A DNA stretch of 64,000 bases from contig JAVVEP010000007.1 of assembly GCA_032250735.1 (NCBI GenBank), positions 1-64,000 on the forward strand. Direction: 5' to 3'. Under the pieces are notes generated by a model. The model made no database searches. It saw nothing but the letters and a program-made list of their open reading frames with translations, and was not told the origin of the DNA. Origin of the DNA: Gammaproteobacteria bacterium. GTDB lineage: Bacteria > Pseudomonadota > Gammaproteobacteria > SZUA-152. Positions 1 to 64,000 of this stretch are shown piece after piece. The position numbers and the translations under genes are program-made. Every line of letters starts with the position of its first letter. Position 1 is the first letter of the stretch.

Positions 1-326
1 CAACCTGATATCAATCAGTTGGTCTTGCTGTGAAAGTTAACGGGACAGCAGTGATAGAAGAGGTGTAAATATCTGAACAAGCGCTTAAGGGTGCATTGGT
101 GTGAGGTGTTGCAGGCTCTAGAGATAAATGAAGGGAAAAGGAAGAAAAAGGAAGGAAAAAACGAAAAAGCGGACGCTTCCCAATATTATGAATAAGTGGG
201 TAGCCTCTCGTTATTTCGTGTTGCCGGCCACTGGCTCGACGATGCCGCAGGCCACGTTCTTGCTGCTCTCGACGAAGGCTGTCTTTACTACGAATACTGT
301 GACCTACCCCCGGTTTCTTGTCTAAA
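1..326. other. Left-edge non-coding stretch
   Basis: No convincing gene is visible. The short open frames here are low-complexity (Lys/Arg-rich or antisense to the ABC permease). A purine-rich tract lies at about 125-180. This is the region downstream of the minus-strand ABC permease gene; no clear hairpin followed by a T-run was found. Confidence 0.5.
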
Positions 327-1130
327 TTAATGTTTGAGCCGGTAACCTGTTTTGAAAATCCACCACACAATAGCAATGCAGATAAACAGGAAGCCCAGGG
401 TCATTGCCAGGCTGAGGTAATGATCGACATCGCTTGCCCCGTAAAAACTCCAGCGAAAGCCGCTGATTAAATACACCACGGGATTGAACAGGGTTACGGC
501 ACGCCAGGTTTCCGGCAACATATCGATGGAGTAAAAAGCGCCGCCAAGAAAGGTTAATGGCGTCACCACCAGCATGGGGATCATCTGTAATTGCTCAAAG
601 TCTTTCGCCCACACGCCAATAATAAAACCAAACAGGCTGAAGGTAGTTGCCGTCAAAATGAGAAACGCCGCCATCCACACGGGATGTAGCACCTGCACAG
701 GAACAAAAAATGTCGATGTGCCCAGTATCAACAAGCCAAGAATAACTGACTTGGTTGCCGCCGCGCCCACGTAGGCCAGGCATATCTCAAACGCAGAAAG
801 CGGCGCCGACAGCACCTCATAAATAGTGCCGGTAAATTTCGGAAAATGAATACCGAAGGACGCGTTCATCAGGCTTTCGGTAAACAATGCCAGCATGATC
901 AGGCCGGGCACAATAAAAGATCCGTATGAAATGCCATTGATTTCGGTCATACGTGATCCGATGGCCGCACCAAACACCACAAAATATAAAGTGGTTGTAA
1001 TTACCGGCGTTAAAAAACTCTGTAACAGAGTGCGGCGAGCGCGCTCCATTTCATATTTATAAATCGCCCACACGCCGTAGCGATTGAAACGGCTGGCCTG
1101 AAATTTTTGCGCTGTTCTTTGTTGTGTCAT
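327..1130 (-). CDS. ABC-2 type transporter permease (YadH-like)
   Basis: A 267-residue integral membrane protein, the permease half of an ABC-2 exporter; the substrate is unknown. It starts with a cytosolic stretch ([19 protein letters not shown]), followed by about six hydrophobic segments. The central region carries the ABC-2 signature ([18 protein letters not shown], then [14 protein letters not shown]), which is typical of the YadH/NodJ branch. Length fits the family (about 255-270). The gene lies 7 bp downstream of its ATPase partner on the same strand, so the two probably form an operon and assemble as a 2+2 complex in the inner membrane. Family assignment is secure; export of a polysaccharide, lipid or drug cannot be decided from sequence. 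Confidence 0.9.
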
Positions 1131-1137
1131 TGTTGTG

Positions 1138-2064
1138 TCACGCCCGGTCCTTTACCAGCTCAACGAAAATATCTTCCAGTGAGCTCTGGTCAGTATTCAG
1201 GTCCGTATAATTAATGCCAAGCTCTACCATGTTCTTCAGCAACGAGGGAATACCATTGTGTTCATCATGGGTGTCGAAGATATACAGCAGTTGACGGCCG
1301 CTCTCATCAAGGGAAAGTTCCCAGCGCTCAAGCTCATCCGGGATTTTTTCCATGGGCTCCTGCAAGTGCAGCACCAGCTGTTTCTTGCCAAGTTGCTTCA
1401 TCAGTGTCGCTTTTTCTTCTACAAGAATCATTTCACCCTTGTTGATCACACCAATGCGGTCCGCCATTTCTTCCGCCTCTTCGATATAGTGGGTGGTAAG
1501 AATGATCGTGGTGCCATCCTCGCGCAATCGACGCACCATGTCCCACATGTCGCGCCGCAGCTCGACATCAACACCGGCAGTGGGCTCATCCAGAAACAGT
1601 ATTTCCGGTTCGTGCGCCAGTGCCTTGGCAATCATCAGGCGGCGTTTCATTCCGCCGGACAGCGCCATGATCTCGCTTTTACGCTTGCCCCATAAGCTTA
1701 AATCACGCAATACTTTTTCAATGTAATCATGATCAGGGGCAAGACCGAATAAACCGCGACTTAAGTTCACCGTCTGCCACACGGTTTCAAACATATCCGT
1801 GGTAAGTTCCTGCGGCACCAGGCCAATCTTTGATCGCGCCAGGCGATAGTTACGAATAATGTCGTAACCGTCCGCCATCACCTTGCCAGTTGTAGGCGTC
1901 ACCAGGCCGCAGACGATACCGATTAGTGTCGTCTTGCCCGCGCCATTCGGCCCAAGCAATGCGAGGATTTCACCTTGATAAATTTCAAGGTCGAGGCGCT
2001 TTAACGCCTGCACACCGCTGGCATAGGTTTTTGTTAAACCGGTAATGGAGATGACGGGTTGCAT
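1138..2064 (-). CDS. ABC transporter ATP-binding protein (YadG-like)
   Basis: The ATPase subunit of the exporter encoded with the downstream permease. From the chosen start ([14 protein letters not shown]) the protein is 308 aa. It has Walker A at about residues 37-46 ([11 protein letters not shown]), the ABC signature LSGGMKRR at 135-142, Walker [13 protein letters not shown] at 155-166, and an H-loop in [14 protein letters not shown]. The C-terminal 80 residues form the accessory domain usual for YadG/CcmA-like ATPases. The open frame continues 52 codons upstream to 2220, but that extension does not resemble the family, so ATG at 2064 is preferred. It would energise export by ATP hydrolysis at the cytoplasmic face. 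Confidence 0.9.
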
Positions 2065-2592
2065 GTAAATTGAACGGCCTTGATCAGTGTTGTAAAAATT
2101 AATCCGAATCGCCACCCAAACCTGCGGAAATAATTCACCAGCCACTATTTGCAGGCTTTCGCAGCAACCTTTATTTGTGGTGCGCGCTTGTTGCTTTTTT
2201 GGCAGGATACCGAGACGCATGGCGAATCACCCGCGTCAGTTCGTTTGTCGAGTCTACTAGCCAGCGCTCACCTATTTCAAACACTAATTCAGAATGGTGT
2301 TTTGCGATGTAGCCGAGATGGTTCGCGTCGCTTCGGCTCGCAAGCATATGATGGGTGTCCAGGTGCGATCCTGCCACCTAAAAAAGCACTATTTGATTTT
2401 CGTGTACTGTACCCGATTTTTCTTTTAGCAGGGAAAGAGTGTCAGTTCTCATATTGTAGCGTCCTCCGTTTTAAGCAGTTTTAAGGACACCCTGGGCGCA
2501 AATATTTCTGCTCCCTGGATCACTCGCGCTTCTTCACGCCGGACGCATTCCGGCATCTCTCATAACGTACGAATCGGATACTCGACAGGCTC
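2065..2592. other. Intergenic region with possible gene remnant and repeat end
   Basis: This 528-bp stretch separates the exporter pair from the M48 protease gene; both are on the minus strand. The minus-strand frame at 2171-2377 encodes 68 residues ([18 protein letters not shown] and following) that faintly resemble the C-terminal helical repeats of DNA-alkylation-repair (AlkD-like) proteins, so it may be a gene remnant. Its right end (about 2570-2597) carries a copy of the MITE-type terminal motif described for 11190-11433. No promoter could be assigned. Confidence 0.35.
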
Positions 2593-2597
2593 CTAGC
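2570..2597. repeat. Solo end of the TAGGAGCCTGTCG repeat
   Basis: The sequence CGACAGGCTCCTAGCG here matches the right terminal inverted repeat of the element at 11190-11433. The preceding bases (ACGAATCGGATACT) resemble that element's subterminal sequence. No opposite end was found within 500 bp, so this is a solo or decayed copy. It contains the stop codon of the M48 gene. Confidence 0.55.
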
Positions 2598-3387
2598 GTT
2601 CAATAGCCTGCCGGTACTCGGCCTCTGCCATTGGCAGCAATGAGCGGATCTGGGCAATGCGGCGTTCGTCCACCGGGTGGGTGCTCAGGAATTCCGGCGG
2701 GGCCTGACCGCCTTGTTCGCGGGCGTAGGCGCTGAAGCGTTGCCAGAAACCCACCGCCGCGTTGGGGTCGTAACCGGCGCGGGCCATGTACAACAGGCCG
2801 AGGTGGTCCGCCTCCAGTTCATGGCTGCGCGAATAGGGCAGCATAACGCCCAACGTGGCAGTCAAACCGTAGGCCTGGTGGCTCAGCGCGCGGGTCGTTT
2901 CCGCCTGGTTCTGCATGGCCTGATCCAGCGCCATGCCGCCGAGTTCCACCAGCAGGCCGTGCGACATGCGCTCGGCGCCGTGGCGCGCGACGGCATGGGC
3001 CACCTCGTGGCCGATCACGGTGGCCAGTCCTTCCTCGTCCCGGGTAATCGGCAGGATGCCGGTGTAGATACCGACCTTGCCGCCCGGCAGGCAGAAGGCA
3101 TTGGCCATTTTCGGCTGGTCGAATAGCACGAATTCCCACTGCGCGCCGGGCAACGGCGCCACCGCCGCGATGCGCTTGCCGACGCGTTGCAGTAGCGCGT
3201 TCTGCTGCGCGTCGGTCAAGATCGGCGTGGTTTCCTTGATCTCCTCGAACGCGGTCAGGCCCAGCTGCATTTCCTGATCCGAACCGATCAGCAGCAACTG
3301 GCTGCGGCCCGAATCCGGCACGGTCGAACAGGCGATCAACAGCACAACACTGAGTAGGATGGTCAACAGGCGCATGATTTTCTCCAT
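2593..3387 (-). CDS. M48 family metalloprotease lipoprotein
   Basis: A zinc metalloprotease of 264 aa, probably anchored by lipid in the periplasm. The N-terminus is a type II signal peptide (LLSVVLLIACS; lipidated Cys20). The zinc site is HEVAH at 127-131. The third ligand is expected at Glu190 in SHELEAD, the ExxxAD pattern of M48/LoiP-like enzymes. LoiP/YcaL-type homologues degrade misfolded outer-membrane proteins; that role is inferred. A second Met at residue 5 is an alternative start. The TAG stop codon sits inside a short repeat motif (GGCTCCTAGCG) that also supplies the thiE stop codon at 11428, suggesting a transposable repeat end abutting the gene. Confidence 0.9.
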   Translation of the reverse strand: MEKIMRLLTILLSVVLLIACSTVPDSGRSQLLLIGSDQEMQLGLTAFEEIKETTPILTDAQQNALLQRVGKRIAAVAPLPGAQWEFVLFDQPKMANAFCLPGGKVGIYTGILPITRDEEGLATVIGHEVAHAVARHGAERMSHGLLVELGGMALDQAMQNQAETTRALSHQAYGLTATLGVMLPYSRSHELEADHLGLLYMARAGYDPNAAVGFWQRFSAYAREQGGQAPPEFLSTHPVDERRIAQIRSLLPMAEAEYRQAIER

Positions 3388-3472
3388 TCCTGAGGTGAAC
3401 AGTTGTATTACGCGGCTTCGACGGGTGGGGCCGCCCCTATTTCAGTATGGCTGGGTTTTGGGCGAAGGTTCC

Positions 3473-3504
3473 GATCAATAGGGTGATCAATAGCGATCAA
3501 TAGG
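3473..3504. repeat. Short tandem repeat GATCAATAG
   Basis: Three near-tandem copies of GATCAATAG occur at 3473, 3485 and 3495 in the gap between the M48 gene and the 998-aa protein gene. The spacing of 10-12 bp would place them on one DNA face, but no regulator is known to bind this motif. The rest of the 3388-3697 gap shows nothing recognisable. Confidence 0.5.
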
Positions 3505-3697
3505 ATCAGAGTCATTGATATTACAAGGCCAAAATTGAAGCCATGAGAGTGCGGCGGTCGGTTCCGCTGGGGAGAGGAGGGGATAGAAAGTCCGCGCAGT
3601 ATTGTACCCATTCCACACACACGCGTAACTTCAGAAAAGGTCCAGTAGTCCGCTATAGCGATGCAATGGCATGCATCTCAAACACGTCGAGGCACGG

Positions 3698-6694
3698 ATG
3701 GAATACAAGCTGATATGCAGTGGCAAACTGCTCTCTGGCGCTGATGAAACGGTGGCTATCGCCGAATTGAGGGCGCTGACAGGTTTGTCAGAGAAAGAAA
3801 TTCATCTCAAGCTGCTGACTGGTAAACAGGCAAAACTCAGGAGTTCGGCCAATCAGGCCAAAATCGAGGCGCTGTACCGGGCATTTCGCAAGGCGGGGCT
3901 TGATGTCGAACTGGTTTCGGCGCCAGGCATGGCCGCAACCAGCGGCAATACCGGCAACACCCCGGCATCACAACCCGTGCCGCAATCGCCGTGGGGGCGC
4001 AAACGTCAGTTGATAGCGGCAGCTGCCTTGGCGCTATTGTTGTTTATCTCGGGTGCAGCCGCCTACGCGTGGTACTGGCTGTCAGCGCCGCTGCCGGCCA
4101 CGGCGCAAATGGCCGAAGCGGCGATTGCTGATGGCCGGATGGTAGCCATCGCGCACGTCAATGCAGAAAAGCTGCTTGAGCTGCAACATTATCTGTTCGG
4201 CGAGCTCGATCCAGACGCCTTACCCGTGGACTCCACTGACAAGGCAGTAATGGACGAGCTGTTCAGTGGCCCGGCAAATCTGCGCGAAAATCTGGCGCAG
4301 TTGTTCCTGGCCGTGCATGCCCCGGAAGGAGAACCGCGGGCGCGGACCACCCTGCTATTTTCCGGCAACTTTGATACCGATGCGGTGATAGGCACTTTAC
4401 GGCGTTTCTATCGCGTCGAAGAAACGGGCGATGATCACTGGCATGTCCTGCGTGCAATGCAAATCGAGGCCGAATCACTGTGCCCCTCCGACACGCCTAA
4501 CAAACGCGAACCGGCGCCCGGCTATCTGTACATCACACCGCAGCTGGCCCTGCTGGCCGATGACCAGGCGCACGCGGCGAGTCTGGTCCAACGCTTGCAA
4601 TCAGGCGCTCCGGCGGCACAGGACATCAACTATTGGCAGCGTTATCGGAAAGGACAGCTGGCCAGCCTGATGGTGTTGTCCATCCCGGAAGCGAGCACGG
4701 CGTTAAGGGGGCTGCCGGGCATGGTGGCGCAAAAGGCCGCATCCGGGAACGCTCAGATCACGGGTGTCGCTGCTGCGGTAGAAACAGACTTGCTGGCGCG
4801 CGGCTTCAATGTCAGCCTCAACCTCGCCAGCAGCGATGCCGCGTGGAAACGGGACGCCACAGCAAAGATGCAGCGGCAATTGGATGAAATGAAGAATGAC
4901 AGCCGCCGTGTTTCGCCGACACTGGCGGAATTGCTAACGCGCATTACGATATCCGAGCAGGCCGAGGCACTGCGTGTCAACGCCGCGCTCGATGCCTCGG
5001 TGTTCGCCGACCTGGGAGCGGTTGTGCAGGAAGGCATGGGCAATCTATTCAGCGTGCGGGTTGCGGGCACTCAGCAAGACGGCGGCCAGGCGGCGGAACA
5101 AATCCAGACTCATCCCAAAGATTATGCAGACACTGCCGCCTTCGCCACGCTGCCGGCGCTCAAGCTGGAGTCTTATGATTCACAGCCGTTGTTCATGCGC
5201 GGCGCCTTCGCCGTCGATGTGGAGCGCATCCGCATGAACGACACCGGTCTGCTGGAACTGCAACTGCAAGGCAGGGTGGCGCTGCCCGATAGCGGTAGTG
5301 ATTCCGGCCAGACGCGGACTGCCGAATTGTCTCTTACAGTGGATTCGGTCACGGACGCTGCCGGCCAGGATCTGCTGCGCGATGAACATTGCGTCAAGCG
5401 CAATGAATTGTTTGGCCGCAGCCGCAATCACGAGCCGGAAACCCAGTCGAACATCTTCCAGAACAAGGCCCAGATTACAAAATTCGTCAGGTTGCGGGAA
5501 AATGCCAGACTGGAAGACATACAACACATCAAAGGTCATTTGACATTTTCGGCGCCGGAGGAGGTACGCAAGTTCACCGTGCCCTTGCGGGCTGGTGAGA
5601 ACATCACCCATGCGGGGACGCGCTTTTACCTGTCGAGCATCAGCGACGACAGTGTGAGTTATCACGTGACGGGAGAACATGCCCGCCTTCTCGAAGTACG
5701 CGGACTGAATGGCAATGGCCAGCCACTGCGTACCGGCTGGCGCATGGGCGGCGATGACGGCCGCGCGACGCAGCAGTTTGCTGGAAAGATTCGGGCGCTG
5801 GAAGTCTTCGTGGCCGGGCGGTTTACAAAACATCAAACTGATTTTGACATTACCAACCTGTTTGTGCCGGGTGCGGAACGGGAAAATAAACCACTGGTGG
5901 CATTTGCCCCCAAACGCATCGATCCCAAAGCCTGGGCGGCCTATAAAAACCTGGATATGCGCAAGCTTAAGGCTGATCCGCAGGACTGGACTGTGTTTGA
6001 CAAAAACAAGACGCCTATCGCCTCCGCGCAATGGCAGGGGGTGAGCCTGTTTCTGACCCACACCCCAACACAGTGGGGAAACTCACCGCAGGCGCAGGTG
6101 TATTATCCCATGCTGCCTGATCTGCCAGGCGTGCTATCTGCTTTTAGCTATCAGATAGAGGAACCGGCCGTTAAGGATGGCCCCGCTGAGTATTATGCCA
6201 AGGTTTTCTATTCGTACCGCCTGCCTTCACGCGAACTGGTAGTGCCCCATCGTCTACAAGGACAGCCGTTGGCGTTAGGCAGCTGGCCGTTGCGCACGGG
6301 CTTGAAGGAAAACGAGCGCCTTGATCAGCTCAGGGGAAAACTGGTATTTCGTTTGCCGACCAGGACAAAATCAAGCATGTTTGCCTTGAACACCTTGTGG
6401 CAGGGCGCGACAGTGGACGGCGTGACCGTCAGTTTAACCGAAGTCAGTCGTGGCATGTTTCCGGGCTATGGCCTGAAGATAGAAGGTGATATCTCGCGCC
6501 TGGTGAATCTGCACGGCATAGACGCGGATGGCCGGCGCGTCGCGGCCGAGCCGGTGAATTTTCAGGGATCCGGCTATTGGACCATGACACTGCCGTTCGG
6601 CAAGGGTATCGAGTCGGTTGAACTCATTATGGCTACAAAACAAGAGGTGATGAAATATCCGTTCTCACTGCGGCCGGCGTATCCAGGTCAATAG
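3698..6694 (+). CDS. Large single-pass membrane protein of unknown function
   Basis: A 998-aa protein that I do not recognise as a whole. Residues 1-70 (MEYKLICSGKLLSG, then LTGKQAKL and LYRAFRKAGLDVEL) resemble a small N-terminal module found on many gammaproteobacterial membrane proteins. A Pro/Ala linker and one transmembrane segment (about residues 108-130, LIAAAALALLLFISGAAAYAWY) follow. The remaining 860 residues would be periplasmic and look like repeated beta-rich domains with several Cys. The frame is open to 3671, but ATG at 3698 aligns with the module start and has a GAGG-like element upstream. It ends convergently with the regulator gene at 6783. Function cannot be assigned. Confidence 0.8.
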   Translation: MEYKLICSGKLLSGADETVAIAELRALTGLSEKEIHLKLLTGKQAKLRSSANQAKIEALYRAFRKAGLDVELVSAPGMAATSGNTGNTPASQPVPQSPWGRKRQLIAAAALALLLFISGAAAYAWYWLSAPLPATAQMAEAAIADGRMVAIAHVNAEKLLELQHYLFGELDPDALPVDSTDKAVMDELFSGPANLRENLAQLFLAVHAPEGEPRARTTLLFSGNFDTDAVIGTLRRFYRVEETGDDHWHVLRAMQIEAESLCPSDTPNKREPAPGYLYITPQLALLADDQAHAASLVQRLQSGAPAAQDINYWQRYRKGQLASLMVLSIPEASTALRGLPGMVAQKAASGNAQITGVAAAVETDLLARGFNVSLNLASSDAAWKRDATAKMQRQLDEMKNDSRRVSPTLAELLTRITISEQAEALRVNAALDASVFADLGAVVQEGMGNLFSVRVAGTQQDGGQAAEQIQTHPKDYADTAAFATLPALKLESYDSQPLFMRGAFAVDVERIRMNDTGLLELQLQGRVALPDSGSDSGQTRTAELSLTVDSVTDAAGQDLLRDEHCVKRNELFGRSRNHEPETQSNIFQNKAQITKFVRLRENARLEDIQHIKGHLTFSAPEEVRKFTVPLRAGENITHAGTRFYLSSISDDSVSYHVTGEHARLLEVRGLNGNGQPLRTGWRMGGDDGRATQQFAGKIRALEVFVAGRFTKHQTDFDITNLFVPGAERENKPLVAFAPKRIDPKAWAAYKNLDMRKLKADPQDWTVFDKNKTPIASAQWQGVSLFLTHTPTQWGNSPQAQVYYPMLPDLPGVLSAFSYQIEEPAVKDGPAEYYAKVFYSYRLPSRELVVPHRLQGQPLALGSWPLRTGLKENERLDQLRGKLVFRLPTRTKSSMFALNTLWQGATVDGVTVSLTEVSRGMFPGYGLKIEGDISRLVNLHGIDADGRRVAAEPVNFQGSGYWTMTLPFGKGIESVELIMATKQEVMKYPFSLRPAYPGQ

Positions 6695-6739
6695 CCATGC
6701 CCTGGAAATTTAATATGGAGTAGCGCATTTTATGTACAA

Positions 6740-6770
6740 CCTGGATCCGCGCTTAAGCCACGGATCCAGG
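6740..6770. terminator. Hairpin between convergent genes (repeat family TTAARCCACGG)
   Basis: The perfect inverted repeat CCTGGATCCG / CGGATCCAGG has an 11-nt loop and lies between two converging genes, so it could end transcription from both sides. No T-run follows on either strand. A similar palindrome (TTTAAACCACGGATTCAGGC) occurs at 48288-48324, so it may be a dispersed repeat. Confidence 0.45.
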
Positions 6771-6782
6771 GTTAATTGTGAA

Positions 6783-8504
6783 CTATTCCGGTAATCCAGC
6801 CTTACGAAGATCAGCAAGTAATTTTGCTTTCTGTTTTGGTTCAGACAACATCATGGTACTGGCAAGGTGTGAAATTGTAGTTGATGGATTCAATACACCA
6901 ATCTGTTCGATGGTCCATTGTGCATCATCTAATCTGTTTACATTCACATAGCTTGCCGCAAGATATAACTTGATGGGAATGGCATTTTCATTGCGATCTT
7001 GTGCCTTTTCCAATGATTCGACAGCCTGCGCGTAGTTTCCAAGCAAGTACCGCGCAAGTCCCACATTTAAAAGATAGTCCCAGGTATAAAAGGGATTGAG
7101 CTGCATACCTCGAGTCGCATATTCCAGCGCTTTGTCTGCCTGACCCAGTCCATTGCTAATTAATGCCAGCAAGCCATAACCATCCGCATAGTTGGGTGCA
7201 ATACGTATGGAATGTTTTGCTGCGATTTTCGCTTTTTCATATTCATTGCGTCGCAGATGAACATAGCCCAGCGACCAGTAGGTTTGCGGGATCGATCCAT
7301 CCAGAGCAACGCCTTGTTCGGCCAGTATCAAGGCACGTTCCAGGTTTTCAACCGGTGTGTTTGTCCAGCCGTGTCGGAAATCCAGCGCCAACGTGTAGGC
7401 CAGCGCACCATACGCGCGCCCATAAGCTGGATCAATGTCGATGGCCTGCGTATAAGCTGCACGTGCCTGTGCATTGGTTTGTTTCGTTTGCTCTATTGAC
7501 AGTCGCTGACCTTGCAGAAAGTATTCGTAGGCTTCCAGGTTATTGGTCGCCCTTTGCAACAATTGTCGTTTTTCCCGGGAAGATAGTTTGACGGCAAGGG
7601 CCTTAATCAGGCTGTTGGAGATTTCATCCTGCACGGAAAATACTTCCACAACCTTTCGGTCATAACGCTGCGCCCAGACATTGACTCCACTTTCTGTATT
7701 GATCAGCTGAAGATTGATTCGGATATCATCGCCATTTCGTCGCGCATTGCCTGTTAGTACATAATCGACATGGAGTTCGCTGCGTAATGCTTGTGGGGTG
7801 ATTTTTTGGCCCTTGTATTTAAAGGTGGTGTTGCTGGCAAACACCATTAGATTGGCCATGCGAGAAAGGTCAGTAACAATATCTTCGGTAATACCATCGA
7901 CAAAAATATCGTACTCCGCACTGGCATCAAGATTATCGATTGGCAATACCACGATAGAAGGCAAGGCTTTATCGGGTAGCAGGGTCAGCTGCGTCGATAT
8001 GAACATCAGTAGTGCCGCCACGATGACACCAAATATACCCATCCTCAAAAACCGTGGTGACCGGTTTTTAGTCAGGATTCGCGTTGATAATTGTGCAGTT
8101 GCTTGTGCTGAGGGGGGTTGAGGGGTGGTCGTAGCAGCAACATCATCATGATTGGCCGCGCTTACCCGCGCAATCAGTTGATAACCCCTCTTGGGAATAG
8201 TCGCAATAATTCGCGGCTGTTTGGCATTATCCTGTAAAGCCTTGCGCAGTTTGATGACTGTCGCCGTTACAGCATCATATCCAATTACCGCACCATGCCA
8301 GACATCCCGCTCCAGTTCTTCCCGACTGATCACTTCACTCGGGCGTGAGGCAAAATAGACCAGCACCTCCATCACCTTGGGTTCGAGGCGGACCACTTCA
8401 TTCCCACGAGACAGCACACTTTCGGCTGGTGATACCGTCCAGTCGTCGATGACAAAGCTATGCTGGTTCAGAATTTCCACATTTTGCCTCGCGCTGATTT
8501 GCAT
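6783..8504 (-). CDS. CadC/ToxR-like membrane-bound transcriptional regulator with TPRs
   Basis: A 573-aa one-component regulator. Residues 16-112 form an OmpR/PhoB-type winged helix (motifs RLEPKVMEVLVYFASRPSEV, VWHG, VIKLRKAL and TIPKRGYQLI). A low-complexity linker and a single transmembrane helix at about 154-173 follow. The periplasmic part has a TolB-N/FlgO-like domain (SIVVLPIDNLDASAEYDIF) seen in many such regulators, then five or more tetratricopeptide repeats (for example AYGRAYGALAYTLALDFRHG). It would bind DNA while anchored in the membrane and sense a periplasmic or protein signal. It is divergent from two exported alpha/beta-hydrolase genes starting at 8687, the likely targets. 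The ATG at 8502-8504 fits the family start. Confidence 0.9.
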   Translation of the reverse strand: MQISARQNVEILNQHSFVIDDWTVSPAESVLSRGNEVVRLEPKVMEVLVYFASRPSEVISREELERDVWHGAVIGYDAVTATVIKLRKALQDNAKQPRIIATIPKRGYQLIARVSAANHDDVAATTTPQPPSAQATAQLSTRILTKNRSPRFLRMGIFGVIVAALLMFISTQLTLLPDKALPSIVVLPIDNLDASAEYDIFVDGITEDIVTDLSRMANLMVFASNTTFKYKGQKITPQALRSELHVDYVLTGNARRNGDDIRINLQLINTESGVNVWAQRYDRKVVEVFSVQDEISNSLIKALAVKLSSREKRQLLQRATNNLEAYEYFLQGQRLSIEQTKQTNAQARAAYTQAIDIDPAYGRAYGALAYTLALDFRHGWTNTPVENLERALILAEQGVALDGSIPQTYWSLGYVHLRRNEYEKAKIAAKHSIRIAPNYADGYGLLALISNGLGQADKALEYATRGMQLNPFYTWDYLLNVGLARYLLGNYAQAVESLEKAQDRNENAIPIKLYLAASYVNVNRLDDAQWTIEQIGVLNPSTTISHLASTMMLSEPKQKAKLLADLRKAGLPE

Positions 8505-8686
8505 AAATCACTCAATCCAATCTCCGTGATATGGGTATTCTGCTCGTAAGTCACGGTTTTTAAACAGATATTATTGTTAGTTTTTTCGTCGTCTTCCCGT
8601 CGTGCTTCCGTCGAGATTTTTTCCCACATTGTGGCCAATACTCACCTCAACACGACTCAACGGCCAACATCTAAAGGAGAAAACAC

Positions 8687-9454
8687 ATGTTACACATACG
8701 CACAATTATAGGTATCACATTCTGCATTGCCTGCTTATTGATGACACAAACGGTCAGTGCCGACCAGCCAATTACCCTGGGTGATAGCGCCCAATACACG
8801 CAACTGCAAACATCGACCGGGCAATCATTCACTGCCTATGTTGCAGGTCCGCAACATGCAACACAGGCGATATTGATGATTCATGGCTGGTGGGGGTTGA
8901 ACCGGGACGTTGAAACCTGGGCAAATGAATTTGCCGTGGCAGGTTATCGCGTCATGGCAGTTGACCTATACAAGCAACAAACCACAACACATCCAGCGGA
9001 AGCAAAGAAACTAATGCAAGCAGTAAAGCAATCTGATGCCAACAAGATATATGCAACGGCAATCAACACCTTGGCTACATCAGGGCGAAAAGTCGCGATT
9101 ATTGGCCGCAGCTATGGTGCCAGCCAGGCGTTACATGCAGCACTGGTTGCTCAAGACAAAGCGTCTGCAGTCATTGTTTATTACCCCTATGGTGAATTGA
9201 TTGCCGACAACAAAATGCTAAGTGCAATAAAGTCCCCAATTCTTGGCCATTTTGCCCGTAATGATTTCTTCCTGACGCCTGATAAGCTGGCGCGGTTCTC
9301 ATCCAATATTAAACAATCCGGGCTAAATATGACCGGCAATATATACGAAGCCAGACACGGCTTTGATAGCTATACAGGTAAAAATTTCGATGAGCCCGCA
9401 CATAAGTTGGCTCAGCAAAGAACACGTCAGTTTCTGGGAAAATACCTGAACTAG
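8687..9454 (+). CDS. Exported dienelactone-hydrolase-family protein
   Basis: A 255-aa alpha/beta hydrolase with a signal peptide (about residues 1-25, ending TVSA). The oxyanion region is IHGWWGLN. The nucleophile elbow is GRSYG with Ser142, whereas classical dienelactone hydrolase uses Cys. The acid and base are likely the Asp in FARNDFF and the His in EARHGFD. It probably hydrolyses an ester in the periplasm; the substrate is unknown. The start is fixed by AAAGGAG at about 8673-8679, 7 nt before the ATG. It is followed 44 bp downstream by another exported hydrolase and is divergent from the CadC-like regulator. Confidence 0.88.
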   Translation: MLHIRTIIGITFCIACLLMTQTVSADQPITLGDSAQYTQLQTSTGQSFTAYVAGPQHATQAILMIHGWWGLNRDVETWANEFAVAGYRVMAVDLYKQQTTTHPAEAKKLMQAVKQSDANKIYATAINTLATSGRKVAIIGRSYGASQALHAALVAQDKASAVIVYYPYGELIADNKMLSAIKSPILGHFARNDFFLTPDKLARFSSNIKQSGLNMTGNIYEARHGFDSYTGKNFDEPAHKLAQQRTRQFLGKYLN

Positions 9455-9498
9455 AACAGACGAAATTCCATTGACCCTATTTACAGGAGAAAATCACC

Positions 9499-10443
9499 AT
9501 GGTCACACAAGACACATTTTCTGCTCTGTTGAGCCGAGCACGCATGCATCTTCCCACTTCCGTGCATATTGTTGTCGCTGCAATTTCCATTTATGCCACT
9601 ACGGCACTTGCCGACGAGTGGCGGCCTGAGGTCAAGACTCTGCGGGTGAATAATTACGACATGTCTTACGTGGAACGCGGCAGCAGCGCGCCACTGGTAT
9701 TGATTCACGGTTCATTGAGTGATTATCGTACCTGGTTGCCGTTACTGGCAGAGCTCAGTGAAACCAATCGCGCCATTGCCGTTAGTTTGCGTCATTATTA
9801 CCCAGAGCAATGGGACGGCAAAGGTGATGATCTCTCACTGCAACAGCATGCCGACGACATGGCGGGCTTCATTCAGGCGCTACAATCGGGCCCCGTAGAC
9901 CTATTAGGGCATTCACGCGGAGCCGCTGTAGCTTTGCTCGTAGCAAGTCAACACCCGGCGCTGGTTCGCAAGCTCGTTCTTGCTGATCCCGCGCCACTCA
10001 ACGCAATGCTTTCAAATAACGTTAATGCACAAAATGATCTACAGGTACGAAAAACCAGGTTACAGGAGGTAATGCGCCATTACCAACAGGGTGATTCAGA
10101 CGGTGGCCTGGAAGTTTTTGTTAATTACATCGCGGGAAACAGCGCGTGGGAAAATACATCGGAAGCCAGGCGAGATACCTTGCGTGCCAATTCGTGGACT
10201 CAAGTCAGTCAACTACAAGACTACGAGACGCCGTTTGATTGTGGTAATGCCCGAAAAATTACCGCGCCGGTGTTGTTGATCACCGGCGAGCGTAGTGCCC
10301 CGTTGTATGGCTACATGCATTCAGCATTAAAGCCATGCCTTAAACAGGTAGACTATGCAATCATTGCTGATGCGGGTCATATGATGTTTAGTGCAAGTCC
10401 AACCGCATTCGTGTTTGAAGTGCAGGAATTTATTGCGCCATAG
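9499..10443 (+). CDS. Exported alpha/beta hydrolase
   Basis: A 314-aa alpha/beta-fold hydrolase. The N-terminal 38 residues contain a signal-like hydrophobic run (HIVVAAISIYATTALADE). The fold is shown by VLIHGSLSDYRTW (oxyanion strand), the nucleophile elbow GHSRGAA with Ser139, and a C-terminal His in DAGHMMF. An AGGAGA ribosome-binding site lies about 7 nt before the ATG. It forms a probable two-gene unit with the preceding dienelactone-hydrolase-like gene, opposite the CadC-like regulator. Substrate unknown; an esterase, haloperoxidase-like or C-C hydrolase role is possible. Confidence 0.87.
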   Translation: MVTQDTFSALLSRARMHLPTSVHIVVAAISIYATTALADEWRPEVKTLRVNNYDMSYVERGSSAPLVLIHGSLSDYRTWLPLLAELSETNRAIAVSLRHYYPEQWDGKGDDLSLQQHADDMAGFIQALQSGPVDLLGHSRGAAVALLVASQHPALVRKLVLADPAPLNAMLSNNVNAQNDLQVRKTRLQEVMRHYQQGDSDGGLEVFVNYIAGNSAWENTSEARRDTLRANSWTQVSQLQDYETPFDCGNARKITAPVLLITGERSAPLYGYMHSALKPCLKQVDYAIIADAGHMMFSASPTAFVFEVQEFIAP

Positions 10444-10600
10444 TGAACACAGGAAAGGGGTCAAGTTGAATCTCCCCCAGTTTAACTGGACACTTTTAAT
10501 CAAAAACAAATCTACTTAATTGATTTTGCAGTTAGGTTTTGGGATTGATGGGATTAATAATATGTTCCCGTCAGCCCGAAATGGAAAAAAGGAATACACA

Positions 10601-10663
10601 ATGCCAAGGAAGACGGGGTCGTTGGTGCCGAATTGCCCGCAGCATATTGTGCAAAGCGGTTAA
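10601..10663 (+). pseudogene. Remnant of a REP-associated (RAYT/Y1) transposase
   Basis: A 20-codon frame reading MPRKTGSLVPNCPQHIVQSG matches the typical amino-terminus of REP-associated tyrosine transposases (pattern MPRK.R...PG.P.HIVQRG) and then stops. The upstream text AAAGGGGTCAAGTTGAATC resembles the leader often found before such genes. The rest of the transposase is absent. I read it as a decayed copy; whether it served the palindromic repeats in this window is inference. Confidence 0.55.
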
Positions 10664-10688
10664 AGCAGCAGAGCGCTTTAAATATAGT

Positions 10689-10719
10689 CCCGTGGGCACA
10701 AAAACCTGCCCACCCTACC
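10689..10719. repeat. Palindromic GTGGGC/GCCCAC repeat
   Basis: The sequence CCCGTGGGCACAAAAACCTG followed by CCCACCCTACC forms a short hairpin (GTGGGC/GCCCAC with a loop of about 10 nt). It has the form of the common proteobacterial GTAGGGTGGGC...GCCCAC repeat. It lies just after the transposase remnant and downstream of the globin gene. Confidence 0.5.
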
Positions 10720-10730
10720 TGTCTCTGCCA

Positions 10731-11177
10731 TTAGCGCAGGTCGTCGGTTCCACCCTGGGGTTTGGGAATGATGATGCGTCGCTTGTAGGTGAAGTGGTAG
10801 TCGCGATAAAAGTGCTCGATGGAATGCTTAGTGATCTGGCGCATGAAGGCCCTATCGATCTTCAGCCATCGCTGGGCCAGTGCCTCGGCCACTCCCGCCT
10901 CGACCAATGCGTCTTTCAATAGTCGGTGACGCAGCTCGGCCAGCTCCGGGGTGATGTACATGTTCTCATGCACCTGCCCGATGGGTTTGCCCGGATATTT
11001 TGGGCCGCCCATTTTCTCGCCCATAAAGCTGCTCTGTCGATCCTCGATGGCCTGCTGGTTATGGCCGGTGAAAAACTGTTTTAGCCAGGGGTGGCGATAA
11101 ATATTGTCATAAAAGATCCGGTGCACCTTTTCCAGTGTGGGCAGGCCGCCGACGGCCTCGTAGAGTGATGGTTTCAT
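10731..11177 (-). CDS. Truncated-hemoglobin-like globin
   Basis: A 148-aa bacterial globin. The N-terminus SLYEAVGGLPTLEKVHRIFY matches the A/B helices of truncated hemoglobins. His70 in QVHENMYITPEL is placed as the proximal heme ligand, followed by the G/H helices LRHRLLKDALVEAG and AQRWLKIDRAFM. It has extra basic C-terminal residues (YKRRIIIPKPQGG). Members bind O2 or NO and take part in detoxification or redox sensing; the exact role here is unknown. The gene starts 13 bp from the left inverted repeat of the MITE-like element at 11190, so its upstream region, and perhaps its promoter, is formed by that element. Confidence 0.88.
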   Translation of the reverse strand: MKPSLYEAVGGLPTLEKVHRIFYDNIYRHPWLKQFFTGHNQQAIEDRQSSFMGEKMGGPKYPGKPIGQVHENMYITPELAELRHRLLKDALVEAGVAEALAQRWLKIDRAFMRQITKHSIEHFYRDYHFTYKRRIIIPKPQGGTDDLR

Positions 11178-11189
11178 CAGCTTGCCGGT

Positions 11190-11433
11190 CGCTAGGAGCC
11201 TGTCGGACTATGGAAGAATCTACTGCGCTGATGGGAAATTGGCCCATTTTTCCGATCATTTTGATGAAATACGTCCTGTATTTCACCCCTTCGGGGTCGC
11301 TTGCGCGGTCCCAATCCGCTCCCGGCGGATTGGTCGTTAAATAGGCCCACTATTCTCCTCAAATGATCGAAAAAATGGACTCGATTTCCCACCATGCTCG
11401 CTACGATTCCCATGGTCCGACAGGCTCCTAGCG
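11190..11433. mobile_element. MITE-like element with 19-bp terminal inverted repeats
   Basis: A 244-bp non-coding block bounded by CGCTAGGAGCCTGTCGGAC on the left and its exact reverse complement on the right (GTCCGACAGGCTCCTAGCG). The similarity continues imperfectly inward (ATGGAAGAATC versus GATTCCCATG). Inside are smaller palindromes (AAATACGTCCTGTATTT, CCCCTTCGGGG, AATCCGCTCCCGGCGGATT). It encodes no protein. The outermost CTAG is shared by both ends and may be the target. The right TIR supplies the thiE stop codon, and a second end copy lies at 2570-2597. Confidence 0.8.
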
Positions 11434-12078
11434 CTGTGGCGCGGCGCTGAACAGGGTCTGGAAACGCCGCGCGGCGGCCTGGATGTCGGGCTGGCCAAAC
11501 AGGCCATCGACCACCGCCAGCAGGTCGGCGCCGGCGGCGATCAGCGCGGCGGCATTGTCGGTGGTGATGCCGCCGATGGCCACCACCGGCAGGGTGAGTT
11601 CCTGTCGGGCACGCTGGAGGAGGGCGGGCTCGGCCTGGGCGGCGTGGGGTTTGGTCCGTGAGCCAAAGAAGCGGCCAAAGGCGATGTAGTCGGCGCCCTC
11701 GGCGCTGGCCTGTTGGGCCAGTTCAAAGCGGTTGTAACAGGAGACGCCGATGATTGCCTCAGCGCCCAGCAGGCGCCGGGCCGCGTCGATGCCGGCATCA
11801 TCCTGCCCCAGATGCACGCCGTCGGCCCGAACGACATGGGCAAGCTGGGGGTCGTCGTTGATGATCAGGCGGGCGTCGTGGCGGAGGGTGAGGGCGCGCA
11901 GGGCGTGTGCCGTGTCCAGAGCCTGTTGCGGGTCGGCTTTGCCCGGCTGCGGTTTGTGCCGGTACTGCAGCAGGCGCACGCCGCCGAGCAGCGCCTGTTC
12001 CACATCGCAGAGCAGTTGCCGGGTGTCGTGCTGGCCTGCGTCGGTAATGGCGTAGAGGCCGGTCAGTCTTTTGTGCAT
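11428..12078 (-). CDS. thiE: Thiamine-phosphate synthase
   Basis: ThiE (216 aa) joins hydroxymethylpyrimidine diphosphate and thiazole phosphate to make thiamine phosphate in the cytoplasm. It is a TIM barrel with the expected motifs: GLYAITD at the start, the diphosphate-binding LLQYRHK, LIINDDPQLA, DGVHLGQDD, GVSCYNRFELAQQA, DYIAFGRFFGSRTKP, and PVVAIGGIT near the C-terminus. Length is usual. It lies 70 bp downstream of thiD on the same strand and probably shares its transcript. The last codon and TAG stop overlap the right TIR of the MITE-like element. Confidence 0.96.
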   Translation of the reverse strand: MHKRLTGLYAITDAGQHDTRQLLCDVEQALLGGVRLLQYRHKPQPGKADPQQALDTAHALRALTLRHDARLIINDDPQLAHVVRADGVHLGQDDAGIDAARRLLGAEAIIGVSCYNRFELAQQASAEGADYIAFGRFFGSRTKPHAAQAEPALLQRARQELTLPVVAIGGITTDNAAALIAAGADLLAVVDGLFGQPDIQAAARRFQTLFSAAPQR

Positions 12079-12148
12079 GGTGCGTGGTGGCTACTTTTTG
12101 TTAGCTTGGTTTGTGAGCTGGCGCAGCGTTGGTGTCAGCTGCGTTATG

Positions 12149-12979
12149 TCAGTGCAGTTGAGAATTGTCGGCGGCCTCGTCTTCATCACCGTGGGCCCAG
12201 AACAGGCGGCCGGGAATCAGCTGGCCCATGCCGATGCGGTAGCTGTTGTTGAGCGTCTCCCAGGTAAATTCCTGCGCCTCGAGAATCGCGGTGGTCGGTG
12301 GCAGACCCTGCGCCAATAGGCCGGCGATGGCCGAGGCCAGGGTGCAGCCGGAGCCGTGAAACACGCCGGGCAGTCGATCCCAGGTGTAACTCTCCAGTAA
12401 TCGGTGGCCGCCGTAGAGGTTGTTGATGACACTCGGCGTCGTCTCGTGGGTGCCGGTGATGAGGATGTATTCACTGCCCATTTCCAGCAATTCCTGGGCG
12501 CAGGCATCCAGGCTGTCGGCCTCGGGCGCGAAGGCGCGGGCCTCTTCGCTGTTGGGCGTCAGTACCGTCACCAGCGGGAACAGCAGGTTCACCATGGCGT
12601 CGGTGAGATCGTCATCGGCCATTTCCCCGCCACCGCCCGCGGCGATGAGCGGGTCGAGCACCACCGGGATATCCGGGTAATCCAGCAGGATCGAGTGAAT
12701 CGCCTCCGCATTTTCGGCGCTGCCGATCATGCCAATCTTGAAGGCGGATACCGCAATATCCTCCAGCGCGGCGCGGGCCTGTTCGATCACCAGGGTCATG
12801 TCCATGGCCTGAAAACGGAACAGCTGCTCGGTGTCCTGCACCGTCACGGCGGTGATCACGGGACAGACATGGCAGCCCATGCTGGTCAGTGTCTCGATAT
12901 CGGCCTGGATGCCGGCGCCGCCGCTGGGGTCGGTGCCTGCAAAGGCCATCACCACGGGGAGGGTGGGTACGTTGCTCAT
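12149..12979 (-). CDS. thiD: Hydroxymethylpyrimidine/phosphomethylpyrimidine kinase
   Basis: ThiD (276 aa) phosphorylates HMP and HMP-P for thiamine synthesis. The ribokinase-like fold is shown by AFAGTDPSGGAGIQADI (substrate loop), the VVLDPLIAAGGG strand, TPNSEEAR, and the anion-hole/catalytic motif HGSGCTLASAIA. The C-terminus is about 10-15 residues longer than usual and acidic (AHGDEDEAADN). It is followed by thiE in the same direction. I looked upstream for a TPP riboswitch (CTGAGA and ACCTGATCTGG-type motifs) and did not see one. Confidence 0.95.
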   Translation of the reverse strand: MSNVPTLPVVMAFAGTDPSGGAGIQADIETLTSMGCHVCPVITAVTVQDTEQLFRFQAMDMTLVIEQARAALEDIAVSAFKIGMIGSAENAEAIHSILLDYPDIPVVLDPLIAAGGGGEMADDDLTDAMVNLLFPLVTVLTPNSEEARAFAPEADSLDACAQELLEMGSEYILITGTHETTPSVINNLYGGHRLLESYTWDRLPGVFHGSGCTLASAIAGLLAQGLPPTTAILEAQEFTWETLNNSYRIGMGQLIPGRLFWAHGDEDEAADNSQLH

Positions 12980-13236
12980 TATCGACTGCTCCTTTGGTGC
13001 GAGGATGGTGCGAGGGTGGGCTGTCAGATCCGGCCCCGGTTAATGGATTTTAGTGTAACACCCAAAGCTGGCCTGCCCATCTTCCGGGCGAGCGATTTTG
13101 GGCGGCCGGAAAGTCAGCAGGACCGGCCTGGGCTGTCTACACTTAGCCGTTGTAGGTGTACCAATGGTAGGCGTCCGGCGTGTCGTCAAGGGCGCGGAAC
13201 CTGTCCTGGACAGCGGGAGGTGGTGTTGTGGAGAAC

Positions 13237-13815
13237 ATGCCTTTGCAGTGTGCGCGCATGGCGTCGGTGGCCGGACAGTACTGCGCGTTTATTGAAGATC
13301 TCGATGGGCGCGGCCGTGGCCGCGGCGCGGGTCTGCCGGCACAGTGGTTGCGGCGACTGGAAAAGCTGTTGCCGCGCCTGCACGTGGCGGTGATCGCCCT
13401 GCTGGGGCCGGTGGAAGACCCGCACCATTACCGTTTGCACGATGATGATCAGCGTTGCGAGCTGTTCTTGCGCCTCACCACCATTTTACAGTCGGATCGC
13501 CATCTGTGGGCGAACTACCAGGCGAACTATCAGACGAGTTGGCAAACCGGGGGTGCGAGGCAGGCCTCCCCCCAGGAGCTGTGTGAGCGCATGGCGGATA
13601 ACATGACCGACATGTATTTTGATCTCCGCCAGGGCCTGGAGCTGGTGCGCGAAAAGCCTCTGCTGGCGGCCGCTGAGTGGCAGCGCAGCTTTTACGTCCA
13701 CTGGGCCAGGCATCTGCTGGATGCCGAATGCTGGCTGTATGCGGTGGATGCCGGTGGTGAACCGCCGCAGCTGCCCGCCTGGCGCTGGCCGGACCGGGTC
13801 GTTAGCCGGGTCTGA
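13237..13815 (+). CDS. DUF5063-like protein
   Basis: A 192-aa soluble helical protein (from MPLQCARMASVAGQYCAFIE) resembling DUF5063-type proteins of unknown function: a FIE start motif, a long LLPRLHVAVIALLG helix, repeated aromatic/acidic helices (ELFLRLTTILQSDRHLW, DNMTDMYFDLRQGLELV) and WARHLLDAECWLYAV near the end. ATG at 13237 is chosen because GTGGAGA lies 5-10 nt upstream; an in-frame upstream start at 13180 gives a non-conserved extension. The 3' end overlaps the convergent hemJ gene by 14 bp. Family naming is tentative. Confidence 0.7.
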   Translation: MPLQCARMASVAGQYCAFIEDLDGRGRGRGAGLPAQWLRRLEKLLPRLHVAVIALLGPVEDPHHYRLHDDDQRCELFLRLTTILQSDRHLWANYQANYQTSWQTGGARQASPQELCERMADNMTDMYFDLRQGLELVREKPLLAAAEWQRSFYVHWARHLLDAECWLYAVDAGGEPPQLPAWRWPDRVVSRV

Positions 13816-14227
13816 CGATCACCAGGATCACGATGACGATCAGCAGGATGACCGGAAATTCGTTGAACCAGCGATAGAATACATGGCTCTTCTGGTTGCG
13901 GTCTAACTTGAAGTCCTTTACCAGTTTGCCGCAGTAGATGTGGTAGACGAGCAGGATGGCGACCAGCGCCAGCTTGACCTGCATCCACAGCGTTCCCCCG
14001 AAGGCCTCCCAGGCATAACCCTGCAACATCACCAGCCCGAGGACAACGGTGATCACGCCGCCGGGGGTCATGATGCCGTAGAATAATTTGCGTTCCATGA
14101 TCTTGAAACGCTCATTGCTGATCTGGTCATCACTCATGGCGTGATACACAAACAGCCGGGGCAGATAAAATAGCCCGGCAAACCAGGTCACCATAAAAAT
14201 CACGTGAAAACTTTCGATCCAGAGCAT
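13802..14227 (-). CDS. hemJ: Protoporphyrinogen oxidase HemJ
   Basis: A 141-aa membrane protein of the HemJ (UPF0093) family, which oxidises protoporphyrinogen IX in heme biosynthesis in many gammaproteobacteria lacking HemG or HemY. Four hydrophobic helices are visible. The diagnostic amino-terminus IESFHVIFMVTWFAGLFYLPRLFVYH contains the conserved His of helix 1, and WMQVKLALVAILLVYH has the conserved Lys and His. Heme supply is relevant to a genome that encodes many multiheme cytochromes, although this gene is not linked to them. Confidence 0.9.
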   Translation of the reverse strand: MLWIESFHVIFMVTWFAGLFYLPRLFVYHAMSDDQISNERFKIMERKLFYGIMTPGGVITVVLGLVMLQGYAWEAFGGTLWMQVKLALVAILLVYHIYCGKLVKDFKLDRNQKSHVFYRWFNEFPVILLIVIVILVIVRPG

Positions 14228-14294
14228 GTGTTGGTTTCCGTATGGTTAATAAAGTGTGGTTAAAAAAAGCATGGTTAATCGCGACGGCAGCATA

Positions 14295-16049
14295 TCAGCC
14301 GACGCTCCGGTAATGTGATTCAACGGTCTGTCGGCTCACGATGCCGATAATGTCGTCAGCCTGGTTGCGCCGGCTGACAGTAACACAGAGCGCGTCAATG
14401 CCCTTTTCGTTCATGAGTTCCAGCGCCTGGTGCAAGGTGGCCTGGGCGCTGATCGGGGCAATGTTTTCGCGCTGCGCCGGGATCTCCAGCAGATCGATGC
14501 TGGCATTTTCAGTGGACTCGCTTGCAGCCGGGCTGCGCAGAAACAGGGCCAGATCTGCGGCCAGCAGCAGGGCAGCAACCGGCCGTTCATCTGACTCCGT
14601 GGGCTCGGCGACGACGATCCATTCTGGATGCTGCGCCACCAGCTGTTCGGCACTGGTCCTGCGGATGTAGCGGGTGGTCTGCACAAAGGCGGTGTTGACG
14701 ACACTGGCGACGCCGGTCCGGCGCAGGGATTGCATCACCGGATCGCTGCGGTAATCCAGGCCGCGCAGCTTTAACAGGCTCAAAAATACCGATTCACAGC
14801 GGAACAGATGACTGCTGGTGATGCCCGAGGCCACCACCGCCAGCATGCCGGGCAGGATGATATTGGGATTGGCGGTGAGTTCCAGCATCGCCAGCAGCGC
14901 GGCCAGCGGTGCCTGCAGGGTCGCCCCCATCATCGCCCCCATGCCGAGCATGGCGTAAAAGCCGGGCGAGGCCACCTGGCCGGGAAATATCGCCTCCGCC
15001 AGCAGGCCGAGCAGGCCACCAGCGGCGGCGCCGATCACCAGGGTGGGGCCGATGAGGCCGCCGGGCAGGCCCAACCCGAGACCGATCGTGGTGGCCAGCA
15101 GCTTGAACAGTACAACCATAAGTAGTAGTCCCATGCCCAGTTGGCCGAGCAGCGCCTGGTTCACGGTGTCGTAACCCACGCCCATGATTTCTGGTACCAG
15201 CAGGGCGCACAGCCCGGTCAGAGCGCCGGCCAGGGTCAGGCGCTGCCAGATGACGATCTGGCTACTGGCAGTGGTCAGCCATTTCAGACCGCTGATGAAG
15301 GCGGCGGCCAGGGCGCCGATTACCAGGCCCATTAGCAACAGATACGGCAGTTCGTAGAGGGAGGCCAGCTGCAGTGTGGGTACAGCAAAGGCCGGTGCAT
15401 CCCCGAATACAAAACGGGTGAGGGCGGTGGCGCTGACAGCCGCCAGGATGACGGGCGCAAATCCTGCGATGGTGTATTCCATCATGATGACCTCCATGGC
15501 GAAGATCACTCCGGCGATGGGGGTGTTGAAGGACGCCGCAATGGAGGCCGCCGCGCCGCAGGCCACCAGGGTCTGGATACTGTTGTTGGGCAGGTGCAGC
15601 CACTGTCCCAGCAGGCTGCCGCTGGCCGCGCCGAGATGCACGCCGGGGCCCTCGCGGCCCACCGAATGCCCGCTGATGAGGCTGATGCCGGCGCCGACAA
15701 ACTGCAGGATAAAATTGCGCAGCGGCAGGTGGCCCTGATAATAGGCGAGGCGCTCCAGCACATGCACGACGCCGACCTGCACGCCACCGCCACCCAGGCT
15801 GTTGATGCGATGAAAAATCAGCCCGATGATCAGCCCGCCGGCGGTCGGTAGCAGAAAGCGCATGCCGGCGGACAGGGACTCGTAGTTTTCCGTGCCGCCG
15901 CCCGGCAGGAAAGCCATCTGGGTCTGCTCGATGACGAGGCGGAAGGCGATGATCACTGCACCCGCCAGCACACCACTGAGCAGGCCCAGTGCCGCGAGCT
16001 GGGGCAGGGCATCGATGCCGGCGAGTCGTAGGCGGAGTTGATTTAGCAT
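14295..16049 (-). CDS. ClC-type chloride channel/antiporter with C-terminal CBS region
   Basis: A 584-aa ClC-family membrane protein. Signature loops are present: GREGPGVHLGAASGSLLGQW (the helix-F GREGP motif), FNTPIAGVIFAMEV, and GLGLPGGLIGPTLVIGAAAGGL (helix N). The first selectivity loop (GSGIP in canonical ClCs) reads LGGGGVQVG and is divergent. About 10 or more membrane helices span residues 10-430. The last 130 residues form a cytosolic region with a CBS-like half (ALELMNEKGIDALCVTVSRR), which could bind a nucleotide. It would move Cl- or exchange Cl-/H+. The position equivalent to the antiporter gating Glu is in GREGP, favouring an exchanger. Confidence 0.9.
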   Translation of the reverse strand: MLNQLRLRLAGIDALPQLAALGLLSGVLAGAVIIAFRLVIEQTQMAFLPGGGTENYESLSAGMRFLLPTAGGLIIGLIFHRINSLGGGGVQVGVVHVLERLAYYQGHLPLRNFILQFVGAGISLISGHSVGREGPGVHLGAASGSLLGQWLHLPNNSIQTLVACGAAASIAASFNTPIAGVIFAMEVIMMEYTIAGFAPVILAAVSATALTRFVFGDAPAFAVPTLQLASLYELPYLLLMGLVIGALAAAFISGLKWLTTASSQIVIWQRLTLAGALTGLCALLVPEIMGVGYDTVNQALLGQLGMGLLLMVVLFKLLATTIGLGLGLPGGLIGPTLVIGAAAGGLLGLLAEAIFPGQVASPGFYAMLGMGAMMGATLQAPLAALLAMLELTANPNIILPGMLAVVASGITSSHLFRCESVFLSLLKLRGLDYRSDPVMQSLRRTGVASVVNTAFVQTTRYIRRTSAEQLVAQHPEWIVVAEPTESDERPVAALLLAADLALFLRSPAASESTENASIDLLEIPAQRENIAPISAQATLHQALELMNEKGIDALCVTVSRRNQADDIIGIVSRQTVESHYRSVG

Positions 16050-16181
16050 GCAGTGGATGGTTGGCGACTCAATCTTTCGGCTTGACTCCCCCGGACGCTT
16101 GCTTTAGATTCTTCCGCGTCAGGTGAGGGGTCATTGATTCGATCATCGGATGCTGAATAACAATAATCATAAAATACTATA

Positions 16182-16204
16182 GGCGGCTCAGGCCGCTTTT
16201 TTTT
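16182..16204 (+). terminator. Orphan plus-strand terminator
   Basis: GCGGC-TCAG-GCCGC is followed by eight T residues, a compact intrinsic terminator on the plus strand. Both flanking genes (clc, argA) are on the minus strand, so the transcript it ends is unknown. A small plus-strand RNA starting in the 16050-16150 interval is one possibility. Confidence 0.5.
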
Positions 16205-16324
16205 GTCCGCGTTTTTTACCGAGCACTGTGCCGACCACTGTTTTGGTGACGGTTGTCGGTGATATTTCAAAGCCTCTCTCTGCTGTCGTGGCGCCGCTGA
16301 CGTTATGGCGCGGGGCGGCCGGCC

Positions 16325-17710
16325 CTATGCCACGTCCAGGGTCTTTATAAACACCTTCGAATTGCGCCGGTAGTTGTACAGGCTTTGGCGCTTCATCGGT
16401 AGAACCTTGATGTCCGCCCGCTTATAACCACGTTCCAGAAACCAGTGCGAGGTTTTGGTGGACAGCACAAACAGCTGCCGCAGGCCCTGCTGTGCTGCCT
16501 GTTTTTCGATCCATTGCAGCAGGGTGTTGCCGCGCGCACTGCCGCGGTAATCCGGGTGCACGGCGAGGCAGGCCACCTCGGCCATTTTTTCCCGGGCAAA
16601 GGGATACAGGGCGGCGCAGGCGATGATCATGCCGTCGCGCTCAATGACCGTAAACCGGTCGATCTCCCTTTCCAGATTTTCACGCGAACGGCGCACCAGA
16701 ATGTCGGCCTGCTCCAGGGGGGCGATCAGTTCCAGGATACCGGCGACATCATCGATGGTCGCCTGCCGGGTGCCTTCGTAGGCATCCGCATTGATCAGCG
16801 TGCCGACGCCGTCACGGGTAAACAGTTCCTGCAGCAGGGCGCCATCGATCTGCCGATTGAGAATGTGTACCCGCTTGATGCCGTTGAGGCACAGGTTCAC
16901 CGCGCTGTGCAGGATGCGCCGCAGGCCCTCGGGAAGTTTCTGCCGTGAAGACAGCACCTGCTGCGCCGCGCTCAGGCTGAGTTCGCGGGCCAGATGTTTG
17001 CGCCCATCGCGTAGCCCCGGGCCTTCGGTGAGATACAGCACCTTGTCGGCGTGCAGAGCGATGGCGGCCGAGGTGGCCACATCCTCGGCGCTGAGATTGA
17101 AGACCTCGCCGGTGGGCGAATAACCCAGCGGTGAGAGCAGCACCACGGCATTCTGATCGAGCTGCTGATGGATGGCGGCGGCATCGATCCGCCGCACCTC
17201 GCCGGTGTGCAGATAGTCTACCCCTTCGTGTACACCCAGCGGCCGGGCGGTGACCACGTTGCCGGAGGCGACCCGCAGGCGGGCGCCCGCCATGGGCGAA
17301 TTGGCCAGCCCCATGGAGAGCAGCGCCTCGATCTCTACCCGCACCGTGCCCACCGCCTCCTTGACACAGGCCAGCGCCACATCATCGGTGATCCGCAGGT
17401 CGTCATGGAAGGCAATCGAGGCGCTGGCGGAACGCGCCTTCAGGCGGGCCTCTACCTGGGGGCGGGTGCCGTGCACCAGCACTAGCCGGATTCCCAGGCT
17501 GTTGAGCAGGGCAAAGTCGTGGATCAGGCTGGCAAAGTTCGTGTCCGCCACCGCCTCACCGCCAAATACCACCACAAAGGTGCGGCCGCGAAAGGCGTTG
17601 ATGTAGGGCGCGGCGTTACGAAACCACTGCGCGAAGACGGTGTTTTCATTGTTGCCTGCGGCCCTGGCGGGCGATTTCCTGGCCGGTTTTTTGCTGGATT
17701 GTGTTGCCAC
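16325..17710 (-). CDS. argA: N-acetylglutamate synthase (amino-acid acetyltransferase)
   Basis: ArgA (461 aa) acetylates glutamate with acetyl-CoA, the first step of arginine synthesis. It has an amino-acid-kinase-like domain (residues about 27-300; FAQWFRNAAPYINAFRGRTFVVVFGG is diagnostic for the classical ArgA, and later VLLSPLGYSPTGEVFNL) that binds arginine for feedback inhibition. A GNAT domain follows (CLAVHPDYRGSARGNTLL, then FVLSTKTSHWFLERGY). The basic N-terminal tail is longer than in E. coli. The start is GTG at 17708-17710, with AGGAG 6-8 nt upstream. Confidence 0.95.
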   Translation of the reverse strand: MATQSSKKPARKSPARAAGNNENTVFAQWFRNAAPYINAFRGRTFVVVFGGEAVADTNFASLIHDFALLNSLGIRLVLVHGTRPQVEARLKARSASASIAFHDDLRITDDVALACVKEAVGTVRVEIEALLSMGLANSPMAGARLRVASGNVVTARPLGVHEGVDYLHTGEVRRIDAAAIHQQLDQNAVVLLSPLGYSPTGEVFNLSAEDVATSAAIALHADKVLYLTEGPGLRDGRKHLARELSLSAAQQVLSSRQKLPEGLRRILHSAVNLCLNGIKRVHILNRQIDGALLQELFTRDGVGTLINADAYEGTRQATIDDVAGILELIAPLEQADILVRRSRENLEREIDRFTVIERDGMIIACAALYPFAREKMAEVACLAVHPDYRGSARGNTLLQWIEKQAAQQGLRQLFVLSTKTSHWFLERGYKRADIKVLPMKRQSLYNYRRNSKVFIKTLDVA

Positions 17711-18020
17711 TCGCAGCTCCTGAGGTCACGTGTTTGTTGTTGGTTGTTATCGAGAGCCGCCGCCATGTCATTGGATTTACGGCAGAAAGCCTCCTGGCCG
17801 CATTGTAACCCAGGCGATGTCGCTGGCAACACGGCTATTTTCGGGCGCCACGGGCGATTAAACCGTATGAAATACAGGGACAATAACCGAGTAAAATACC
17901 TTGATAAATGTCCGGGCGGTTTGCTAAGGTTTGCGTCTCTCCGGTTTCCATGAAACCCGAGGGTGGGGGCCGAGGCTCCGAGGGGGCATTTATTCTAAAT
18001 ATCAGAGAGGGGGATTTTTA
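17711..18020. other. Intergenic leader region
   Basis: A 310-bp gap between the divergent argA and a small plus-strand frame. It contains the hairpin GGTTTC-CAT-GAAACC at about 17942-17956, followed by a G-rich tract (GAGGGTGGGGGCCGAGGCTC). This could be a structured leader of the small frame at 18021. No known riboswitch consensus was recognised. Confidence 0.35.
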
Positions 18021-18104
18021 ATGGAACTCAAAGTAACTGCACTGTTGAACATCGCTGTGATCGTGGCCATCGTCGGTTTTATGATTGATGCCGCTGGCGT
18101 TTAA
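18021..18104 (+). CDS. Predicted 27-residue membrane peptide
   Basis: A small frame, MELKVTALLNIAVIVAIVGF with the end MIDAAGV, predicted to be one transmembrane helix of about 18 residues. It is supported by a purine-rich ribosome-binding region (GAGAGGGGGATTTTTA) directly upstream and a strong terminator 13 nt after the stop, so it looks like a complete monocistronic unit. No family is recognised. Charged residues occur only near the two ends, as in known small membrane regulators. Conservation in relatives would decide whether it is real. Confidence 0.55.
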   Translation: MELKVTALLNIAVIVAIVGFMIDAAGV

Positions 18105-18116
18105 AGACATTACTCG

Positions 18117-18159
18117 TTAAACGAAAAACGGGGTGCCTGGCACCCCGTTTTTCGTTTAA
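18117..18159 (+). terminator. Strong bidirectional intrinsic terminator
   Basis: A long perfect stem (TTAAACGAAAAACGGGGTGC pairing with its reverse complement) with a CTG loop. The GC-rich core is flanked by A- and T-runs, so it can work in both directions. It ends the 27-residue peptide unit. Confidence 0.9.
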
Positions 18160-18338
18160 CCGGTTTCGTTCTTGCGACGGTGTTTTTGCGTGGTAGAAAG
18201 ATACGCGCTGCCGGGGTCTGGCCCATCGCCGAGCACGGCACATGCCCCGTCAAGTCTCCATAAACGCTCCATGAAAGTCTTCGCCCATAATTCACGGTAT
18301 ACTGCGCGCCTGGCGAAGGCGGGTGCGGGAGGGTGGCG

Positions 18339-19133
18339 TTGAACTTTTGGGGCAAGTTAATCGGCGGTTTTCTGGGCTACCTGATGGGTGGCCTGTTCGG
18401 GGCGCTCATCGGCGCCGCCCTGGGGCATCAGTTTGACCGCGGCATGGCGAGTTTCGGTGGTAATTTTTCCGCCGGCCTGGGGGGCCTGAGCCACATCGAG
18501 ATTCAACGCGCCTTTTTCGAGGCGACCTTCTCCATCATGGGCAAGGTGGCCAAGGCCGATGGCCGCGTCTCGGAGCAGGAGATTGCCCTGGCGCGACAGA
18601 TCATGGAGCGCATGGGCCTGCCCGAACTCGCTCGCCGCGAGGCGATGGCGCTTTTCTCCCAGGGCAAGCAGGCCGATTTCGACCACCAGGCCATGCTCAC
18701 CCGTTTTCACGAGGCGACACGACGGACGCGCAACCTGCGCCAGATGTTCATCGAGATCCAGCTGCACGCCGCCTATGCCGACGGCGCACTGAACCCGGCG
18801 GAGAAGCGGCTGCTGCTGACGATCTGCAATGAGCTGGGTTTTTCCGCCAGCGACTTTGACCGCCTCGACGCCATGGTGCGCGCCGAGCGGCACACCACCC
18901 GGGGTGGCAAGGTGGAACAGGTATCGCTGGACGACGCCTATGCCATCCTCAATATCTCCAGCAAGGCCGGCGACGCCGAGGTGAAGCGGGCCTATCGCCG
19001 GCTCATCAACCAACACCACCCGGACAAGCTCGTCGCCAGGGGGTTGCCGGCCGAGATGATGAAACTGGCCGAAGAAAAGACCCATGAGATCCGCGCCTCG
19101 TATGACCGCATCCGCGAAGCGCGGGGTATTTGA
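18339..19133 (+). CDS. djlA: Co-chaperone DjlA
   Basis: DjlA-like DnaJ-domain protein (264 aa) that stimulates DnaK and is inserted in the inner membrane. Order: an N-terminal Gly-rich transmembrane segment (LIGGFLGYLMGGLFGALIGAALG), a TerB-like helical domain (about residues 50-170, AFFEATFSIMGKVAKADGRVS), and a C-terminal J domain with the catalytic HPD in LINQHHPDKLVARGLPAEMM, diagnostic for DjlA. The frame opens at GTG 18333. TTG at 18339 is preferred because it has GGAGG at a normal distance and yields MNFWGKLIGG, matching the known DjlA amino-terminus. The next gene starts directly after the TGA. Confidence 0.93.
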   Translation: MNFWGKLIGGFLGYLMGGLFGALIGAALGHQFDRGMASFGGNFSAGLGGLSHIEIQRAFFEATFSIMGKVAKADGRVSEQEIALARQIMERMGLPELARREAMALFSQGKQADFDHQAMLTRFHEATRRTRNLRQMFIEIQLHAAYADGALNPAEKRLLLTICNELGFSASDFDRLDAMVRAERHTTRGGKVEQVSLDDAYAILNISSKAGDAEVKRAYRRLINQHHPDKLVARGLPAEMMKLAEEKTHEIRASYDRIREARGI

Positions 19134-20105
19134 ATGATCCCGCTTGCACGCTATTGCCTGATTTCTCTGCTGCTGCCATGGCCGGTGTTTGCCGCCGAGG
19201 CTGAGGCGACCGCCGCGCTGAGCCTGGGCTACCGGCTGGATGCTCTGGACTGGAGCATCGACGGTGCGGGTAACCCCGTGGGCTCCGAACCCAATATCCT
19301 CTCCGAGCTGGAGTGGCGGGACACGGAAATCGTGCAGCTCAAGGCCGAGCTGGTCGGCACCAATCGGGCGGGGTTCTATTTTCGCGGCAGCGCCGCCCTT
19401 GGCCGGTCATTTGACGGCGAGAATCAGGATTCCGATTATGCCGGCGACAACCGCACCCTGGAGTTTTCCCGTTCGCTCAATGATACCAACGGCAGCGAAG
19501 TGTTGGACCTGGGCGGCGGCCTGGGTTACACCTTTTTTCTGGGCGTGGACCAGGCCATCCGGCTGGTGCCCATGGTCGGCTATTCCTACCACCAGCAACG
19601 TCTGCGCATGCGCAACGGCAATCAGGTGTTGTGGGACGCGGACAATGCCGCGATCTACGATCCGGGGATTGTGAGCGGCCCGCCACTGGGTCCGTTTGCG
19701 GGCCTGGACTCGAGCTATGAGGCCCACTGGTTTGGCCCCTGGCTGGGGGTGGATCTGCGCATGGATCTGGCGGGCGGCAGTGCCGTGTTTGCGCGTGTGG
19801 AGGCGCATCAGGCCACCTATTTTGCCCAGGCCGACTGGAATCTGCGGGACGATTTCGCCCATCCGGTGAGCTTTGAACACGAGGCGGACGGCCGGGGCTG
19901 GGTGCTGGAGCTGGGCTGGCAGGCCCTGCCCTCCCGCTATCAATGGACCTGGGGCGTGACCCTGTCCTTGCAGGACTGGACCACGAACTCCGGCACCGAT
20001 CGCACCTTTTTCGCCGACAACACCTTTTCCGAGGGGCGGCTGAATGGGGCCAACTGGTCGTCGCGCAGCCTCAGCATCGGGCTGAACAAGGCCTTTGAGA
20101 ACTGA
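19134..20105 (+). CDS. Predicted outer-membrane beta-barrel protein
   Basis: A 323-aa exported protein: a signal peptide ending PVFAAEA, then alternating hydrophobic/polar beta strands with aromatic girdles throughout (GFYFRGSAALGRSF, RLVPMVGYSYHQQRLRM, YQWTWGVTLSLQDW). The pattern of about 10-12 strands and its length recall omptin-size barrels, but no catalytic omptin residues were identified. It does not end in Phe (KAFEN). The ATG directly follows the djlA stop codon, so it is probably translated from the same mRNA. It ends 7 bp from the convergent hydrolase gene. Function unknown. Confidence 0.75.
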   Translation: MIPLARYCLISLLLPWPVFAAEAEATAALSLGYRLDALDWSIDGAGNPVGSEPNILSELEWRDTEIVQLKAELVGTNRAGFYFRGSAALGRSFDGENQDSDYAGDNRTLEFSRSLNDTNGSEVLDLGGGLGYTFFLGVDQAIRLVPMVGYSYHQQRLRMRNGNQVLWDADNAAIYDPGIVSGPPLGPFAGLDSSYEAHWFGPWLGVDLRMDLAGGSAVFARVEAHQATYFAQADWNLRDDFAHPVSFEHEADGRGWVLELGWQALPSRYQWTWGVTLSLQDWTTNSGTDRTFFADNTFSEGRLNGANWSSRSLSIGLNKAFEN

Positions 20106-20112
20106 AAAAGAA

Positions 20113-20982
20113 TCAGGGCCGGGTTTTTACTGGCGCATCATTGGCAGCCGGGTCTGTGGCCATCTGGGTCAGCCAGCCCGCCACCCGCTTGATGAGGGTG
20201 GTATCCAGGCCCTGAAAAAAGTGGTCCGCCCCCGCGATCACGGTCTGCCGATAGCCGCCATTGTCCGCCTGGCTGGCCGCGCGGGCCCGTGCCGAGTCCC
20301 GTACCCCGTCCAGATCGAAGGCACCGTAGAGGTCCAGCACCGGAATAGTGATGTTGGCCAGGGCGTCCGGCGTGTGCGCCACGCTGCCCGGGGCCTGATT
20401 CATACCGATGCCCACGAAGGCGCGGATGGCATCGCTGCCGGGGGCCTTCTGTGCCAGAAAATAGGCGCCCATGGCCGCGCCCAGACTGTGTCCCACCAGG
20501 GTGATGTTGGCAATGCCCTGCTGTTGCAGATGGGCGACCGCGGCCGAAATGCGGCGGTTGGCCGCCGGGAACAGCGGCGGGTAATCCTCGAAGTTGGCGC
20601 TATTGGGCCATACCGGTAGCTGGATGGAGAGGGTCGCCCAGCCGGCCTCGGGCAGCGCCTTGCGCAGCGGGGCGATTACGTCCGGCCAGTCCGGGTGAGC
20701 ACCCAGCCCGTGCAGCAGGATCACCCCGCCGCGTTTGAGGGTGCCCTCGGCGGGGGTGTAGAGGGCGAAGAAGGTCTGCGGTGCCGTCGCCGGTTCGGTG
20801 GCTGTTGCGGCGGCGGCCTCGGTGGAGAGCTCCAGCGCCTGCCCAACAATCAGCTGTTCGCGGATCTGCTCGGCCCAGCTGCGCTCCTTGAGCCTGTCCG
20901 AGGCCAGGGTCGTGGTGCTGGTTGCGGTGCTGAGTGCGCCCATACACAGGCACAAAAGATAAAGTGGGTATCGCATCGTCAT
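20113..20982 (-). CDS. Exported DUF3530-like alpha/beta hydrolase
   Basis: A 289-aa protein with a signal peptide (YLLCLCMGALSTATS) and an alpha/beta-hydrolase fold resembling DUF3530 proteins: GGVILLHGLGAHPDWPD, SIQLPVWPNS, PPLFPAANRRISAAVAHL, and the nucleophile elbow GHSLGAA. The likely catalytic His is in GADHFFQG near the C-terminus. A second Met at residue 3 is an alternative start. The substrate is unknown. Downstream it converges with the beta-barrel gene; upstream it is divergent from rpe. Confidence 0.85.
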   Translation of the reverse strand: MTMRYPLYLLCLCMGALSTATSTTTLASDRLKERSWAEQIREQLIVGQALELSTEAAAATATEPATAPQTFFALYTPAEGTLKRGGVILLHGLGAHPDWPDVIAPLRKALPEAGWATLSIQLPVWPNSANFEDYPPLFPAANRRISAAVAHLQQQGIANITLVGHSLGAAMGAYFLAQKAPGSDAIRAFVGIGMNQAPGSVAHTPDALANITIPVLDLYGAFDLDGVRDSARARAASQADNGGYRQTVIAGADHFFQGLDTTLIKRVAGWLTQMATDPAANDAPVKTRP

Positions 20983-21201
20983 ATCCTGACTACCGGGTTG
21001 TACGCAGGCTGAGCATATCGGCTCCGCGGGTCGAGACCAAGCCCTGCTATCGATATGGCTGAAATGTACGCGCCAATAGGGTAAAGTCCCCGGTCGCGAT
21101 TTTTTTGACGCACCGGTGGTCAGGCCCCGGATAAAAAGAAGTCGCCATTTTTGCAGTCGCTGAAGTCATTACTGAAGTCATAAACGGAAGAGGCCAAAAC
21201 C

Positions 21202-21894
21202 ATGCCAGATTTTAAAATTGCCCCGTCGATCCTGTCGGCAGATTTTGCCCGCCTCGGCGAGGAAGTGGATAACGTCATCAAGTCCGGTGCGGATGTGGTG
21301 CACTTCGACGTGATGGACAACCACTATGTGCCGAATCTCACCATCGGCCCGCTGGTCTGCGAGGCGCTGCGTAAGCATGGCGTTACCGCCGACATCGATG
21401 TGCACCTGATGGTCAAGCCGGTGGATCGTATCATCCCGGACTTTGCCGCCGCCGGCGCCTCCTACATTACCTTTCATCCCGAGGCCTCCGAACATATCGA
21501 TCGCACCCTGCAACTGATCCAGAGCGAAGGCTGCAAGTCAGGCCTGGTGTTTAATCCCGCCACGCCACTGGACGTGCTCAAGCACGTGCTCGACAAGGTG
21601 GACATCGTGTTACTGATGTCGGTGAACCCCGGCTTTGGTGGCCAGAGTTTCATCCCGGAAACCCTGAACAAGTTGCGTGAGGCGCGCAAGATTATCGATG
21701 CCTCCGGCCGTGACATCCGCCTGGAGATCGACGGTGGTGTGAAGGTGGACAATATCCGGGAAATCGCCGAAGCCGGCGCCGACATGTTTGTGGCCGGTTC
21801 CGCGGTATTCGGTGCCAAGTCGGCTTCCGATGCCAATACCTACGACACCGTGATCAAGGCCTTCCGTGCCGAGCTGGCGGCCGCCAGGGTATAA
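21202..21894 (+). CDS. rpe: Ribulose-phosphate 3-epimerase
   Basis: Rpe (230 aa) interconverts ribulose 5-phosphate and xylulose 5-phosphate. TIM-barrel motifs are complete: [35 protein letters not shown] (metal His and Asp), [32 protein letters not shown], and [11 protein letters not shown] with the catalytic Asp. GGAAGAGG lies upstream of the ATG. It starts the rpe-gph-trpE block, an arrangement known in Pseudomonas and relatives. Confidence 0.97.
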
Positions 21895-21992
21895 GCCGGA
21901 GCGGGTAATGTCAGGGGCGCGCTTTTTTCTTTTTTATAGAGAATGAATGGCGCCCTTTTAATTAATAAGAAAGCGTTATAAGAGTCGTGGTT

Positions 21993-22676
21993 ATGAGTGA
22001 ACAGAAAAGCGTGTTGCGTAAACCGGAAATGATCCTGATCGATGTCGATGGCACCCTGGTGGATTCGGTGCCCGATCTCGCCTATTGCGTCGACCAGATG
22101 ATGCTGGCGCTGGATATGCCGGTGCACGGTGAGGCGAAGGTCCGCAACTGGGTCGGTAACGGCGTGGAGCGGCTGGTGCGTCGCGCCCTCATCGGCCAGC
22201 TCGACGGCGAGCCCGATGAGGCCCTGTATGAACGGGCCTATCCGGTTTTTCTCGAGCTGTACGCGGCCAACACCAGCCAGCGCAGCAGCCTCTACCCCGG
22301 GGTGCGCGAAGGGCTGGATTATCTGCATGCCGCCGGTTACGCCCTGGGCTGCGTCACCAACAAGGCCGCGCAGTTCACCATCCCCCTGCTGCAGGACCTC
22401 GGTATTCACGACGATTTTGCGAACATCGTCTGTGGTGATACCCTCGCCAAAAAGAAGCCCGACCCTTTGCCGCTGCTGCATTCGGCCGAGGTGCTGGGGG
22501 TGGCGCCGGACAGGTCCCTGATGCTGGGTGATTCGGTGAGCGATGTGAAGGCGGCCCGCGCGGCCGGGTTTCAGATCGTCTGCATGAGTTACGGCTACAA
22601 TCACGGGGTGGATATCCGCGAGTCCAATCCCGATGCGGTGATTGACTCGATGGCGGAATTGAAAGATTTGCTGTAA
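21993..22676 (+). CDS. gph: Phosphoglycolate phosphatase
   Basis: A HAD-superfamily phosphatase (227 aa) that removes phosphate from 2-phosphoglycolate. Motif I is ILIDVDGTLVDSVPDL (nucleophile Asp). Motif II is in LGCVTNKA, motif III is the Lys in AKKKPDPLPLL, and motif IV is LMLGDSVSDVKAARAAG. The frame opens at GTG 21987, but ATG 21993 (MSEQKSVLRK) is the more likely start. It stands between rpe and trpE as in Pseudomonas. A GlcF-like gene in this window (38247) could act on glycolate, the product; the link is inference. Confidence 0.95.
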   Translation: MSEQKSVLRKPEMILIDVDGTLVDSVPDLAYCVDQMMLALDMPVHGEAKVRNWVGNGVERLVRRALIGQLDGEPDEALYERAYPVFLELYAANTSQRSSLYPGVREGLDYLHAAGYALGCVTNKAAQFTIPLLQDLGIHDDFANIVCGDTLAKKKPDPLPLLHSAEVLGVAPDRSLMLGDSVSDVKAARAAGFQIVCMSYGYNHGVDIRESNPDAVIDSMAELKDLL

Positions 22677-22716
22677 AGAATGACGGATAAAAAGATCTGA
22701 CTTGATTGCGGGAAAA

Positions 22717-22776
22717 ATGAGACAAATGTTTCGCACCACACAAATCAAATGGCAACAGGGACGCTGGCGCGGTTGA
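22717..22776 (+). CDS. Possible trp leader peptide
   Basis: A 19-codon frame, MRQMFRTTQIKWQQGRWRG, lies between gph and trpE with GGGA 5 nt before its ATG. Two Trp codons within six positions would suit ribosome-mediated attenuation of trpE. No convincing terminator/antiterminator pair with a T-run was found in the 40 bp before trpE, so this is only a candidate. Confidence 0.3.
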   Translation: MRQMFRTTQIKWQQGRWRG

Positions 22777-22826
22777 GGCCGATGCTGTTGAATCCCCCTG
22801 TACCTTTGAATTTGTAGGTGATGAAC

Positions 22827-24347
22827 ATGAACGCAGAACAATTCGCCGCCCTGGCCGCCCGGCTTTCGGCGCAAGACTCCGGATTACAGACCGTTGCCCA
22901 TCGTATTCCGCTGATGCGCGAGGTGCTGGCCGATCTCGATACTCCCCTCAGCACCTATCTAAAGTTAGCCGATGGCGCCTATTCCTATCTGTTCGAATCT
23001 GTGCAGGGCGGTGAGAAGTGGGGGCGCTATTCCATTATCGGTCTACCCAGCCGCACCGTGCTGAAGGTCAGCGGCAGGCAGGTCGAGGTGGAGACCGATG
23101 GCGTGGTGGTGGAGACGCTGCACACGGATGACCCGCTGCGCTGGATTGAGGAATTTCAGGCACGTTACCAGGTGGTCGAGACCGAGGGCCTGCCGCGCTT
23201 TAATGGCGGGCTGGTGGGTTATTTCGGCTACGACACCATTCGCTACATTGAGCCGCGGCTGGCCGCCTGTCCCAATCCCGATACGCTGGGCACGCCGGAT
23301 ATCCTGCTGATGGTCTCCGATGAGGTGGTGGTGTTCGACAACCTCGGCGGCAAGCTGTATCTCATCGTGCATGTCGATGCCGGCCAGACCGACGGCTATG
23401 CCTGCGGCAAACAGCGCCTTGATGCGCTGGAGACACGGCTGCGTCAGGCGACCCCGCATGTCGACCCACAGCCGGGCCGCGAGGTCAACGAGGCGGACTT
23501 TGTCTCCGGCTTTACCGAAGACGGTTTCAAACAGGCGGTGCAGGCGGCGCGAGACTATATTGTTGAGGGCGATGTGATGCAGGTGGTGTTGTCGCAGCGC
23601 CTGTCGATCCCCTTTTCGGCGCCGCCACTGCATCTGTATCGCGCCCTGCGCAGCCTCAATCCCTCGCCATACATGTTCTATCTGAATCTGCGCGACTTCC
23701 ACATCGCCGGTTCCTCGCCGGAGATCCTCACCCGTCTGGAAGACGAGGTCGTCACCGTGCGGCCCATCGCTGGTACCCGCCGTCGCGGTCATGACCCAGC
23801 CGAGGACCGGGCCATGGAGGCGGAGCTGCTGGCCGACCCCAAGGAGCTGGCCGAGCACCTGATGCTCATCGATCTGGGCCGCAATGACGTGGGCCGCATC
23901 GCCCAGATCGGTAGCGTCGAGCTGACGGAAAAGATGCTGGTGGAGCGTTACTCGCACGTGATGCACATCGTCTCCAACGTCGAGGGAAAATTGAAACCAG
24001 GCCTGTCGGCGATGGATGTACTGCGCGCCACCTTCCCAGCCGGCACGGTGAGCGGCGCGCCGAAGATTCGCGCCATGGAAATCATCGACGAGCTGGAGCC
24101 GGTGAAGCGCGGCATCTACGCCGGGGCGGTGGGTTATCTCGGCTGGAACGGCAACATGGACACGGCGATTGCGATCCGCACCGCGGTGATCAAGTCCGGT
24201 GAGCTGCATATCCAGGCCGGCGCGGGCGTGGTCTATGATTCGCAGCCCGCGCTGGAATGGAAAGAGACCATGAACAAGGCGCGTGCCGTGTTTCGCGCCG
24301 TAAGCATGGCCGAGGCCGGGCTGGACAGCTCGCCGCCACGATCATGA
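22827..24347 (+). CDS. trpE: Anthranilate synthase component I
   Basis: TrpE (506 aa) makes anthranilate from chorismate together with TrpG. The N-terminal domain has the Trp-binding [17 protein letters not shown]; the chorismate-binding domain shows [56 protein letters not shown]-type residues and [17 protein letters not shown]. The frame opens at GTG 22818; ATG 22821 and ATG 22827 are better placed. Its stop overlaps the start of the DUF502 gene (ATGA). The partner gene trpG is now 7 kb away because an integrative element has entered between them. Confidence 0.97.
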
Positions 24348-24943
24348 ACCGCCTGTTGCAACACCTGCTCAAGGGACTGGCCACAGTGGCGCCACTGCTG
24401 CTGACGGTGTGGTTGCTGTACTGGGCGACCAGCGGCCTGGAGGCCTTTAGCCGCCCCTGGGCCATGCGCCTGCTGCCCGAGGGATTCTACATTCCCGGTA
24501 TGGGACTGCTGGTGGGCCTGCTGGTGCTGGCCGGCCTGGGTCTGCTGGCCAACATCTTTCTGGTGCAGTGGCTGCTGAACCAGGTCGACCGGCTGATGTC
24601 GCACATCCCCCTGGTCAAGAGCCTGTTGTCCGCGATCAAGGATTTTGCCCAGCTATTGTCGGGTGACAAGACCCGCCAGCTGCGACACGTGGTGAGCATC
24701 GAACTGCAGGGCATGCGGCTGGTCGGTTTTGTGGTGCGGGAGTCGGTAAGACTGTCGGGCGCGGACGATGAGATGTTGGTGGCGGTGTATTTTCCCATGA
24801 GCTACCAGATTGGCGGCTATACCCTGTATGTGCCGCGAGAAAGGCTCACCACCCTGGATATGCCGCTGGAGGACGCCATGCGCATGGTACTGACCGGGGG
24901 CGCGAGCGAGGCGCCGAGAAAAGACAAGGCAGGTAACCCGTAA
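24344..24943 (+). CDS. DUF502 family membrane protein
   Basis: A 199-aa DUF502 protein of unknown function. Two N-terminal transmembrane helices ([40 protein letters not shown]) are followed by the family hallmark [14 protein letters not shown] and a C-terminal soluble beta-rich domain ([19 protein letters not shown]). The ATG overlaps the trpE stop. The frame is open farther upstream to 24257 but lies within trpE. Its TAA stop overlapped the original trpG ATG (TAATG), still visible in the attL copy, so before the insertion the order was trpE-DUF502-trpG with translational coupling. Confidence 0.9.
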
Positions 24944-24962
24944 TGCTGTTGATGATTGATAA
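24942..24962. repeat. attL (direct repeat of trpG 5' end)
   Basis: A 21-bp sequence identical to 31402-31422. It contains a copy of the first trpG codons (ATG CTG TTG ATG ATT GAT) directly after the DUF502 stop, that is, the fossil of the original trpG start. Confidence 0.93.
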
Positions 24963-24997
24963 ACAGCATCGGCATCCAGCGAAGTCCGTTAGAGTCT

Positions 24998-25116
24998 GAT
25001 ACCCGCCTTAAATCCCATTGTTAGCGCCGTTATAGTATCCGTTTATAATCGACATCGTCCGTTGTTATCCTGTGAAGATGAGGGTATTGTTGAGGGTATC
25101 AAAACAAGGTACCCGC
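24998..25116. repeat. Candidate integrase arm-type sites near attL
   Basis: GGGTAT-core motifs cluster here: GATACCCGC at 24998-25006 (inverted), GAGGGTATT at 25080-25088, GAGGGTATC at 25092-25100 and GGTACCCGC at 25108-25116 (variant). Related copies GCGGGTATTTA lie near attR. The arrangement is that expected for arm-type binding sites of a tyrosine recombinase and may also overlap the integrase promoter. Confidence 0.45.
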
Positions 25117-25120
25117 AATC

Positions 25121-26401
25121 ATGTCCCTTACCGATAGCCAAATCCGCAACACCAAGCCCGGTGAAAAACCCATCAAAATAACCGATGGCGGTGGGCTTTA
25201 CCTGGAGGTGCGTCCGACTGGTTCGAAGTTGTGGCGTTACCGCTACCGCATCGCGGGTAAGGAAAACGTTTTTGCTGTCGGTGAGTATGTCCAAGCCCCA
25301 AACGGCGAAACCAAAGAGCAAACCCAAGCGCGGCGCAATGCAGGGAGGCTTACGCTTGCTGAAGCAAGGGTGACGCGCGAGGAATGGCGGGCGCTGGTAA
25401 AGCAAGGCATCCACCCGGCGCACAATCGGCAAGCTGCACGACTGGCAACGCATGCCGAGAACGCCAACACTTTTGAAGCAGTGGCGCGGGAATGGATATC
25501 CAAGAAAAAGGCGGGATGGTCGGCATACTACCTCCGCCAAGTGGAGCGGTTTCTTGAGGCTGATATGTTCCCCTACATTGGCAATCTGCCTATTCGCAAC
25601 GTGACGGCAGCGCATATTCTGGAGGTCGTGCGCCGGGTGGAAGGACGCGGCGCTGGAAGTGTGGCCTTGCTGGCGCGGCAATGGACTTCCGCGATTTTCC
25701 GCTATGCCGTGGCGACACTGCGGGCGGATGCTGATCCAGCGGCGGCATTAAAGGGCGCTATTCACCGACCCAAGGTGAAGCATCACAAACCACTATCCCG
25801 CGACCAAATAGCCGACTTCTTGAAGGCGCTTGATTCCTTTGGTGGGTACCGCACTACCGTTATCGCCTTGCGCTTAATGCTGCTGACTTTTGTCCGTACC
25901 GTTGAGCTACGGGCGGCGCAATGGACAGAGATTGATCTTGAGCGGGCGGAGTGGCGCATCCCTGCCGAGCGAATGAAGATGCGAGAGCCGCACCTTGTTC
26001 CTCTGTCTCAGCAATCCGTGGAGCTGTTGCGGGAACTGCATACCTACACTGGCGGACGGGCTTTCTTGTTCCCGAACTATCGCAACCCGAAAACCTGTAT
26101 GACTCCAACAACGCTGAACCGGGCGCTGGAGCGTATGGGCTTTAACGGTAAGGGCAGTATTGGCTTTTCGGCGCATGGCTTCCGGGCGACGGCTTCCACA
26201 ATTCTGAACGAATTGGGTTATCGCTCTGAAGTGATCGAGCGCCAGCTTGCCCATGCCGAGCGAAACAAAGTGCGGGCCAGCTATAACCAAGCCGAATATC
26301 TGGAAGATCGGCGAGTCATGATGCAGCAATGGGCAGACCTGACCAACGAAATGGCGAAGGCTGAAAGCAAGGTGACATCAATCAAGCTCGTGTCGGCATG
26401 A
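25121..26401 (+). CDS. P4-type tyrosine integrase
   Basis: A 426-aa site-specific recombinase that integrates and excises the element. Residues 1-95 form the DUF4102-type arm-binding domain (ITDGGGLYLEVRPTGSKLWRY), 110-200 the core-binding domain, and 225-400 the catalytic domain. Candidate catalytic residues are Arg259 (FVRTVEL), His352-x-x-Arg355 (AHGFR), His378 (LAHAERN) and Tyr388 in ASYNQAEYL. The gene points away from attL, 158 bp from it, the usual position for P4-type integrases that use a 5' or 3' gene end as att. Its stop overlaps the next gene by 4 bp (ATGA). Length is usual for the family. Confidence 0.96.
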   Translation: MSLTDSQIRNTKPGEKPIKITDGGGLYLEVRPTGSKLWRYRYRIAGKENVFAVGEYVQAPNGETKEQTQARRNAGRLTLAEARVTREEWRALVKQGIHPAHNRQAARLATHAENANTFEAVAREWISKKKAGWSAYYLRQVERFLEADMFPYIGNLPIRNVTAAHILEVVRRVEGRGAGSVALLARQWTSAIFRYAVATLRADADPAAALKGAIHRPKVKHHKPLSRDQIADFLKALDSFGGYRTTVIALRLMLLTFVRTVELRAAQWTEIDLERAEWRIPAERMKMREPHLVPLSQQSVELLRELHTYTGGRAFLFPNYRNPKTCMTPTTLNRALERMGFNGKGSIGFSAHGFRATASTILNELGYRSEVIERQLAHAERNKVRASYNQAEYLEDRRVMMQQWADLTNEMAKAESKVTSIKLVSA

Positions 26402-27105
26402 TCTACTACGAGAAATCAGACATCGATATGATTCTGGAAAAAATTGGGAAACCTTTTCCAGTAACCAAAAGGGCTTCCTTTGAAGAGCGGTTAGATGATT
26501 GTGCAGGTGCCTTTCTTCAGGCTTTTGGGGCTGAGAAAGTTGATTCACCCAGTGTCATTGTAAGCAGCTTGGGCAAAATTGAAAAAGCTGCTGAGAAGCT
26601 TGTCAGTCTTACTAAAAGTCCAGAAGGTTCGAGTGCTGTACATAGATTGAGACGCCGTGCGGCGTACTATCAAAAAATACGCGTTACCACGCAGTCACTA
26701 ACAACAAGCGGTCAGCTTGAAGAGCATATAAGGCCAAGCGAGTTTCATAATGTCGATCAGGCTATCAAGGCGGTTAAGGATCTCGAACTTTACGCACGGA
26801 CTGCATTAGCTGATGAAAAGAAAAAGATAAAAGTCGATAAAAAACGAAATAAAGGCCAAGCGGCGCGACAGACATTTGTAGATGATCTGGCGGGGCTTTG
26901 GTCAGATATGTTTGATGAGCTTCCAGGAACATCCACTGATTCAGAAACAGGCAACAAAGTTAGCGGACCATTTGTCCGTTTCACATTGGCTTGCTATGCC
27001 CCATTGCTTCGCGAGCAGCCAACGCTGCCAGAGCTTAAAGAGAATTCGGTCCGTCACCATTTTCGGAAATCTGGTGTGGCGAAGCTAAAACGGCTTATAA
27101 AATAG
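26398..27105 (+). CDS. Element-borne protein of unknown function
   Basis: A 235-aa protein, not recognised. It is helical and Lys-rich. The middle carries a highly basic stretch (DEKKKIKVDKKRNKGQAARQ) that could contact DNA or RNA, followed by a Trp-containing helix (FVDDLAGLWSDMFDELPG). No signal peptide or membrane segment is visible. Codon use is more AT-rich than the flanking chromosome, as expected for imported DNA. Its start overlaps the integrase stop (ATGA), so it is translationally coupled to it and may be an integration cofactor or cargo. Confidence 0.7.
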   Translation: MIYYEKSDIDMILEKIGKPFPVTKRASFEERLDDCAGAFLQAFGAEKVDSPSVIVSSLGKIEKAAEKLVSLTKSPEGSSAVHRLRRRAAYYQKIRVTTQSLTTSGQLEEHIRPSEFHNVDQAIKAVKDLELYARTALADEKKKIKVDKKRNKGQAARQTFVDDLAGLWSDMFDELPGTSTDSETGNKVSGPFVRFTLACYAPLLREQPTLPELKENSVRHHFRKSGVAKLKRLIK

Positions 27106-27226
27106 AACATGGCAAAATCAGGGTTGAAAAAAACTTAATCTCACCATTTATCTTCCGCGCACCAACCAAATTTAAGATTGCTTCTAACGGCCAATAACGG
27201 CTTTTCACGAAAAGAGGCAATCAGTA

Positions 27227-27436
27227 ATGAACCAACTCCCACAAACCGGATTCCTCCGCCTGTCGCAAATCATTGGTGATCCGAAGCGTAATATTCCACC
27301 CATCATTCCAGTTAAGAAAACATGCTGGTGGATGGGGGTAAAGTCTGGGCGTTTCCCGAAGCCCGTGAAAATCGGCAATGGGCGCGGGACGTTCTGGCGG
27401 GTGGAAGATATTCGCGCCCTAATCGAATCGGTTTAG
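27227..27436 (+). CDS. AlpA-like regulator/excisionase
   Basis: A 69-aa DNA-binding protein of the AlpA/MerR-like winged-helix type: GFLRLSQIIG (first helix), PVKKTCWWMGVKSGRFPKPVK (recognition region with the conserved FPKP), and GTFWRVEDIRALIES at the end. AlpA proteins activate integrase genes or act as excisionases in P4-like elements. A 121-bp gap upstream likely holds its promoter. Confidence 0.88.
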   Translation: MNQLPQTGFLRLSQIIGDPKRNIPPIIPVKKTCWWMGVKSGRFPKPVKIGNGRGTFWRVEDIRALIESV

Positions 27437-27479
27437 GGGGCGTTATGATTAGAAAAGAAAACGCCCCAATGAAGGGGCG
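27437..27479 (+). promoter_or_regulatory. Alternative hairpins at the start of the primase-like gene
   Basis: GGGGCG (27437-27442) and GGGGCG (27474-27479) flank one CGCCCC (27462-27467), so the two hairpins compete. The first would hide the purine-rich ribosome-binding site and ATG at 27445, and the second (CGCCCC-AATGAA-GGGGCG) would free it. A translational switch is an inference from the pairing only. Confidence 0.35.
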
Positions 27480-27984
27480 CGGTAATTGTGAAGCTGACAC
27501 TCGCAATTCTACCGCAATCAATCCTGTTTCCCAATCCCGTGCCTCACAATTTAAAGCCACTGGAGTAAGCGCGTTCTTGTCTCGACTCGATAAGGTGAAG
27601 CGTACCGGGACTGGGCGGTATCAGGCGCGATGCCCTGCCCATGATGACCGAGGGCCATCACTATCAATTCGAGAGTTAGAAGATGGTCGGACATTAGTTC
27701 ATTGCTTCGCGGGCTGTGACGTGCATTCCGTCCTGTCAGCGGTGGGTCTGGACATAGGTGCTCTTTTTCCCGAGCGAGAAATACAGCATGGAAGGCCGGA
27801 GCGCCGACCATTTCCAGCGACGGATGTGTTGCGATGCATTGCTTTCGAGGCGTTGATTGTAGCGATAGCTGGGGCAAGTCTGTTGTCTGGTGATCCTTTC
27901 ACCGATGCTGATCGGGCCCGGCTGACGCTGGCTGTTGGTCGCATACAAGCCGCTTTGGATGCTGCGGGGTTGGGTTATGAATAA
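27445..27984 (+). CDS. Primase-type CHC2 zinc-finger protein
   Basis: A 179-aa protein with a zinc ribbon as at the N-terminus of phage-type primases: Cys63-Pro-Ala-His66 in ARCPAHDDRGPSLSIR and Cys87-x3-Cys91 in LVHCFAGCDVHSVL, spaced as C-x2-H-x20-C-x3-C. No TOPRIM or helicase domain follows, so it is a stand-alone zinc-finger module, probably working with the ATPase encoded next, whose ATG overlaps its last 8 bases. The frame opens at 27322 inside alpA; ATG 27445 has a GGGGG site upstream, and ATG 27469 is possible. Confidence 0.82.
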   Translation: MIRKENAPMKGRGNCEADTRNSTAINPVSQSRASQFKATGVSAFLSRLDKVKRTGTGRYQARCPAHDDRGPSLSIRELEDGRTLVHCFAGCDVHSVLSAVGLDIGALFPEREIQHGRPERRPFPATDVLRCIAFEALIVAIAGASLLSGDPFTDADRARLTLAVGRIQAALDAAGLGYE

Positions 27985-28981
27985 CGGAGCAGAGCGTGGA
28001 GCGTCTTTCCTCGATGTACAAGCTGAGAGGGCGCTTAAAGGTACAGTATTGAATGCAACGATACCGGGGCCGGTTCAACCTCTAGAAATAATCACAATTG
28101 AGGATTTTCTTCGCAAAGAGTTACCCCCGCGAGAACATCTCTTAGCACCTTGGTTGCCCCGCCAGGGATTGGCGATGATTCACGCCTATCGGGGTATTGG
28201 TAAAACTCACGTCGCTCTGGCAGTAGGTCTTGCAGTAGCCAGCGGTGGATGCGCTTTAGGCTGGAAGGCACCAAGTCCTGCTGGTGTTTTGCTGCTCGAT
28301 GGTGAAATGCCTGGCCCAGCCTTGCAAGAACGCCTTGCAGCGATTGTTGCCAGCTCAGATAGCGAAGTGTCAGCGCCCTTCAAAATTATGACGCCCGACC
28401 TTCAACCAAAAGACAGAGCAGCTTTTAATCTTGCGGAAGTTGCTGACCAAGAAGCCTTAGAAACTTGCTTGAAAGGAATTGACTTAATCATCGTCGATAA
28501 CTTGGCAACAATAGCCCGATCAGGCAAAAGTAATGACGCAGAAAGCTGGCTACCCATTCAAGAGTGGGCACTGCGTCAAAGAGCTTCAGGTCGTTCCGTT
28601 TTATTCATTCACCACAGTGGCAAGAGTGGAGCGCAACGCGGCACCAGTGCAAAGGAAGATGTTCTCGACACTGTAATAGGACTTCGAAGACCGTCAGACT
28701 ATGAGCAGTCGCAAGGTGCTCGATTCGAAATCCACTTCGAGAAGACCCGAGGTTTCAGCGGTAAAGATGCCGACCCTTTGGAGGTGGCGTTAGTTTCTGA
28801 TTCTCAAGACTCCATGACATGGACGGTCAAGCCGCTTGAAGATGCGCTCTTTGATCGAGTGATAGAACTGCATAAGGAAGGGCTATCTCAAAAAGAAATC
28901 GCAGAGGAAGTTCAGCGGGACAAGAGCCGGATTTCTCGGATGTTAAAACGCGCGAGGGATGAGGGTCGAGTTAATGATTAA
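27977..28981 (+). CDS. RepA-like AAA/RecA-fold replicative ATPase
   Basis: A 334-aa ATPase of the hexameric RepA/RecA-fold type. Walker A is HAYRGIGKTHVALAVG, Walker B-like hydrophobic strands are GVLLLDGEMP and LIIVDNLATIA, and the arginine-finger/His region is SVLFIHHSGKSGAQRGTS. The C-terminus adds a helix-turn-helix (EGLSQKEIAEEVQRDKSRIS), which is unusual and suggests sequence-specific DNA binding. It overlaps the zinc-finger gene at its 5' end and the next gene at its 3' end. Known RepA-type proteins load at iterons to open plasmid origins. An 11-bp-phased repeat array starts about 30 bp downstream of this gene. Confidence 0.9.
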   Translation: MNNGAERGASFLDVQAERALKGTVLNATIPGPVQPLEIITIEDFLRKELPPREHLLAPWLPRQGLAMIHAYRGIGKTHVALAVGLAVASGGCALGWKAPSPAGVLLLDGEMPGPALQERLAAIVASSDSEVSAPFKIMTPDLQPKDRAAFNLAEVADQEALETCLKGIDLIIVDNLATIARSGKSNDAESWLPIQEWALRQRASGRSVLFIHHSGKSGAQRGTSAKEDVLDTVIGLRRPSDYEQSQGARFEIHFEKTRGFSGKDADPLEVALVSDSQDSMTWTVKPLEDALFDRVIELHKEGLSQKEIAEEVQRDKSRISRMLKRARDEGRVND

Positions 28982-29492
28982 AGAGAACCCTGCCGAGTTG
29001 CGCAGTTGCGCCCCTATACAAGCGCAACCCGCAACCTTTACCCCTGAAAACGCAACTACTAGCGCAACTAAGGCGCAACCCAGTAGCCTGAAGGCCGCAG
29101 CACTATTAGTTTTAGGGCGCAACGATATACGCAACCAAAGCGCAACACCCTCGGAAACAGGGCGCAACTCAGGCGCAACTTTTACCTGTAACGAAGAAAA
29201 AACGATCCGGGCATGGCTGACATATATTGAGGAAACCGACCCACAAGAAATCGCCGAAGTGATAGCTCAGTGCTATGCCGATGCTGAGGCGCGAGTCTAC
29301 TATCTGAGGCGGGCGGAAGAAGTGCCACCAACACCCGCTCCCGACTACTGGGCCACCTGTGGTGCGTGTCGATACTTCCAGCGAATAGAGCACCCGAACC
29401 TTGGGCATTGCACCCAAGGCGAGCCTGAAGCCCATGCGGGCCTGTGGGATGCTGACCTGCGCTATTGCAAACAATATCAAATGAAGGGGTGA
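28974..29492 (+). CDS. Zinc-binding-like protein with iteron-encoded N-terminus
   Basis: A 172-aa protein. Residues 1-70 are low-complexity (Ala/Thr/Gln/Asn) because the DNA is built of repeated GCGCAAC motifs. Residues 75-115 form a helical segment (EEKTIRAWLTYIEETDPQEIAEVI). The C-terminus has four Cys (CGAC, then HCTQG and YCKQY) likely to bind metal. ATG 28974 overlaps the end of the ATPase gene. The coding constraint on the N-terminal part seems weak, as if the DNA itself were selected. Function unknown; similar Cys-rich tails occur on proteins of other integrated elements. Confidence 0.7.
   Translation: MIKENPAELRSCAPIQAQPATFTPENATTSATKAQPSSLKAAALLVLGRNDIRNQSATPSETGRNSGATFTCNEEKTIRAWLTYIEETDPQEIAEVIAQCYADAEARVYYLRRAEEVPPTPAPDYWATCGACRYFQRIEHPNLGHCTQGEPEAHAGLWDADLRYCKQYQMKG
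28997..29179. repeat. 11-bp-phased GCGCAAC iteron array
   Basis: Forward GCGCAAC cores start at 29022, 29062, 29073, 29117, 29140, 29162 and 29173, with six-base variants (CGCAAC) at 29029, 29050 and 29129, and two inverted copies (GTTGCGC) at 28997 and 29005. From 29050 onward the start-to-start distances are 12, 11, 44, 12, 11, 22 and 11, multiples of about one helical turn and not of three. This argues for protein binding on one DNA face rather than a protein repeat. Confidence 0.75.
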
Positions 29493-29495
29493 CTG

Positions 29496-30161
29496 ATGGC
29501 GCGTAAACCGAAGAAATCAGCGAAGCCAGAAGCGGTGAAATATCCGCGAAAAGCTATCCCGATTAATGCCGGAAAAACCAAAGAAGAAACTAGCAGAAAT
29601 TTTGCGGAGTTGCTGACCTCTCCTGAACTTGCAGCATTCCGGGTAATCGACAGAGCCGAACAGAAGTCGGGACTTGAAGACAATATCGACGTGCCTACCT
29701 TGCTGGGTACTCTGCGTGATCAAGCGACGGCAGTGAATCTTGGTGATCTGGCGCAAGCCGAAGCTATGCTTATGAACCAAGCGACGGCATTGCAAAGCTT
29801 GTTTTGTCGCCTTGCTGGGCGGGCAATGGGAAACGACACCATTACACCGTTTGAAGCAAACATGCGCATGGCGCTGCGGGCGCAGTCGCAATGTCGGGCA
29901 ACCTTGGAAACCCTGTCAGCGATAAAGAACCCGCCGATTGTTTACGCGAAACAGGCAAACATCGCCCAAGGACACCAGCAAGTGAACAACGGAACTATGG
30001 AGCCTTCACGGGCGCGGGAAATCAAAAACGAGCAAAACCAACTATCAGAGGCAGACAATGAGCTACTACCGGACGCCAGAACATCGGGCAATGAGATCGA
30101 AGCTAATCCGACGCTGGAAACCTTGGGAGAAATCGACCGGGCCAAAGTCCGAAGAGGGTAA
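29496..30161 (+). CDS. Element-borne protein of unknown function
   Basis: A 221-aa soluble protein, not recognised at family level. It has a basic N-terminus (ARKPKKSAKPEAVKYPRKA) and a long helical centre with Ala/Gln/Met-rich helices (GDLAQAEAMLMNQATALQSLF; ANMRMALRAQSQCRATLETLSAI), followed by NPPIVYAKQANIAQGHQQVNNG and an acidic tail. Proteins of this outline occur in proteobacterial mobile elements. It starts 3 bp after the preceding stop and overlaps the next gene in another frame, so it belongs to one compact operon. Confidence 0.75.
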   Translation: MARKPKKSAKPEAVKYPRKAIPINAGKTKEETSRNFAELLTSPELAAFRVIDRAEQKSGLEDNIDVPTLLGTLRDQATAVNLGDLAQAEAMLMNQATALQSLFCRLAGRAMGNDTITPFEANMRMALRAQSQCRATLETLSAIKNPPIVYAKQANIAQGHQQVNNGTMEPSRAREIKNEQNQLSEADNELLPDARTSGNEIEANPTLETLGEIDRAKVRRG

Positions 30162-30267
30162 GCGGCGATCCGCTATGCGTGGCTACAAGGGCGGGCAGCG
30201 GGAACAACTGCGAGAACTGGCGCGATTTCTGAAGGAGCTAGATAACGAATTGAAACTTATCGGATAG
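30058..30267 (+). CDS. Small conserved mobile-element protein
   Basis: A 69-aa basic protein: MSYYRTPEHRAMRSKLIRRW, KPWEKSTGPKSEEGKRRSAM and RGYKGGQREQLRELARFLKE. The STGPKSEEGKRR motif with a preceding Trp-Lys-Pro-Trp is a recurrent signature of small proteins in proteobacterial prophages and islands. It overlaps the previous gene by 104 bp in a different frame; the motif conservation makes the overlap believable. Function unknown; nucleic-acid binding is likely from its charge. Confidence 0.75.
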   Translation: MSYYRTPEHRAMRSKLIRRWKPWEKSTGPKSEEGKRRSAMRGYKGGQREQLRELARFLKELDNELKLIG

Positions 30268-30412
30268 CATAAACATCAAGTTATTGCGGACCCAGATATG
30301 AATGATGCTTGGTTGTTATTTAGCCACCATTGCGTGATAGGTCGAGTACGAATTGGCTGATAGTAGTAGGATGGTTGCTGTTCAGATTCGTCAATATTCT
30401 CAGGGGGTGGTT

Positions 30413-30790
30413 ATGATTATTCGTGTTGTTGTTCTGGGATTGGCCTTGATCGTGCCGTCCGTTGGGAATGCAGGATTCTACACCGGCAATGAATTAATGC
30501 AGATATGCGACCAACCTACGAACAACGTAAGTGCGTACAATCAATGTGTTAAATATCTAGCAGGCATAGCAGACGCTAACGAGTCCCTGCTAATGCGAAC
30601 ATTGCCGGGAGATAAAGGCTTTTTTAGGGGGTTTGTCGCAGGACCATTCTGTGCGCCAAATGGCATAGAATTGAAACAGCTACGCCAAGTGTTTCTCAAA
30701 TATATGTATGCAGAGCCGCAGCACTGGCACCTTAACGCAGGTGACCGTGCGCTGGGTGCATTCAGAAGTGCTTGGCCCTGCCCAGATTGA
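30413..30790 (+). CDS. Rap1a/Tai-type immunity protein
   Basis: A 125-aa exported protein (signal peptide ending VGNAG) with the Rap1a/Tai layout: FYTGNELMQICD, then NQCVKYLAGIADA, a Cys-Pro-type segment FCAPNGIELKQLRQVFLKYM, and ALGAFRSAWPCPD at the end, with four conserved Cys likely forming two disulfides. Family members neutralise periplasmic amidase effectors of type VI secretion. No effector gene is adjacent, so it would be an orphan immunity cargo. ATG 30413 follows AGGGGGTGG; an upstream ATG at 30353 would hide the signal peptide. Confidence 0.85.
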   Translation: MIIRVVVLGLALIVPSVGNAGFYTGNELMQICDQPTNNVSAYNQCVKYLAGIADANESLLMRTLPGDKGFFRGFVAGPFCAPNGIELKQLRQVFLKYMYAEPQHWHLNAGDRALGAFRSAWPCPD

Positions 30791-30843
30791 CCGTCCTGGT
30801 ATGCGCTTACGGCCTTCTCGTACTCTTCCTTATTGTTTAAAAC

Positions 30844-31131
30844 TCAATAATTGTCGGTATCGATAATGGCAGGGCCAGTTCCGTAAGGATTGTTCGGGCT
30901 CTTGTCGCTGTATGGTGACCCGTATTCACCATAAGGATTGTTGATTGAATCCGGGCTGTATTTGCTGCCATATTGCCCGTATGGATTAGATACTGAATTA
31001 GGATCGTATGGGTTGTTGTTAAGATTGCCGAGATATTTTCCCGTCGAAGGATCGACGAGAATGGGGCTACCGGCAATTGCTGCGCCCACTGTGACGAAAA
31101 GTACCGTGATAATAGCGAGGATTGTTTTCAT
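30844..31131 (-). CDS. Exported NPYG-repeat protein
   Basis: A 95-aa secreted protein: signal peptide (MKTILAIITVLFVTVGAAIAG), then four imperfect repeats built on Ser-x-x-NPYG (NNPYDPNSVSNPYGQYGSKY, SPDSINNPYGEYGSPYSDKS, PNNPYG). Proteins of this type are common, uncharacterised small exported proteins; no catalytic residues are apparent. It is the only minus-strand gene of the integrated element and converges with the Rap1a-like gene, so it is probably independent cargo. Confidence 0.85.
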   Translation of the reverse strand: MKTILAIITVLFVTVGAAIAGSPILVDPSTGKYLGNLNNNPYDPNSVSNPYGQYGSKYSPDSINNPYGEYGSPYSDKSPNNPYGTGPAIIDTDNY

Positions 31132-31401
31132 GTCTACTCCCTAGTTGATCTCCACTCAGTATAGCTAAGGGCTTGGAATATACCATTTTGTATCTTGTGG
31201 GCTTTAAGGTTGCGGGGATATGGCAGAACTATGTAGATGTGCAAAGGTTTATACTGGGGCGAATCTAGGTGAAAATGGCATTTATTGTGCTTTCGATTCC
31301 AAAATTTTGGGTAGGTATCGCTAGGAAATGCGGGTATTTAAGCGGGTATTTAGTCGCACATTAACAGATAAAATATATATATAACAATAGGATATGATCA
31401 A
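31132..31401. other. Right-end region of the element and new trpG leader
   Basis: AT-rich sequence supplied by the element. It carries two direct repeats GCGGGTATTTA at 31330 and 31342, likely integrase arm sites, and an AT tract (TATATATATAACAATAGGAT) just before trpG that provides an AGGA ribosome-binding site and possibly a -10 box. No gene is visible. Confidence 0.45.
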
Positions 31402-31422
31402 AATGCTGTTGATGATTGATAA
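31402..31422. repeat. attR (direct repeat, trpG 5' end)
   Basis: The right 21-bp copy of the att core. It is the functional 5' end of trpG (ATG at 31403), so integration leaves the TrpG sequence unchanged. Confidence 0.93.
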
Positions 31423-31987
31423 CTACGATTCCTTTACCTACAACCTGGTGCAGTATTTTGGCGAGCTGGGCGCGGACGTGTGCGTTTATCGCAATGACCA
31501 GCTCAGCCTGGACGAGGTGGTTAAGCTGAATCCCGAACGCATCGTGATCTCGCCCGGCCCCTGCACGCCGAACGAGGCGGGCATCTCCCTGGCGGTGATC
31601 AAACATTTTGCCGGCAAGGTGCCGCTGCTGGGCGTGTGTCTCGGTCACCAGAGCATCGGCCAGGCCTTCGGCGGCAAAGTGGTGCACGCGCGGGAGATCA
31701 TGCACGGCAAGACCTCGATGATCCATCACAAGGATATCGGCGTCTTCAAGGGGCTGGAAAATCCCTTCGAGGCCACCCGTTATCACTCCCTGGTGATCGA
31801 AAAGCACAGCCTGCCCGATTGCCTGGAGGTCACCGCCTGGACCGAAACCGCCGACGGCGAGCTGGACGAGATCATGGGTGTGCGCCACAAGACGCTGGAC
31901 GTGGAGGGGGTGCAGTTTCATCCCGAATCCATTCTCACCCGACACGGCCACGATATGCTGCGCAATTTCTTGCAAGGCGGTACCTAA
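31403..31987 (+). CDS. trpG: Anthranilate synthase component II (glutamine amidotransferase)
   Basis: TrpG (194 aa) supplies ammonia from glutamine to TrpE. It is a class I amidotransferase: [20 protein letters not shown], the oxyanion [12 protein letters not shown], nucleophile Cys79 in [12 protein letters not shown], and the His/Glu pair in VQFHPESIL. The frame opens at 31394, but the standard start [10 protein letters not shown] at 31403 agrees with the att analysis. AGGA lies 10 nt upstream within the element DNA. It is cut off from trpE by the integrative element and so probably depends on an element-derived promoter. Confidence 0.97.
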
Positions 31988-32015
31988 CAGTGATTAGTGA
32001 ATTGATGAGACCTTT

Positions 32016-32774
32016 ATGATGGAACTACTGGCTGATCCGCAGGTGTGGATGGCCTTTTTGACCCTGACGCTGCTGGAGATCGTGCTCGGCATCGACAATA
32101 TTATCTTTCTCGCCATTCTGGTCGGCCGCCTGCCCGTCGAGCAGCAGCGCAAGGCGCGCCTGATCGGCCTGGCGCTGGCCATGGTGATGCGGATTCTGTT
32201 GTTGCTGTCGCTGGCCTGGATCATGCAGCTCACCGCGCCCCTGTTCTCGGTGCTGCAGTGGGAGATCTCGGCGCGGGACCTGATCCTGCTGGGGGGCGGC
32301 GCCTTCCTGTTGTTCAAGGCCACTATGGAGATTCATCACAGTCTGGAAGGTGAGGAGCACGAGGTCGGCGCCAAAAAGGCGAGTTTTTTCAGCGTCATTG
32401 CCCAGATTGCCGTCATCGACATCGTGTTTTCGCTGGACTCAGTGATCACCGCGGTGGGGCTGGCCGAGCATGTGCAAGTGATGATCGCGGCGATCGTCAT
32501 TGCCGTGCTGGTGATGATGCTGGCGGCGGAGAGCATCAGTCGCTTCGTCGATGAACACCCCACCATCAAGATGCTGGCGCTCAGTTTCCTGATTCTGGTC
32601 GGCATGGCGCTCATCGCCGAGGGGCTGGATGTGCACATTCCGAAGGGCTACATCTATTTCGCCATGGCCTTCTCGGTGGTGGTGGAAATGTTGAATATAC
32701 GGATTCGTCGTCGGGCGGCTCCGGTTAAACTGCGCAGGACCCTGGTGGAAGAGACGCAGGCGGAAAACTCATAG
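32016..32774 (+). CDS. TerC family integral membrane protein
   Basis: A 252-aa membrane protein of the TerC/YoaE family with seven or so helices. Hallmarks are LLEIVLGIDNIIFLAILVGRLP with the conserved acidic pair, SFFSVIAQIAVIDIVFSLDSVI with the second acidic motif, and LSFLILVGMALIAEGLDVHIPKGYIY. Members export or buffer metal ions such as Mn2+ for secreted enzymes; the ion here is unknown. It sits between trpG and trpD without large gaps, so it is cotranscribed. ATG 32019 is an alternative start one codon later. Confidence 0.9.
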   Translation: MMELLADPQVWMAFLTLTLLEIVLGIDNIIFLAILVGRLPVEQQRKARLIGLALAMVMRILLLLSLAWIMQLTAPLFSVLQWEISARDLILLGGGAFLLFKATMEIHHSLEGEEHEVGAKKASFFSVIAQIAVIDIVFSLDSVITAVGLAEHVQVMIAAIVIAVLVMMLAAESISRFVDEHPTIKMLALSFLILVGMALIAEGLDVHIPKGYIYFAMAFSVVVEMLNIRIRRRAAPVKLRRTLVEETQAENS

Positions 32775-32777
32775 GGG

Positions 32778-33800
32778 ATGATTATGGATATGCAGGCAGC
32801 GATCCGCGCCGTGACCGAGCGGCATGATTTAAGTCGCGACGAGATGCAGGCGGTGATGCGCACCATCATGACCGGCAAGGCCACGGAGGCGCAGATCGGC
32901 GGCTTCCTCATCGGCCTGCGCATGAAGGGCGAGTCCATCGATGAGATTACCGCCGCCGCCCAGGTGATGCGCGACCTGGTCACCCCGGTCGCGGTCAGTG
33001 GCGAGCACGTGGTGGACATCGTCGGCACCGGCGGTGACGGCAGCAGTACTTTTAATATTTCCACCGCCAGCTGTTTCGTGGTGGCCGCGGCCGGCGGCAA
33101 GGTGGCCAAGCACGGCAACCGTTCCGTCTCCAGCAAGTCCGGCAGCGCCGATCTGCTGGAGGCCGCCGGCGTGAATCTGGATCTCGACCCTGCGCAGGTG
33201 GCAAAGTGCGTCAACGAGGTGGGTGTCGGTTTCATGTTCGCCCCCAAACACCACGGCGCGATGAAACACGCCATCGGCCCGCGCAAGGAGATGGGCGTGC
33301 GCACCATCTTTAATGTGCTAGGGCCGTTGACCAATCCCGCCGGCGCGCCCAACCAGTTGCTGGGTGTGTTCAGTAAGGAACTGGTGGAGCCGCTGGCCCA
33401 CGTGCTGGCCAATCTCGGCAGTCGGCATGTGCTGGTCGTGCATTCCGCAGACGGTATGGACGAGATCAGCATCGGTGCGCCGACCTTTGTGGCCGAGCTG
33501 AAAGATGGCGCGGTAAATACGTTTACCATTCAGCCCGAAGATTTTGGCCTGGCGCGCGCCGATCTTGCCTCACTGAAAGTAGAGGATGCAGCACAGTCGT
33601 TGATCGTAGTGAAAGGCGTGCTGGAAAATCAACCCGGCCCGGCGCGGGATATCGTACAATTGAATGCCGGTGCCGCGCTGTATGTTGCCGGGCTGGCCGA
33701 TTCATTGGCAGCGGGTGTAACCAGGGCCGGCGAGGTGCTGGCCAGTGGCGCGGCGTTGGCCAAGCTGGACGCGTTGATTAAGGTTTCCAATTCTAATTAA
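32778..33800 (+). CDS. trpD: Anthranilate phosphoribosyltransferase
   Basis: TrpD (340 aa) transfers phosphoribose from PRPP to anthranilate. Key motifs: [20 protein letters not shown] (PRPP loop), [54 protein letters not shown], and [12 protein letters not shown]. Length and order are typical. The start follows the TerC gene by 3 bp, and the gene is followed by trpC after 23 bp. Confidence 0.97.
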
Positions 33801-33823
33801 AGATACAGCAGTACAGGTTAAGC

Positions 33824-34642
33824 ATGAGCGACACCCCTGACATTCTGAAAAAGATCATCGCCCGCAAGCACGAAGAGATTGCTGAGCGTAGCCGGCAAGT
33901 GAGCCTGGCGGAGATGATCGAGCGCGCCAAAGCAGCGGACACCTGTCGCGGTTTTGTCGCTGCGATGAAAAAGAAGATAGCCGCGGGTCAGGCGGCGGTG
34001 ATCGCCGAGATCAAAAAGGCCTCGCCCAGCAAGGGCGTGATGCGCGAAGATTTTGTGCCCGCCGAGATTGCTGTTTCGTATGAAAGGGGTGGTGCAGCCT
34101 GTCTGTCGATATTAACGGACAAGGATTTTTTCCAGGGTTCGGAAGACTATTTGCAGCAGGCACGGGCCGCCTGTGCGCTGCCGGTGATCCGCAAGGATTT
34201 CATCATTGACCCGTACCAGGTCTACGAGGCGCGGGCCATCAATGCCGATTGCATCTTGTTGATCGTCGCCGCGCTGGATGACGCACAGTTGAGCGAGCTG
34301 GCGGCGCTGGCGGCAAAGCTGGGCATGGACGTGCTGGTGGAGGTGCATGACGCGGCAGAACTGCAGCGCGCCCTGCCGTTGAATCTGCCGTTGATCGGCA
34401 TCAACAATCGCAACCTGCGTAGCTTTGAGGTGAGCCTGCAGACTACGCTGGATATGTTGGACAGCATTCCCGACGACCGCATCGTGGTCACCGAAAGCGC
34501 GATTCATACTGCCGAAGATGTGGCGTTAATGCGCGAGCACGCCGTGCATGCCTTTCTGGTAGGGGAGGCGTTTATGCGCGCCGAGGATCCGGGGGCCCAG
34601 CTGGCCGCCCTGTTTGGGAACGCCGGAGTGCCCGGCGCCTGA
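33824..34642 (+). CDS. trpC: Indole-3-glycerol-phosphate synthase
   Basis: TrpC (272 aa) closes the indole ring in tryptophan synthesis. Stand-alone (not fused to TrpF). Motifs: [33 protein letters not shown] (catalytic Lys and Ser-Pro-Ser), [66 protein letters not shown], and [12 protein letters not shown]. Last gene of the trp block; it converges with crp/vfr 21 bp downstream. Confidence 0.97.
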
Positions 34643-34663
34643 AGTAGTCGATCCAGCCGGGTT

Positions 34664-35302
34664 CTAACGGCTATTAAAGATCACGATGGTCTTGCCCTGG
34701 GCGGTGATCAGCCCCTGCTCTTCCAGGTTTTTGAGTACGCGCCCCACCATCTCGCGTGAGCAGCCGACGATGCGGCCCACTTCCTGGCGGGTGATGCGAA
34801 TCTGCATGCCGTCGGGGTGGGTCATGGCATCGGGTTCCTTGCTGAGATCCATCAGGGTGCGGGCGATGCGGCCGGTGACGTCCATGAAGGCCAGGTTGCC
34901 GACCTTCTGGCTGGTCCGGCGCAGGCGCAGGGCCATCTGTGAGGCCAGCTCGAAGAGGATGCTTGGATCCTTTTCGGTCAGTTGCCGAAAGCGGCTGTAG
35001 CTGATCTCGGCCAGCTCACAGCGGGTCTTGGCGCGCACAAAGGCGCTGCGATTGGTCTCACCGCCAAACAGGCCCATCTCGCCGAAAAAGTCGCCAGGGT
35101 TGAGGTAGGCCAGCACGATTTCACGGCCGGTCTCGTCCTCGATCAGCACGCTGACCGAGCCCTCGACGATGTAATACAGCACGTCAGGCTTGTCGCCAGC
35201 GTAGATGATCAGGCTTTTGGCCGGATATTGGCGCCGATGGCAGTGTTCCAGAAAGCGCTCGATGGTCGGAGGCGTGCTGACGACGTCGGGTATAGTGCTC
35301 AT
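34664..35302 (-). CDS. crp: Cyclic-AMP receptor protein (CRP/Vfr)
   Basis: A 212-aa CRP-family transcription factor. The cyclic-nucleotide domain has [13 protein letters not shown] and [17 protein letters not shown] (the cAMP phosphate-binding Arg-Ser). The dimer helix is followed by a winged [23 protein letters not shown], in which the Arg-x4-Gly recognition helix matches CRP and Vfr. Its position after trpC is that of vfr in Pseudomonas. It would bind TGTGA-N6-TCACA sites; two such sites in this window (42799, 45417) precede a porin and a multiheme cytochrome cluster. Confidence 0.94.
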
Positions 35303-35438
35303 AATAGTTTGCCTAATTCCTTGTATTGCCCCGCTTTTTGGCGGGATACAAGAGCTATCGGCAGGGGCCGAGAATTACTTTACCCCGGCTAAGGGCTTAT
35401 TGCAGGGTGTAGTGTATGCACATGCTCCGGGCCCGGTT

Positions 35439-35444
35439 TATAAT
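35439..35444 (+). promoter_or_regulatory. Possible -10 box upstream of the osmC-like gene
   Basis: TATAAT lies in the 258-bp region between the divergent crp and osmC-like genes. The matching -35 position reads ATGCAC, a weak match, so the promoter is tentative. Confidence 0.3.
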
Positions 35445-35560
35445 CGCCGTCCCCGCCCGGCAAGGGGGTCGGGGCGAATGGCGGAGATTCTGGGATAGTC
35501 GGATTAAGCCAGTCGCCCTGGGGGATGGGTACCTATTTTCGCAGTCGTGGAGCAGGATGA

Positions 35561-36010
35561 ATGAAGGCCAGAATCAAATGGGTGGAAGAGGTGATGTTTG
35601 TCGGCGAGTCCGGCAGCGGTCACTCGCTGGTGATTGATGGGCCGCCGGAACACGGTGGGCGCAATCTGGGTATCCGCCCCATGGAATTGTTGTTGCAGGG
35701 GCTGGGCGGTTGCACGGCCTTTGATGTGATGATGATTCTGAAAAAGGCGCGTCAGCCAGTCACGGACTGTGTGCTGGAGATCGAGGCCGAACGGGCCGAA
35801 ACCGAGCCCAGGGTATTCACCAGGATCCACATCCATTTTATTGTCAGCGGCGCGGGAGTGAGTGAAAAACAGGTGCAGCGGGCGATCCAGCTGTCGGCCG
35901 AAAAATACTGCTCGGCCTCCATCATGTTAGGCAAGGTGGCCGAGATCACCCATGATTATGAGCTGCGGGAAGCAGCGCCAGCCCCGACAAACAATCCTCA
36001 ACCAGCGTAG
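35561..36010 (+). CDS. OsmC/Ohr-family protein
   Basis: A 149-aa OsmC-like peroxide-reducing protein. The two redox cysteines are in place: Cys51 in GLGGCTAFDVMMIL and Cys117 in AEKYCSASIMLGK. The N-terminal motif GIRPMELLLQGLGG is characteristic of the OsmC subgroup found after crp/vfr in Pseudomonas. Substrates are organic hydroperoxides or related reactive species. It is divergent from crp and followed by the VOC gene after 23 bp. Confidence 0.93.
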   Translation: MKARIKWVEEVMFVGESGSGHSLVIDGPPEHGGRNLGIRPMELLLQGLGGCTAFDVMMILKKARQPVTDCVLEIEAERAETEPRVFTRIHIHFIVSGAGVSEKQVQRAIQLSAEKYCSASIMLGKVAEITHDYELREAAPAPTNNPQPA

Positions 36011-36033
36011 TCATAGACAAGAGTAGTCAGCAG

Positions 36034-36453
36034 ATGATCAAACCCAATCCCACTACGGGCATGCGCCACGTTGCCTTTTTTGTGCGCAACTATGAGGCCA
36101 CCGAAAGTTTTTATGTGGATCTGTTGGGCATGCGAGTGGAATGGCGGCCGGATGCCAATTCGGTATATTTAACGTCAGGTAATGATAACCTTGCACTGCA
36201 TCGTGTTGAGCATGATTTTTGTGGAAAGGGCGGCGAAGGTCAGCATCTGGACCATATTGGATTTTTTCTGAATGAACCCGGTGATGTGGATGAGTGGTTT
36301 GATTTTCTGCGTGGCCACGACATCAAAATGAAAACCGAACCGCGCACGCATCGTGATGGCGCGCGCAGCTTTTATTGCCTCGATCCCGATGGCAATACCG
36401 TGCAGATGATCTATCATCCGCCCCAAGTCATGTCCGTGGAGTCCCCGCAATGA
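36034..36453 (+). CDS. VOC (glyoxalase/extradiol dioxygenase) superfamily protein
   Basis: A 139-aa protein with two beta-alpha-beta-beta-beta modules of the vicinal oxygen chelate fold: [20 protein letters not shown] at the start, [23 protein letters not shown], and [17 protein letters not shown] at the end. Possible metal ligands are the first His, His in LDHIGF and Glu/His near the end. Reaction unknown; a glyoxalase-like, fosfomycin-resistance-like or dioxygenase role is possible. Its stop overlaps the speD start (ATGA). Confidence 0.9.
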
Positions 36454-37259
36454 TCAGGCCGTTTCCAAAACTTCAGCTCAAAGATTTTAATAATCTTACT
36501 AAAACCTTGAGCTTTAATATTTACGATATCAATTACGCACGCACGGCTGAGCAGCGCCAGGAATATATTGAATATATCGATGAAGAATACAACGCTGAGC
36601 GGCTCAAGGGCATGCTGACCGATGTGTGCAATATTGTGGGCGCCACGATCCTCAATATCGCCCATCAGGATTACGAGCCACAGGGTGCCAGTGTCACCAT
36701 ATTGATCTCCGAAGAGCCGATGATCTCCGAGGGTATCTCGAATAGCGAGGCCCCTGGCCCGCTGCCGGAAGCGGTGGTGGCGCATCTGGACAAGAGCCAC
36801 ATCACCGTGCATACCTATCCCGAAAGTCATCCTGACAACGGCATCAGCACCTTTCGCGTGGATATCGATGTGTCCACCTGTGGCCGTATTTCACCGCTGC
36901 GGGCCTTGAATTACCTGATCCACAGTTTTGACTCCGACATCGTCACCATGGATTACCGCGTGCGTGGTTTTACCCGCGATGTGGATGGCCGCAAGCACTA
37001 CATCGATCACGAGATTGATTCGATCCAGAATTTTATCGCCGACGATACCAAGCAGCTTTATCAAATGATTGACGTCAACGTCTATCAAGAGAACATCTTT
37101 CACACCAAGATGCGGCTCAAGGAACTCGAACTGAATAATTATCTGTTTGGTGTTGACGCCAATGAGCTGGATGCCGATGAGCAGGAACGCATTATCCAGC
37201 AGCTGGAGCGTGAAGTGTTGGAGATCTACTACGGCAGGAATTTAGGCGAGGAATTTTAG
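36450..37259 (+). CDS. speD: S-adenosylmethionine decarboxylase proenzyme
   Basis: SpeD (269 aa) decarboxylates AdoMet for spermidine synthesis. It is the long E. coli-type enzyme. Self-cleavage occurs at Lys-Ser in [16 protein letters not shown], where Ser116 becomes the pyruvoyl group; His117 and His121 are nearby. The N-terminus [20 protein letters not shown] and the C-terminal [20 protein letters not shown] match the class. The frame is open to 36375 inside the VOC gene; ATG 36450 overlapping the VOC stop is the accepted start. Confidence 0.96.
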
Positions 37260-37261
37260 CC

Positions 37262-37494
37262 TGTAGGGCGCAATAACCGAAGGGCATTGCGCCGTATGGA
37301 TACGACCCGCCAGGACCGTTTCGATGGTTCGATTTAAAACTCCCCGCAGAGGCGACCTACGTTGTTTTTAGTCTCGGTTTTCACCGGGAAAGATAACCAT
37401 GCTACGTGTTTTAAACACAGGCCCGTTAATTTCAGCAGGCATGGTTTTGGTCAGGCATACGGCGCAATGCCCTTCGGTTATTGCGCCCTACGGG
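37262..37494. mobile_element. Inverted pair of GCGCAAT palindromic repeats
   Basis: The 37262-37300 unit (TAGGGCGCAATAACCGAAGG continuing GCATTGCGCC) recurs inverted at 37456-37493, framing 155 bp of non-coding DNA. Each unit is itself a hairpin with arms GGCGCAAT/ATTGCGCC. A third unit lies at 40971-41009. It sits between the convergent speD and coq7 genes and may end both transcripts. Family known only as a generic REP-like repeat. Confidence 0.75.
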
Positions 37495-37521
37495 CCATCC
37501 CCTAATTCCACATTCCCCGAT

Positions 37522-38199
37522 TTACAGCCAAAACGCCGTGCGGGTCATTACCTTTGAGGCGAGCCCCATGAGTTTTTTGACGGGATAGGGCAGTTCCGCG
37601 CCACCGGCCTCCAGCGCCACCGTGGCGTGGTGGGCTTCATCCTCTTTCATCTGTTCGAGAATGGCGCGGCTTTTGGCATCGGGTTCCGGGAGCTGCTGGA
37701 GATGCTCGTCGAGGTGTTTGACCACCTGTTTTTCCGTCTCCGCCACAAAGCCCAAGCTCCATTTATCACCCGCCAGACCCGCCAGGGCGCCGATGGCCGC
37801 CGAGCCGGCATACCAGGCAGGATTGAACAGGCTGACGTGGGTGCCCAATTCCCGGGTGCGTTTTTCGCACCAGTCGAGATGGTCATTTTCCTCCAGCGCG
37901 GCGCGTTCCATCTGGTCGCGAATCTGCGGCAGTCGCGCGGTGAGCGCCTGGCCCTGATACAGGCCCTGGGCGGCCACCTCGCCGGCGTGATTGATGCGCA
38001 TCAGTCGGCCTGCCAGGCGGCGCTCGCTGGCGCTGAGTTCGGCCTCGGTCTTGTTCCTGGCGGGATTGCCGCGCTCGGTGATCTTCGGTTGGCCGAACAG
38101 GGTGCGCACGCCAACATCGATGCCCATCAGCAGCTGATCGAAAGCTGAGTATTGTCGCGCGGAGGACGTGGTGGAGTAGGAATGTTGGGTTTTGTTCAT
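37522..38199 (-). CDS. coq7: 2-polyprenyl-3-methyl-6-methoxy-1,4-benzoquinone monooxygenase
   Basis: Coq7 (225 aa) hydroxylates demethoxyubiquinone using a di-iron centre. The ferritin-like ligands are Glu74 in NHAGE, Glu104 and His107 in EENDH, Glu156 in AETE, and Glu188/His191 in EDEAHH. The frame opens far upstream (38367), but the family starts near MNKTQHSYSTTSS, so ATG 38199 is used. Its place after speD matches Pseudomonas. The enzyme is peripheral to the membrane and needs O2, so the cell respires aerobically at least part of the time. Confidence 0.95.
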   Translation of the reverse strand: MNKTQHSYSTTSSARQYSAFDQLLMGIDVGVRTLFGQPKITERGNPARNKTEAELSASERRLAGRLMRINHAGEVAAQGLYQGQALTARLPQIRDQMERAALEENDHLDWCEKRTRELGTHVSLFNPAWYAGSAAIGALAGLAGDKWSLGFVAETEKQVVKHLDEHLQQLPEPDAKSRAILEQMKEDEAHHATVALEAGGAELPYPVKKLMGLASKVMTRTAFWL

Positions 38200-38246
38200 C
38201 TGTCGGCCCATATCGTATGTGTGATTGCTGCCAAGTGTAGCCTGTT

Positions 38247-39554
38247 CTATTCCGGCCTGTCGCGGTCCTGGATTAGCCCCAGCTGGCGCGCCAGCAACAC
38301 CACCGGGTGGATGACGTCGATGGCCTGGCCGCGGTCGCGCAGTCCGGCGGCGAGCTGCAGGGCGCAACCGAGGTTGCTGGTGGCGAGGAGGTCGATGGGC
38401 ATTTGGCTGTCGATATTATCGAGGGTCCTTTCACGCAGCTGCCGGGAAAATTCCACCTGTTCCAGCAGGTACTGACCGCCACCGCCACAGCAGCGCGGGT
38501 TCTGCGCCAGGGGCGCTATTTCAAGTTTCGGGATGCGCTGCAACAGGCGGCGGGGCACGTCTGCCTGGTGCAGGACATTGTTCAGGCTGCACGGCGTGTG
38601 CAGGGCGACGGTCTTTGTCAGCGCCGCGGCCTGTAGCTCGGCGGGCCATGGCGCCTCGCTGAGAAACTGGCTGATGTCCCTTATTTTAGCGGCGAAGGTC
38701 TTGGCGGCGAAGGTTTTGGCAGCGAAGGCATGGCCCGCATCCGCATCCTGATGCGGGTCTTCCGGCAGCAGGGGATATTCGCTGAGCTGCGCCGTGCAGC
38801 CGCTGGCGGTATGCACGATGGCCAGCAGCTCGTGCTCGGCGAAGGCGCGGATATTTTCCTGCGCGAGGCGGGCGGCCTCCTCCGGCTGTCCGCTGTGCAG
38901 GGCCATGGCGCCGCAACAGCCCTGCCTCGGCGGCACATGTACGCCATACCCCAGCGCGTTAAGCAGGCGGCGGCTGGCGTCCAGCGCCTCGCGGTCGAAC
39001 ACGTTGGCGATGCAGCCCGTGAACAGGCCGACGTCGCCGAGGGGGGCGGCTCCGGGGGTGGGCGGGTAGTAGCTCTGCCAGGCGTCCAGTCTGGGGATCA
39101 CCGGCAGCAGGCCCTCTTTATGCGCCAGCCCCAGTGGCCTCAGCATGCCGCTGCCACGGAGCAGTTTTTGCAGGCCGGAACGTTGATAGAGTCGCAGCCA
39201 GCGGCCGGTGGCGGCCGAGATGTGGGGGGCAGGGGGCGAGGTCTTCGGCAGCAGGGCCCTGGCCTCGTCCATGATGGCGCCGAAGGCGACCTCGGATGGG
39301 CAATAGGCCTCACAGGCGCGACAGCCGGTACAGTGGTCGAGGTGTGACTGCAGGCGCGCATCGGCCGTGAGCTGGCCCGACAGGAAGGCGGAGATCAGCG
39401 CAATGCGTCCCCGCGGCGACTCATTTTCGTCGGCCGTCAGCAGGTAGGTGGGGCAGTGCTGGGAGCACATGCCGCACATCACGCAATGATCCAGTTTGGC
39501 GGACAGGGCGGGGTGGGCGACGGTGGGTAGCGGCAGGTTCACGGGCGGTGGCAC
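38247..39554 (-). CDS. Glycolate oxidase-type iron-sulfur subunit (GlcF-like)
   Basis: A 435-aa electron-transfer protein: two 4Fe-4S clusters (CVMCGMCSQHCPTY and CTGCRACEAYCPSE), then two CCG domains (QGCCGAMALHSGQPEEA; NPRCCGGGGQYLLE) that bind a noncanonical cluster or coordinate the partner flavoprotein. This is the GlcF layout of glycolate dehydrogenase. The flavin subunits GlcD and GlcE are not in the window, so the partner is elsewhere. Residues near 290 contain a small in-frame repeat (FAAKTFAAKTFAAK) absent from normal family members. Gph in this window produces glycolate, a possible substrate link. Confidence 0.88.
   Translation of the reverse strand: MPPPVNLPLPTVAHPALSAKLDHCVMCGMCSQHCPTYLLTADENESPRGRIALISAFLSGQLTADARLQSHLDHCTGCRACEAYCPSEVAFGAIMDEARALLPKTSPPAPHISAATGRWLRLYQRSGLQKLLRGSGMLRPLGLAHKEGLLPVIPRLDAWQSYYPPTPGAAPLGDVGLFTGCIANVFDREALDASRRLLNALGYGVHVPPRQGCCGAMALHSGQPEEAARLAQENIRAFAEHELLAIVHTASGCTAQLSEYPLLPEDPHQDADAGHAFAAKTFAAKTFAAKIRDISQFLSEAPWPAELQAAALTKTVALHTPCSLNNVLHQADVPRRLLQRIPKLEIAPLAQNPRCCGGGGQYLLEQVEFSRQLRERTLDNIDSQMPIDLLATSNLGCALQLAAGLRDRGQAIDVIHPVVLLARQLGLIQDRDRPE
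38689..38733. repeat. Three 15-bp tandem repeats inside the glcF-like gene
   Basis: Units GCGGCGAAGGTCTTG, GCGGCGAAGGTTTTG and GCAGCGAAGGCATGG are in tandem and in frame (encoding AKTFA units). They lie between conserved domains and may be a recent slippage expansion. Confidence 0.8.
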
Positions 39555-39684
39555 TTGAAGAGTAATAAAAAAGATATTGCGCTATTATCTGTCATCTTCA
39601 GGTTTTTATCCCGGCTGATTTTTTAACCCGGCACTCACTCGGCACAAAACCCGGTACTGACCCAGCACTACAGCGGAAATCCAC

Positions 39685-39996
39685 ATGCCCTATTACCAAC
39701 GCCATCTGTTTTTTTGTACCAACCAGCGAGCCGACGGCAGCGCCTGCTGCGCGAAATTCGGCGCGCAGGAGCTGCGGGATTACGCCAAGCAACGCACCAA
39801 AGAGTTGGGTATCGCAGGTAAACAGGGCTGTGTGCGGGTCAATACGGCGGGCTGTCTCAATCGTTGTGATGAAGGCCCGGTGGCCGTGGTCTACCCCGAT
39901 GATGTCTGGTACACCTACGTGGACCGGGAAGACGTGGAGGAAATCGTCGTCGAGCATCTGCTGCACGGGCGTGTGGTCGAGCGTTTAAAGATTTAG
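39685..39996 (+). CDS. Thioredoxin-like 2Fe-2S ferredoxin
   Basis: A 103-aa (2Fe-2S) ferredoxin of the thioredoxin-fold type: HLFFCTNQRADGSACC at the start, then GCVRVNTAGCLNRCDEGPVAVVYPDDVWY, with four cluster Cys in the C-x8-12-C ... C-x3-C pattern. It is a small soluble electron carrier. It is followed 13 bp downstream by an alpha/beta hydrolase gene. The donor and acceptor are unknown. Confidence 0.9.
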   Translation: MPYYQRHLFFCTNQRADGSACCAKFGAQELRDYAKQRTKELGIAGKQGCVRVNTAGCLNRCDEGPVAVVYPDDVWYTYVDREDVEEIVVEHLLHGRVVERLKI

Positions 39997-40009
39997 GGAT
40001 CGGCCTGTC

Positions 40010-40735
40010 ATGAGTGATCCCATCGCACTCTATAGCGACCCGGCGGTGACCCCCGCCACCGGCGAGCGCTTCCTGATCCCCGGATCGGTGGGGGTGCTGG
40101 AGGCCCAGCTGGATAGTGCCCGGGCCGATGTGCGCAGCCGCCTGCGCCAGCCACCCATCGCCGTGGTGTGTCACCCCCATCCGCTGCACGGCGGGACGCT
40201 CACCAACAAGGTCGCCCACACGCTGGCGAAGGCCTTTGTCGAGCTGGGGGTGACCACGCTACGCTTTAATTTTCGCGGCGTGGGTGCATCGCAGGGGGGC
40301 TACGATCAGGGCAGGGGCGAAGTCGATGACCTGTTCGCCGCGGTAGCCTGGCTGCGGGCCCGGCATCCCCAGTCACCGCTGTGGCTGGCCGGATTTTCAT
40401 TCGGCGCCTATGTGGCCCTGATGAGCCAGGCAACGGCGCAGGCCGAACGCCTGCTGCTGGTCGCTCCGCCCGTGGCCATGTTCGACTTTTCCGCCGAGAG
40501 CGGCGTACAGATCCCCTGGATGGTGGTGCAGGGCGGCGCTGACGAGATCGTTGACCCGCAGCAGGTCTCGGCCTGGGTGCAGCAGCAGGCCAATGCCCCG
40601 GAATACTGCTGGATCGATGGCGCCGGACACTTTTTTCATGGCCAGCTGGTGGTGCTGAAACAGCAGATTCACCACGCCTGGTCAGGCGCATTGCAGGCAC
40701 GGACGGACCATAATCCCGGTCATGCCCAAGTATAA
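40010..40735 (+). CDS. COG2945-type alpha/beta hydrolase
   Basis: A 241-aa soluble alpha/beta hydrolase of the COG2945 kind: PPIAVVCHPHPLHGGTLTNK (oxyanion/HPHP motif), TLRFNFRGVGASQGGYD, the nucleophile elbow GFSFGAYVAL, PWMVVQGGADEIVDP with the acid, and GAGHFFHGQL with the catalytic His. No signal peptide. Substrate unknown; family members include esterases and lipases. It is coupled to the ferredoxin gene upstream and ended by the terminator at 40893. Confidence 0.88.
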   Translation: MSDPIALYSDPAVTPATGERFLIPGSVGVLEAQLDSARADVRSRLRQPPIAVVCHPHPLHGGTLTNKVAHTLAKAFVELGVTTLRFNFRGVGASQGGYDQGRGEVDDLFAAVAWLRARHPQSPLWLAGFSFGAYVALMSQATAQAERLLLVAPPVAMFDFSAESGVQIPWMVVQGGADEIVDPQQVSAWVQQQANAPEYCWIDGAGHFFHGQLVVLKQQIHHAWSGALQARTDHNPGHAQV

Positions 40736-40892
40736 TTTCTGATTGACTCAAAATAACTAATGAGGCAGAATTTTCCGCGTTGCCCGATGATGCCAGACAT
40801 CTCGGGCGATGTATGAAAAGGCGCGAGCAAGCCGGTTTCAAAATCGACTCAACGCCCTTCTCATGAGAATCTCTTCCTTCTGGTGGTTTTTT

Positions 40893-40929
40893 ACGCGGCC
40901 CTGTGATGAACGGGCGCCGCGTTTTTTTT
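40893..40929 (+). terminator. Intrinsic terminator
   Basis: ACGCGGC ... GCCGCGT stem with an internal CCTG...CGGG extension, followed by eight T residues. It closes the ferredoxin/hydrolase unit. Confidence 0.85.
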
Positions 40930-40970
40930 CGGCAAGATTTTACGATACAGCGACTGTCTTTTACGCATTT

Positions 40971-41009
40971 CATAACGGCGCAATGCCCTTGGGTTATTGC
41001 GCCCTACAG
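40971..41009. repeat. Solo GCGCAAT palindromic repeat
   Basis: ACGGCGCAATGCCCTTGGGT followed by TATTGCGCCCTACAG, the third copy of the unit seen twice at 37262-37494. One loop base differs. Confidence 0.85.
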
Positions 41010-41063
41010 CCTGCGGCCATTTTACAGGCGCTCAGCACTATCCCATTAACACCCATCTTCGGC

Positions 41064-41092
41064 TTGACAGTCGGCCCGCCAGACCTTAGTAT
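41064..41092 (+). promoter_or_regulatory. Sigma-70 promoter of rplM
   Basis: TTGACA (41064-41069), a 17-bp spacer and TAGTAT (41087-41092): a perfect -35 and a good -10, placed about 45 bp before the rplM ATG. Confidence 0.8.
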
Positions 41093-41135
41093 TTCGCGCC
41101 TTTTCGAGACAGATCTTTTTGGAGCAGTGCCTAAG

Positions 41136-41564
41136 ATGAAGACGTTTAGTGCGAAACCCGCCGAGGTCAAGCGTGATTGGTTCGTAATTGATGCGACCGA
41201 CAAAACCTTGGGTCGCATGGCGACCGAAATAGCCCGTCGCCTGCGCGGCAAACATAAGCCCGTGTACACCCCGCATATCGATACGGGCGACTACATCGTG
41301 GTCATTAATGCCGAAAAGGTCGCGGTAACCGGCAACAAGGCGACCGACAAAAAATACCATCACTACACCGGCTATGTTGGCGGCCTGAGAACCACCACCT
41401 TTGACAAGCTGGTGATCGAGGATCCCACCCGGATCATCAACACCGCCGTCAAAGGCATGCTGCCCAAGAATCCACTGGGTCGCGCCATGTTCCGTAAATT
41501 GAAGGTGTATGCCGGTCCCGAGCATCAGCACGCCGCCCAGCAGCCCACGCCGCTGGACATCTAA
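41136..41564 (+). CDS. rplM: 50S ribosomal protein L13
   Basis: L13 (142 aa) is an early-assembling large-subunit protein. Full-length with the expected [63 protein letters not shown]-like HHYTGYVGG, and [21 protein letters not shown] 41136 is the standard start. It precedes rpsI in the conserved rplM-rpsI operon. Confidence 0.98.
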
Positions 41565-41604
41565 CTTTTATTTTATTCATTAGCTAACCGCTAAGGCAGA
41601 CAGA

Positions 41605-41997
41605 ATGGCAGACAAACAGTATTACAGCACAGGCCGTCGCAAGAGCTCTACTGCACGGGTATTCCTCAAATCCGGTTCCGGCAACATCACCGTCAACGCG
41701 CTTGCGCTGGACGTCTACTTCGGCCGCGAGACCTCCCGCATGGTCGTGCGTCAGCCGCTGGGCGTGGTCGACATGATGGAAAACTTCGACATCAATGTCA
41801 CCGTCACCGGTGGCGGCAATAGCGGCCAGGCCGGCGCCATCCGTCACGGCATCACCCGTGCCCTGATGGAATATGATGAAACCCTGCGCCCATCGTTACG
41901 TAATGCCGGGCTGGTGACACGTGACGCCCGTGAAGTTGAACGTAAAAAAGTGGGCCTGCACAAAGCCCGCAAGCGTCCACAGTTCTCGAAACGATAA
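41605..41997 (+). CDS. rpsI: 30S ribosomal protein S9
   Basis: S9 (130 aa): [53 protein letters not shown], and the C-terminal [17 protein letters not shown] whose last Arg reaches the P-site tRNA. Cotranscribed with rplM. Confidence 0.98.
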
Positions 41998-42042
41998 CAG
42001 GTTAGTTGCGAGTATCGAGGGACGAGTGGCTAGGAAAGGCGC

Positions 42043-42405
42043 ATGGAAGCGCTGGAAAAACTGGATGTATGGCGGCGTTCTTGTAGATTGTCTGTTGACC
42101 TTTACAAAGCACTTTCCAGTTGCAATGAATACGGATTCAGGGACCAAATAACACGTTCAGCACTTTCCGTACCATCCAATATAGCGGAAGGTTATGAGCG
42201 CGATTCGCTTGGTAGTTGCATCCAATTTCTAAAAATCGCCAAAGGCTCCTGTGGTGAATTCTGGACCCAGCTATTGATCGGTAGAGAGGCAGGATTTATC
42301 GATTCAGTAATAGCGAAAGATTTTGAGCGCGAAGCAAAAGAAATCTCAAAGATGCTTCACGGTCTGATTAAGCACTTCGAAGCCTTAAAATCACCCAACC
42401 CCTAG
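42043..42405 (+). CDS. Four-helix-bundle (23S intervening-sequence-type) protein
   Basis: A 120-aa four-helix-bundle protein of the type often encoded in 23S rRNA intervening sequences: KLDVWRRSCRLSVDLYKALS, FRDQITRSALSVPSNIAEGY (the diagnostic RSALSVPSNIAEG motif), and FLKIAKGSCGEFWTQLLIGR. It lies between rpsI and tRNA-Gln rather than in rRNA, about 45 bp after rpsI. Function is unknown; nucleic-acid binding has been suggested for the family. It may be cotranscribed with the ribosomal genes. Confidence 0.9.
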   Translation: MEALEKLDVWRRSCRLSVDLYKALSSCNEYGFRDQITRSALSVPSNIAEGYERDSLGSCIQFLKIAKGSCGEFWTQLLIGREAGFIDSVIAKDFEREAKEISKMLHGLIKHFEALKSPNP

Positions 42406-42438
42406 TCACTAACACCTAGCAACCCGTCACTGTTTTTT

Positions 42439-42512
42439 TGGGAGATCGTCTAACGGCAGGACAGAGGACTCTGACTCCTCTAATCTAGGTTCGAATCCTA
42501 GTCTCCCAGCCA
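42439..42512 (+). tRNA. tRNA-Gln (anticodon CTG)
   Basis: A 74-nt cloverleaf with CCA encoded: acceptor TGGGAGA/TCTCCCA, D arm GTC/GAC, anticodon stem GAGGA/TCCTC with loop CTCTGAC (anticodon CTG), and T arm CTAGG-TTCGAAT-CCTAG. It reads CAG codons. A terminator follows directly. Confidence 0.97.
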
Positions 42513-42516
42513 AAAT

Positions 42517-42554
42517 TAAAAAGGTCTACCGGCTTTACGGTAGGCCTTTTTTTG
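42517..42554 (+). terminator. tRNA-Gln terminator
   Basis: AAAAAGGTCTACCG / CGGTAGGCCTTTTTTT hairpin with a short loop and T-run, immediately after the tRNA. Confidence 0.9.
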
Positions 42555-42783
42555 TGGTGGGTGATTACGGTGGGTGATTACGACGGGTGGGTTTGGTGCA
42601 GGCGAGCGCGGCCTTGTCGGCAGCAAGGCATCAAAATAGTATGCGGTGATACAAAGGTTCACCATTCTCCGGTAAGCTCTTGTTGCGGCGGACGAAAGCA
42701 ACACGCGCTAACGGTGCTGGACGATTTTCGCCGGGACCGTCAATTCCTGAACAAATAACACCCATTACAGCCATTTCTGTTGT

Positions 42784-42860
42784 TTTTGTGCCACAAAATG
42801 TGACCAAGGTCACCATTTTTGGTAAAAGAGTGTTGCACTTCTGCACAGAGCTGCTATAAA
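42784..42860 (+). promoter_or_regulatory. CRP-type porin promoter
   Basis: TGTGACCAAGGTCACC (42799-42814) matches the CRP consensus TGTGA-N6-TCACA at nine of ten fixed positions. Downstream are TTGCAC (42833-42838), a 16-bp spacer and TATAAA (42855-42860). With a start near 42868 the operator centre is at about -61.5, the class I CRP position. An overlapping palindrome (TTTTGTG-C-CACAAAA) lies at 42784-42799. The rest of the 42555-42935 gap shows nothing else clear. Confidence 0.7.
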
Positions 42861-42935
42861 TAGCCACGTCGACAAGACAGCATTAATAAAATCAAATCTA
42901 AATAACTTACAAATAACTATGGAGAGCGCTCTCTC

Positions 42936-43970
42936 ATGAATAAAAAATTATTAGCAATTGCCGTTGGTGCCGCAATGGTTGCCGGTTCTACCGCAGTCAT
43001 GGCCGCCGACGAACCTACTATCTATGCCAAGATCCACCTGTCCGTGGACAGCATGGATAACGGTGGTACGGGTGATGCAGCCGATGGCCTGTTTGTCTCT
43101 AGCAACTCTTCACGCCTGGGTATCAAGGGTGCGGTGGATCTGGACGGCGGCATGAAGGCGGTCTACAAGTATGAAATGTCTACCAATTACTCTACCGCCT
43201 CTGGCGGGCTTGCTGGCAACCGTAACGCCTATCTGGGCCTGAAGGGTGGTTTCGGTCAGATCATCGCCGGTCGTCACGACATGCCTTTCAAGACCGTCGG
43301 TCGTAAGGCTGACCTGTTCGGCGACACCATCGGTGATCATCGCACCGTCACCCGCGCCAAAGTTGGCGGAGATGACTATGCCGATCGTCGTGACAATGTC
43401 CTGATGTACAGCAACAGCTTCGGCGCTGTGGATCTGGCGGTGGCCTATGCCCCGGAAGAGACCGGTAAAGACAATACTGACATGAGTATCGGTATCGATT
43501 TCAAACAGGGTCCTCTGAAGGTGATGTTTGCTCATGAAGTGCATGGCGGCGGCAATCTGACCACCAATAATGACTCTACCGGTGACATCATCACTGGCGC
43601 CTACAAGATGAACGAAATGACCTTCCTGGCCGGTTACGGTCAGGTCAGTGATCTGGACGGTGACAAGGGTGATGCCGGTCAAGTGACCATGATGACCCTG
43701 GGTGGTTCCATGAAGGCCGGTATGAACACCTTCAAGCTGCAGTACACCATGGCCGAGTCTGATGTCAGCGATACCGCCAGTGCCTTGTTGGCCCTGGGTG
43801 TGGATCACAAGCTGGGTAAAAACACCAGCGTCTATGCCATGTATGCCGCGATCAGCAATGATGATCTTGCAGGTGCAGGATTTACCAATAGTGGCCATGA
43901 CAGCACTGTAGCTGCAGTCACCGGTGAAGATGCCTCTGGCTTCTCCCTGGGTATGATCCACAAGTTCTAA
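42936..43970 (+). CDS. General porin (trimeric 16-strand type)
   Basis: A 344-aa outer-membrane porin: signal peptide MNKKLLAIAVGAAMVAGSTA cleaved after VMA; DEPTIYAKIHLSVDSMDNGG as first strand; the porin loop/strand text SSRLGIKGAVDLDGGMKAVYKYE and NAYLGLKGGFGQIIAGRHD is characteristic of the Gram-negative porin family; and the last strand ends in Phe (SLGMIHKF), the outer-membrane assembly signal. It would allow diffusion of small solutes. It has its own CRP-type promoter and terminator and is not part of the following cytochrome cluster. Confidence 0.95.
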   Translation: MNKKLLAIAVGAAMVAGSTAVMAADEPTIYAKIHLSVDSMDNGGTGDAADGLFVSSNSSRLGIKGAVDLDGGMKAVYKYEMSTNYSTASGGLAGNRNAYLGLKGGFGQIIAGRHDMPFKTVGRKADLFGDTIGDHRTVTRAKVGGDDYADRRDNVLMYSNSFGAVDLAVAYAPEETGKDNTDMSIGIDFKQGPLKVMFAHEVHGGGNLTTNNDSTGDIITGAYKMNEMTFLAGYGQVSDLDGDKGDAGQVTMMTLGGSMKAGMNTFKLQYTMAESDVSDTASALLALGVDHKLGKNTSVYAMYAAISNDDLAGAGFTNSGHDSTVAAVTGEDASGFSLGMIHKF

Positions 43971-44023
43971 GCAACCTGTTTGCCTGGCATTTGTTGAAAT
44001 AATAATAAATAGCAGTAACCCTA

Positions 44024-44048
44024 ACGGGGCCTTCGGGCCCCGTTTTTT
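44024..44048 (+). terminator. Porin terminator
   Basis: ACGGGGCC-TTCG-GGCCCCGT followed by six T residues. Confidence 0.95.
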
Positions 44049-44210
44049 ATGCCGCTGATTAAACCGTTGGCCAATAGTTGGCGTTGTGCCGCTGCGTATG
44101 CGCGCCGATTTTTTTCTCTCCCTCCTGAGATTACCCTTCCCTGTCACTTGCACTGCCCGTCGCTTTCTATCAACATGCTTGGCTTGTTTTTCATGCGGCG
44201 TATCGGATTG

Positions 44211-45299
44211 ATGTCTTTACAAAAAACTATTCAAATTTTGGGCGGCCTGCTGCCGCTGTTGCTGCTGGGCTGTGCCTCCACCGTGGAGAAGTCGGCGGAC
44301 AAGCCGCTCTACTGGCCCAGTGCGCCGGTGGAGCCCCGTTATCAGTATGTCACCACGCTTCGCTCTGAGGAGAGTGTGCGCGCGGTGACTGCGGAAGACC
44401 GCTTCAAGAGGGCGATGACAGGTGAAAAGGAACAGCCGCGCGTACTGGGCAAACCGTTTGATGTGGCGGCGGGGCATGGCCTGGTGGTGGTGACGGATAC
44501 GGTGTTGCGCAAGGGCTTTATCTTTAATCTGCCGCGCCAGAAAATGTACCAGTTCGGGCACCTGGGTAAGCAGGGTGTGCTGGCCAAGCCGATGGGGGTG
44601 GCGGTTGGCCCCGACAGCCAGATCTATATCGCTGACGTGAGCGCCAGAACGGTGTTTGTGTATGACGCCTATGGCATGTTCAGGCTGGCGATGGGGGGTA
44701 TGGAGGAGTTCGATCGGCCGGTGGACGTGGCGGTCTCGCCCGATGGTCAGCGGATCTATGTGGTGGATGCGGGCGGTATCGACAGCCCTCGACACCGGGT
44801 GGTGGTCTTCGACGCGAACGGGGTAAAACAGTTCGCCTTCGGCGAGCGTGGCGAGGGCACGGGGCAGTTCAACCTGCCGACCCAGTTGGACGTGGCCCCC
44901 GATGGCACGGTCTATGTGCTGGATGCCGGTAATTTCCGCGTGCAGGCCTTTACCGCGACCGGCGGATTTTTGCGCACCTGGGGAAAGGTGGGCCGTGGTT
45001 TTGGGGATCTTGCGCGGCCGCGAGGGCTGGCGGTCGGCACCGATGGGAATGTCTACGTCAGCGATGCGGCGTTCAGGAATGTGCAGGTATTTACCCCGCA
45101 GGGCCAGTTGTTGCTGGCGATTGGTAGCGAGGAGATCGCCGACCGGCCGGGGCAGTACGCCATGCCGGCCGGCGTAGCGCTGGATGAGTTGGGGCATGTG
45201 TATATCGTGGATCAGGCCTTTGCCAAGGTGGATGTGTTGAAGCAATTGAGCGAGGCAGAGCGGGCGGAAGTTGTCGAGCAACGGGACCTGCTAAAATAA
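44211..45299 (+). CDS. NHL-repeat beta-propeller lipoprotein (1)
   Basis: A 362-aa lipoprotein: signal peptide MSLQKTIQILGGLLPLLLLG with Cys21, then WPSAPVEPRYQYVTTLRSEE (a motif shared with the lipoprotein at 55045), and about six NHL repeats (KPMGVAVGPDSQIYIADVS, RPVDVAVSPDGQRIYVVDAG, LPTQLDVAPDGTVYVLDAGN, RPRGLAVGTDGNVYVSDAAF, MPAGVALDELGHVYIVDQAF). The frame opens at 44049; ATG 44211 is preferred for its signal peptide. NHL propellers are protein- or ligand-binding scaffolds. It begins the multiheme cytochrome cluster. Confidence 0.9.
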   Translation: MSLQKTIQILGGLLPLLLLGCASTVEKSADKPLYWPSAPVEPRYQYVTTLRSEESVRAVTAEDRFKRAMTGEKEQPRVLGKPFDVAAGHGLVVVTDTVLRKGFIFNLPRQKMYQFGHLGKQGVLAKPMGVAVGPDSQIYIADVSARTVFVYDAYGMFRLAMGGMEEFDRPVDVAVSPDGQRIYVVDAGGIDSPRHRVVVFDANGVKQFAFGERGEGTGQFNLPTQLDVAPDGTVYVLDAGNFRVQAFTATGGFLRTWGKVGRGFGDLARPRGLAVGTDGNVYVSDAAFRNVQVFTPQGQLLLAIGSEEIADRPGQYAMPAGVALDELGHVYIVDQAFAKVDVLKQLSEAERAEVVEQRDLLK

Positions 45300-45871
45300 C
45301 GGTCGTGCGTGCCAAGACGTGCTTGCGGGAAAATTCGCTTATATTCTAAACAGAATATAAATCGGAATTGCAGTCGAAGTGAGAATATAAAGTCTTCGTT
45401 AGTCAAATAAAATTTGTGTGAACCCGATCACAGTTTTAGGGTTTATTTTTTATCGATACGCGAATGATAGGGTGACAAATTTTCTTGGGTCATATTGGTA
45501 ATTGATTGTTTTTTAAGGTTGTTATGGAAAATTTTTTTGACGATTCGAAGATTAAAGTCCGATTTGGTGATAATGTATCGAGAAGCCTGAAAAGTTGACA
45601 TTTCCCGGATGGGCATGCTAAAAAGTATGCACAAGTTAGGGAGAAGTTTTCAGGACGGGTTTGTAACCGTTAATGACAAAACAAGATGCGCCGATTAGTT
45701 ATTAACGAATGGGTTGCATCAGCGCGATGTCACTTGGAGCGGCGAAGGTTAGGAAGCGAGAATAGGAAGTAATAGATAGATCAATTAGTTTGAGCAGCAA
45801 GAAGACCAGGCAGTAAGCAGCAACGATTTAGAATCTATAAATTAAATGCACGAGGCCATAGGGGGTTTCAA
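45300..45871. other. Long leader region of the cytochrome cluster
   Basis: A 572-bp AT-rich region without a convincing gene. It contains a perfect CRP-type palindrome at 45417-45432 and several AT-rich stretches that could hold promoters. The weak minus-strand frames here lack ribosome-binding sites and family features. Confidence 0.5.
45417..45432 (+). promoter_or_regulatory. Perfect CRP-type operator
   Basis: TGTGAACCCGATCACA matches TGTGA-N6-TCACA in all ten fixed positions and extends as AAATT/AGTTTT. It lies 440 bp before the tetraheme cytochrome gene. A TATCGATAC sequence follows at 45451, near the position of a -10 box for class II activation. Confidence 0.65.
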
Positions 45872-46828
45872 ATGAATCATTTTGTGAAAGCAGCGGTAGC
45901 AACAGCAGTCGTCCTGGGTACATCCCTGGTCGCTGTTAGCGCATCGGCGGGTATTACCAATACCCGCCATAATCTGGGCGCAACGGGCACCGGACCAAAT
46001 CATACGGCTGATACGGGAGAAATTTGTATCTTCTGCCACACGCCACACGGTGGTGACACCGGTGCACCGGTGCCAATTTGGAATAAGAAATTGACTACGG
46101 CGACCTTCACTACCTACGATCAACTGGGCACCTCCACCCTGGATGCTGCGGTGGGTCCGGTGGGTTCGGTCTCTCTGGCCTGTCTGACCTGTCACGATGG
46201 TACCCAGGCGATCGATAACATCCTCAATGCCCCGGGTTCCGGTGGTTTTGATGCAACCGGCGGTGGTGCCAATGGTCTAGGCTGGACCTGGACCACAGAC
46301 GGTACCCTGGATATAAATGGTACATTCCAGGGCTCTGTGGATGGCGGTGGCGCCAATATCTGGGAGATCGGTACCGATCTGCGAAATGATCACCCGGTGA
46401 GCATGCAGTATGGTGGTGGTGGTTATTCTGTCAGCAATCTGAACGGTGGCGGCCTTGGTGCTACCGGGGCGACACGGGATGAAGACTTCTTCCCGGCCAC
46501 TCCGATTGGTACTGCTGGCCGCTGGTATGTCGATAATACTGTAGCAGGTACGACCGGTAGCTTTGATAAGTGGGATTTCAAGCTCTATACCCGCGACACC
46601 ACAGGCTTTGCGGCTAACGCGAATAATGGTGCGGCCTTTGCGGGCGAGAAAGAGCCCTTCGTAGAGTGTGGTTCCTGCCATGATCCTCACTTCGAGACCA
46701 CCACCTTCCTGCGTATGCCAGGTACGGTTGACCTGACTACGGCTCTTGGTGGCGGCACTACGTCGGTGGCGGCAGCAAGTCAGTCCAATACCGGTAGTCG
46801 TGTTTGTTTGACCTGCCACAACAAGTAA
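45872..46828 (+). CDS. Exported tetraheme c-type cytochrome
   Basis: A 318-aa secreted cytochrome c. The signal peptide ends about residue 26 (VAVSASAG). Four CxxCH sites: Cys52-His56 (CIFCH), Cys104-His108 (CLTCH), Cys266-His270 (CGSCH), Cys312-His316 (CLTCH). Distal His candidates at 33 (TRHNL), 59 (TPHGG), 174 (NDHPVS) and 273 (DPHF) fit bis-His ligation of four low-spin hemes. The CIFCHTPHG and CLTCHDG motifs mark the doubled-CxxCH family. A Gly-rich region (130-200) separates the second and third heme. Its layout, with four hemes and no membrane anchor, is shared with polymerising tetraheme cytochromes; polymerisation is only inferred. The N-terminal module recurs in the 11-heme proteins at 56271 and 61494. 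Confidence 0.92.
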   Translation: MNHFVKAAVATAVVLGTSLVAVSASAGITNTRHNLGATGTGPNHTADTGEICIFCHTPHGGDTGAPVPIWNKKLTTATFTTYDQLGTSTLDAAVGPVGSVSLACLTCHDGTQAIDNILNAPGSGGFDATGGGANGLGWTWTTDGTLDINGTFQGSVDGGGANIWEIGTDLRNDHPVSMQYGGGGYSVSNLNGGGLGATGATRDEDFFPATPIGTAGRWYVDNTVAGTTGSFDKWDFKLYTRDTTGFAANANNGAAFAGEKEPFVECGSCHDPHFETTTFLRMPGTVDLTTALGGGTTSVAAASQSNTGSRVCLTCHNK

Positions 46829-46859
46829 GCTGAGTCAGCTTTTGGTGGGTAGGTAGAGG

Positions 46860-46901
46860 GCTGGCAGCCTGGCGGAGACGCCCAGGCTGCCAGCTTTTTT
46901 T
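46860..46901 (+). terminator. Strong intrinsic terminator
   Basis: GCTGGCAGCCTGG / CCCAGGCTGCCAGC stem, 8-nt loop, seven T residues. It ends the tetraheme cytochrome transcript, so later genes need another promoter. The remaining 46902-47162 contains no recognisable gene. Confidence 0.95.
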
Positions 46902-47162
46902 ATGCGCGTTTAAAAATCGTCTGGTAGTCGTCTTCTGGCGTTAGTCTGGATATTTCATGTGTTGCGTGAGGCTTGCGTCACGGGATTGATTTCACGAGGC
47001 CCTTTTCCTGATCATGATGTATCGGTGATGATGGCCGACTGAGAAAACCGCCTTTAAGAAAATCTCCTTCGTAGAATCAAAGGTCTCACGAGGGCGCGTG
47101 CAATTTATGAAATATCCGGGTTAAATACGGTCTGGGTTAAATACAGTTAAGGGTAAAAATAG

Positions 47163-48191
47163 ATGCGTATTTTGCAGGTGGTGTTGTTTTTATGTGTGTT
47201 GCAGGGCGTGAGCGGCGTAATAGTGGCTGCACCGGCCGCTGATGCGGCGCCCCCGACGGCGGCAGCCGCTGAGGCCAATAAGGCGACCGCGACGGCTGGG
47301 TCGAAGGCGCTGGACTATATCGCCATCGTCAATGGCGAGCCTGTCTCCATGGGTGAGTATGTTTCGGCATTGCGCCGAGGCATGCAGCAGCGTTTCTATC
47401 ATGGCAAGGTGCCGGAAGAGGAGATCAAACAATACCGTAAAGAGGTCGCCGAGGGTCTGGTGGAAAAGGCCTTGCTGGTGCAGGAGGCAAAGCGGCGCAA
47501 GCTGCAGCCGGATGCAGAGGCGGTGGAGCAGAGTGTAAAGGCCTTTGATGCCAAGTATCAGGACAATCCGGACTGGCAGAAGGCCCGTGAGACGGTGCTG
47601 CCGCAGGTGCGCGAGAAGCTCAATAACGAAAGCCTGGCAAAGGTTCTGGAAGATCGGGTACGCGATGTACCGGCGCCCACGGCGGATGAGCTGAAGCGCT
47701 TTTATGAGGACAGCAAGGATCTTTTTACTACGCCTGAGCGGGTCAGGGTGTCGCTGATATTGTTGCGTGTGGATCCCGCATCGACCCCGGAGGTATGGAA
47801 GCAGGCCAGCGATGAGGCGGCCTCTATCGTTGAGCGCATCGGTGCGGGCGGCGATTTCGCAGAGCTGGCGCGCATTCACTCCAGTGATAAATCGGCCCAA
47901 AATGGCGGCGATATGGGTTTTGTGCACACCGGCATGCTCGGTGAAAACGCCCAAAAGGTGCTGGACATCATGGAAGTTGGTGAGGTGTCCTCGCCGGTGG
48001 TGTTATTGGAAGGGGTGTCGATTTTTCGCCTGGACGAGCGCGAGAAGCCCAGTCTGAACAGTCTGGATGCCGTAAAGGAACGGGCGGAACAGTTGTACCT
48101 GCGCGATAAGGGTGAGGCGGCGTGGAAAAAGCTTCTGGCAGATTTACGTAGCGCCGCCACCATTGAGATGAATGATGCACCCTGGCGTTAA
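47163..48191 (+). CDS. Periplasmic parvulin-type peptidyl-prolyl isomerase
   Basis: A 342-aa exported PPIase: signal peptide (MRILQVVLFLCVLQGVSGVI), an Ala-rich linker (25-48), a SurA/PpiC-type chaperone region (about 50-180, VNGEPVSMGEYVSALRRG) and one parvulin domain (about 193-294: VRVSLILLRVD, FAELARIHSSDKSAQNGGDMGFV, VLLEGVSIFRLDERE). It would help fold exported proteins in the periplasm. Being inside a cytochrome and beta-barrel cluster, it is probably dedicated to these clients, as PPIases are in other extracellular electron-transfer clusters. Confidence 0.92.
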   Translation: MRILQVVLFLCVLQGVSGVIVAAPAADAAPPTAAAAEANKATATAGSKALDYIAIVNGEPVSMGEYVSALRRGMQQRFYHGKVPEEEIKQYRKEVAEGLVEKALLVQEAKRRKLQPDAEAVEQSVKAFDAKYQDNPDWQKARETVLPQVREKLNNESLAKVLEDRVRDVPAPTADELKRFYEDSKDLFTTPERVRVSLILLRVDPASTPEVWKQASDEAASIVERIGAGGDFAELARIHSSDKSAQNGGDMGFVHTGMLGENAQKVLDIMEVGEVSSPVVLLEGVSIFRLDEREKPSLNSLDAVKERAEQLYLRDKGEAAWKKLLADLRSAATIEMNDAPWR

Positions 48192-48287
48192 CGAAGCCTG
48201 CCGGTAGCGGTGATTGTCACCAGGATATTTGCGCCATTTATTTGGCTAACATACACTGCACATCATTGGTTGTGTACGGGTTGACCT

Positions 48288-48324
48288 GAGCCTGCCTCCA
48301 CGTTTAAACCACGGATTCAGGCTG
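48288..48324. repeat. Palindromic repeat (TTAAACCACGGATTCAGG family)
   Basis: AGCCTG...CAGGCT imperfect palindrome containing TTTAAACCACGGATTCAGGC, related to the hairpin at 6740-6770. It lies in the 337-bp gap before the beta-barrel gene, which otherwise shows nothing certain. Confidence 0.5.
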
Positions 48325-48528
48325 AGAAAAATAAGCGTATCAATAACGCGTGAAAGTGGCAGCGGGAAGAGTGGCCGCTGATTCGGCCCTGGCATGTGTG
48401 TTCTGTGTCAGGTGCCTGGGCTGGCTGGGTAGACAGCGCGACTGTGTAGAGTGGGGGGTGTTTCGTACGGTGAGGTGATGGTCTGTGTACGTCTATTGCG
48501 GCCACCATGGGTACGATTTTTAATCACT

Positions 48529-50283
48529 ATGTTTTCTAGCGGCTTATATCTGCGGCACCGGTTGCTATTGGTGGCTGGCGTCTTGTGTCTGCTGAGTGCC
48601 GATGCCTTTGCGGCCTTTGGTGGGCTGGTGCCATTGAGCTGGTCGGGGCAGCTGGCCTACAATTATGGCTATGTGAATAGCGCGGGAAACGAGTCGGAGA
48701 CAACCAGCCTGATGTTGGGTGTGGATGCGGCCGGCTATATCTGGAAACCCTGGTTTGCCACCACGTCGATGGCGCTGAACCTGGGGCTGTCGAATACGGA
48801 AACCTCGGCGAGCAGCTCGGATTCTGTGGTGGGGACCGGTAGTTTTTCCCTGGGCGTGTTTCCGGGCAGTCGCTTCCCCTTTTCGCTGACCTATGCGCAG
48901 ACCGACAGCCGTTCCCAGTCAGTCCAGTCTTTTTCCGAGTCATCAGGTGATGTCAGTTTTCATGTGACACGTTTGTCGCTACGGCAGAGTTATCGCCCGC
49001 GCGCCTATCGGCAGCTGTATAACGCCTGGTATTACCTGACCGAGTTTGAGGGGGACAATTTTGGCTCCGAAAGCACGACCTATGGGCTGGAGTATTCACT
49101 GCGGTTGACCCATCAGTCGTTTGTCGTGAGCGGGGCACACTCATCAACCAGGACCCAGGGTGGCACCGTAGAACCGTCGGTGGATTCGCTGTCGCTGAAT
49201 CATGTCTATACACCGAGCAATGAGCTGGGCGTGAACAGCCTGGTTTCCTATGTCGAGGTTGACCCGGGCGGTACAGGCACGATTTCGCAGGATTCCCAGG
49301 CATTTAGCGCCTTTTACTGGCGTCCGGAGCATCGTGCGGTGAATGTTTCGGGGGGTGTCCGGCTGTCGGAGAGTGTGTCGGAGGGCACCGACACAACGAC
49401 CACCCGCAGTCTGAATACCAACCTGAGTGTGGGCTATCGCATAACCCGGGCGTTAAATTTTAGCGCGGGTGCCTCGGTAGGTACCTTCGACAGCGAAAAT
49501 GCACAGACCTTGTCGACCTCGCAGACGGCGGATATGTCGTATACCGGCTCGCGCTATCAATTCGCAGGCTATTCCTATTCCTGGCAGTGGGGTGGGGGAG
49601 TGTCCAATGCCACCACCCGCACCGACACATCGCTGACGTCGATATCCACTGACAGACAGTCCGTGAGGACGGGGATTGGTCATAATCTTTCCAGGTCGTG
49701 GCAGGGCGGGCCCAGCTCCTCGGTAACGGCGGGCGTGTCACAGGCGGCCTCCGGCAGCAAAAATTCCGAGTCTGATGAGCTTTCGAGCACGCTGAATCAC
49801 GGGGTCAATATGAGCTGGAACCGCCGTGGTCAACGGGGTTCGGTGTATTTCAGCACAAGGGCGGGTGATTCGAGGAGTTATGGGGAGAGAGATGCGGTCT
49901 TTAACGATTTCGGCGCCAGCGTGAACGCGGATTACGAGATCAGCCGATTAAGCAGTGTATCGGGAAATATGGATTTCTCGGCCAGCCAGAGTGAGACGGA
50001 AAATGAGGCGGGTGGGAAAGAGGTGAGTGGAAACCGGACCCTTGGCGGTGGCGCGGCGTACCGGCATCAGCGCCCCTTTGGTATTTACAATCTGCAATTT
50101 TCCTCCAATCTGACCGGCAGCAAGCAGATTGATAGTCCGCAACCGAGCTCCACGTTGCGCTGGGAGTCGCTGTTTCGCTATAGTTTGGGCCTGCTAACGA
50201 CATCGCTGACGTTTCGGGTCTCTGAGACGCCTGGCGGCACTGTGACCAAGTCAATGAGTTTTCAGGCTACCCGAAGTTTTTAA
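48529..50283 (+). CDS. Large outer-membrane beta-barrel protein
   Basis: A 584-aa predicted outer-membrane protein. The signal peptide is MFSSGLYLRHRLLLVAGVLC ending at DAFA; the mature part is almost entirely alternating beta strands rich in Ser/Thr/Tyr/Gly (WSGQLAYNYGYVNSAGNESE, SFVVSGAHSSTRTQGGTV, NTNLSVGYRITRALNFSAGA), and the last strand ends in Phe (SFQATRSF). The number of strands is probably above 20. Upstream in-frame starts at 48451 and 48478 exist (the latter has GGTGAGGTG before it), so the start is not certain. In the cluster it is the natural candidate for the pore through which heme chains cross the outer membrane. It contains no heme motif. Confidence 0.83.
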   Translation: MFSSGLYLRHRLLLVAGVLCLLSADAFAAFGGLVPLSWSGQLAYNYGYVNSAGNESETTSLMLGVDAAGYIWKPWFATTSMALNLGLSNTETSASSSDSVVGTGSFSLGVFPGSRFPFSLTYAQTDSRSQSVQSFSESSGDVSFHVTRLSLRQSYRPRAYRQLYNAWYYLTEFEGDNFGSESTTYGLEYSLRLTHQSFVVSGAHSSTRTQGGTVEPSVDSLSLNHVYTPSNELGVNSLVSYVEVDPGGTGTISQDSQAFSAFYWRPEHRAVNVSGGVRLSESVSEGTDTTTTRSLNTNLSVGYRITRALNFSAGASVGTFDSENAQTLSTSQTADMSYTGSRYQFAGYSYSWQWGGGVSNATTRTDTSLTSISTDRQSVRTGIGHNLSRSWQGGPSSSVTAGVSQAASGSKNSESDELSSTLNHGVNMSWNRRGQRGSVYFSTRAGDSRSYGERDAVFNDFGASVNADYEISRLSSVSGNMDFSASQSETENEAGGKEVSGNRTLGGGAAYRHQRPFGIYNLQFSSNLTGSKQIDSPQPSSTLRWESLFRYSLGLLTTSLTFRVSETPGGTVTKSMSFQATRSF

Positions 50284-50374
50284 TGTGGGGTAAGATGTGC
50301 GTCGCGCTAACATAATAAAATTACAGTTGGTGCATGAATTCTAGTTTATAGGTGAATTGATGGAGGGAGGCTCT

Positions 50375-50782
50375 ATGTTCAAGTCAGCGACAATTGGCTT
50401 GTTGAGTATGTTGGCTGTACTGGTGTTGCCGCAGGCAGCTCAGGCTGAATATGCTGACGTAGTAATCAACAATTATGCCGATGCGGCGGGTATGCGGCCT
50501 GCAGTATTTCCGCACTGGTATCACCGGATTCGTTTCCGTTGCAAGGTCTGTCATGCAGATCTGGGTTTTGCATTCAAGGCCGGCGGCAACAAAATCACCA
50601 TGGCGAAGATCATCGACGGTAAATTCTGTGGCGCATGCCACAACGGTGAGATTTCATGGTCGGTTGAGAACTGCGGCATGTGTCACTCCGGCGTGCCGGG
50701 AACACCGACCCAGATCCACGGTAGTACCGTACAGCGCCTGGTTGCACCGACCTATAAATCGCTGGGTCAGCCCGCTAAATAA
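50375..50782 (+). CDS. Exported triheme c7-type cytochrome
   Basis: A 135-aa small cytochrome: signal peptide ending PQAAQA, then three CxxCH sites: CKVCH (56-60), CGACH (85-89), CGMCH (100-104). The FPHWYHRIRFRCKVCHADLG segment with paired upstream His matches the c7-type triheme domain (first heme preceded by F-x-H-x3-H). Such proteins are periplasmic electron shuttles. GGAGG precedes ATG 50375 (frame opens at 50357). It follows the beta-barrel gene and precedes a second triheme gene by 22 bp. Confidence 0.92.
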   Translation: MFKSATIGLLSMLAVLVLPQAAQAEYADVVINNYADAAGMRPAVFPHWYHRIRFRCKVCHADLGFAFKAGGNKITMAKIIDGKFCGACHNGEISWSVENCGMCHSGVPGTPTQIHGSTVQRLVAPTYKSLGQPAK

Positions 50783-50804
50783 CTAACAAGGAGGGGGGAA
50801 TAAA

Positions 50805-51461
50805 ATGAAAATTACACGCTTCTTGTTGGGCGCGATGACAATTTGCATGTTCATTGGGATGAATGTGCAGGCGGCTGAAGCACCAATGAAGGATGTAAAG
50901 TCTGCCAAAGGTAATGTCAGCGGGGCGAATACGTTTAACCGCCTGCTGAAGAAAGACGAGCACCGCAACGCAGCGCCACCCGAGGATGGTATTCATGACG
51001 CGGCTAATGATGGCACCCATGTTCTGCAGCCACCGTTGATTGCCTATGACGGACTGCCAACCACTGAATTTGGGAACTATGTCGATTGGGTGAAGGCTCT
51101 TGATGAAGGCCTGCTGAAACCGCGTTATGACCGTTTTGATCCCACTGTTGAGCCTCTGGTGATGGATCTGGACATCGTGCGCGAAGTCAAGGCATCCATG
51201 CCGGATGTGGTGTTTCCGCACAAGCCGCATACAAAATGGCTACATTGCTCGAACTGTCATCCTAAAATCTTTATCCCTCAGCGCAACGCCAACGTGATTA
51301 ACATGTCGGCGATTTTGTTGGGTGAGAAGTGTGGTGTCTGTCATGGCAAGGTGTCGTTCCCAATTACCACCAAGTCCTGCACAAAATGCCACTCGAAGCC
51401 TAAACCGGCTGACTGGAAGCCACCGCAGAGTGAAGCCAGCCTGACAAACCCATGGCGCTAG
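50805..51461 (+). CDS. Exported triheme c7-type cytochrome
   Basis: A 218-aa cytochrome: signal peptide about residues 1-24 (MNVQAAEA), a region PPEDGIHDAANDGTHVLQPP and NYVDWVKALDEGLLKPRYD of unknown role, then VVFPHKPHTKWLHCSNCHP with CSNCH, GEKCGVCHG and CTKCH heme sites. It is the paralogue of the protein at 53425; the two share the EDGIHD and FPH.PHTKWL.C.NCHP motifs. The N-terminal 110 residues are extra relative to simple c7 proteins. An AGGAGGGGGGAA site lies just before the ATG. Confidence 0.92.
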   Translation: MKITRFLLGAMTICMFIGMNVQAAEAPMKDVKSAKGNVSGANTFNRLLKKDEHRNAAPPEDGIHDAANDGTHVLQPPLIAYDGLPTTEFGNYVDWVKALDEGLLKPRYDRFDPTVEPLVMDLDIVREVKASMPDVVFPHKPHTKWLHCSNCHPKIFIPQRNANVINMSAILLGEKCGVCHGKVSFPITTKSCTKCHSKPKPADWKPPQSEASLTNPWR

Positions 51462-51512
51462 TCGTAACCGACGTTCGGGATTAAAGGGTGGTCTAGGTTT
51501 TTAGACAGAAAT

Positions 51513-51543
51513 ACGGCGCAGATTCACGTCTGCGCCGTTTTTT
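51513..51543 (+). terminator. Intrinsic terminator
   Basis: ACGGCGCAGA-TTCACG-TCTGCGCCGT followed by T residues, ending the barrel/triheme transcript. Confidence 0.93.
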
Positions 51544-51617
51544 GCTCTTTCAGGGTTACAGGTTTCAGCTGGCAGTGACGATAAATCAGTAAATCAGCTT
51601 TCTGTATAGGTGTATGT

Positions 51618-53291
51618 ATGTCAATTCTCTGCTCTAAAATTTCGCGGTTTTATTGCCTGGTGGCTTTGTTGAGTCTGGTTGCCTGTGGCGGCCAAACGGT
51701 TAAACCAGAGGAGACGAATGAGGGGCAGCTGGACACGACAAAAAATACTCCAACAGAGCCGGTAAAAGCGGATGCGGTGAAAGCTGAGCCTGAAGCCGTG
51801 ACGCCGCCGGTGGTCGAAGTGATGCCGCAGCAGATGAGCGAGTCGTCGATTGCGATGGAGGCGATTCCCGCAAAAGATGAACCTCCTGTTGCTGTGGTTG
51901 CAGATGAAACCATAACTGCAGGAGAGACGCCGGCTGTCACCGAGTCCGTACCAGCGGTAGACGTCGCCGATGAAAAGGTGGTTGAAGGCGCTCGGGGCGA
52001 CCCATCCCCTGAAACAAAAGCGGCGCCAGCGACGGCTGAGCGTGCGGGTGCCTCATCCGTGCCGGTATCAAGCGGCCCAAATAATTTTGTGATCACCGTC
52101 GGTGCAAAGCAGGCAGGACATCCGGCCTATGGCAAGGGGCATGCGATGGGATTCCTTGTCGATGGTGTTTCCGGCAAGGAAATCGTGCTTGAGCGTGGCC
52201 AGACCTATGTGTTCGACGTTGATACGGATGCAAAGCATGACGTGTATCTGTCGACCAAGGCCATCGGCTGGGGTAGCGCACCGTATGCGGAGGGCGTGGA
52301 GGGCGACTATACGTATAAGGGCAAGATGGTTTTCAAGCCCGGCAAGGACAGCCCCGATGAGCTCTTTTATGCCTGTCGCAACCACCCCTACATGGGGGCG
52401 ATGATCCATATTGTGGATCCCGGCCAGACCGCTAATGTCGGGCAGCGCCCAGCTACAGATGCCGATGCGAGTGCAGTAAAAGCGGCGCCGCAATCCACGG
52501 TGACAGAGGCGCAGGTCAAGCAAAAGCTGATGTTTGCGGAGATGATGGCCGGCGCCCAGGGCACCAAGCGTGTCATGGCGAGCCAAAATGAAGAGGCCAA
52601 ACAGTTTGTGGTTGACGCAAAACGGCTGGTGACTGAAGGCCATAATAAATCGCAGGCAGGTGCACAGGCCGAGGCACTGGAGATGGCGAATCAGGCATTG
52701 AAGATGTTGAGCGATGCGACGCGCCTGGTGCCGGGTGACGAAGAGCTGGCGCAGTTGGCCGAGAGCTATAAGCACACCCTGGACGAGATCCATGGCTATC
52801 AGCAGTCGTATCAGAATAATGTGAAGAGCCTTGAGAAGAAGGGTGATCTGGCACCGGGCATTAAATATGATGAAAAGGCGTTTGCTGAGACCCTGGCCAG
52901 CGCAGAGGCGTATGCCCAGCAGAAGAATTATGTGCATGCCAATGAATTATTGGCGCAGGCCCAGGCGACAATTACCGGTGCCTTGCATGGCATGCTGGAT
53001 TCCAAAACCCTCGTCTATGACCTCAAGTTTGAAACACCCGCCGATGAATACGAGTATGAAGTAAAGCGTTTCAACAGTTATGAAGAGTTGATTCCGATCG
53101 CCATTGAGGCAAAAAAACCGGCCGCCGGTGCGGTAAAGCTGATGGAAAGCTTTCTGGAAAAGGCGCGCAAACGGCGTGATGAGGCCAGGGAGAAGGCAGA
53201 TGCCGGCGATTATCCGTCCGCTATCGGGATGATGATGCAGGCAACCACAACCGTGCGCCGGGCTTTGCGCATGGTGGGTGTTGCGCAATAA
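51618..53291 (+). CDS. Cupredoxin-domain lipoprotein with helical C-terminus
   Basis: A 557-aa lipoprotein (lipobox LSLVAC, Cys23), an acidic/Pro/Val-rich tether (24-150), and a cupredoxin-like beta domain (about 152-268) with candidate copper ligands His207 (DAKHDVYL), Cys253, His256 and Met259 (FYACRNHPYMGAMIHIV), the C-x2-H-x2-M order of type-1 copper. Residues 290-557 are long helices with tetratricopeptide-like character (EALEMANQALKMLSDATRLV, NYVHANELLAQAQATI). It is placed between cytochrome genes and may pass electrons or bind copper at the cell envelope. I do not recognise the whole domain arrangement. Confidence 0.82.
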   Translation: MSILCSKISRFYCLVALLSLVACGGQTVKPEETNEGQLDTTKNTPTEPVKADAVKAEPEAVTPPVVEVMPQQMSESSIAMEAIPAKDEPPVAVVADETITAGETPAVTESVPAVDVADEKVVEGARGDPSPETKAAPATAERAGASSVPVSSGPNNFVITVGAKQAGHPAYGKGHAMGFLVDGVSGKEIVLERGQTYVFDVDTDAKHDVYLSTKAIGWGSAPYAEGVEGDYTYKGKMVFKPGKDSPDELFYACRNHPYMGAMIHIVDPGQTANVGQRPATDADASAVKAAPQSTVTEAQVKQKLMFAEMMAGAQGTKRVMASQNEEAKQFVVDAKRLVTEGHNKSQAGAQAEALEMANQALKMLSDATRLVPGDEELAQLAESYKHTLDEIHGYQQSYQNNVKSLEKKGDLAPGIKYDEKAFAETLASAEAYAQQKNYVHANELLAQAQATITGALHGMLDSKTLVYDLKFETPADEYEYEVKRFNSYEELIPIAIEAKKPAAGAVKLMESFLEKARKRRDEAREKADAGDYPSAIGMMMQATTTVRRALRMVGVAQ

Positions 53292-53424
53292 TGTCGCATG
53301 ACGGCAACTTAATGTCGGATCAGATTGTCTTTTGGGATACATCGAGAAAATAAGTGAGGCAGGTGCTGTGGGCTGGAGAGGTGGGTACGCAGCAGACTTG
53401 CAGCCAATGCGCGGAATAGAGTTT

Positions 53425-53985
53425 ATGGAATATTTAAAATATAAGGTGTTGGCAGCATTGTTGCTGGCCGGTGTTGTGTTCATTTCCGCTCCGCTATTTG
53501 CCGAAGAGGGCGGAGGTCATTATCAGTTGCATGGTGATGTCGTGCCGATCCCTGAAGATGGTATTCATGATCCGGACAATGATGCGGTCAAAACCCTGCA
53601 GCCGCCCGCAGAAGCAATGCGGGATTTTCCCCGGGATGAACGCGGGGTCATAAACTGGGTAGAGACGCTGGACAGTGGACTGATTGCCCCGCGTACCGGA
53701 CTGACCGGTGATGAAAAAATGCATTCGGTCGATTTCGATGTCATTTTCAAAAATACCGCTTCCATGCCTTATGTGCGCTTCCCCCATCTGCCGCATACGA
53801 AATGGCTCACCTGTAAAAATTGTCATCCGGCTATATTTCTGCCGCAGCGCGGTGGTAATTTTGTCACCATGGCTGCGATCATTGAAGGCGAGTTCTGCGG
53901 TGTATGCCACGGGAAGGTTGCCTTCCCGCCGCTGCAGTGTAACCGGTGTCATAGCGTAGCCCGTGAAAATGTTGGGCTTCGGTAG
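53425..53985 (+). CDS. Exported triheme c7-type cytochrome (paralogue)
   Basis: A 186-aa cytochrome: signal peptide (MEYLKYKVLAALLLAGVVFI, then APLFAEE), PIPEDGIHDPDNDAVKTLQP and NWVETLDSGLIAPR as in the protein at 50805, followed by VRFPHLPHTKWLTCKNCHPA with CKNCH, CGVCH in GEFCGVCHGK, and CNRCH. Three hemes in the c7 pattern. The frame is open to 53332, but ATG 53425 gives a clean signal peptide. Its 3' end overlaps the next gene, so the two are translationally linked. Confidence 0.92.
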   Translation: MEYLKYKVLAALLLAGVVFISAPLFAEEGGGHYQLHGDVVPIPEDGIHDPDNDAVKTLQPPAEAMRDFPRDERGVINWVETLDSGLIAPRTGLTGDEKMHSVDFDVIFKNTASMPYVRFPHLPHTKWLTCKNCHPAIFLPQRGGNFVTMAAIIEGEFCGVCHGKVAFPPLQCNRCHSVARENVGLR

Positions 53986-55036
53986 TCTGCCTGGATTTTA
54001 TTCTGTTCTTCTGTTCATGCTGGCGGTTCCGCTGGCGGCCTGTAGTGTTGCCGAGCTGGAGAAGTTTGCCCTGGAGGGTGAGGCGCTTCAGGCGGCAGAG
54101 CCAAAACGTGATACCGGCTTTTCGCAAAAGGTCGGGGCAAAACTCCTCTCTGCAGAATCCATCATTAAAGGCGGTCGCCGCTCCTATAAGGGGTTTTCCG
54201 GGCAGCTGAACCGGCTGGTGATTGGTGAGGCGGATGAGATCATCTTGCAGCAACCGGTTGCCGTGGGTGGCGTGGGCGGTCTGCTGTATATCGTCGATGC
54301 CGGCCCGAAGCTGGTTTACAAATACGATCTGCTGACCAACGAGATAGAGCCGGTGGGTGAGATTGCCACGCATTTCGCGGGTAATCCCGGCAATATCTAT
54401 GTGGCAAAGGACCGTTCCTTTTATATCGTCGATTCGATCGGCCGAAAGGTGCTGCGGTTTAGTGAGCAGGGCCAGTTGCTGATGACCTTTCAGGATTTGG
54501 CGAATCTCTCACGGCCGATGGATGTTGTGGTCAACGAACAGAGCGGTGATGTCTTCGTGGCCGATGGATCGTTCAGCCATATCGTGGTGTTCAATAGTCT
54601 GGGTAAGGCGACGCGGGCGATTGGCCGGCGTGGTACCGGTCCGGGCCGTTTTCGCGCGATTACCTATATGACCAGCAGCACCGATGGTTTGTATGTGCTG
54701 GACCGGCTGGAATTGCCGGTGCAGGTAATCGACTGGGAGGGCCAGTACCAGTATTCGTTTGGCGAATCCGAATTATCATTCCCCAGTGCTGTGGCGGTCG
54801 ATAGCGATCAACGTGTCTATGTCAGTGACCGTTCCAGCAATGCCATTCAGGTGTATCAAAATGCGCAGTTAATGCTGACCTACGGGGGTGGTGGTTCGGC
54901 ACCTGGGCGTTTTCGTCTGGTAACGAGTATGTGGATAAACAATAATCTGCTTTACGTGGCTGACACCCTCAACCAGCGTGTGCAGGTGCTACGTATCAAT
55001 CCGTCGGCGGCGGTGTTTGAGACGCCAGAGGGTTAG
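53963..55036 (+). CDS. NHL-repeat beta-propeller lipoprotein (2)
   Basis: A 357-aa lipoprotein (LLFMLAVPLAACS, lipidated Cys at about 27) with at least five NHL/propeller repeats (LQQPVAVGGVGGLLYIVDAG, NPGNIYVAKDRSFYIVDSIG, RPMDVVVNEQSGDVFVADGS, FPSAVAVDSDQRVYVSDRSS, NNNLLYVADTLNQRVQVLRI). The start is GTG 53963 or ATG 53969, both within the end of the triheme gene. Likely a scaffold on the inner or outer face of the outer membrane; the role is inferred from context. Confidence 0.9.
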   Translation: MKMLGFGSLPGFYSVLLFMLAVPLAACSVAELEKFALEGEALQAAEPKRDTGFSQKVGAKLLSAESIIKGGRRSYKGFSGQLNRLVIGEADEIILQQPVAVGGVGGLLYIVDAGPKLVYKYDLLTNEIEPVGEIATHFAGNPGNIYVAKDRSFYIVDSIGRKVLRFSEQGQLLMTFQDLANLSRPMDVVVNEQSGDVFVADGSFSHIVVFNSLGKATRAIGRRGTGPGRFRAITYMTSSTDGLYVLDRLELPVQVIDWEGQYQYSFGESELSFPSAVAVDSDQRVYVSDRSSNAIQVYQNAQLMLTYGGGGSAPGRFRLVTSMWINNNLLYVADTLNQRVQVLRINPSAAVFETPEG

Positions 55037-55044
55037 CGCCTACT

Positions 55045-56214
55045 ATGATTGTCACCGCGATGAAGCCTGTAACGTTGAAAAGATGCTCTTTATTAGTGCT
55101 GCTGATTCTGGCCGCGCTGGTAATGGTCGGTTGTGGCGAAACCCGCTACCTGTTGCGCTACGATGCGCCGGAAAAGGAAAGGGTATGGCCGCCCTTGCCG
55201 GACAAACCCCGCTTCAGTTATGTGGGGCAATTGACGGGTGAGGACAACCTCAAGGCGATAGATGATGGGGGTGCCGGCGCCGCCATTGGCAAGTTTTTCC
55301 GGGCCCTGGTCGGCCTTGGTTATGAGCCGGATCGTGCGCGAAACCTGTTGCGCCCGCAGAGCGGTGCGGTCGATGCCCTGGGGCGGGTGTTGGTGACGGA
55401 CGCGGGACGTCAGGCGGTGTTTGTCTTCGATGAAAAACAGGGAAAGATGGCGATCTGGAAAGAGGCGACGGAGAGCCTGAATTTTGTGTCGCCCGTGGGT
55501 GTCGGTGTCGCCAGTAATGGGGATGTGCTGGTGGCGGATGCGGAGCTGCGGCGGATTATCCGTCTGGATGGGGAGGGCAATCCCAAGGCGGATTTTGGCT
55601 TTGGCGATCTGGAGCGCCCCACCGGTCTGGCGATTAATCTGGCCAGCGGTCGCATCTATGTGTCGGATACGGCAGAGCACAATATCAAGGTGTTCAGCGA
55701 TGACGGCACCCTGGTGCAGGTGATAGGCCAGGTGGGCACCGAACCCGGTGAATTTAATGCGCCGACGCACATCAGCTTCGTCGGTGGCAAACTCTACGTT
55801 ACCGATACCTTTAATGCCCGGATACAAGTGATTGACCCGGACGGGAATTTTGTCCGTTCGGCGGGCTCCAGGGGGCTCTATATGGGCAACCTGGTACGGC
55901 CCAAAGGGGTGACTGCCGATAGCGAAGGCAATATTTATATCGTTGAGTCTTTTCACGATTTCTTGTTAGTATATGACCAAGATACGCGGTTTTTACTGCC
56001 CATTGGTGGCACCGGCGATGGCATAGGCCAGTTCTATTTGCCCGCCGGCGTGTGGTCGGATGCACGCAATCGGATCTATGTTGCCGACATGTATAACGGT
56101 CGCGTGGTTATCTTTCAGTATCTTCAGGAAAACCTGCCTGGTGACGCCAATGTCATCAAGGAAGTGAAACTGGGTGGCCAGAGCGAGCCGGGCCCTCAGA
56201 TCGACGTGCAGTGA
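55045..56214 (+). CDS. NHL-repeat beta-propeller lipoprotein (3)
   Basis: A 389-aa lipoprotein (lipobox LVMVGC) whose post-signal motif WPPLPDKPRFSYVGQLTGED matches the protein at 44211. Six NHL repeats follow (RPTGLAINLASGRIYVSDTA, APTHISFVGGKLYVTDTFNA, RPKGVTADSEGNIYIVESFH, LPAGVWSDARNRIYVADMYN). It starts 8 bp after the preceding NHL gene, so the two are one unit. It ends 56 bp before the first 11-heme cytochrome gene, suggesting that the products act together. Confidence 0.91.
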   Translation: MIVTAMKPVTLKRCSLLVLLILAALVMVGCGETRYLLRYDAPEKERVWPPLPDKPRFSYVGQLTGEDNLKAIDDGGAGAAIGKFFRALVGLGYEPDRARNLLRPQSGAVDALGRVLVTDAGRQAVFVFDEKQGKMAIWKEATESLNFVSPVGVGVASNGDVLVADAELRRIIRLDGEGNPKADFGFGDLERPTGLAINLASGRIYVSDTAEHNIKVFSDDGTLVQVIGQVGTEPGEFNAPTHISFVGGKLYVTDTFNARIQVIDPDGNFVRSAGSRGLYMGNLVRPKGVTADSEGNIYIVESFHDFLLVYDQDTRFLLPIGGTGDGIGQFYLPAGVWSDARNRIYVADMYNGRVVIFQYLQENLPGDANVIKEVKLGGQSEPGPQIDVQ

Positions 56215-56270
56215 GCCAGTAAAGATATAAAACGTCGAATGGCCAGTAGTTATCAGTAGTGGGAGTGGCT

Positions 56271-58928
56271 ATGCGAATCAGGAGTTTTGTCGTCACAGGC
56301 AGTGTGGTGTTCGTCGCAGCTGTGCTGTGGAGTTCATCGGCGTCGGCGGCGCGCGTCTCGGATATTCGTAATACCAAACACAACTTTTCCTCCACCGTCA
56401 CGCCGAATATCCTCGGTGGCGGCGATCAGCGGGTGGTGCGCTCACAGAATGAGTCTGAAATCTGTGTTTTCTGCCACACCCCCCACGGCGCCAATCTCGG
56501 CGAGGGCCCGTTATGGAATCGCGAGATCCCTGCGAGTTCCACCTATACGGTCTATGCATCGGGATCGATCGATTCCACCATCCAACAGCCCAATGGTGTC
56601 TCCAAACTGTGTCTTTCCTGTCACGACGGCAGTATCGCCATCGGCAGTGTCCGCAATCGTGCCGGCAGTGGAGGCTTTGGGGCATCTGCCATCACGATGC
56701 AGGGCACCGGCAGTGGTGGCGTCATGGCGCCGGGTGAGGGCTCGACCACGGGTTACACACGTTTTCTTGGCAAGGATCTGACCAATGATCATCCGATCTC
56801 GCTGACCTACAATTCGGCCCTGGTCTCGGCCGATAGAGAGATGCGCAGCCCGACCGAGAATCCGATCCGGGTGCGGGGGTTAACGCCGCGGCCCACCAAA
56901 CAGGACATCCATCTACAGCCGGCGGTGGCGAACAATCCCACCTCGAACACGGGACAGGTACAGTGTGTCAGCTGTCATGACCCGCATATTCGTGATACGA
57001 CCAATGAAAACATCAAATTCCTGCGCCTGAATCGCCTGCAGAAAACACGGCCGGATGGTTCCAATACCTTCCTGCCCGCAACGGATATTATCTGTCTTGC
57101 CTGTCACACCAAGGCGGGCTGGGAGACCTCGGCCCATGCGCAGCCGGCAGTGGCCAACGAGCAATACACCAATGCCGCCGCGGATGTGCGTGAGTTCCCG
57201 CGCGGCACCCAGGTCTGGGAGACCGCCTGCCTGGCCTGTCATGACACCCATACGGTACAGGGTTCGCGGCGTCTGCTGCGCGCGGGCACGGATGCGGGCA
57301 CATTTGCCTCGTCGTCCGGTTACAACATCAAGAATGGCAACGGCAGCCCCGCCATCGAAGAGACCTGTTTTGCCTGCCATTCACCCAATCGCGGCACGCT
57401 GAACGGCCAGGGTGGGACTAGCTTCGAAGTGCCGGATGTCTGGACCGACTTCCAGATGGCGCGCCACATGCCCATCACCACCGCCGAACAGCGAGCCAGC
57501 TTCGAGGTGCACAACATCGGCAACGCGGATGGTCTGACGGGCACCAGTATGGATGGCCTGGGTGCAGACTTCATCGAAGGCCCGAATAACATGGGGCGGG
57601 ATAATGTCAATGACCGCCACGCCGAGTGCACCGATTGCCATAACCCGCACCGGGTGGTGAAGCGTCGATCCTTCACCCAGACCAATGCCAGCGGCGGAAT
57701 GGATGTCGAAGGTACGCATGATCACACTCAGCCGCACACCAATATCGCCTCCGGGGTGTTGCGCGGCATCTGGGGTGTGGAGCCGGTATATGCCAGCGAG
57801 AGTTTCCACGTCGACCCATCGGGCTTCACCATCAAGCGCGGTGAACCCACCAGCACCAGCACCACGGTCGGTAGCGCCTGGGTGACCCGCGAATACCAGG
57901 TGTGCCTCAAGTGTCATTCCAATTTCGCCTTCCCCAATGGCTACGACGGCCCGCCAGCGCTGGGTGGCAGCTCTACCACGCCGTCGGGTACCAACGGCAT
58001 GACGCGCTACACCAACATCGCGCGGGAATACAATTCGCCGTCTGCGCATGCGGGCGAACCCCGCAGTGTAGGGACTGCTGGCGGCGCCAGCTCCAATGCC
58101 AACAACCACCGTTCCTGGCATCCGGTGATGCAGCCCACCCAGCGCACTCCCGCCTCACGCGGTATGGCCAGCGCCAATATCTGGCTGGCGCCGTTCCGCG
58201 CCGTCGGTACCCAGACGATGTATTGCAGTGACTGCCATGGCAGCAACACTGCCAACGGTACGGCGGTGCCCAGTGGCTCACAACCCAATGGCCCGGTGTG
58301 GGGACCGCATGGCTCAAACAATAACTTCCTCCTCAAGGGGCCGTGGAGCGGTGATCGCACTACCGGTACCGGTGTTGGTCAAACCAGTCACCTGTGTTTC
58401 AAGTGCCACGACTTCGCCCAGTATGCCGACCCCAATAACACGGCGCCTCTGGACAGCGGTTTTCAGCTGGGTGCCGATGGTGGCGGTGGTGGCGGTATGG
58501 GAGGTATGGGCGGTGGCGACATGTGCATGGGCGGTGGCGGCATGTGCGGCGGCATGGGCGGCATGGATGGCGGCGGTGGGGTGATGAACAACCTGCACAT
58601 TTTCCACGCCAATCAGGTGACCAATTTCCGCTGCAACCTGTGCCACGTGGCGGTGCCCCATGGCTGGAAGAACAAGAACTTCCTGGTCAACCTCAATGAT
58701 GTGGGCCCCGAGGGTGGGCTCAGTATTGGCACCCAACGGCGTAACGGCACTACCGCCGGTTATGTGAATCAACCTTACTACAACCGCGCCGCGCTAAAAG
58801 TGGCCTCTTTTGCGGCCAGCGGAAACTGGCAGCCCGCGAACTGTGGATCGGTCGGGGCGCCGGGCAACGGGCAAACGGGTGTGGCCTGGATGGCCGGCAG
58901 TACTGAGGCCTGCATGAATGTGCCTTAG
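56271..58928 (+). CDS. Exported 11-heme c-type cytochrome
   Basis: An 885-aa secreted cytochrome with 11 CxxCH motifs: CVFCH, CLSCH, CVSCH, CLACH, CLACH, CFACH, CTDCH, CLKCH, CSDCH, CFKCH and CNLCH. The signal peptide is MRIRSFVVTGSVVFVAAVLW to SASA. The N-terminal module (RNTKHNFSS, CVFCHTPHGAN, NDHPISL, CHDPH) is homologous to the tetraheme protein at 45872. Between the tenth and eleventh hemes is a Gly/Met/Cys-rich insert (DGGGGGGMGGMGGGDMCMGG and following) with extra Cys and Met that could bind metal. The C-terminus has two non-heme Cys (NCGS, EACMN). GGAG precedes ATG 56271. Probably extracellular, given its size, repeat content and paralogue at 61494. Confidence 0.93.
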   Translation: MRIRSFVVTGSVVFVAAVLWSSSASAARVSDIRNTKHNFSSTVTPNILGGGDQRVVRSQNESEICVFCHTPHGANLGEGPLWNREIPASSTYTVYASGSIDSTIQQPNGVSKLCLSCHDGSIAIGSVRNRAGSGGFGASAITMQGTGSGGVMAPGEGSTTGYTRFLGKDLTNDHPISLTYNSALVSADREMRSPTENPIRVRGLTPRPTKQDIHLQPAVANNPTSNTGQVQCVSCHDPHIRDTTNENIKFLRLNRLQKTRPDGSNTFLPATDIICLACHTKAGWETSAHAQPAVANEQYTNAAADVREFPRGTQVWETACLACHDTHTVQGSRRLLRAGTDAGTFASSSGYNIKNGNGSPAIEETCFACHSPNRGTLNGQGGTSFEVPDVWTDFQMARHMPITTAEQRASFEVHNIGNADGLTGTSMDGLGADFIEGPNNMGRDNVNDRHAECTDCHNPHRVVKRRSFTQTNASGGMDVEGTHDHTQPHTNIASGVLRGIWGVEPVYASESFHVDPSGFTIKRGEPTSTSTTVGSAWVTREYQVCLKCHSNFAFPNGYDGPPALGGSSTTPSGTNGMTRYTNIAREYNSPSAHAGEPRSVGTAGGASSNANNHRSWHPVMQPTQRTPASRGMASANIWLAPFRAVGTQTMYCSDCHGSNTANGTAVPSGSQPNGPVWGPHGSNNNFLLKGPWSGDRTTGTGVGQTSHLCFKCHDFAQYADPNNTAPLDSGFQLGADGGGGGGMGGMGGGDMCMGGGGMCGGMGGMDGGGGVMNNLHIFHANQVTNFRCNLCHVAVPHGWKNKNFLVNLNDVGPEGGLSIGTQRRNGTTAGYVNQPYYNRAALKVASFAASGNWQPANCGSVGAPGNGQTGVAWMAGSTEACMNVP

Positions 58929-58961
58929 CCCCCAATAGCACTCAACATGCGTGGTGCGTGA

Positions 58962-58988
58962 TGTGGCCGACGGAGTCCGTTGGCCACA
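58962..58988 (+). terminator. Hairpin after the 11-heme gene
   Basis: TGTGGCCGACGG-AGT-CCGTTGGCCACA, a 12-bp stem, with only a weak T-run after it. A possible terminator or mRNA-stabilising structure. Confidence 0.5.
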
Positions 58989-59124
58989 GTTATTTCCGGG
59001 GTGCGGTTTTCAGCTCCCTGTATCGGGAAAGGCCAGAGTGTGTTGGGTATGTGAGTAGCAACAAACTATGCAGCAACCATGTGTAGTAACCCATGTACCG
59101 AAAAACGATGACGGAGTGGCGGCG

Positions 59125-61242
59125 ATGAGGTCTTTGGACTGTAGGGTCAGGTTGGCCCAGCTGGTAGTAATGACGCTGTTGGTGGTGGCAAGTTTTTCGG
59201 TCGCCGCCACGCCCCGTTTTGCCTATAGCGCCAATTATTTTGGCAGCAGCATCTCGATCTTTCAGGTGGATGCGGCGAGCGGCATGTTGCGACATCTGTC
59301 GCATGTGCCCACCGTCAAGAGCCCCTCAACCGTGTTGCTGCATCCCTCGGGCAGTTTTTTATACGCCGTCTCCCAGGTGACGGATGAGATTGCTATCTAT
59401 CGGGTGGATGCCGGTAGCGGCGCCCTGCGCGAGATTGCCGATTCCCCCATCGCCACGGGGGTGCGCTCGTCGTTTCAGCTGGCGGTATCGCCCGACGGGC
59501 GCCTGCTGTATGTGCCGGGGCGATTTTCCCAGAACCTCATGGTGTTTCGCATCGATCAGCAGAGCGGCGCCCTGTCGGCCCTGCAAGACAACAATTTCCC
59601 CACCCATGGGGATCGGGCGCGGTTTATCAATGCGACGCCCGACGGCCGCAGCGTCTATATCGGCAATACCTTTGCCAACACGATTGCCGCCTATCGGGTG
59701 GACAGTGAGCAGGCAGCGCTCACGCCGGTGGAGGGCATGCCCTTCAAGACGGGGGACGCCCCCCAGGCAATCATGGTGCATCCCTCGGGGAGGTATCTGT
59801 ATGTGGCCAATTGGCGCGATGGCACCGTCTCCGCGATGCAAATCGACCCGGCCAGTGGCGCGCTCCGCCCGGTTCCCGGCAAGCCGGTAGAGGCGGGTAT
59901 CTGGCCCTTTGCCGGTCAGGTGCATCCCTCCGGCCGCTACCTGTATGTGGCCAATTACGGCAGCTCCGATATCTCCGGGTTTCGGATCGACCCGGATACG
60001 GGTGCCCTCTCCGCTTTGCCGGGCATGCCGGCGGCAACCGGCGGCGAAGCGCCATTCACGGTGCAGCTGGATGCCGCCGGCCGGCATGCCTATGCACCTA
60101 ACTACAACAGTATGGACGTGACGGTATTTGATGTGCAGCAGGCTTCAGGGCAGTTGGTGAATCCGCGCCTGCTCTATGGTCGTCCGGGGGTGCGAAAGAT
60201 AGAGATCCTTGAGGGGGCGGCACCGGTTGCGCGCTCGGCCCGGTGGTTGCTACTGGCCGATGCCGAGCGGCGCAGCATCAGCAGTTTTTCGATGCACCCC
60301 GACAGCGGCGAGCTGCAGCTGCGCCACCAGTTGCCGTTGCAGGCGGCGCCCGGAGAGCTGGCCCTACACCCCAGCGGTGAGTGGGCCTTTGTGGGCAACC
60401 CGGAGGCGCGGCGTATCGAGGTGCTGCGCATCGCCGCCGATGGCCGTCTGAGTCAGGAAAAAATCTCCATTGCACTGGAAGGCAGCCTGCGCGATCTGCG
60501 CGTGGACGCCCGCGGTCGCCATCTCTACGCCATCACCCAGGCGCCGAATCAGTACCTGGTGTTCCGGCTGGATATGGAAAAGGCTGACATACGCGAGGTG
60601 GAGAAGCTGACCCTGCCGGCGGACAGCCGGCCGCAGCGTCTGGCCGCGACGCCCGAAGAACGCCTGAGTTTTGTGCTGGATGGCAGCGCTGACCGCGTGT
60701 TTGCCTATCGCTATCTCGACACGGATGGGCCATTGAGCTACGAGCTGACACGCCACGGTTCACCCTTTCCGATGGCGCGGGGGCCGGTCGACCTGGCGGT
60801 CGACCCCACCGGCCGTTATGGTCTGGCGGTCAGCGCCGAGGCCGCGAGCGTCACCAGCTATGCCATGCCGGGGCGCTGGGGGCCACTGAAGGCGGTGCAG
60901 GGCGGCACGGTCCAGGTTGGTGAGCGCCCGCTGGCGCTGAGCATCAGCCCCAATGGCCGCGATGTGTACGTGCTGGACGCCGGCACCCCCCGGATCCACC
61001 TGCTGCAACTGGATGCCCGGGACGGCAGCCTGCGGCCGGGCGCACCGGCAGTGGCCCTGGTGGATCCGCCGGCCGCGCTGCTCGTTGACCCCTCTGGTCG
61101 ATTTGTGTACATTCGCTACGCCTCTCGCAGCGGATTGACTCGCTTCGAGGTCGATGTCGCCCAAGGACGACTGATCCATCCCACGGAAGTATTGAGCGAA
61201 ATGGTGCCCTCGGCACTGGCCTTCAGCGCCACCATCCAATAA
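59125..61242 (+). CDS. Secreted YncE/lactonase-like double beta-propeller
   Basis: A 705-aa exported protein (signal peptide LAQLVVMTLLVVASFSVAAT) made of about 14 propeller blades of the 6-phosphogluconolactonase/YncE type: repeated HPSG.YLYVAN and DP.SGAL text (VHPSGRYLYVANWRDGTVSA, VHPSGRYLYVANYGSSDISG, SPNGRDVYVLDAGTPRIHLL). Two seven-bladed domains joined near residue 365 (ILEGAAPVARSARWLLLADA) are likely. No lactonase catalytic residues can be claimed. GGAGTGG precedes ATG 59125; the frame opens at 59068. It lies between the two 11-heme cytochrome genes, so it probably binds or positions them at the cell surface. Confidence 0.88.
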   Translation: MRSLDCRVRLAQLVVMTLLVVASFSVAATPRFAYSANYFGSSISIFQVDAASGMLRHLSHVPTVKSPSTVLLHPSGSFLYAVSQVTDEIAIYRVDAGSGALREIADSPIATGVRSSFQLAVSPDGRLLYVPGRFSQNLMVFRIDQQSGALSALQDNNFPTHGDRARFINATPDGRSVYIGNTFANTIAAYRVDSEQAALTPVEGMPFKTGDAPQAIMVHPSGRYLYVANWRDGTVSAMQIDPASGALRPVPGKPVEAGIWPFAGQVHPSGRYLYVANYGSSDISGFRIDPDTGALSALPGMPAATGGEAPFTVQLDAAGRHAYAPNYNSMDVTVFDVQQASGQLVNPRLLYGRPGVRKIEILEGAAPVARSARWLLLADAERRSISSFSMHPDSGELQLRHQLPLQAAPGELALHPSGEWAFVGNPEARRIEVLRIAADGRLSQEKISIALEGSLRDLRVDARGRHLYAITQAPNQYLVFRLDMEKADIREVEKLTLPADSRPQRLAATPEERLSFVLDGSADRVFAYRYLDTDGPLSYELTRHGSPFPMARGPVDLAVDPTGRYGLAVSAEAASVTSYAMPGRWGPLKAVQGGTVQVGERPLALSISPNGRDVYVLDAGTPRIHLLQLDARDGSLRPGAPAVALVDPPAALLVDPSGRFVYIRYASRSGLTRFEVDVAQGRLIHPTEVLSEMVPSALAFSATIQ

Positions 61243-61493
61243 TCGCCCAGTAAATTACTGCGCCATTCCGATGGGCTATCAATGTAAATTGATGGCCTTA
61301 AGGTGTTGATTATTCAATTTTTATTGCCCCCGTTTTCGCCCCTTTTTGTTTAAGGTCTGGACGGAACGGACGATAAACCTGGCAGTCGTAATGATATGTT
61401 TCCGAGGCGCTATTGCCTCGGGTGTCGCCAGCACGTTTCGGGTCAGTTTCGAGTGACTTTCAAGAAGGCTCTCGGGGAATTTGAGGTAGCAGA
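61243..61493. other. Intergenic region with hairpin
   Basis: Contains GGCTATCAAT-GTAA-ATTGATGGCC at 61274-61297, a near-perfect hairpin without a T-run, and AT-rich sequence (61300-61340) that may hold a promoter for the last cytochrome gene. Confidence 0.45.
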
Positions 61494-64000
61494 ATGCAGC
61501 AGTACCGGTCAGCCGTATTTGCCAATCTGGTGTTTATTGTTTTCGTGGTCGGATTGGGGAGTGTGTACGCTGCCAGCCTGCCTTCGGGTCGCATCTCCGA
61601 CGTCCGCAATACCAAACACAACCTGGGCGCCCTCTCCAGCAGCGGGCCCGCCCGTACCGTGCAGAGCGGTAGTGACGAAGACGAGATCTGCGTGTTTTGC
61701 CACACCCCGCACGGCGCCAACCTGGCTGCCCCGGGGCCGTTATGGAATCGCTCCCTCTCTACGGCAACCTACAACACCTATAACAGTGGCTCGCTGGATG
61801 CGACCCTGGAGGGTGTTGCCCTCGATCAACCCAACGGTATTTCCAAACTGTGTCTGTCCTGCCATGACGGCACCATCGCCATCGGTGCCGTAAACGTGCT
61901 GAATGGCAGTCTGGCGGCAGGTCCCATAACCATGAGTGGTGTGCAGGGAGATGGCACCATGCCGGCCGGTGACTCGGGTGTGAACAGCGGTTTTACCCGG
62001 CGTCTGGGCACCGATCTCAGCAACGACCATCCTATCTCGTTCACCTATGACACGGCCCTGGCACTCAAGGATGGTGAGCTGCGCGATCCGGCCAGCGAAC
62101 CCGAGATCGGCAATCGTGCCCCGGGCGTACCGCGGCACATCCCGCTGGATAATGGCCAGGTGCAGTGTAATAGCTGCCACGACCCGCATATCCGTGACGA
62201 GGCCGACCCGACCAAAAACATCAAATTCCTGCGTCTGAATCGCTTTCAGAAGGTCTCGCCCATCAGCACGACCTTTAACGAGGCCAACGACATCATCTGC
62301 ATGGCCTGTCACGACAAGGACGGCTGGGTGGGCTCGGCCCATGCGACGGACACCGTCGCCAACGAAACCTATACCGATGCCGCGGCGGATCTGCGTGAGT
62401 TCCCCCGCGGCACCGCGGTGTGGGAGAGTGCCTGCCTGACCTGTCATGACACCCACACCGTGCAGGGTTCACGGCGGCTGTTGCGCGAGGGTGTGGATGG
62501 CCCCACCGGCGTCAGCGGCGAAAAGCTGGGTGGCAGCGCGGCGATTGAGGAGACCTGTTTTGCCTGTCATTCGAGTGATGGCGGCACCCTCACCTCGCAG
62601 GGGCTGAACACCGAAGTGCCGGATATCAAGACCGACTTTAACCTTACCGGCACCTATGCCACCCACATGCCGTTGACCAATGACGAGCAGGTGGCCGGTG
62701 TGGAAAAGCATGACATCGGTACCGTGCACATGGACTCTCAGGAGACCGGACAGCGCGGCAAGGATTTCATCGAGTCCCAGGCCTCGCTGGGCAAGGTCAG
62801 TATGGGCGGCTCACTCAACAACCGGCATGCCGAATGCACCGACTGCCACAACCCGCATCGGGTCACCCGCCGGCGGCTGTTCAACGGCGATCACCTGTCC
62901 GGTGGGCTGGACTCGGCGGGCACCCATGCCCACGACATCAGCGACCTTAACGCTGAGACTCCGTATTCCACCCACAACAACATCGCCTCCGGCGTGCTGC
63001 GCGGTACCTTTGGCGTGGAGCCGGTGTACAGCTCCAACAATTTTAATATTGAGCCGAGCAGCTTCACCATCAAGCGCGGCGATCCCGGCACCCCCGGTTT
63101 TGGCGGTGGCACCACCAATGTCACCGAGCCCTATGTGACGCGGGAGTACCAGATCTGCCTCAAGTGTCACTCCAACTATGCCTATGACACCCCGCCCGCC
63201 CTGGGCTTGAGTTCGGCCACCACCCCGTCGGGCATCAACAATATGACCCAGTACACCAACCAGGCGCGGGAATATAACTCACCCTCCAGCCACAAGGGGC
63301 GGGTGAGCCAGGGTGCCGATGGCGGCGCGGATTCCAGCTGGAACACCAATAACCACCGCAGCTGGCATCCGGTGCGGGACAACACCGGGCGGACGGCGGC
63401 CCTGCGTAATGCCGATGCCAACAACTGGCTGACGCCCTTTAACGCGGCGGTGGGCACCCAGACCATGTACTGCTCCGATTGCCACGGCTCCAACACCCCG
63501 ACGGGCACCGCCGATCCCGATGGCCCGGGTTATGAAAACGGTAATGTCTGGGGTCCGCACGGCTCCACCAACCCCTTCCTGCTGAAGGGGGACTGGAGCG
63601 GCAATGTGCCGGGCTCCAACCGCAATGACTACACCAATCGCCCCGGTACCGGGGAAAACACCGATTCGCGAGATCACCTGTGCTTCAAGTGCCACGACTA
63701 TGACGAATACGCCTCCACCGCCGGCTCCGGGGCCAGCGGTTTCGGCGGTGACGGGATGTGCGGCATGGGCTGCATGGGTGGCATGGGCGGGTCAACCAAC
63801 CTGCACCGCTTTCATATCAGCCGGATTACCAATTTCCGCTGTAACCTCTGCCATGTGGCGGTGCCCCATGGCTGGAAGAACAAGGCCTTCCTGGTGAACC
63901 TGAACGATGTGGGTCCCGAGGGTGGTTTTGGCTCCACGGGTAATCAGTTGCGTAATGGCACGACCAGCGGCTATGTCAACGGGCCGTACTACAATCGCGC
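61494..64000 (+). CDS. Exported 11-heme c-type cytochrome, truncated by window end
   Basis: The frame starts at ATG 61494 (GAGG upstream; signal peptide MQQYRSAVFANLVFIVFVVG to VYAA) and stays open to the end of the window (835 codons). It has 11 CxxCH motifs in the same order as the protein at 56271: CVFCH, CLSCH, CNSCH, CMACH, CLTCH, CFACH, CTDCH, CLKCH, CSDCH, CFKCH, CNLCH. It has a shorter Gly/Met/Cys insert (GDGMCGMGCMGGMGG) at the equivalent place. By comparison about 50 C-terminal residues are missing. Tandem paralogue separated by the YncE-like gene; probably an extracellular partner or alternative of the first protein. Confidence 0.93.
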   Translation, partial: MQQYRSAVFANLVFIVFVVGLGSVYAASLPSGRISDVRNTKHNLGALSSSGPARTVQSGSDEDEICVFCHTPHGANLAAPGPLWNRSLSTATYNTYNSGSLDATLEGVALDQPNGISKLCLSCHDGTIAIGAVNVLNGSLAAGPITMSGVQGDGTMPAGDSGVNSGFTRRLGTDLSNDHPISFTYDTALALKDGELRDPASEPEIGNRAPGVPRHIPLDNGQVQCNSCHDPHIRDEADPTKNIKFLRLNRFQKVSPISTTFNEANDIICMACHDKDGWVGSAHATDTVANETYTDAAADLREFPRGTAVWESACLTCHDTHTVQGSRRLLREGVDGPTGVSGEKLGGSAAIEETCFACHSSDGGTLTSQGLNTEVPDIKTDFNLTGTYATHMPLTNDEQVAGVEKHDIGTVHMDSQETGQRGKDFIESQASLGKVSMGGSLNNRHAECTDCHNPHRVTRRRLFNGDHLSGGLDSAGTHAHDISDLNAETPYSTHNNIASGVLRGTFGVEPVYSSNNFNIEPSSFTIKRGDPGTPGFGGGTTNVTEPYVTREYQICLKCHSNYAYDTPPALGLSSATTPSGINNMTQYTNQAREYNSPSSHKGRVSQGADGGADSSWNTNNHRSWHPVRDNTGRTAALRNADANNWLTPFNAAVGTQTMYCSDCHGSNTPTGTADPDGPGYENGNVWGPHGSTNPFLLKGDWSGNVPGSNRNDYTNRPGTGENTDSRDHLCFKCHDYDEYASTAGSGASGFGGDGMCGMGCMGGMGGSTNLHRFHISRITNFRCNLCHVAVPHGWKNKAFLVNLNDVGPEGGFGSTGNQLRNGTTSGYVNGPYYNR

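Follow-up and report, generated by a model that had tools for sequence, protein, structure and literature searches.

A Uet electron-transfer cluster with OmcE-like cytochromes in a gammaproteobacterium of the SZUA-152 lineage

Introduction

The undecaheme electron transfer (Uet) pathway, encoded by uetABCDEFGHIJ of the Tenderiales, was introduced by Eddie et al. (2022), as cited in PMC10734462 and PMC12575090. Its parts are a tetraheme cytochrome (A), a prolyl isomerase (B), a barrel (C), three triheme cytochromes (D, E and G), UetF, two NHL proteins (H and I) and an undecaheme cytochrome (J). Uet, a proposed route by which cells exchange electrons with electrodes or iron minerals, has been reported for the Tenderiales, Ca. 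Tenderia electrophaga among them (PMC10734462, PMC5371394, PMC12575090, PMC13386937), and also for genomes of iron oxidisers (Gallionella, Leptothrix group; PMC10734462, PMC13386937). Its role in electron uptake in Tenderia was inferred from expression (PMC5371394). A second line of work concerns cytochrome filaments, such as the OmcE nanowire of Geobacter sulfurreducens, in which the adjacent subunit supplies a histidine ligand to a heme, and the hexaheme OmcS, whose sequence bears no apparent resemblance to OmcE (PMC9473688). The assembly, anchoring and outer-membrane wiring of such filaments have been described as unresolved (PMC12307469).

Results

Gene organisation and identity of the cluster

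Direct translation of the window, i.e. the whole stretch of 64,000 nucleotides analysed (contig JAVVEP010000007.1, from position 1), gave a cluster of 13 intact genes on the plus strand (contig 44211-64139; Table 1), the last of which, uetJ2, extends 139 bases beyond the window end. The first-pass annotation had counted twelve co-directional genes; the shared direction was confirmed, while the number was corrected to the 13 that its own itemised list contains. Its tally of 35 CxxCH motifs (4+3+3+3+11+11) was reproduced, every one lying inside the window. Gene 14, encoding a second YncE-type propeller, follows just beyond the window (64247-66496). A hairpin scan returned 29 terminator-like hairpins, compared to 17.1 +/- 4.7 in shuffled sequence, whereas the number of sites in a sigma-70 scan was not above that in shuffles. 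An Rfam search found nothing except one tRNA, upstream.

Table 1 Features of the Uet cluster (start codons of UetC, UetD and UetG slightly revised to the probable positions listed).
Feature	Position	Strand	Characteristics
NHL1, NHL-repeat lipoprotein-like, 362 aa	44211..45299	+	LLGC near residue 21; NHL E 1.9e-25
UetA, exported tetraheme cytochrome, OmcE homologue	45872..46828	+	4 CxxCH; 7tfs OmcE match
UetB, SurA/parvulin-type periplasmic prolyl isomerase	47163..48191	+	Rotamase E 5.5e-15; SurA_N
UetC, predicted outer-membrane barrel with a C-terminal Phe	48529..50283	+	ORF may start 48451
UetD, triheme c7-type cytochrome	50375..50782	+	3 CxxCH; TIGR04257 E 1.6e-17
UetE, N-terminally extended triheme c7-type cytochrome	50805..51461	+	3 CxxCH; TIGR04257 E 7.5e-17
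Terminator-like hairpin, 11 pairs and T tail	51513..51538	+	between uetE and uetF
UetF, lipoprotein with cupredoxin-like domain	51618..53291	+	lipobox LVAC
UetG, triheme c7-type cytochrome	53425..53985	+	3 CxxCH; TIGR04257 E 1.6e-16
UetH, NHL-repeat lipoprotein	53963..55036	+	lipobox LAAC; overlaps uetG 3' end
UetI, NHL-repeat lipoprotein	55045..56214	+	lipobox MVGC
UetJ, undecaheme cytochrome	56259..58928	+	11 CxxCH, counted in 56271-58928; OmcE-like head and seven hemes
Terminator-like hairpin	58962..58988	+	between uetJ and first YncE-type gene
YncE-type beta-propeller, 724 aa	59068..61242	+	6-phosphogluconolactonase-like and YVTN repeats
UetJ2, second undecaheme cytochrome	61494..64000, continuing to 64139	+	11 CxxCH

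As the A-J products occur in collinear order in the window, the cluster, matched through its published parts and their order, is the already known Uet pathway. The proposal that gene content and order were new was rejected, given that all named parts stand, gene for gene, as in the published Uet (PMC10734462). The locus tags of T. electrophaga are likewise collinear, with the trihemes Tel_16515, Tel_16520 and Tel_16530, the TPR protein Tel_16525 and the undecaheme Tel_16545 corresponding to UetD, UetE, UetG, UetF and UetJ, respectively. The A-J genes are about 33-97% identical in genomes of the same order (6 genera). UetC was found in 40 of 369 genomes of the class (30 of 271 genera), so that Uet, carried by about one in ten sampled class genomes, is an ordinary cluster for the group.

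The Uet order around UetC was observed in 18 loci of the order, some of which end early at contig ends, in 20/20 loci of the class and in 10/10 of the phylum sample, and this recurrence in many class-sample genera and beyond indicates that the cluster is not due to chance. UetC lay inside a Uet cluster in every locus examined, which refutes a barrel unrelated to the cytochromes. The earlier interpretation therefore stands as to an extracellular electron-transfer cluster in which barrel and cytochromes are linked, and falls as to newness. NHL1, directly upstream of uetA and outside the published A-J naming, is the first gene in almost every locus of the order that extends to it, and in several loci of the class and of the phylum as well. 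A YncE-type propeller gene comes after uetJ in loci of the order, and the tree places UetJ2 in a separate clade of UetJ.

OmcE homology of UetA and the UetJ heads

Comparison of UetA with the PDB gave matches to OmcE (7tfs, E 7.2e-19) and 9yuq_N (E 1e-15), the latter from an entry with 16 chains of an OmcE-like protein. UetJ also matched OmcE (E 8.9e-21, residues 27-243), with an OmcE-like tetraheme domain at residues about 40-290 followed by seven hemes; in both UetJ and UetJ2 it is the first four hemes, in the N-terminal third, that are homologous to OmcE. This homology of UetA and of both UetJ heads, evident from PDB matches and alignments, is an addition to the first-pass annotation, which had missed it.

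The four heme motifs of UetA and its distal histidines, His33, His59, His174 and His273, are invariant among 34 orthologues, and OmcE keeps them wherever its aligned fragment covers them. In an alignment of UetA and UetJ with 67 rows, the heme motifs and four distal histidines were again invariant; the exceptions were one UetJ row, at the fourth motif, and the positions beyond the OmcE fragment. One of the conserved distal histidines of UetA might act as the trans ligand. UetA is a likely filament subunit. AlphaFold modelling of UetC and UetA gave pLDDT values of 33 and 29, respectively, too low for use, from shallow alignments built on window, SZUA-152 and Magnetococcales sequences only.

Translation confirmed the two 11-heme cytochromes annotated earlier, and all 28 UetJ orthologues counted carry 11 CxxCH, as do both window copies. 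UetJ retains the four OmcE ligand histidines as invariant residues and has 17 conserved non-CxxCH histidines. The OmcA/MtrC family was not among the profile matches listed for UetJ.

The barrel, triheme cytochromes and accessory proteins

UetC had no match in Pfam or NCBIfam, nor in the PDB, where a profile search built on 25 UetC sequences returned no solved-barrel homologue. Its orthologues display amphipathic strands and a near-invariant terminal Phe which, together with the published UetC annotation, are consistent with the predicted barrel ending in Phe that had been annotated. No MtrB/PioB match was obtained for UetC in Pfam, nor was PF11854 detected in the genome, and an MtrCAB-like reading was rejected on these grounds.

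The c7 assignment of the three small cytochromes holds, as c7/TIGR04257 domains were found in all of them, and UetE also matches 3ov0, a multidomain c7-type cytochrome. UetD shows the highest conservation of all the cluster proteins, with a median identity of 92% in the order and 78% in the class, compared to 44% in the order for UetC.

The assignments of the accessory proteins were borne out as well: NHL repeats were found by profile in all three NHL proteins, a PPIC rotamase domain in UetB, and a lipobox in UetF. The cupredoxin-like domain of UetF (at about residues 160-275) is supported by invariant ligands and a weak match to the pseudoazurin profile (E 0.09). H207, C253, H256 and M259, invariant in 20 aligned orthologues, provide the type 1 copper ligand set His...Cys-x2-His-x2-Met of a predicted site, and the Cys-x-Asn-His-x2-Met motif is present in 29 of the 34 UetF found. 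The C-terminal half of UetF is probably helical and TPR-like; the top PDB matches of the UetF profile, designed or repeat helical proteins, cover this half, and the Tenderia counterpart is annotated TPR (PMC5371394). The first YncE-type protein is probably a double propeller.

Discussion

Proposed pathway and alternatives

In view of the OmcE homology, a filament with export and anchoring parts becomes the likelier mechanism, in place of a simple porin-cytochrome wire. In the model that we consider quite probable, Uet joins triheme shuttles, UetC in the outer membrane, an OmcE-like UetA filament and UetJ. UetD, UetE and UetG would act as periplasmic shuttles from the inner-membrane chain to the outer membrane, where the UetC barrel may export cytochrome and/or carry a heme path. 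Outside the cell, UetA may well polymerise into an OmcE-like filament, into which UetJ, with its OmcE-like head and seven hemes, could conceivably dock, or whose base or tip it could cap, a doubtful step at present. UetB may fold the cytochromes, built mostly of loops, while the NHL and YncE propellers and UetF, a TPR-like/copper lipoprotein, might serve as scaffold or accessory redox parts; the isomerase and propellers would aid assembly. Cytochrome maturation genes are located downstream on the same contig. Counting against the model, UetC matched no solved barrel, and OmcE-like heads occur in UetA and UetJ alike, so that either could be the polymerising subunit.

We consider it probable that net electron flow is inward, from a mineral, an electrode or another solid donor, in this RuBisCO-encoding genome, since the two matches for the RuBisCO large subunit favour electron uptake. 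Multiheme chains are reversible, and it is possible, if rather unlikely, that the pathway chiefly exports electrons, respiring Fe(III)/Mn(IV) or electrodes, as its OmcE and multidomain c7 relatives come from Geobacter; against this stand the RuBisCO matches and the published carriers, a cathode electroautotroph and iron oxidisers (PMC10734462, PMC5371394, PMC13386937). In favour of the proposed pathway, the triheme transcripts of Tenderia were among the highest on a cathode; against it, the undecaheme and trihemes displayed no significant regulation by electrode potential (PMC5371394).

Published accounts call Uet a porin-MHC complex (PMC10734462), and a classical porin-cytochrome conduit without filaments would place the trihemes inside UetC and UetJ on the surface like MtrC, leaving UetA as a soluble or surface carrier that kept the OmcE fold but forms no polymer. 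In principle one subunit could supply all four ligands, and UetJ residues 225-380 resemble the DmsE-family decaheme, at 47 bits and below the cut-off of 192. We regard this conduit as improbable, given that UetA agrees with OmcE in the four conserved distal histidines, one ligand in OmcE being given by a neighbouring subunit (PMC9473688), and that MtrB/PioB was detected neither in UetC nor in the genome. Least likely of all is that UetC, UetB and the propellers serve assembly or secretion only, as proposed for the Geobacter osc operon in OmcS folding, secretion and morphology (as cited in PMC13194489 and PMC12977616), and that electrons cross the outer membrane elsewhere, e.g. through giant 21-36-heme cytochromes, for although 17-, 21-, 30-, 35- and 36-heme proteins resembling PCC3 in size (PMC10734462) are encoded elsewhere in the genome, three dedicated, very highly conserved trihemes within the cluster fit an electrical role.

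Returning to the filament model, we tentatively propose UetA as the filament subunit and UetJ as a terminal connector, whose head, with the same set of ligand histidines, might lock into the filament end, its seven further hemes being directed toward the barrel or an outside donor. If true, Uet would contain a defined part that couples a cytochrome nanowire to a membrane conduit, and this in a pathway regarded as inward-running. Filament homology is no proof of the physiological route, because an OmcS-deficient Geobacter strain is reported to reduce Fe(III) oxide normally (PMC11077965). Within a single conserved gene order, Uet brings together a homologue of OmcE, a larger cytochrome that carries this head as well, a barrel, a folding factor and the triheme shuttles, and thereby makes the link between filament assembly, anchoring and outer-membrane wiring testable.

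Comparison with known systems

That the cluster is not OmbB-OmaB-OmcB, ext or MtrCAB, as annotated earlier, agrees with its different parts and the lack of an MtrB/PioB match. As in MtrCAB/MtoAB and OmbB-OmaB-OmcB, an outer-membrane barrel and multiheme cytochromes are encoded together; unlike MtrCAB/MtoAB, the Uet cluster has no decaheme MtrA orthologue, and tetraheme filament-type and triheme cytochromes occur instead. A Cyc2-like pattern gave no match; this test was weak, as it relied on a single assumed motif. The osc (omcS companion) operon of Geobacter (Shen et al. 2025, as cited in PMC13194489 and PMC12977616) resembles Uet in combining a nanowire cytochrome with accessory genes, but the present cluster has no hexaheme gene, with 11-heme and OmcE-like proteins instead. 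Excerpts of PMC10553843 and PMC12246660 describe large cytochromes with a barrel in the OetABI-type conduit, and with a PPIase and beta-propeller in the SEEP-SRB1 operon, both as in Uet; these systems differ in their 26/16- or 12-heme cytochromes and their sulfate-reducing hosts, and no triheme trio is described in those excerpts.

With OmcE (PDB 7TFS), UetA and the UetJ head have in common the heme motifs as well as four distal histidine ligands, which sit in the NTKH, CHTPH, NDHP and CHxxH motifs. UetA is longer (318 aa, compared to 232 aa in the 7tfs chain), and UetJ, unlike OmcE, bears seven additional hemes. Compared to the published A-J set, the window adds the upstream NHL lipoprotein and the second undecaheme cytochrome, UetJ2, and the locus two YncE-type propellers.

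Gene content and identity of the cluster

Direct translation of the 20-kb stretch gave thirteen co-directional intact ORFs. First comes an NHL lipoprotein (NHL1), then a tetraheme cytochrome, a prolyl isomerase and a candidate barrel; two of the three trihemes follow, separated from the third by a lipoprotein that has a copper-type domain. Behind the third triheme lie two more NHL lipoproteins, an undecaheme, a YncE-type propeller and, last, another undecaheme (UetJ2), whose end lies 139 bases beyond the window. The cytochromes carry 4, 3, 3, 3, 11 and 11 CxxCH motifs in gene order, and the recount bears out the 35 hemes tallied in the first-pass annotation. Its proposal that this extracellular electron-transfer cluster is new did not hold, as content and order match those of the published Uet pathway, which comprises an undecaheme (UetJ), a tetraheme placed outside the cell (UetA), three trihemes of the periplasm (UetD, E and G), an isomerase (UetB), NHL proteins (UetH and I) and a barrel (UetC) (PMC10734462). 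Uet was described from cathode-oxidising Tenderiales, which are reported to share a conserved uetABCDEFGHIJ cluster (PMC12575090); bacteria of the Leptothrix group reportedly carry UetJ as well (PMC13386937). Among the genes of Ca. T. electrophaga, Tel_16515, 16520 and 16530 encode trihemes, 16525 encodes a TPR protein and 16545 the undecaheme (PMC5371394), an exact fit to D, E, F, G, (H, I), J of the window. Because both the published parts and this tag order fit, the cluster is Uet. We infer that the host order is Tenderiales.

Coordinates of the Uet cluster and associated features (C7, the window's contig; C4 and C14, other contigs of the same genome)
Feature	Position	Remark
Short ORF resembling four-helix-bundle (S23/Avd-type) proteins by eye, then a tRNA gene	window 42043-42509 (ORF)	upstream of the cluster, with ribosomal rplM-rpsI on one side and a porin on the other
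NHL1	window 44211-45299	first of the thirteen ORFs
uetABCDEFGHIJ	window 45872-58928	
Gly-Met-Cys-rich tract of UetJ	window 58440-58600	between hemes 10 and 11
UetJ2	window, from 61494	
Second YncE-type propeller	C7:64247-66496	after UetJ2
ResB/CcsA-like genes, then apparent Ccm set	C7:67987-78754	just downstream of Uet
Two OmcE-like five-CxxCH cytochromes flanking an NHL1 paralogue	C7:83479-86646 (-)	17 kb past the cluster
UetD, UetE and UetF (C-terminal part) paralogues	C14:64177-64996 (-)	
UetG paralogue	C4:55459-55641 (+)	

Distribution and variation of Uet

UetC was present in 20 of 24 genomes (six genera) of the host's order, 40 of 369 of its class and 23 of 398 of a phylum-wide draw. The same gene order surrounded it throughout the 18 order, 20 class and 10 phylum loci inspected, allowing for contig ends and excepting one genome (G227) without recognisable UetB; the barrel is therefore not an unrelated neighbour of the cytochromes, the outcome that the first-pass annotation had named as refuting its reading. 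Family and structure searches returned no match for UetC, a barrel candidate by its sequence pattern, near-invariant terminal Phe and published name.

Neighbourhood comparison revealed an alternative layout (loci L094-L103 and L004), seen in genomes beyond the class and in a few within it: in place of UetF there are mostly two short proteins that lack the copper motif, the trihemes number four, and UetH is mostly absent. Judged from this copper-less UetF, the copper domain is a lineage-specific part, dispensable to the system. In the 20 UetF orthologues aligned, His207, Cys253, His256 and Met259 are invariant, and the second half is TPR by Tenderia annotation (PMC5371394).

UetD, UetE and UetG all hit TIGR04257, a c7 domain of the triheme 'nanowire' type, and UetE also matches the multidomain c7-type cytochrome 3ov0. 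The conservation gradient is steep, with median identities in the order of 92% (UetD), 84% (UetE and UetG), about 58-68% (UetA and both UetJ) and 44% (UetC); conduit-linked periplasmic cytochromes of Geobacter are likewise reported to change slower than surface ones (PMC12977616).

OmcE-like cytochromes and a possible filament

Searches against solved structures matched UetA (E 7.2e-19) and UetJ residues 27-243 (E 8.9e-21) to OmcE, the Geobacter nanowire cytochrome (7tfs), and both to chain N of 9yuq (E 1e-15), a 16-chain putative multiheme cytochrome. An alignment of 67 rows (window UetA with 34 orthologues, 30 UetJ heads, OmcE and 9yuq_N) showed CxxCH motifs 1-3 and four more histidines (UetA 33, 59, 174 and 273) to be invariant, the fourth CxxCH occurring in every row covering that region bar one UetJ row. 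By these shared residues and structure matches, UetJ is an OmcE-like tetraheme head with seven further hemes. In OmcE, a histidine from the adjacent subunit ligates one heme (PMC9473688). From sequence, we infer that UetA may polymerise, and UetJ could join its filament. No mention of this likeness was found in published Uet accounts, the founding 2022 description not being covered, and priority is not claimed. The remaining interest of the cluster lies in this specific, testable reading as a filament system.

The five-heme pair and its NHL1 paralogue are possibly a second filament system. In another genome, G003, a 5-heme gene adjoins an NHL1-like gene near Uet.

The Gly-Met-Cys-rich tract (e.g. 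GGDMCMGGGGMCGGMGGM) recurs at the matching place in UetJ2. In alignment it is found in UetJ of the host order and near relatives and is absent from most others; its composition looks metal-binding. Duplicates are placed differently in different genera in the UetJ/UetJ2 tree, which suggests that the tandem UetJ-YncE pair arose more than once or was converted.

Direction of electron flow and other cytochrome genes

Two RuBisCO large-subunit matches occur in the genome, no MtrB/PioB was found there, nothing in it matched a single Cyc2-type pattern (a weak test), and Uet has been published from a cathode autotroph and from iron oxidisers (PMC10734462, PMC5371394, PMC13386937). On these grounds, inward electron flow is predicted as the more likely direction in this genome.

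The apparent Ccm set downstream (CcmA, B, C, E, F, G, H and I), like the ResB/CcsA-like genes, was recognised by eye, and the region reads as two adjoining cytochrome c maturation systems. Contigs C10, C14 and C35 of the same genome encode giant multiheme cytochromes with 21, 35, 11, 30, 36 and 17 CxxCH motifs, a size range comparable to that of PCC3, a complex predicted in iron oxidisers (PMC10734462).
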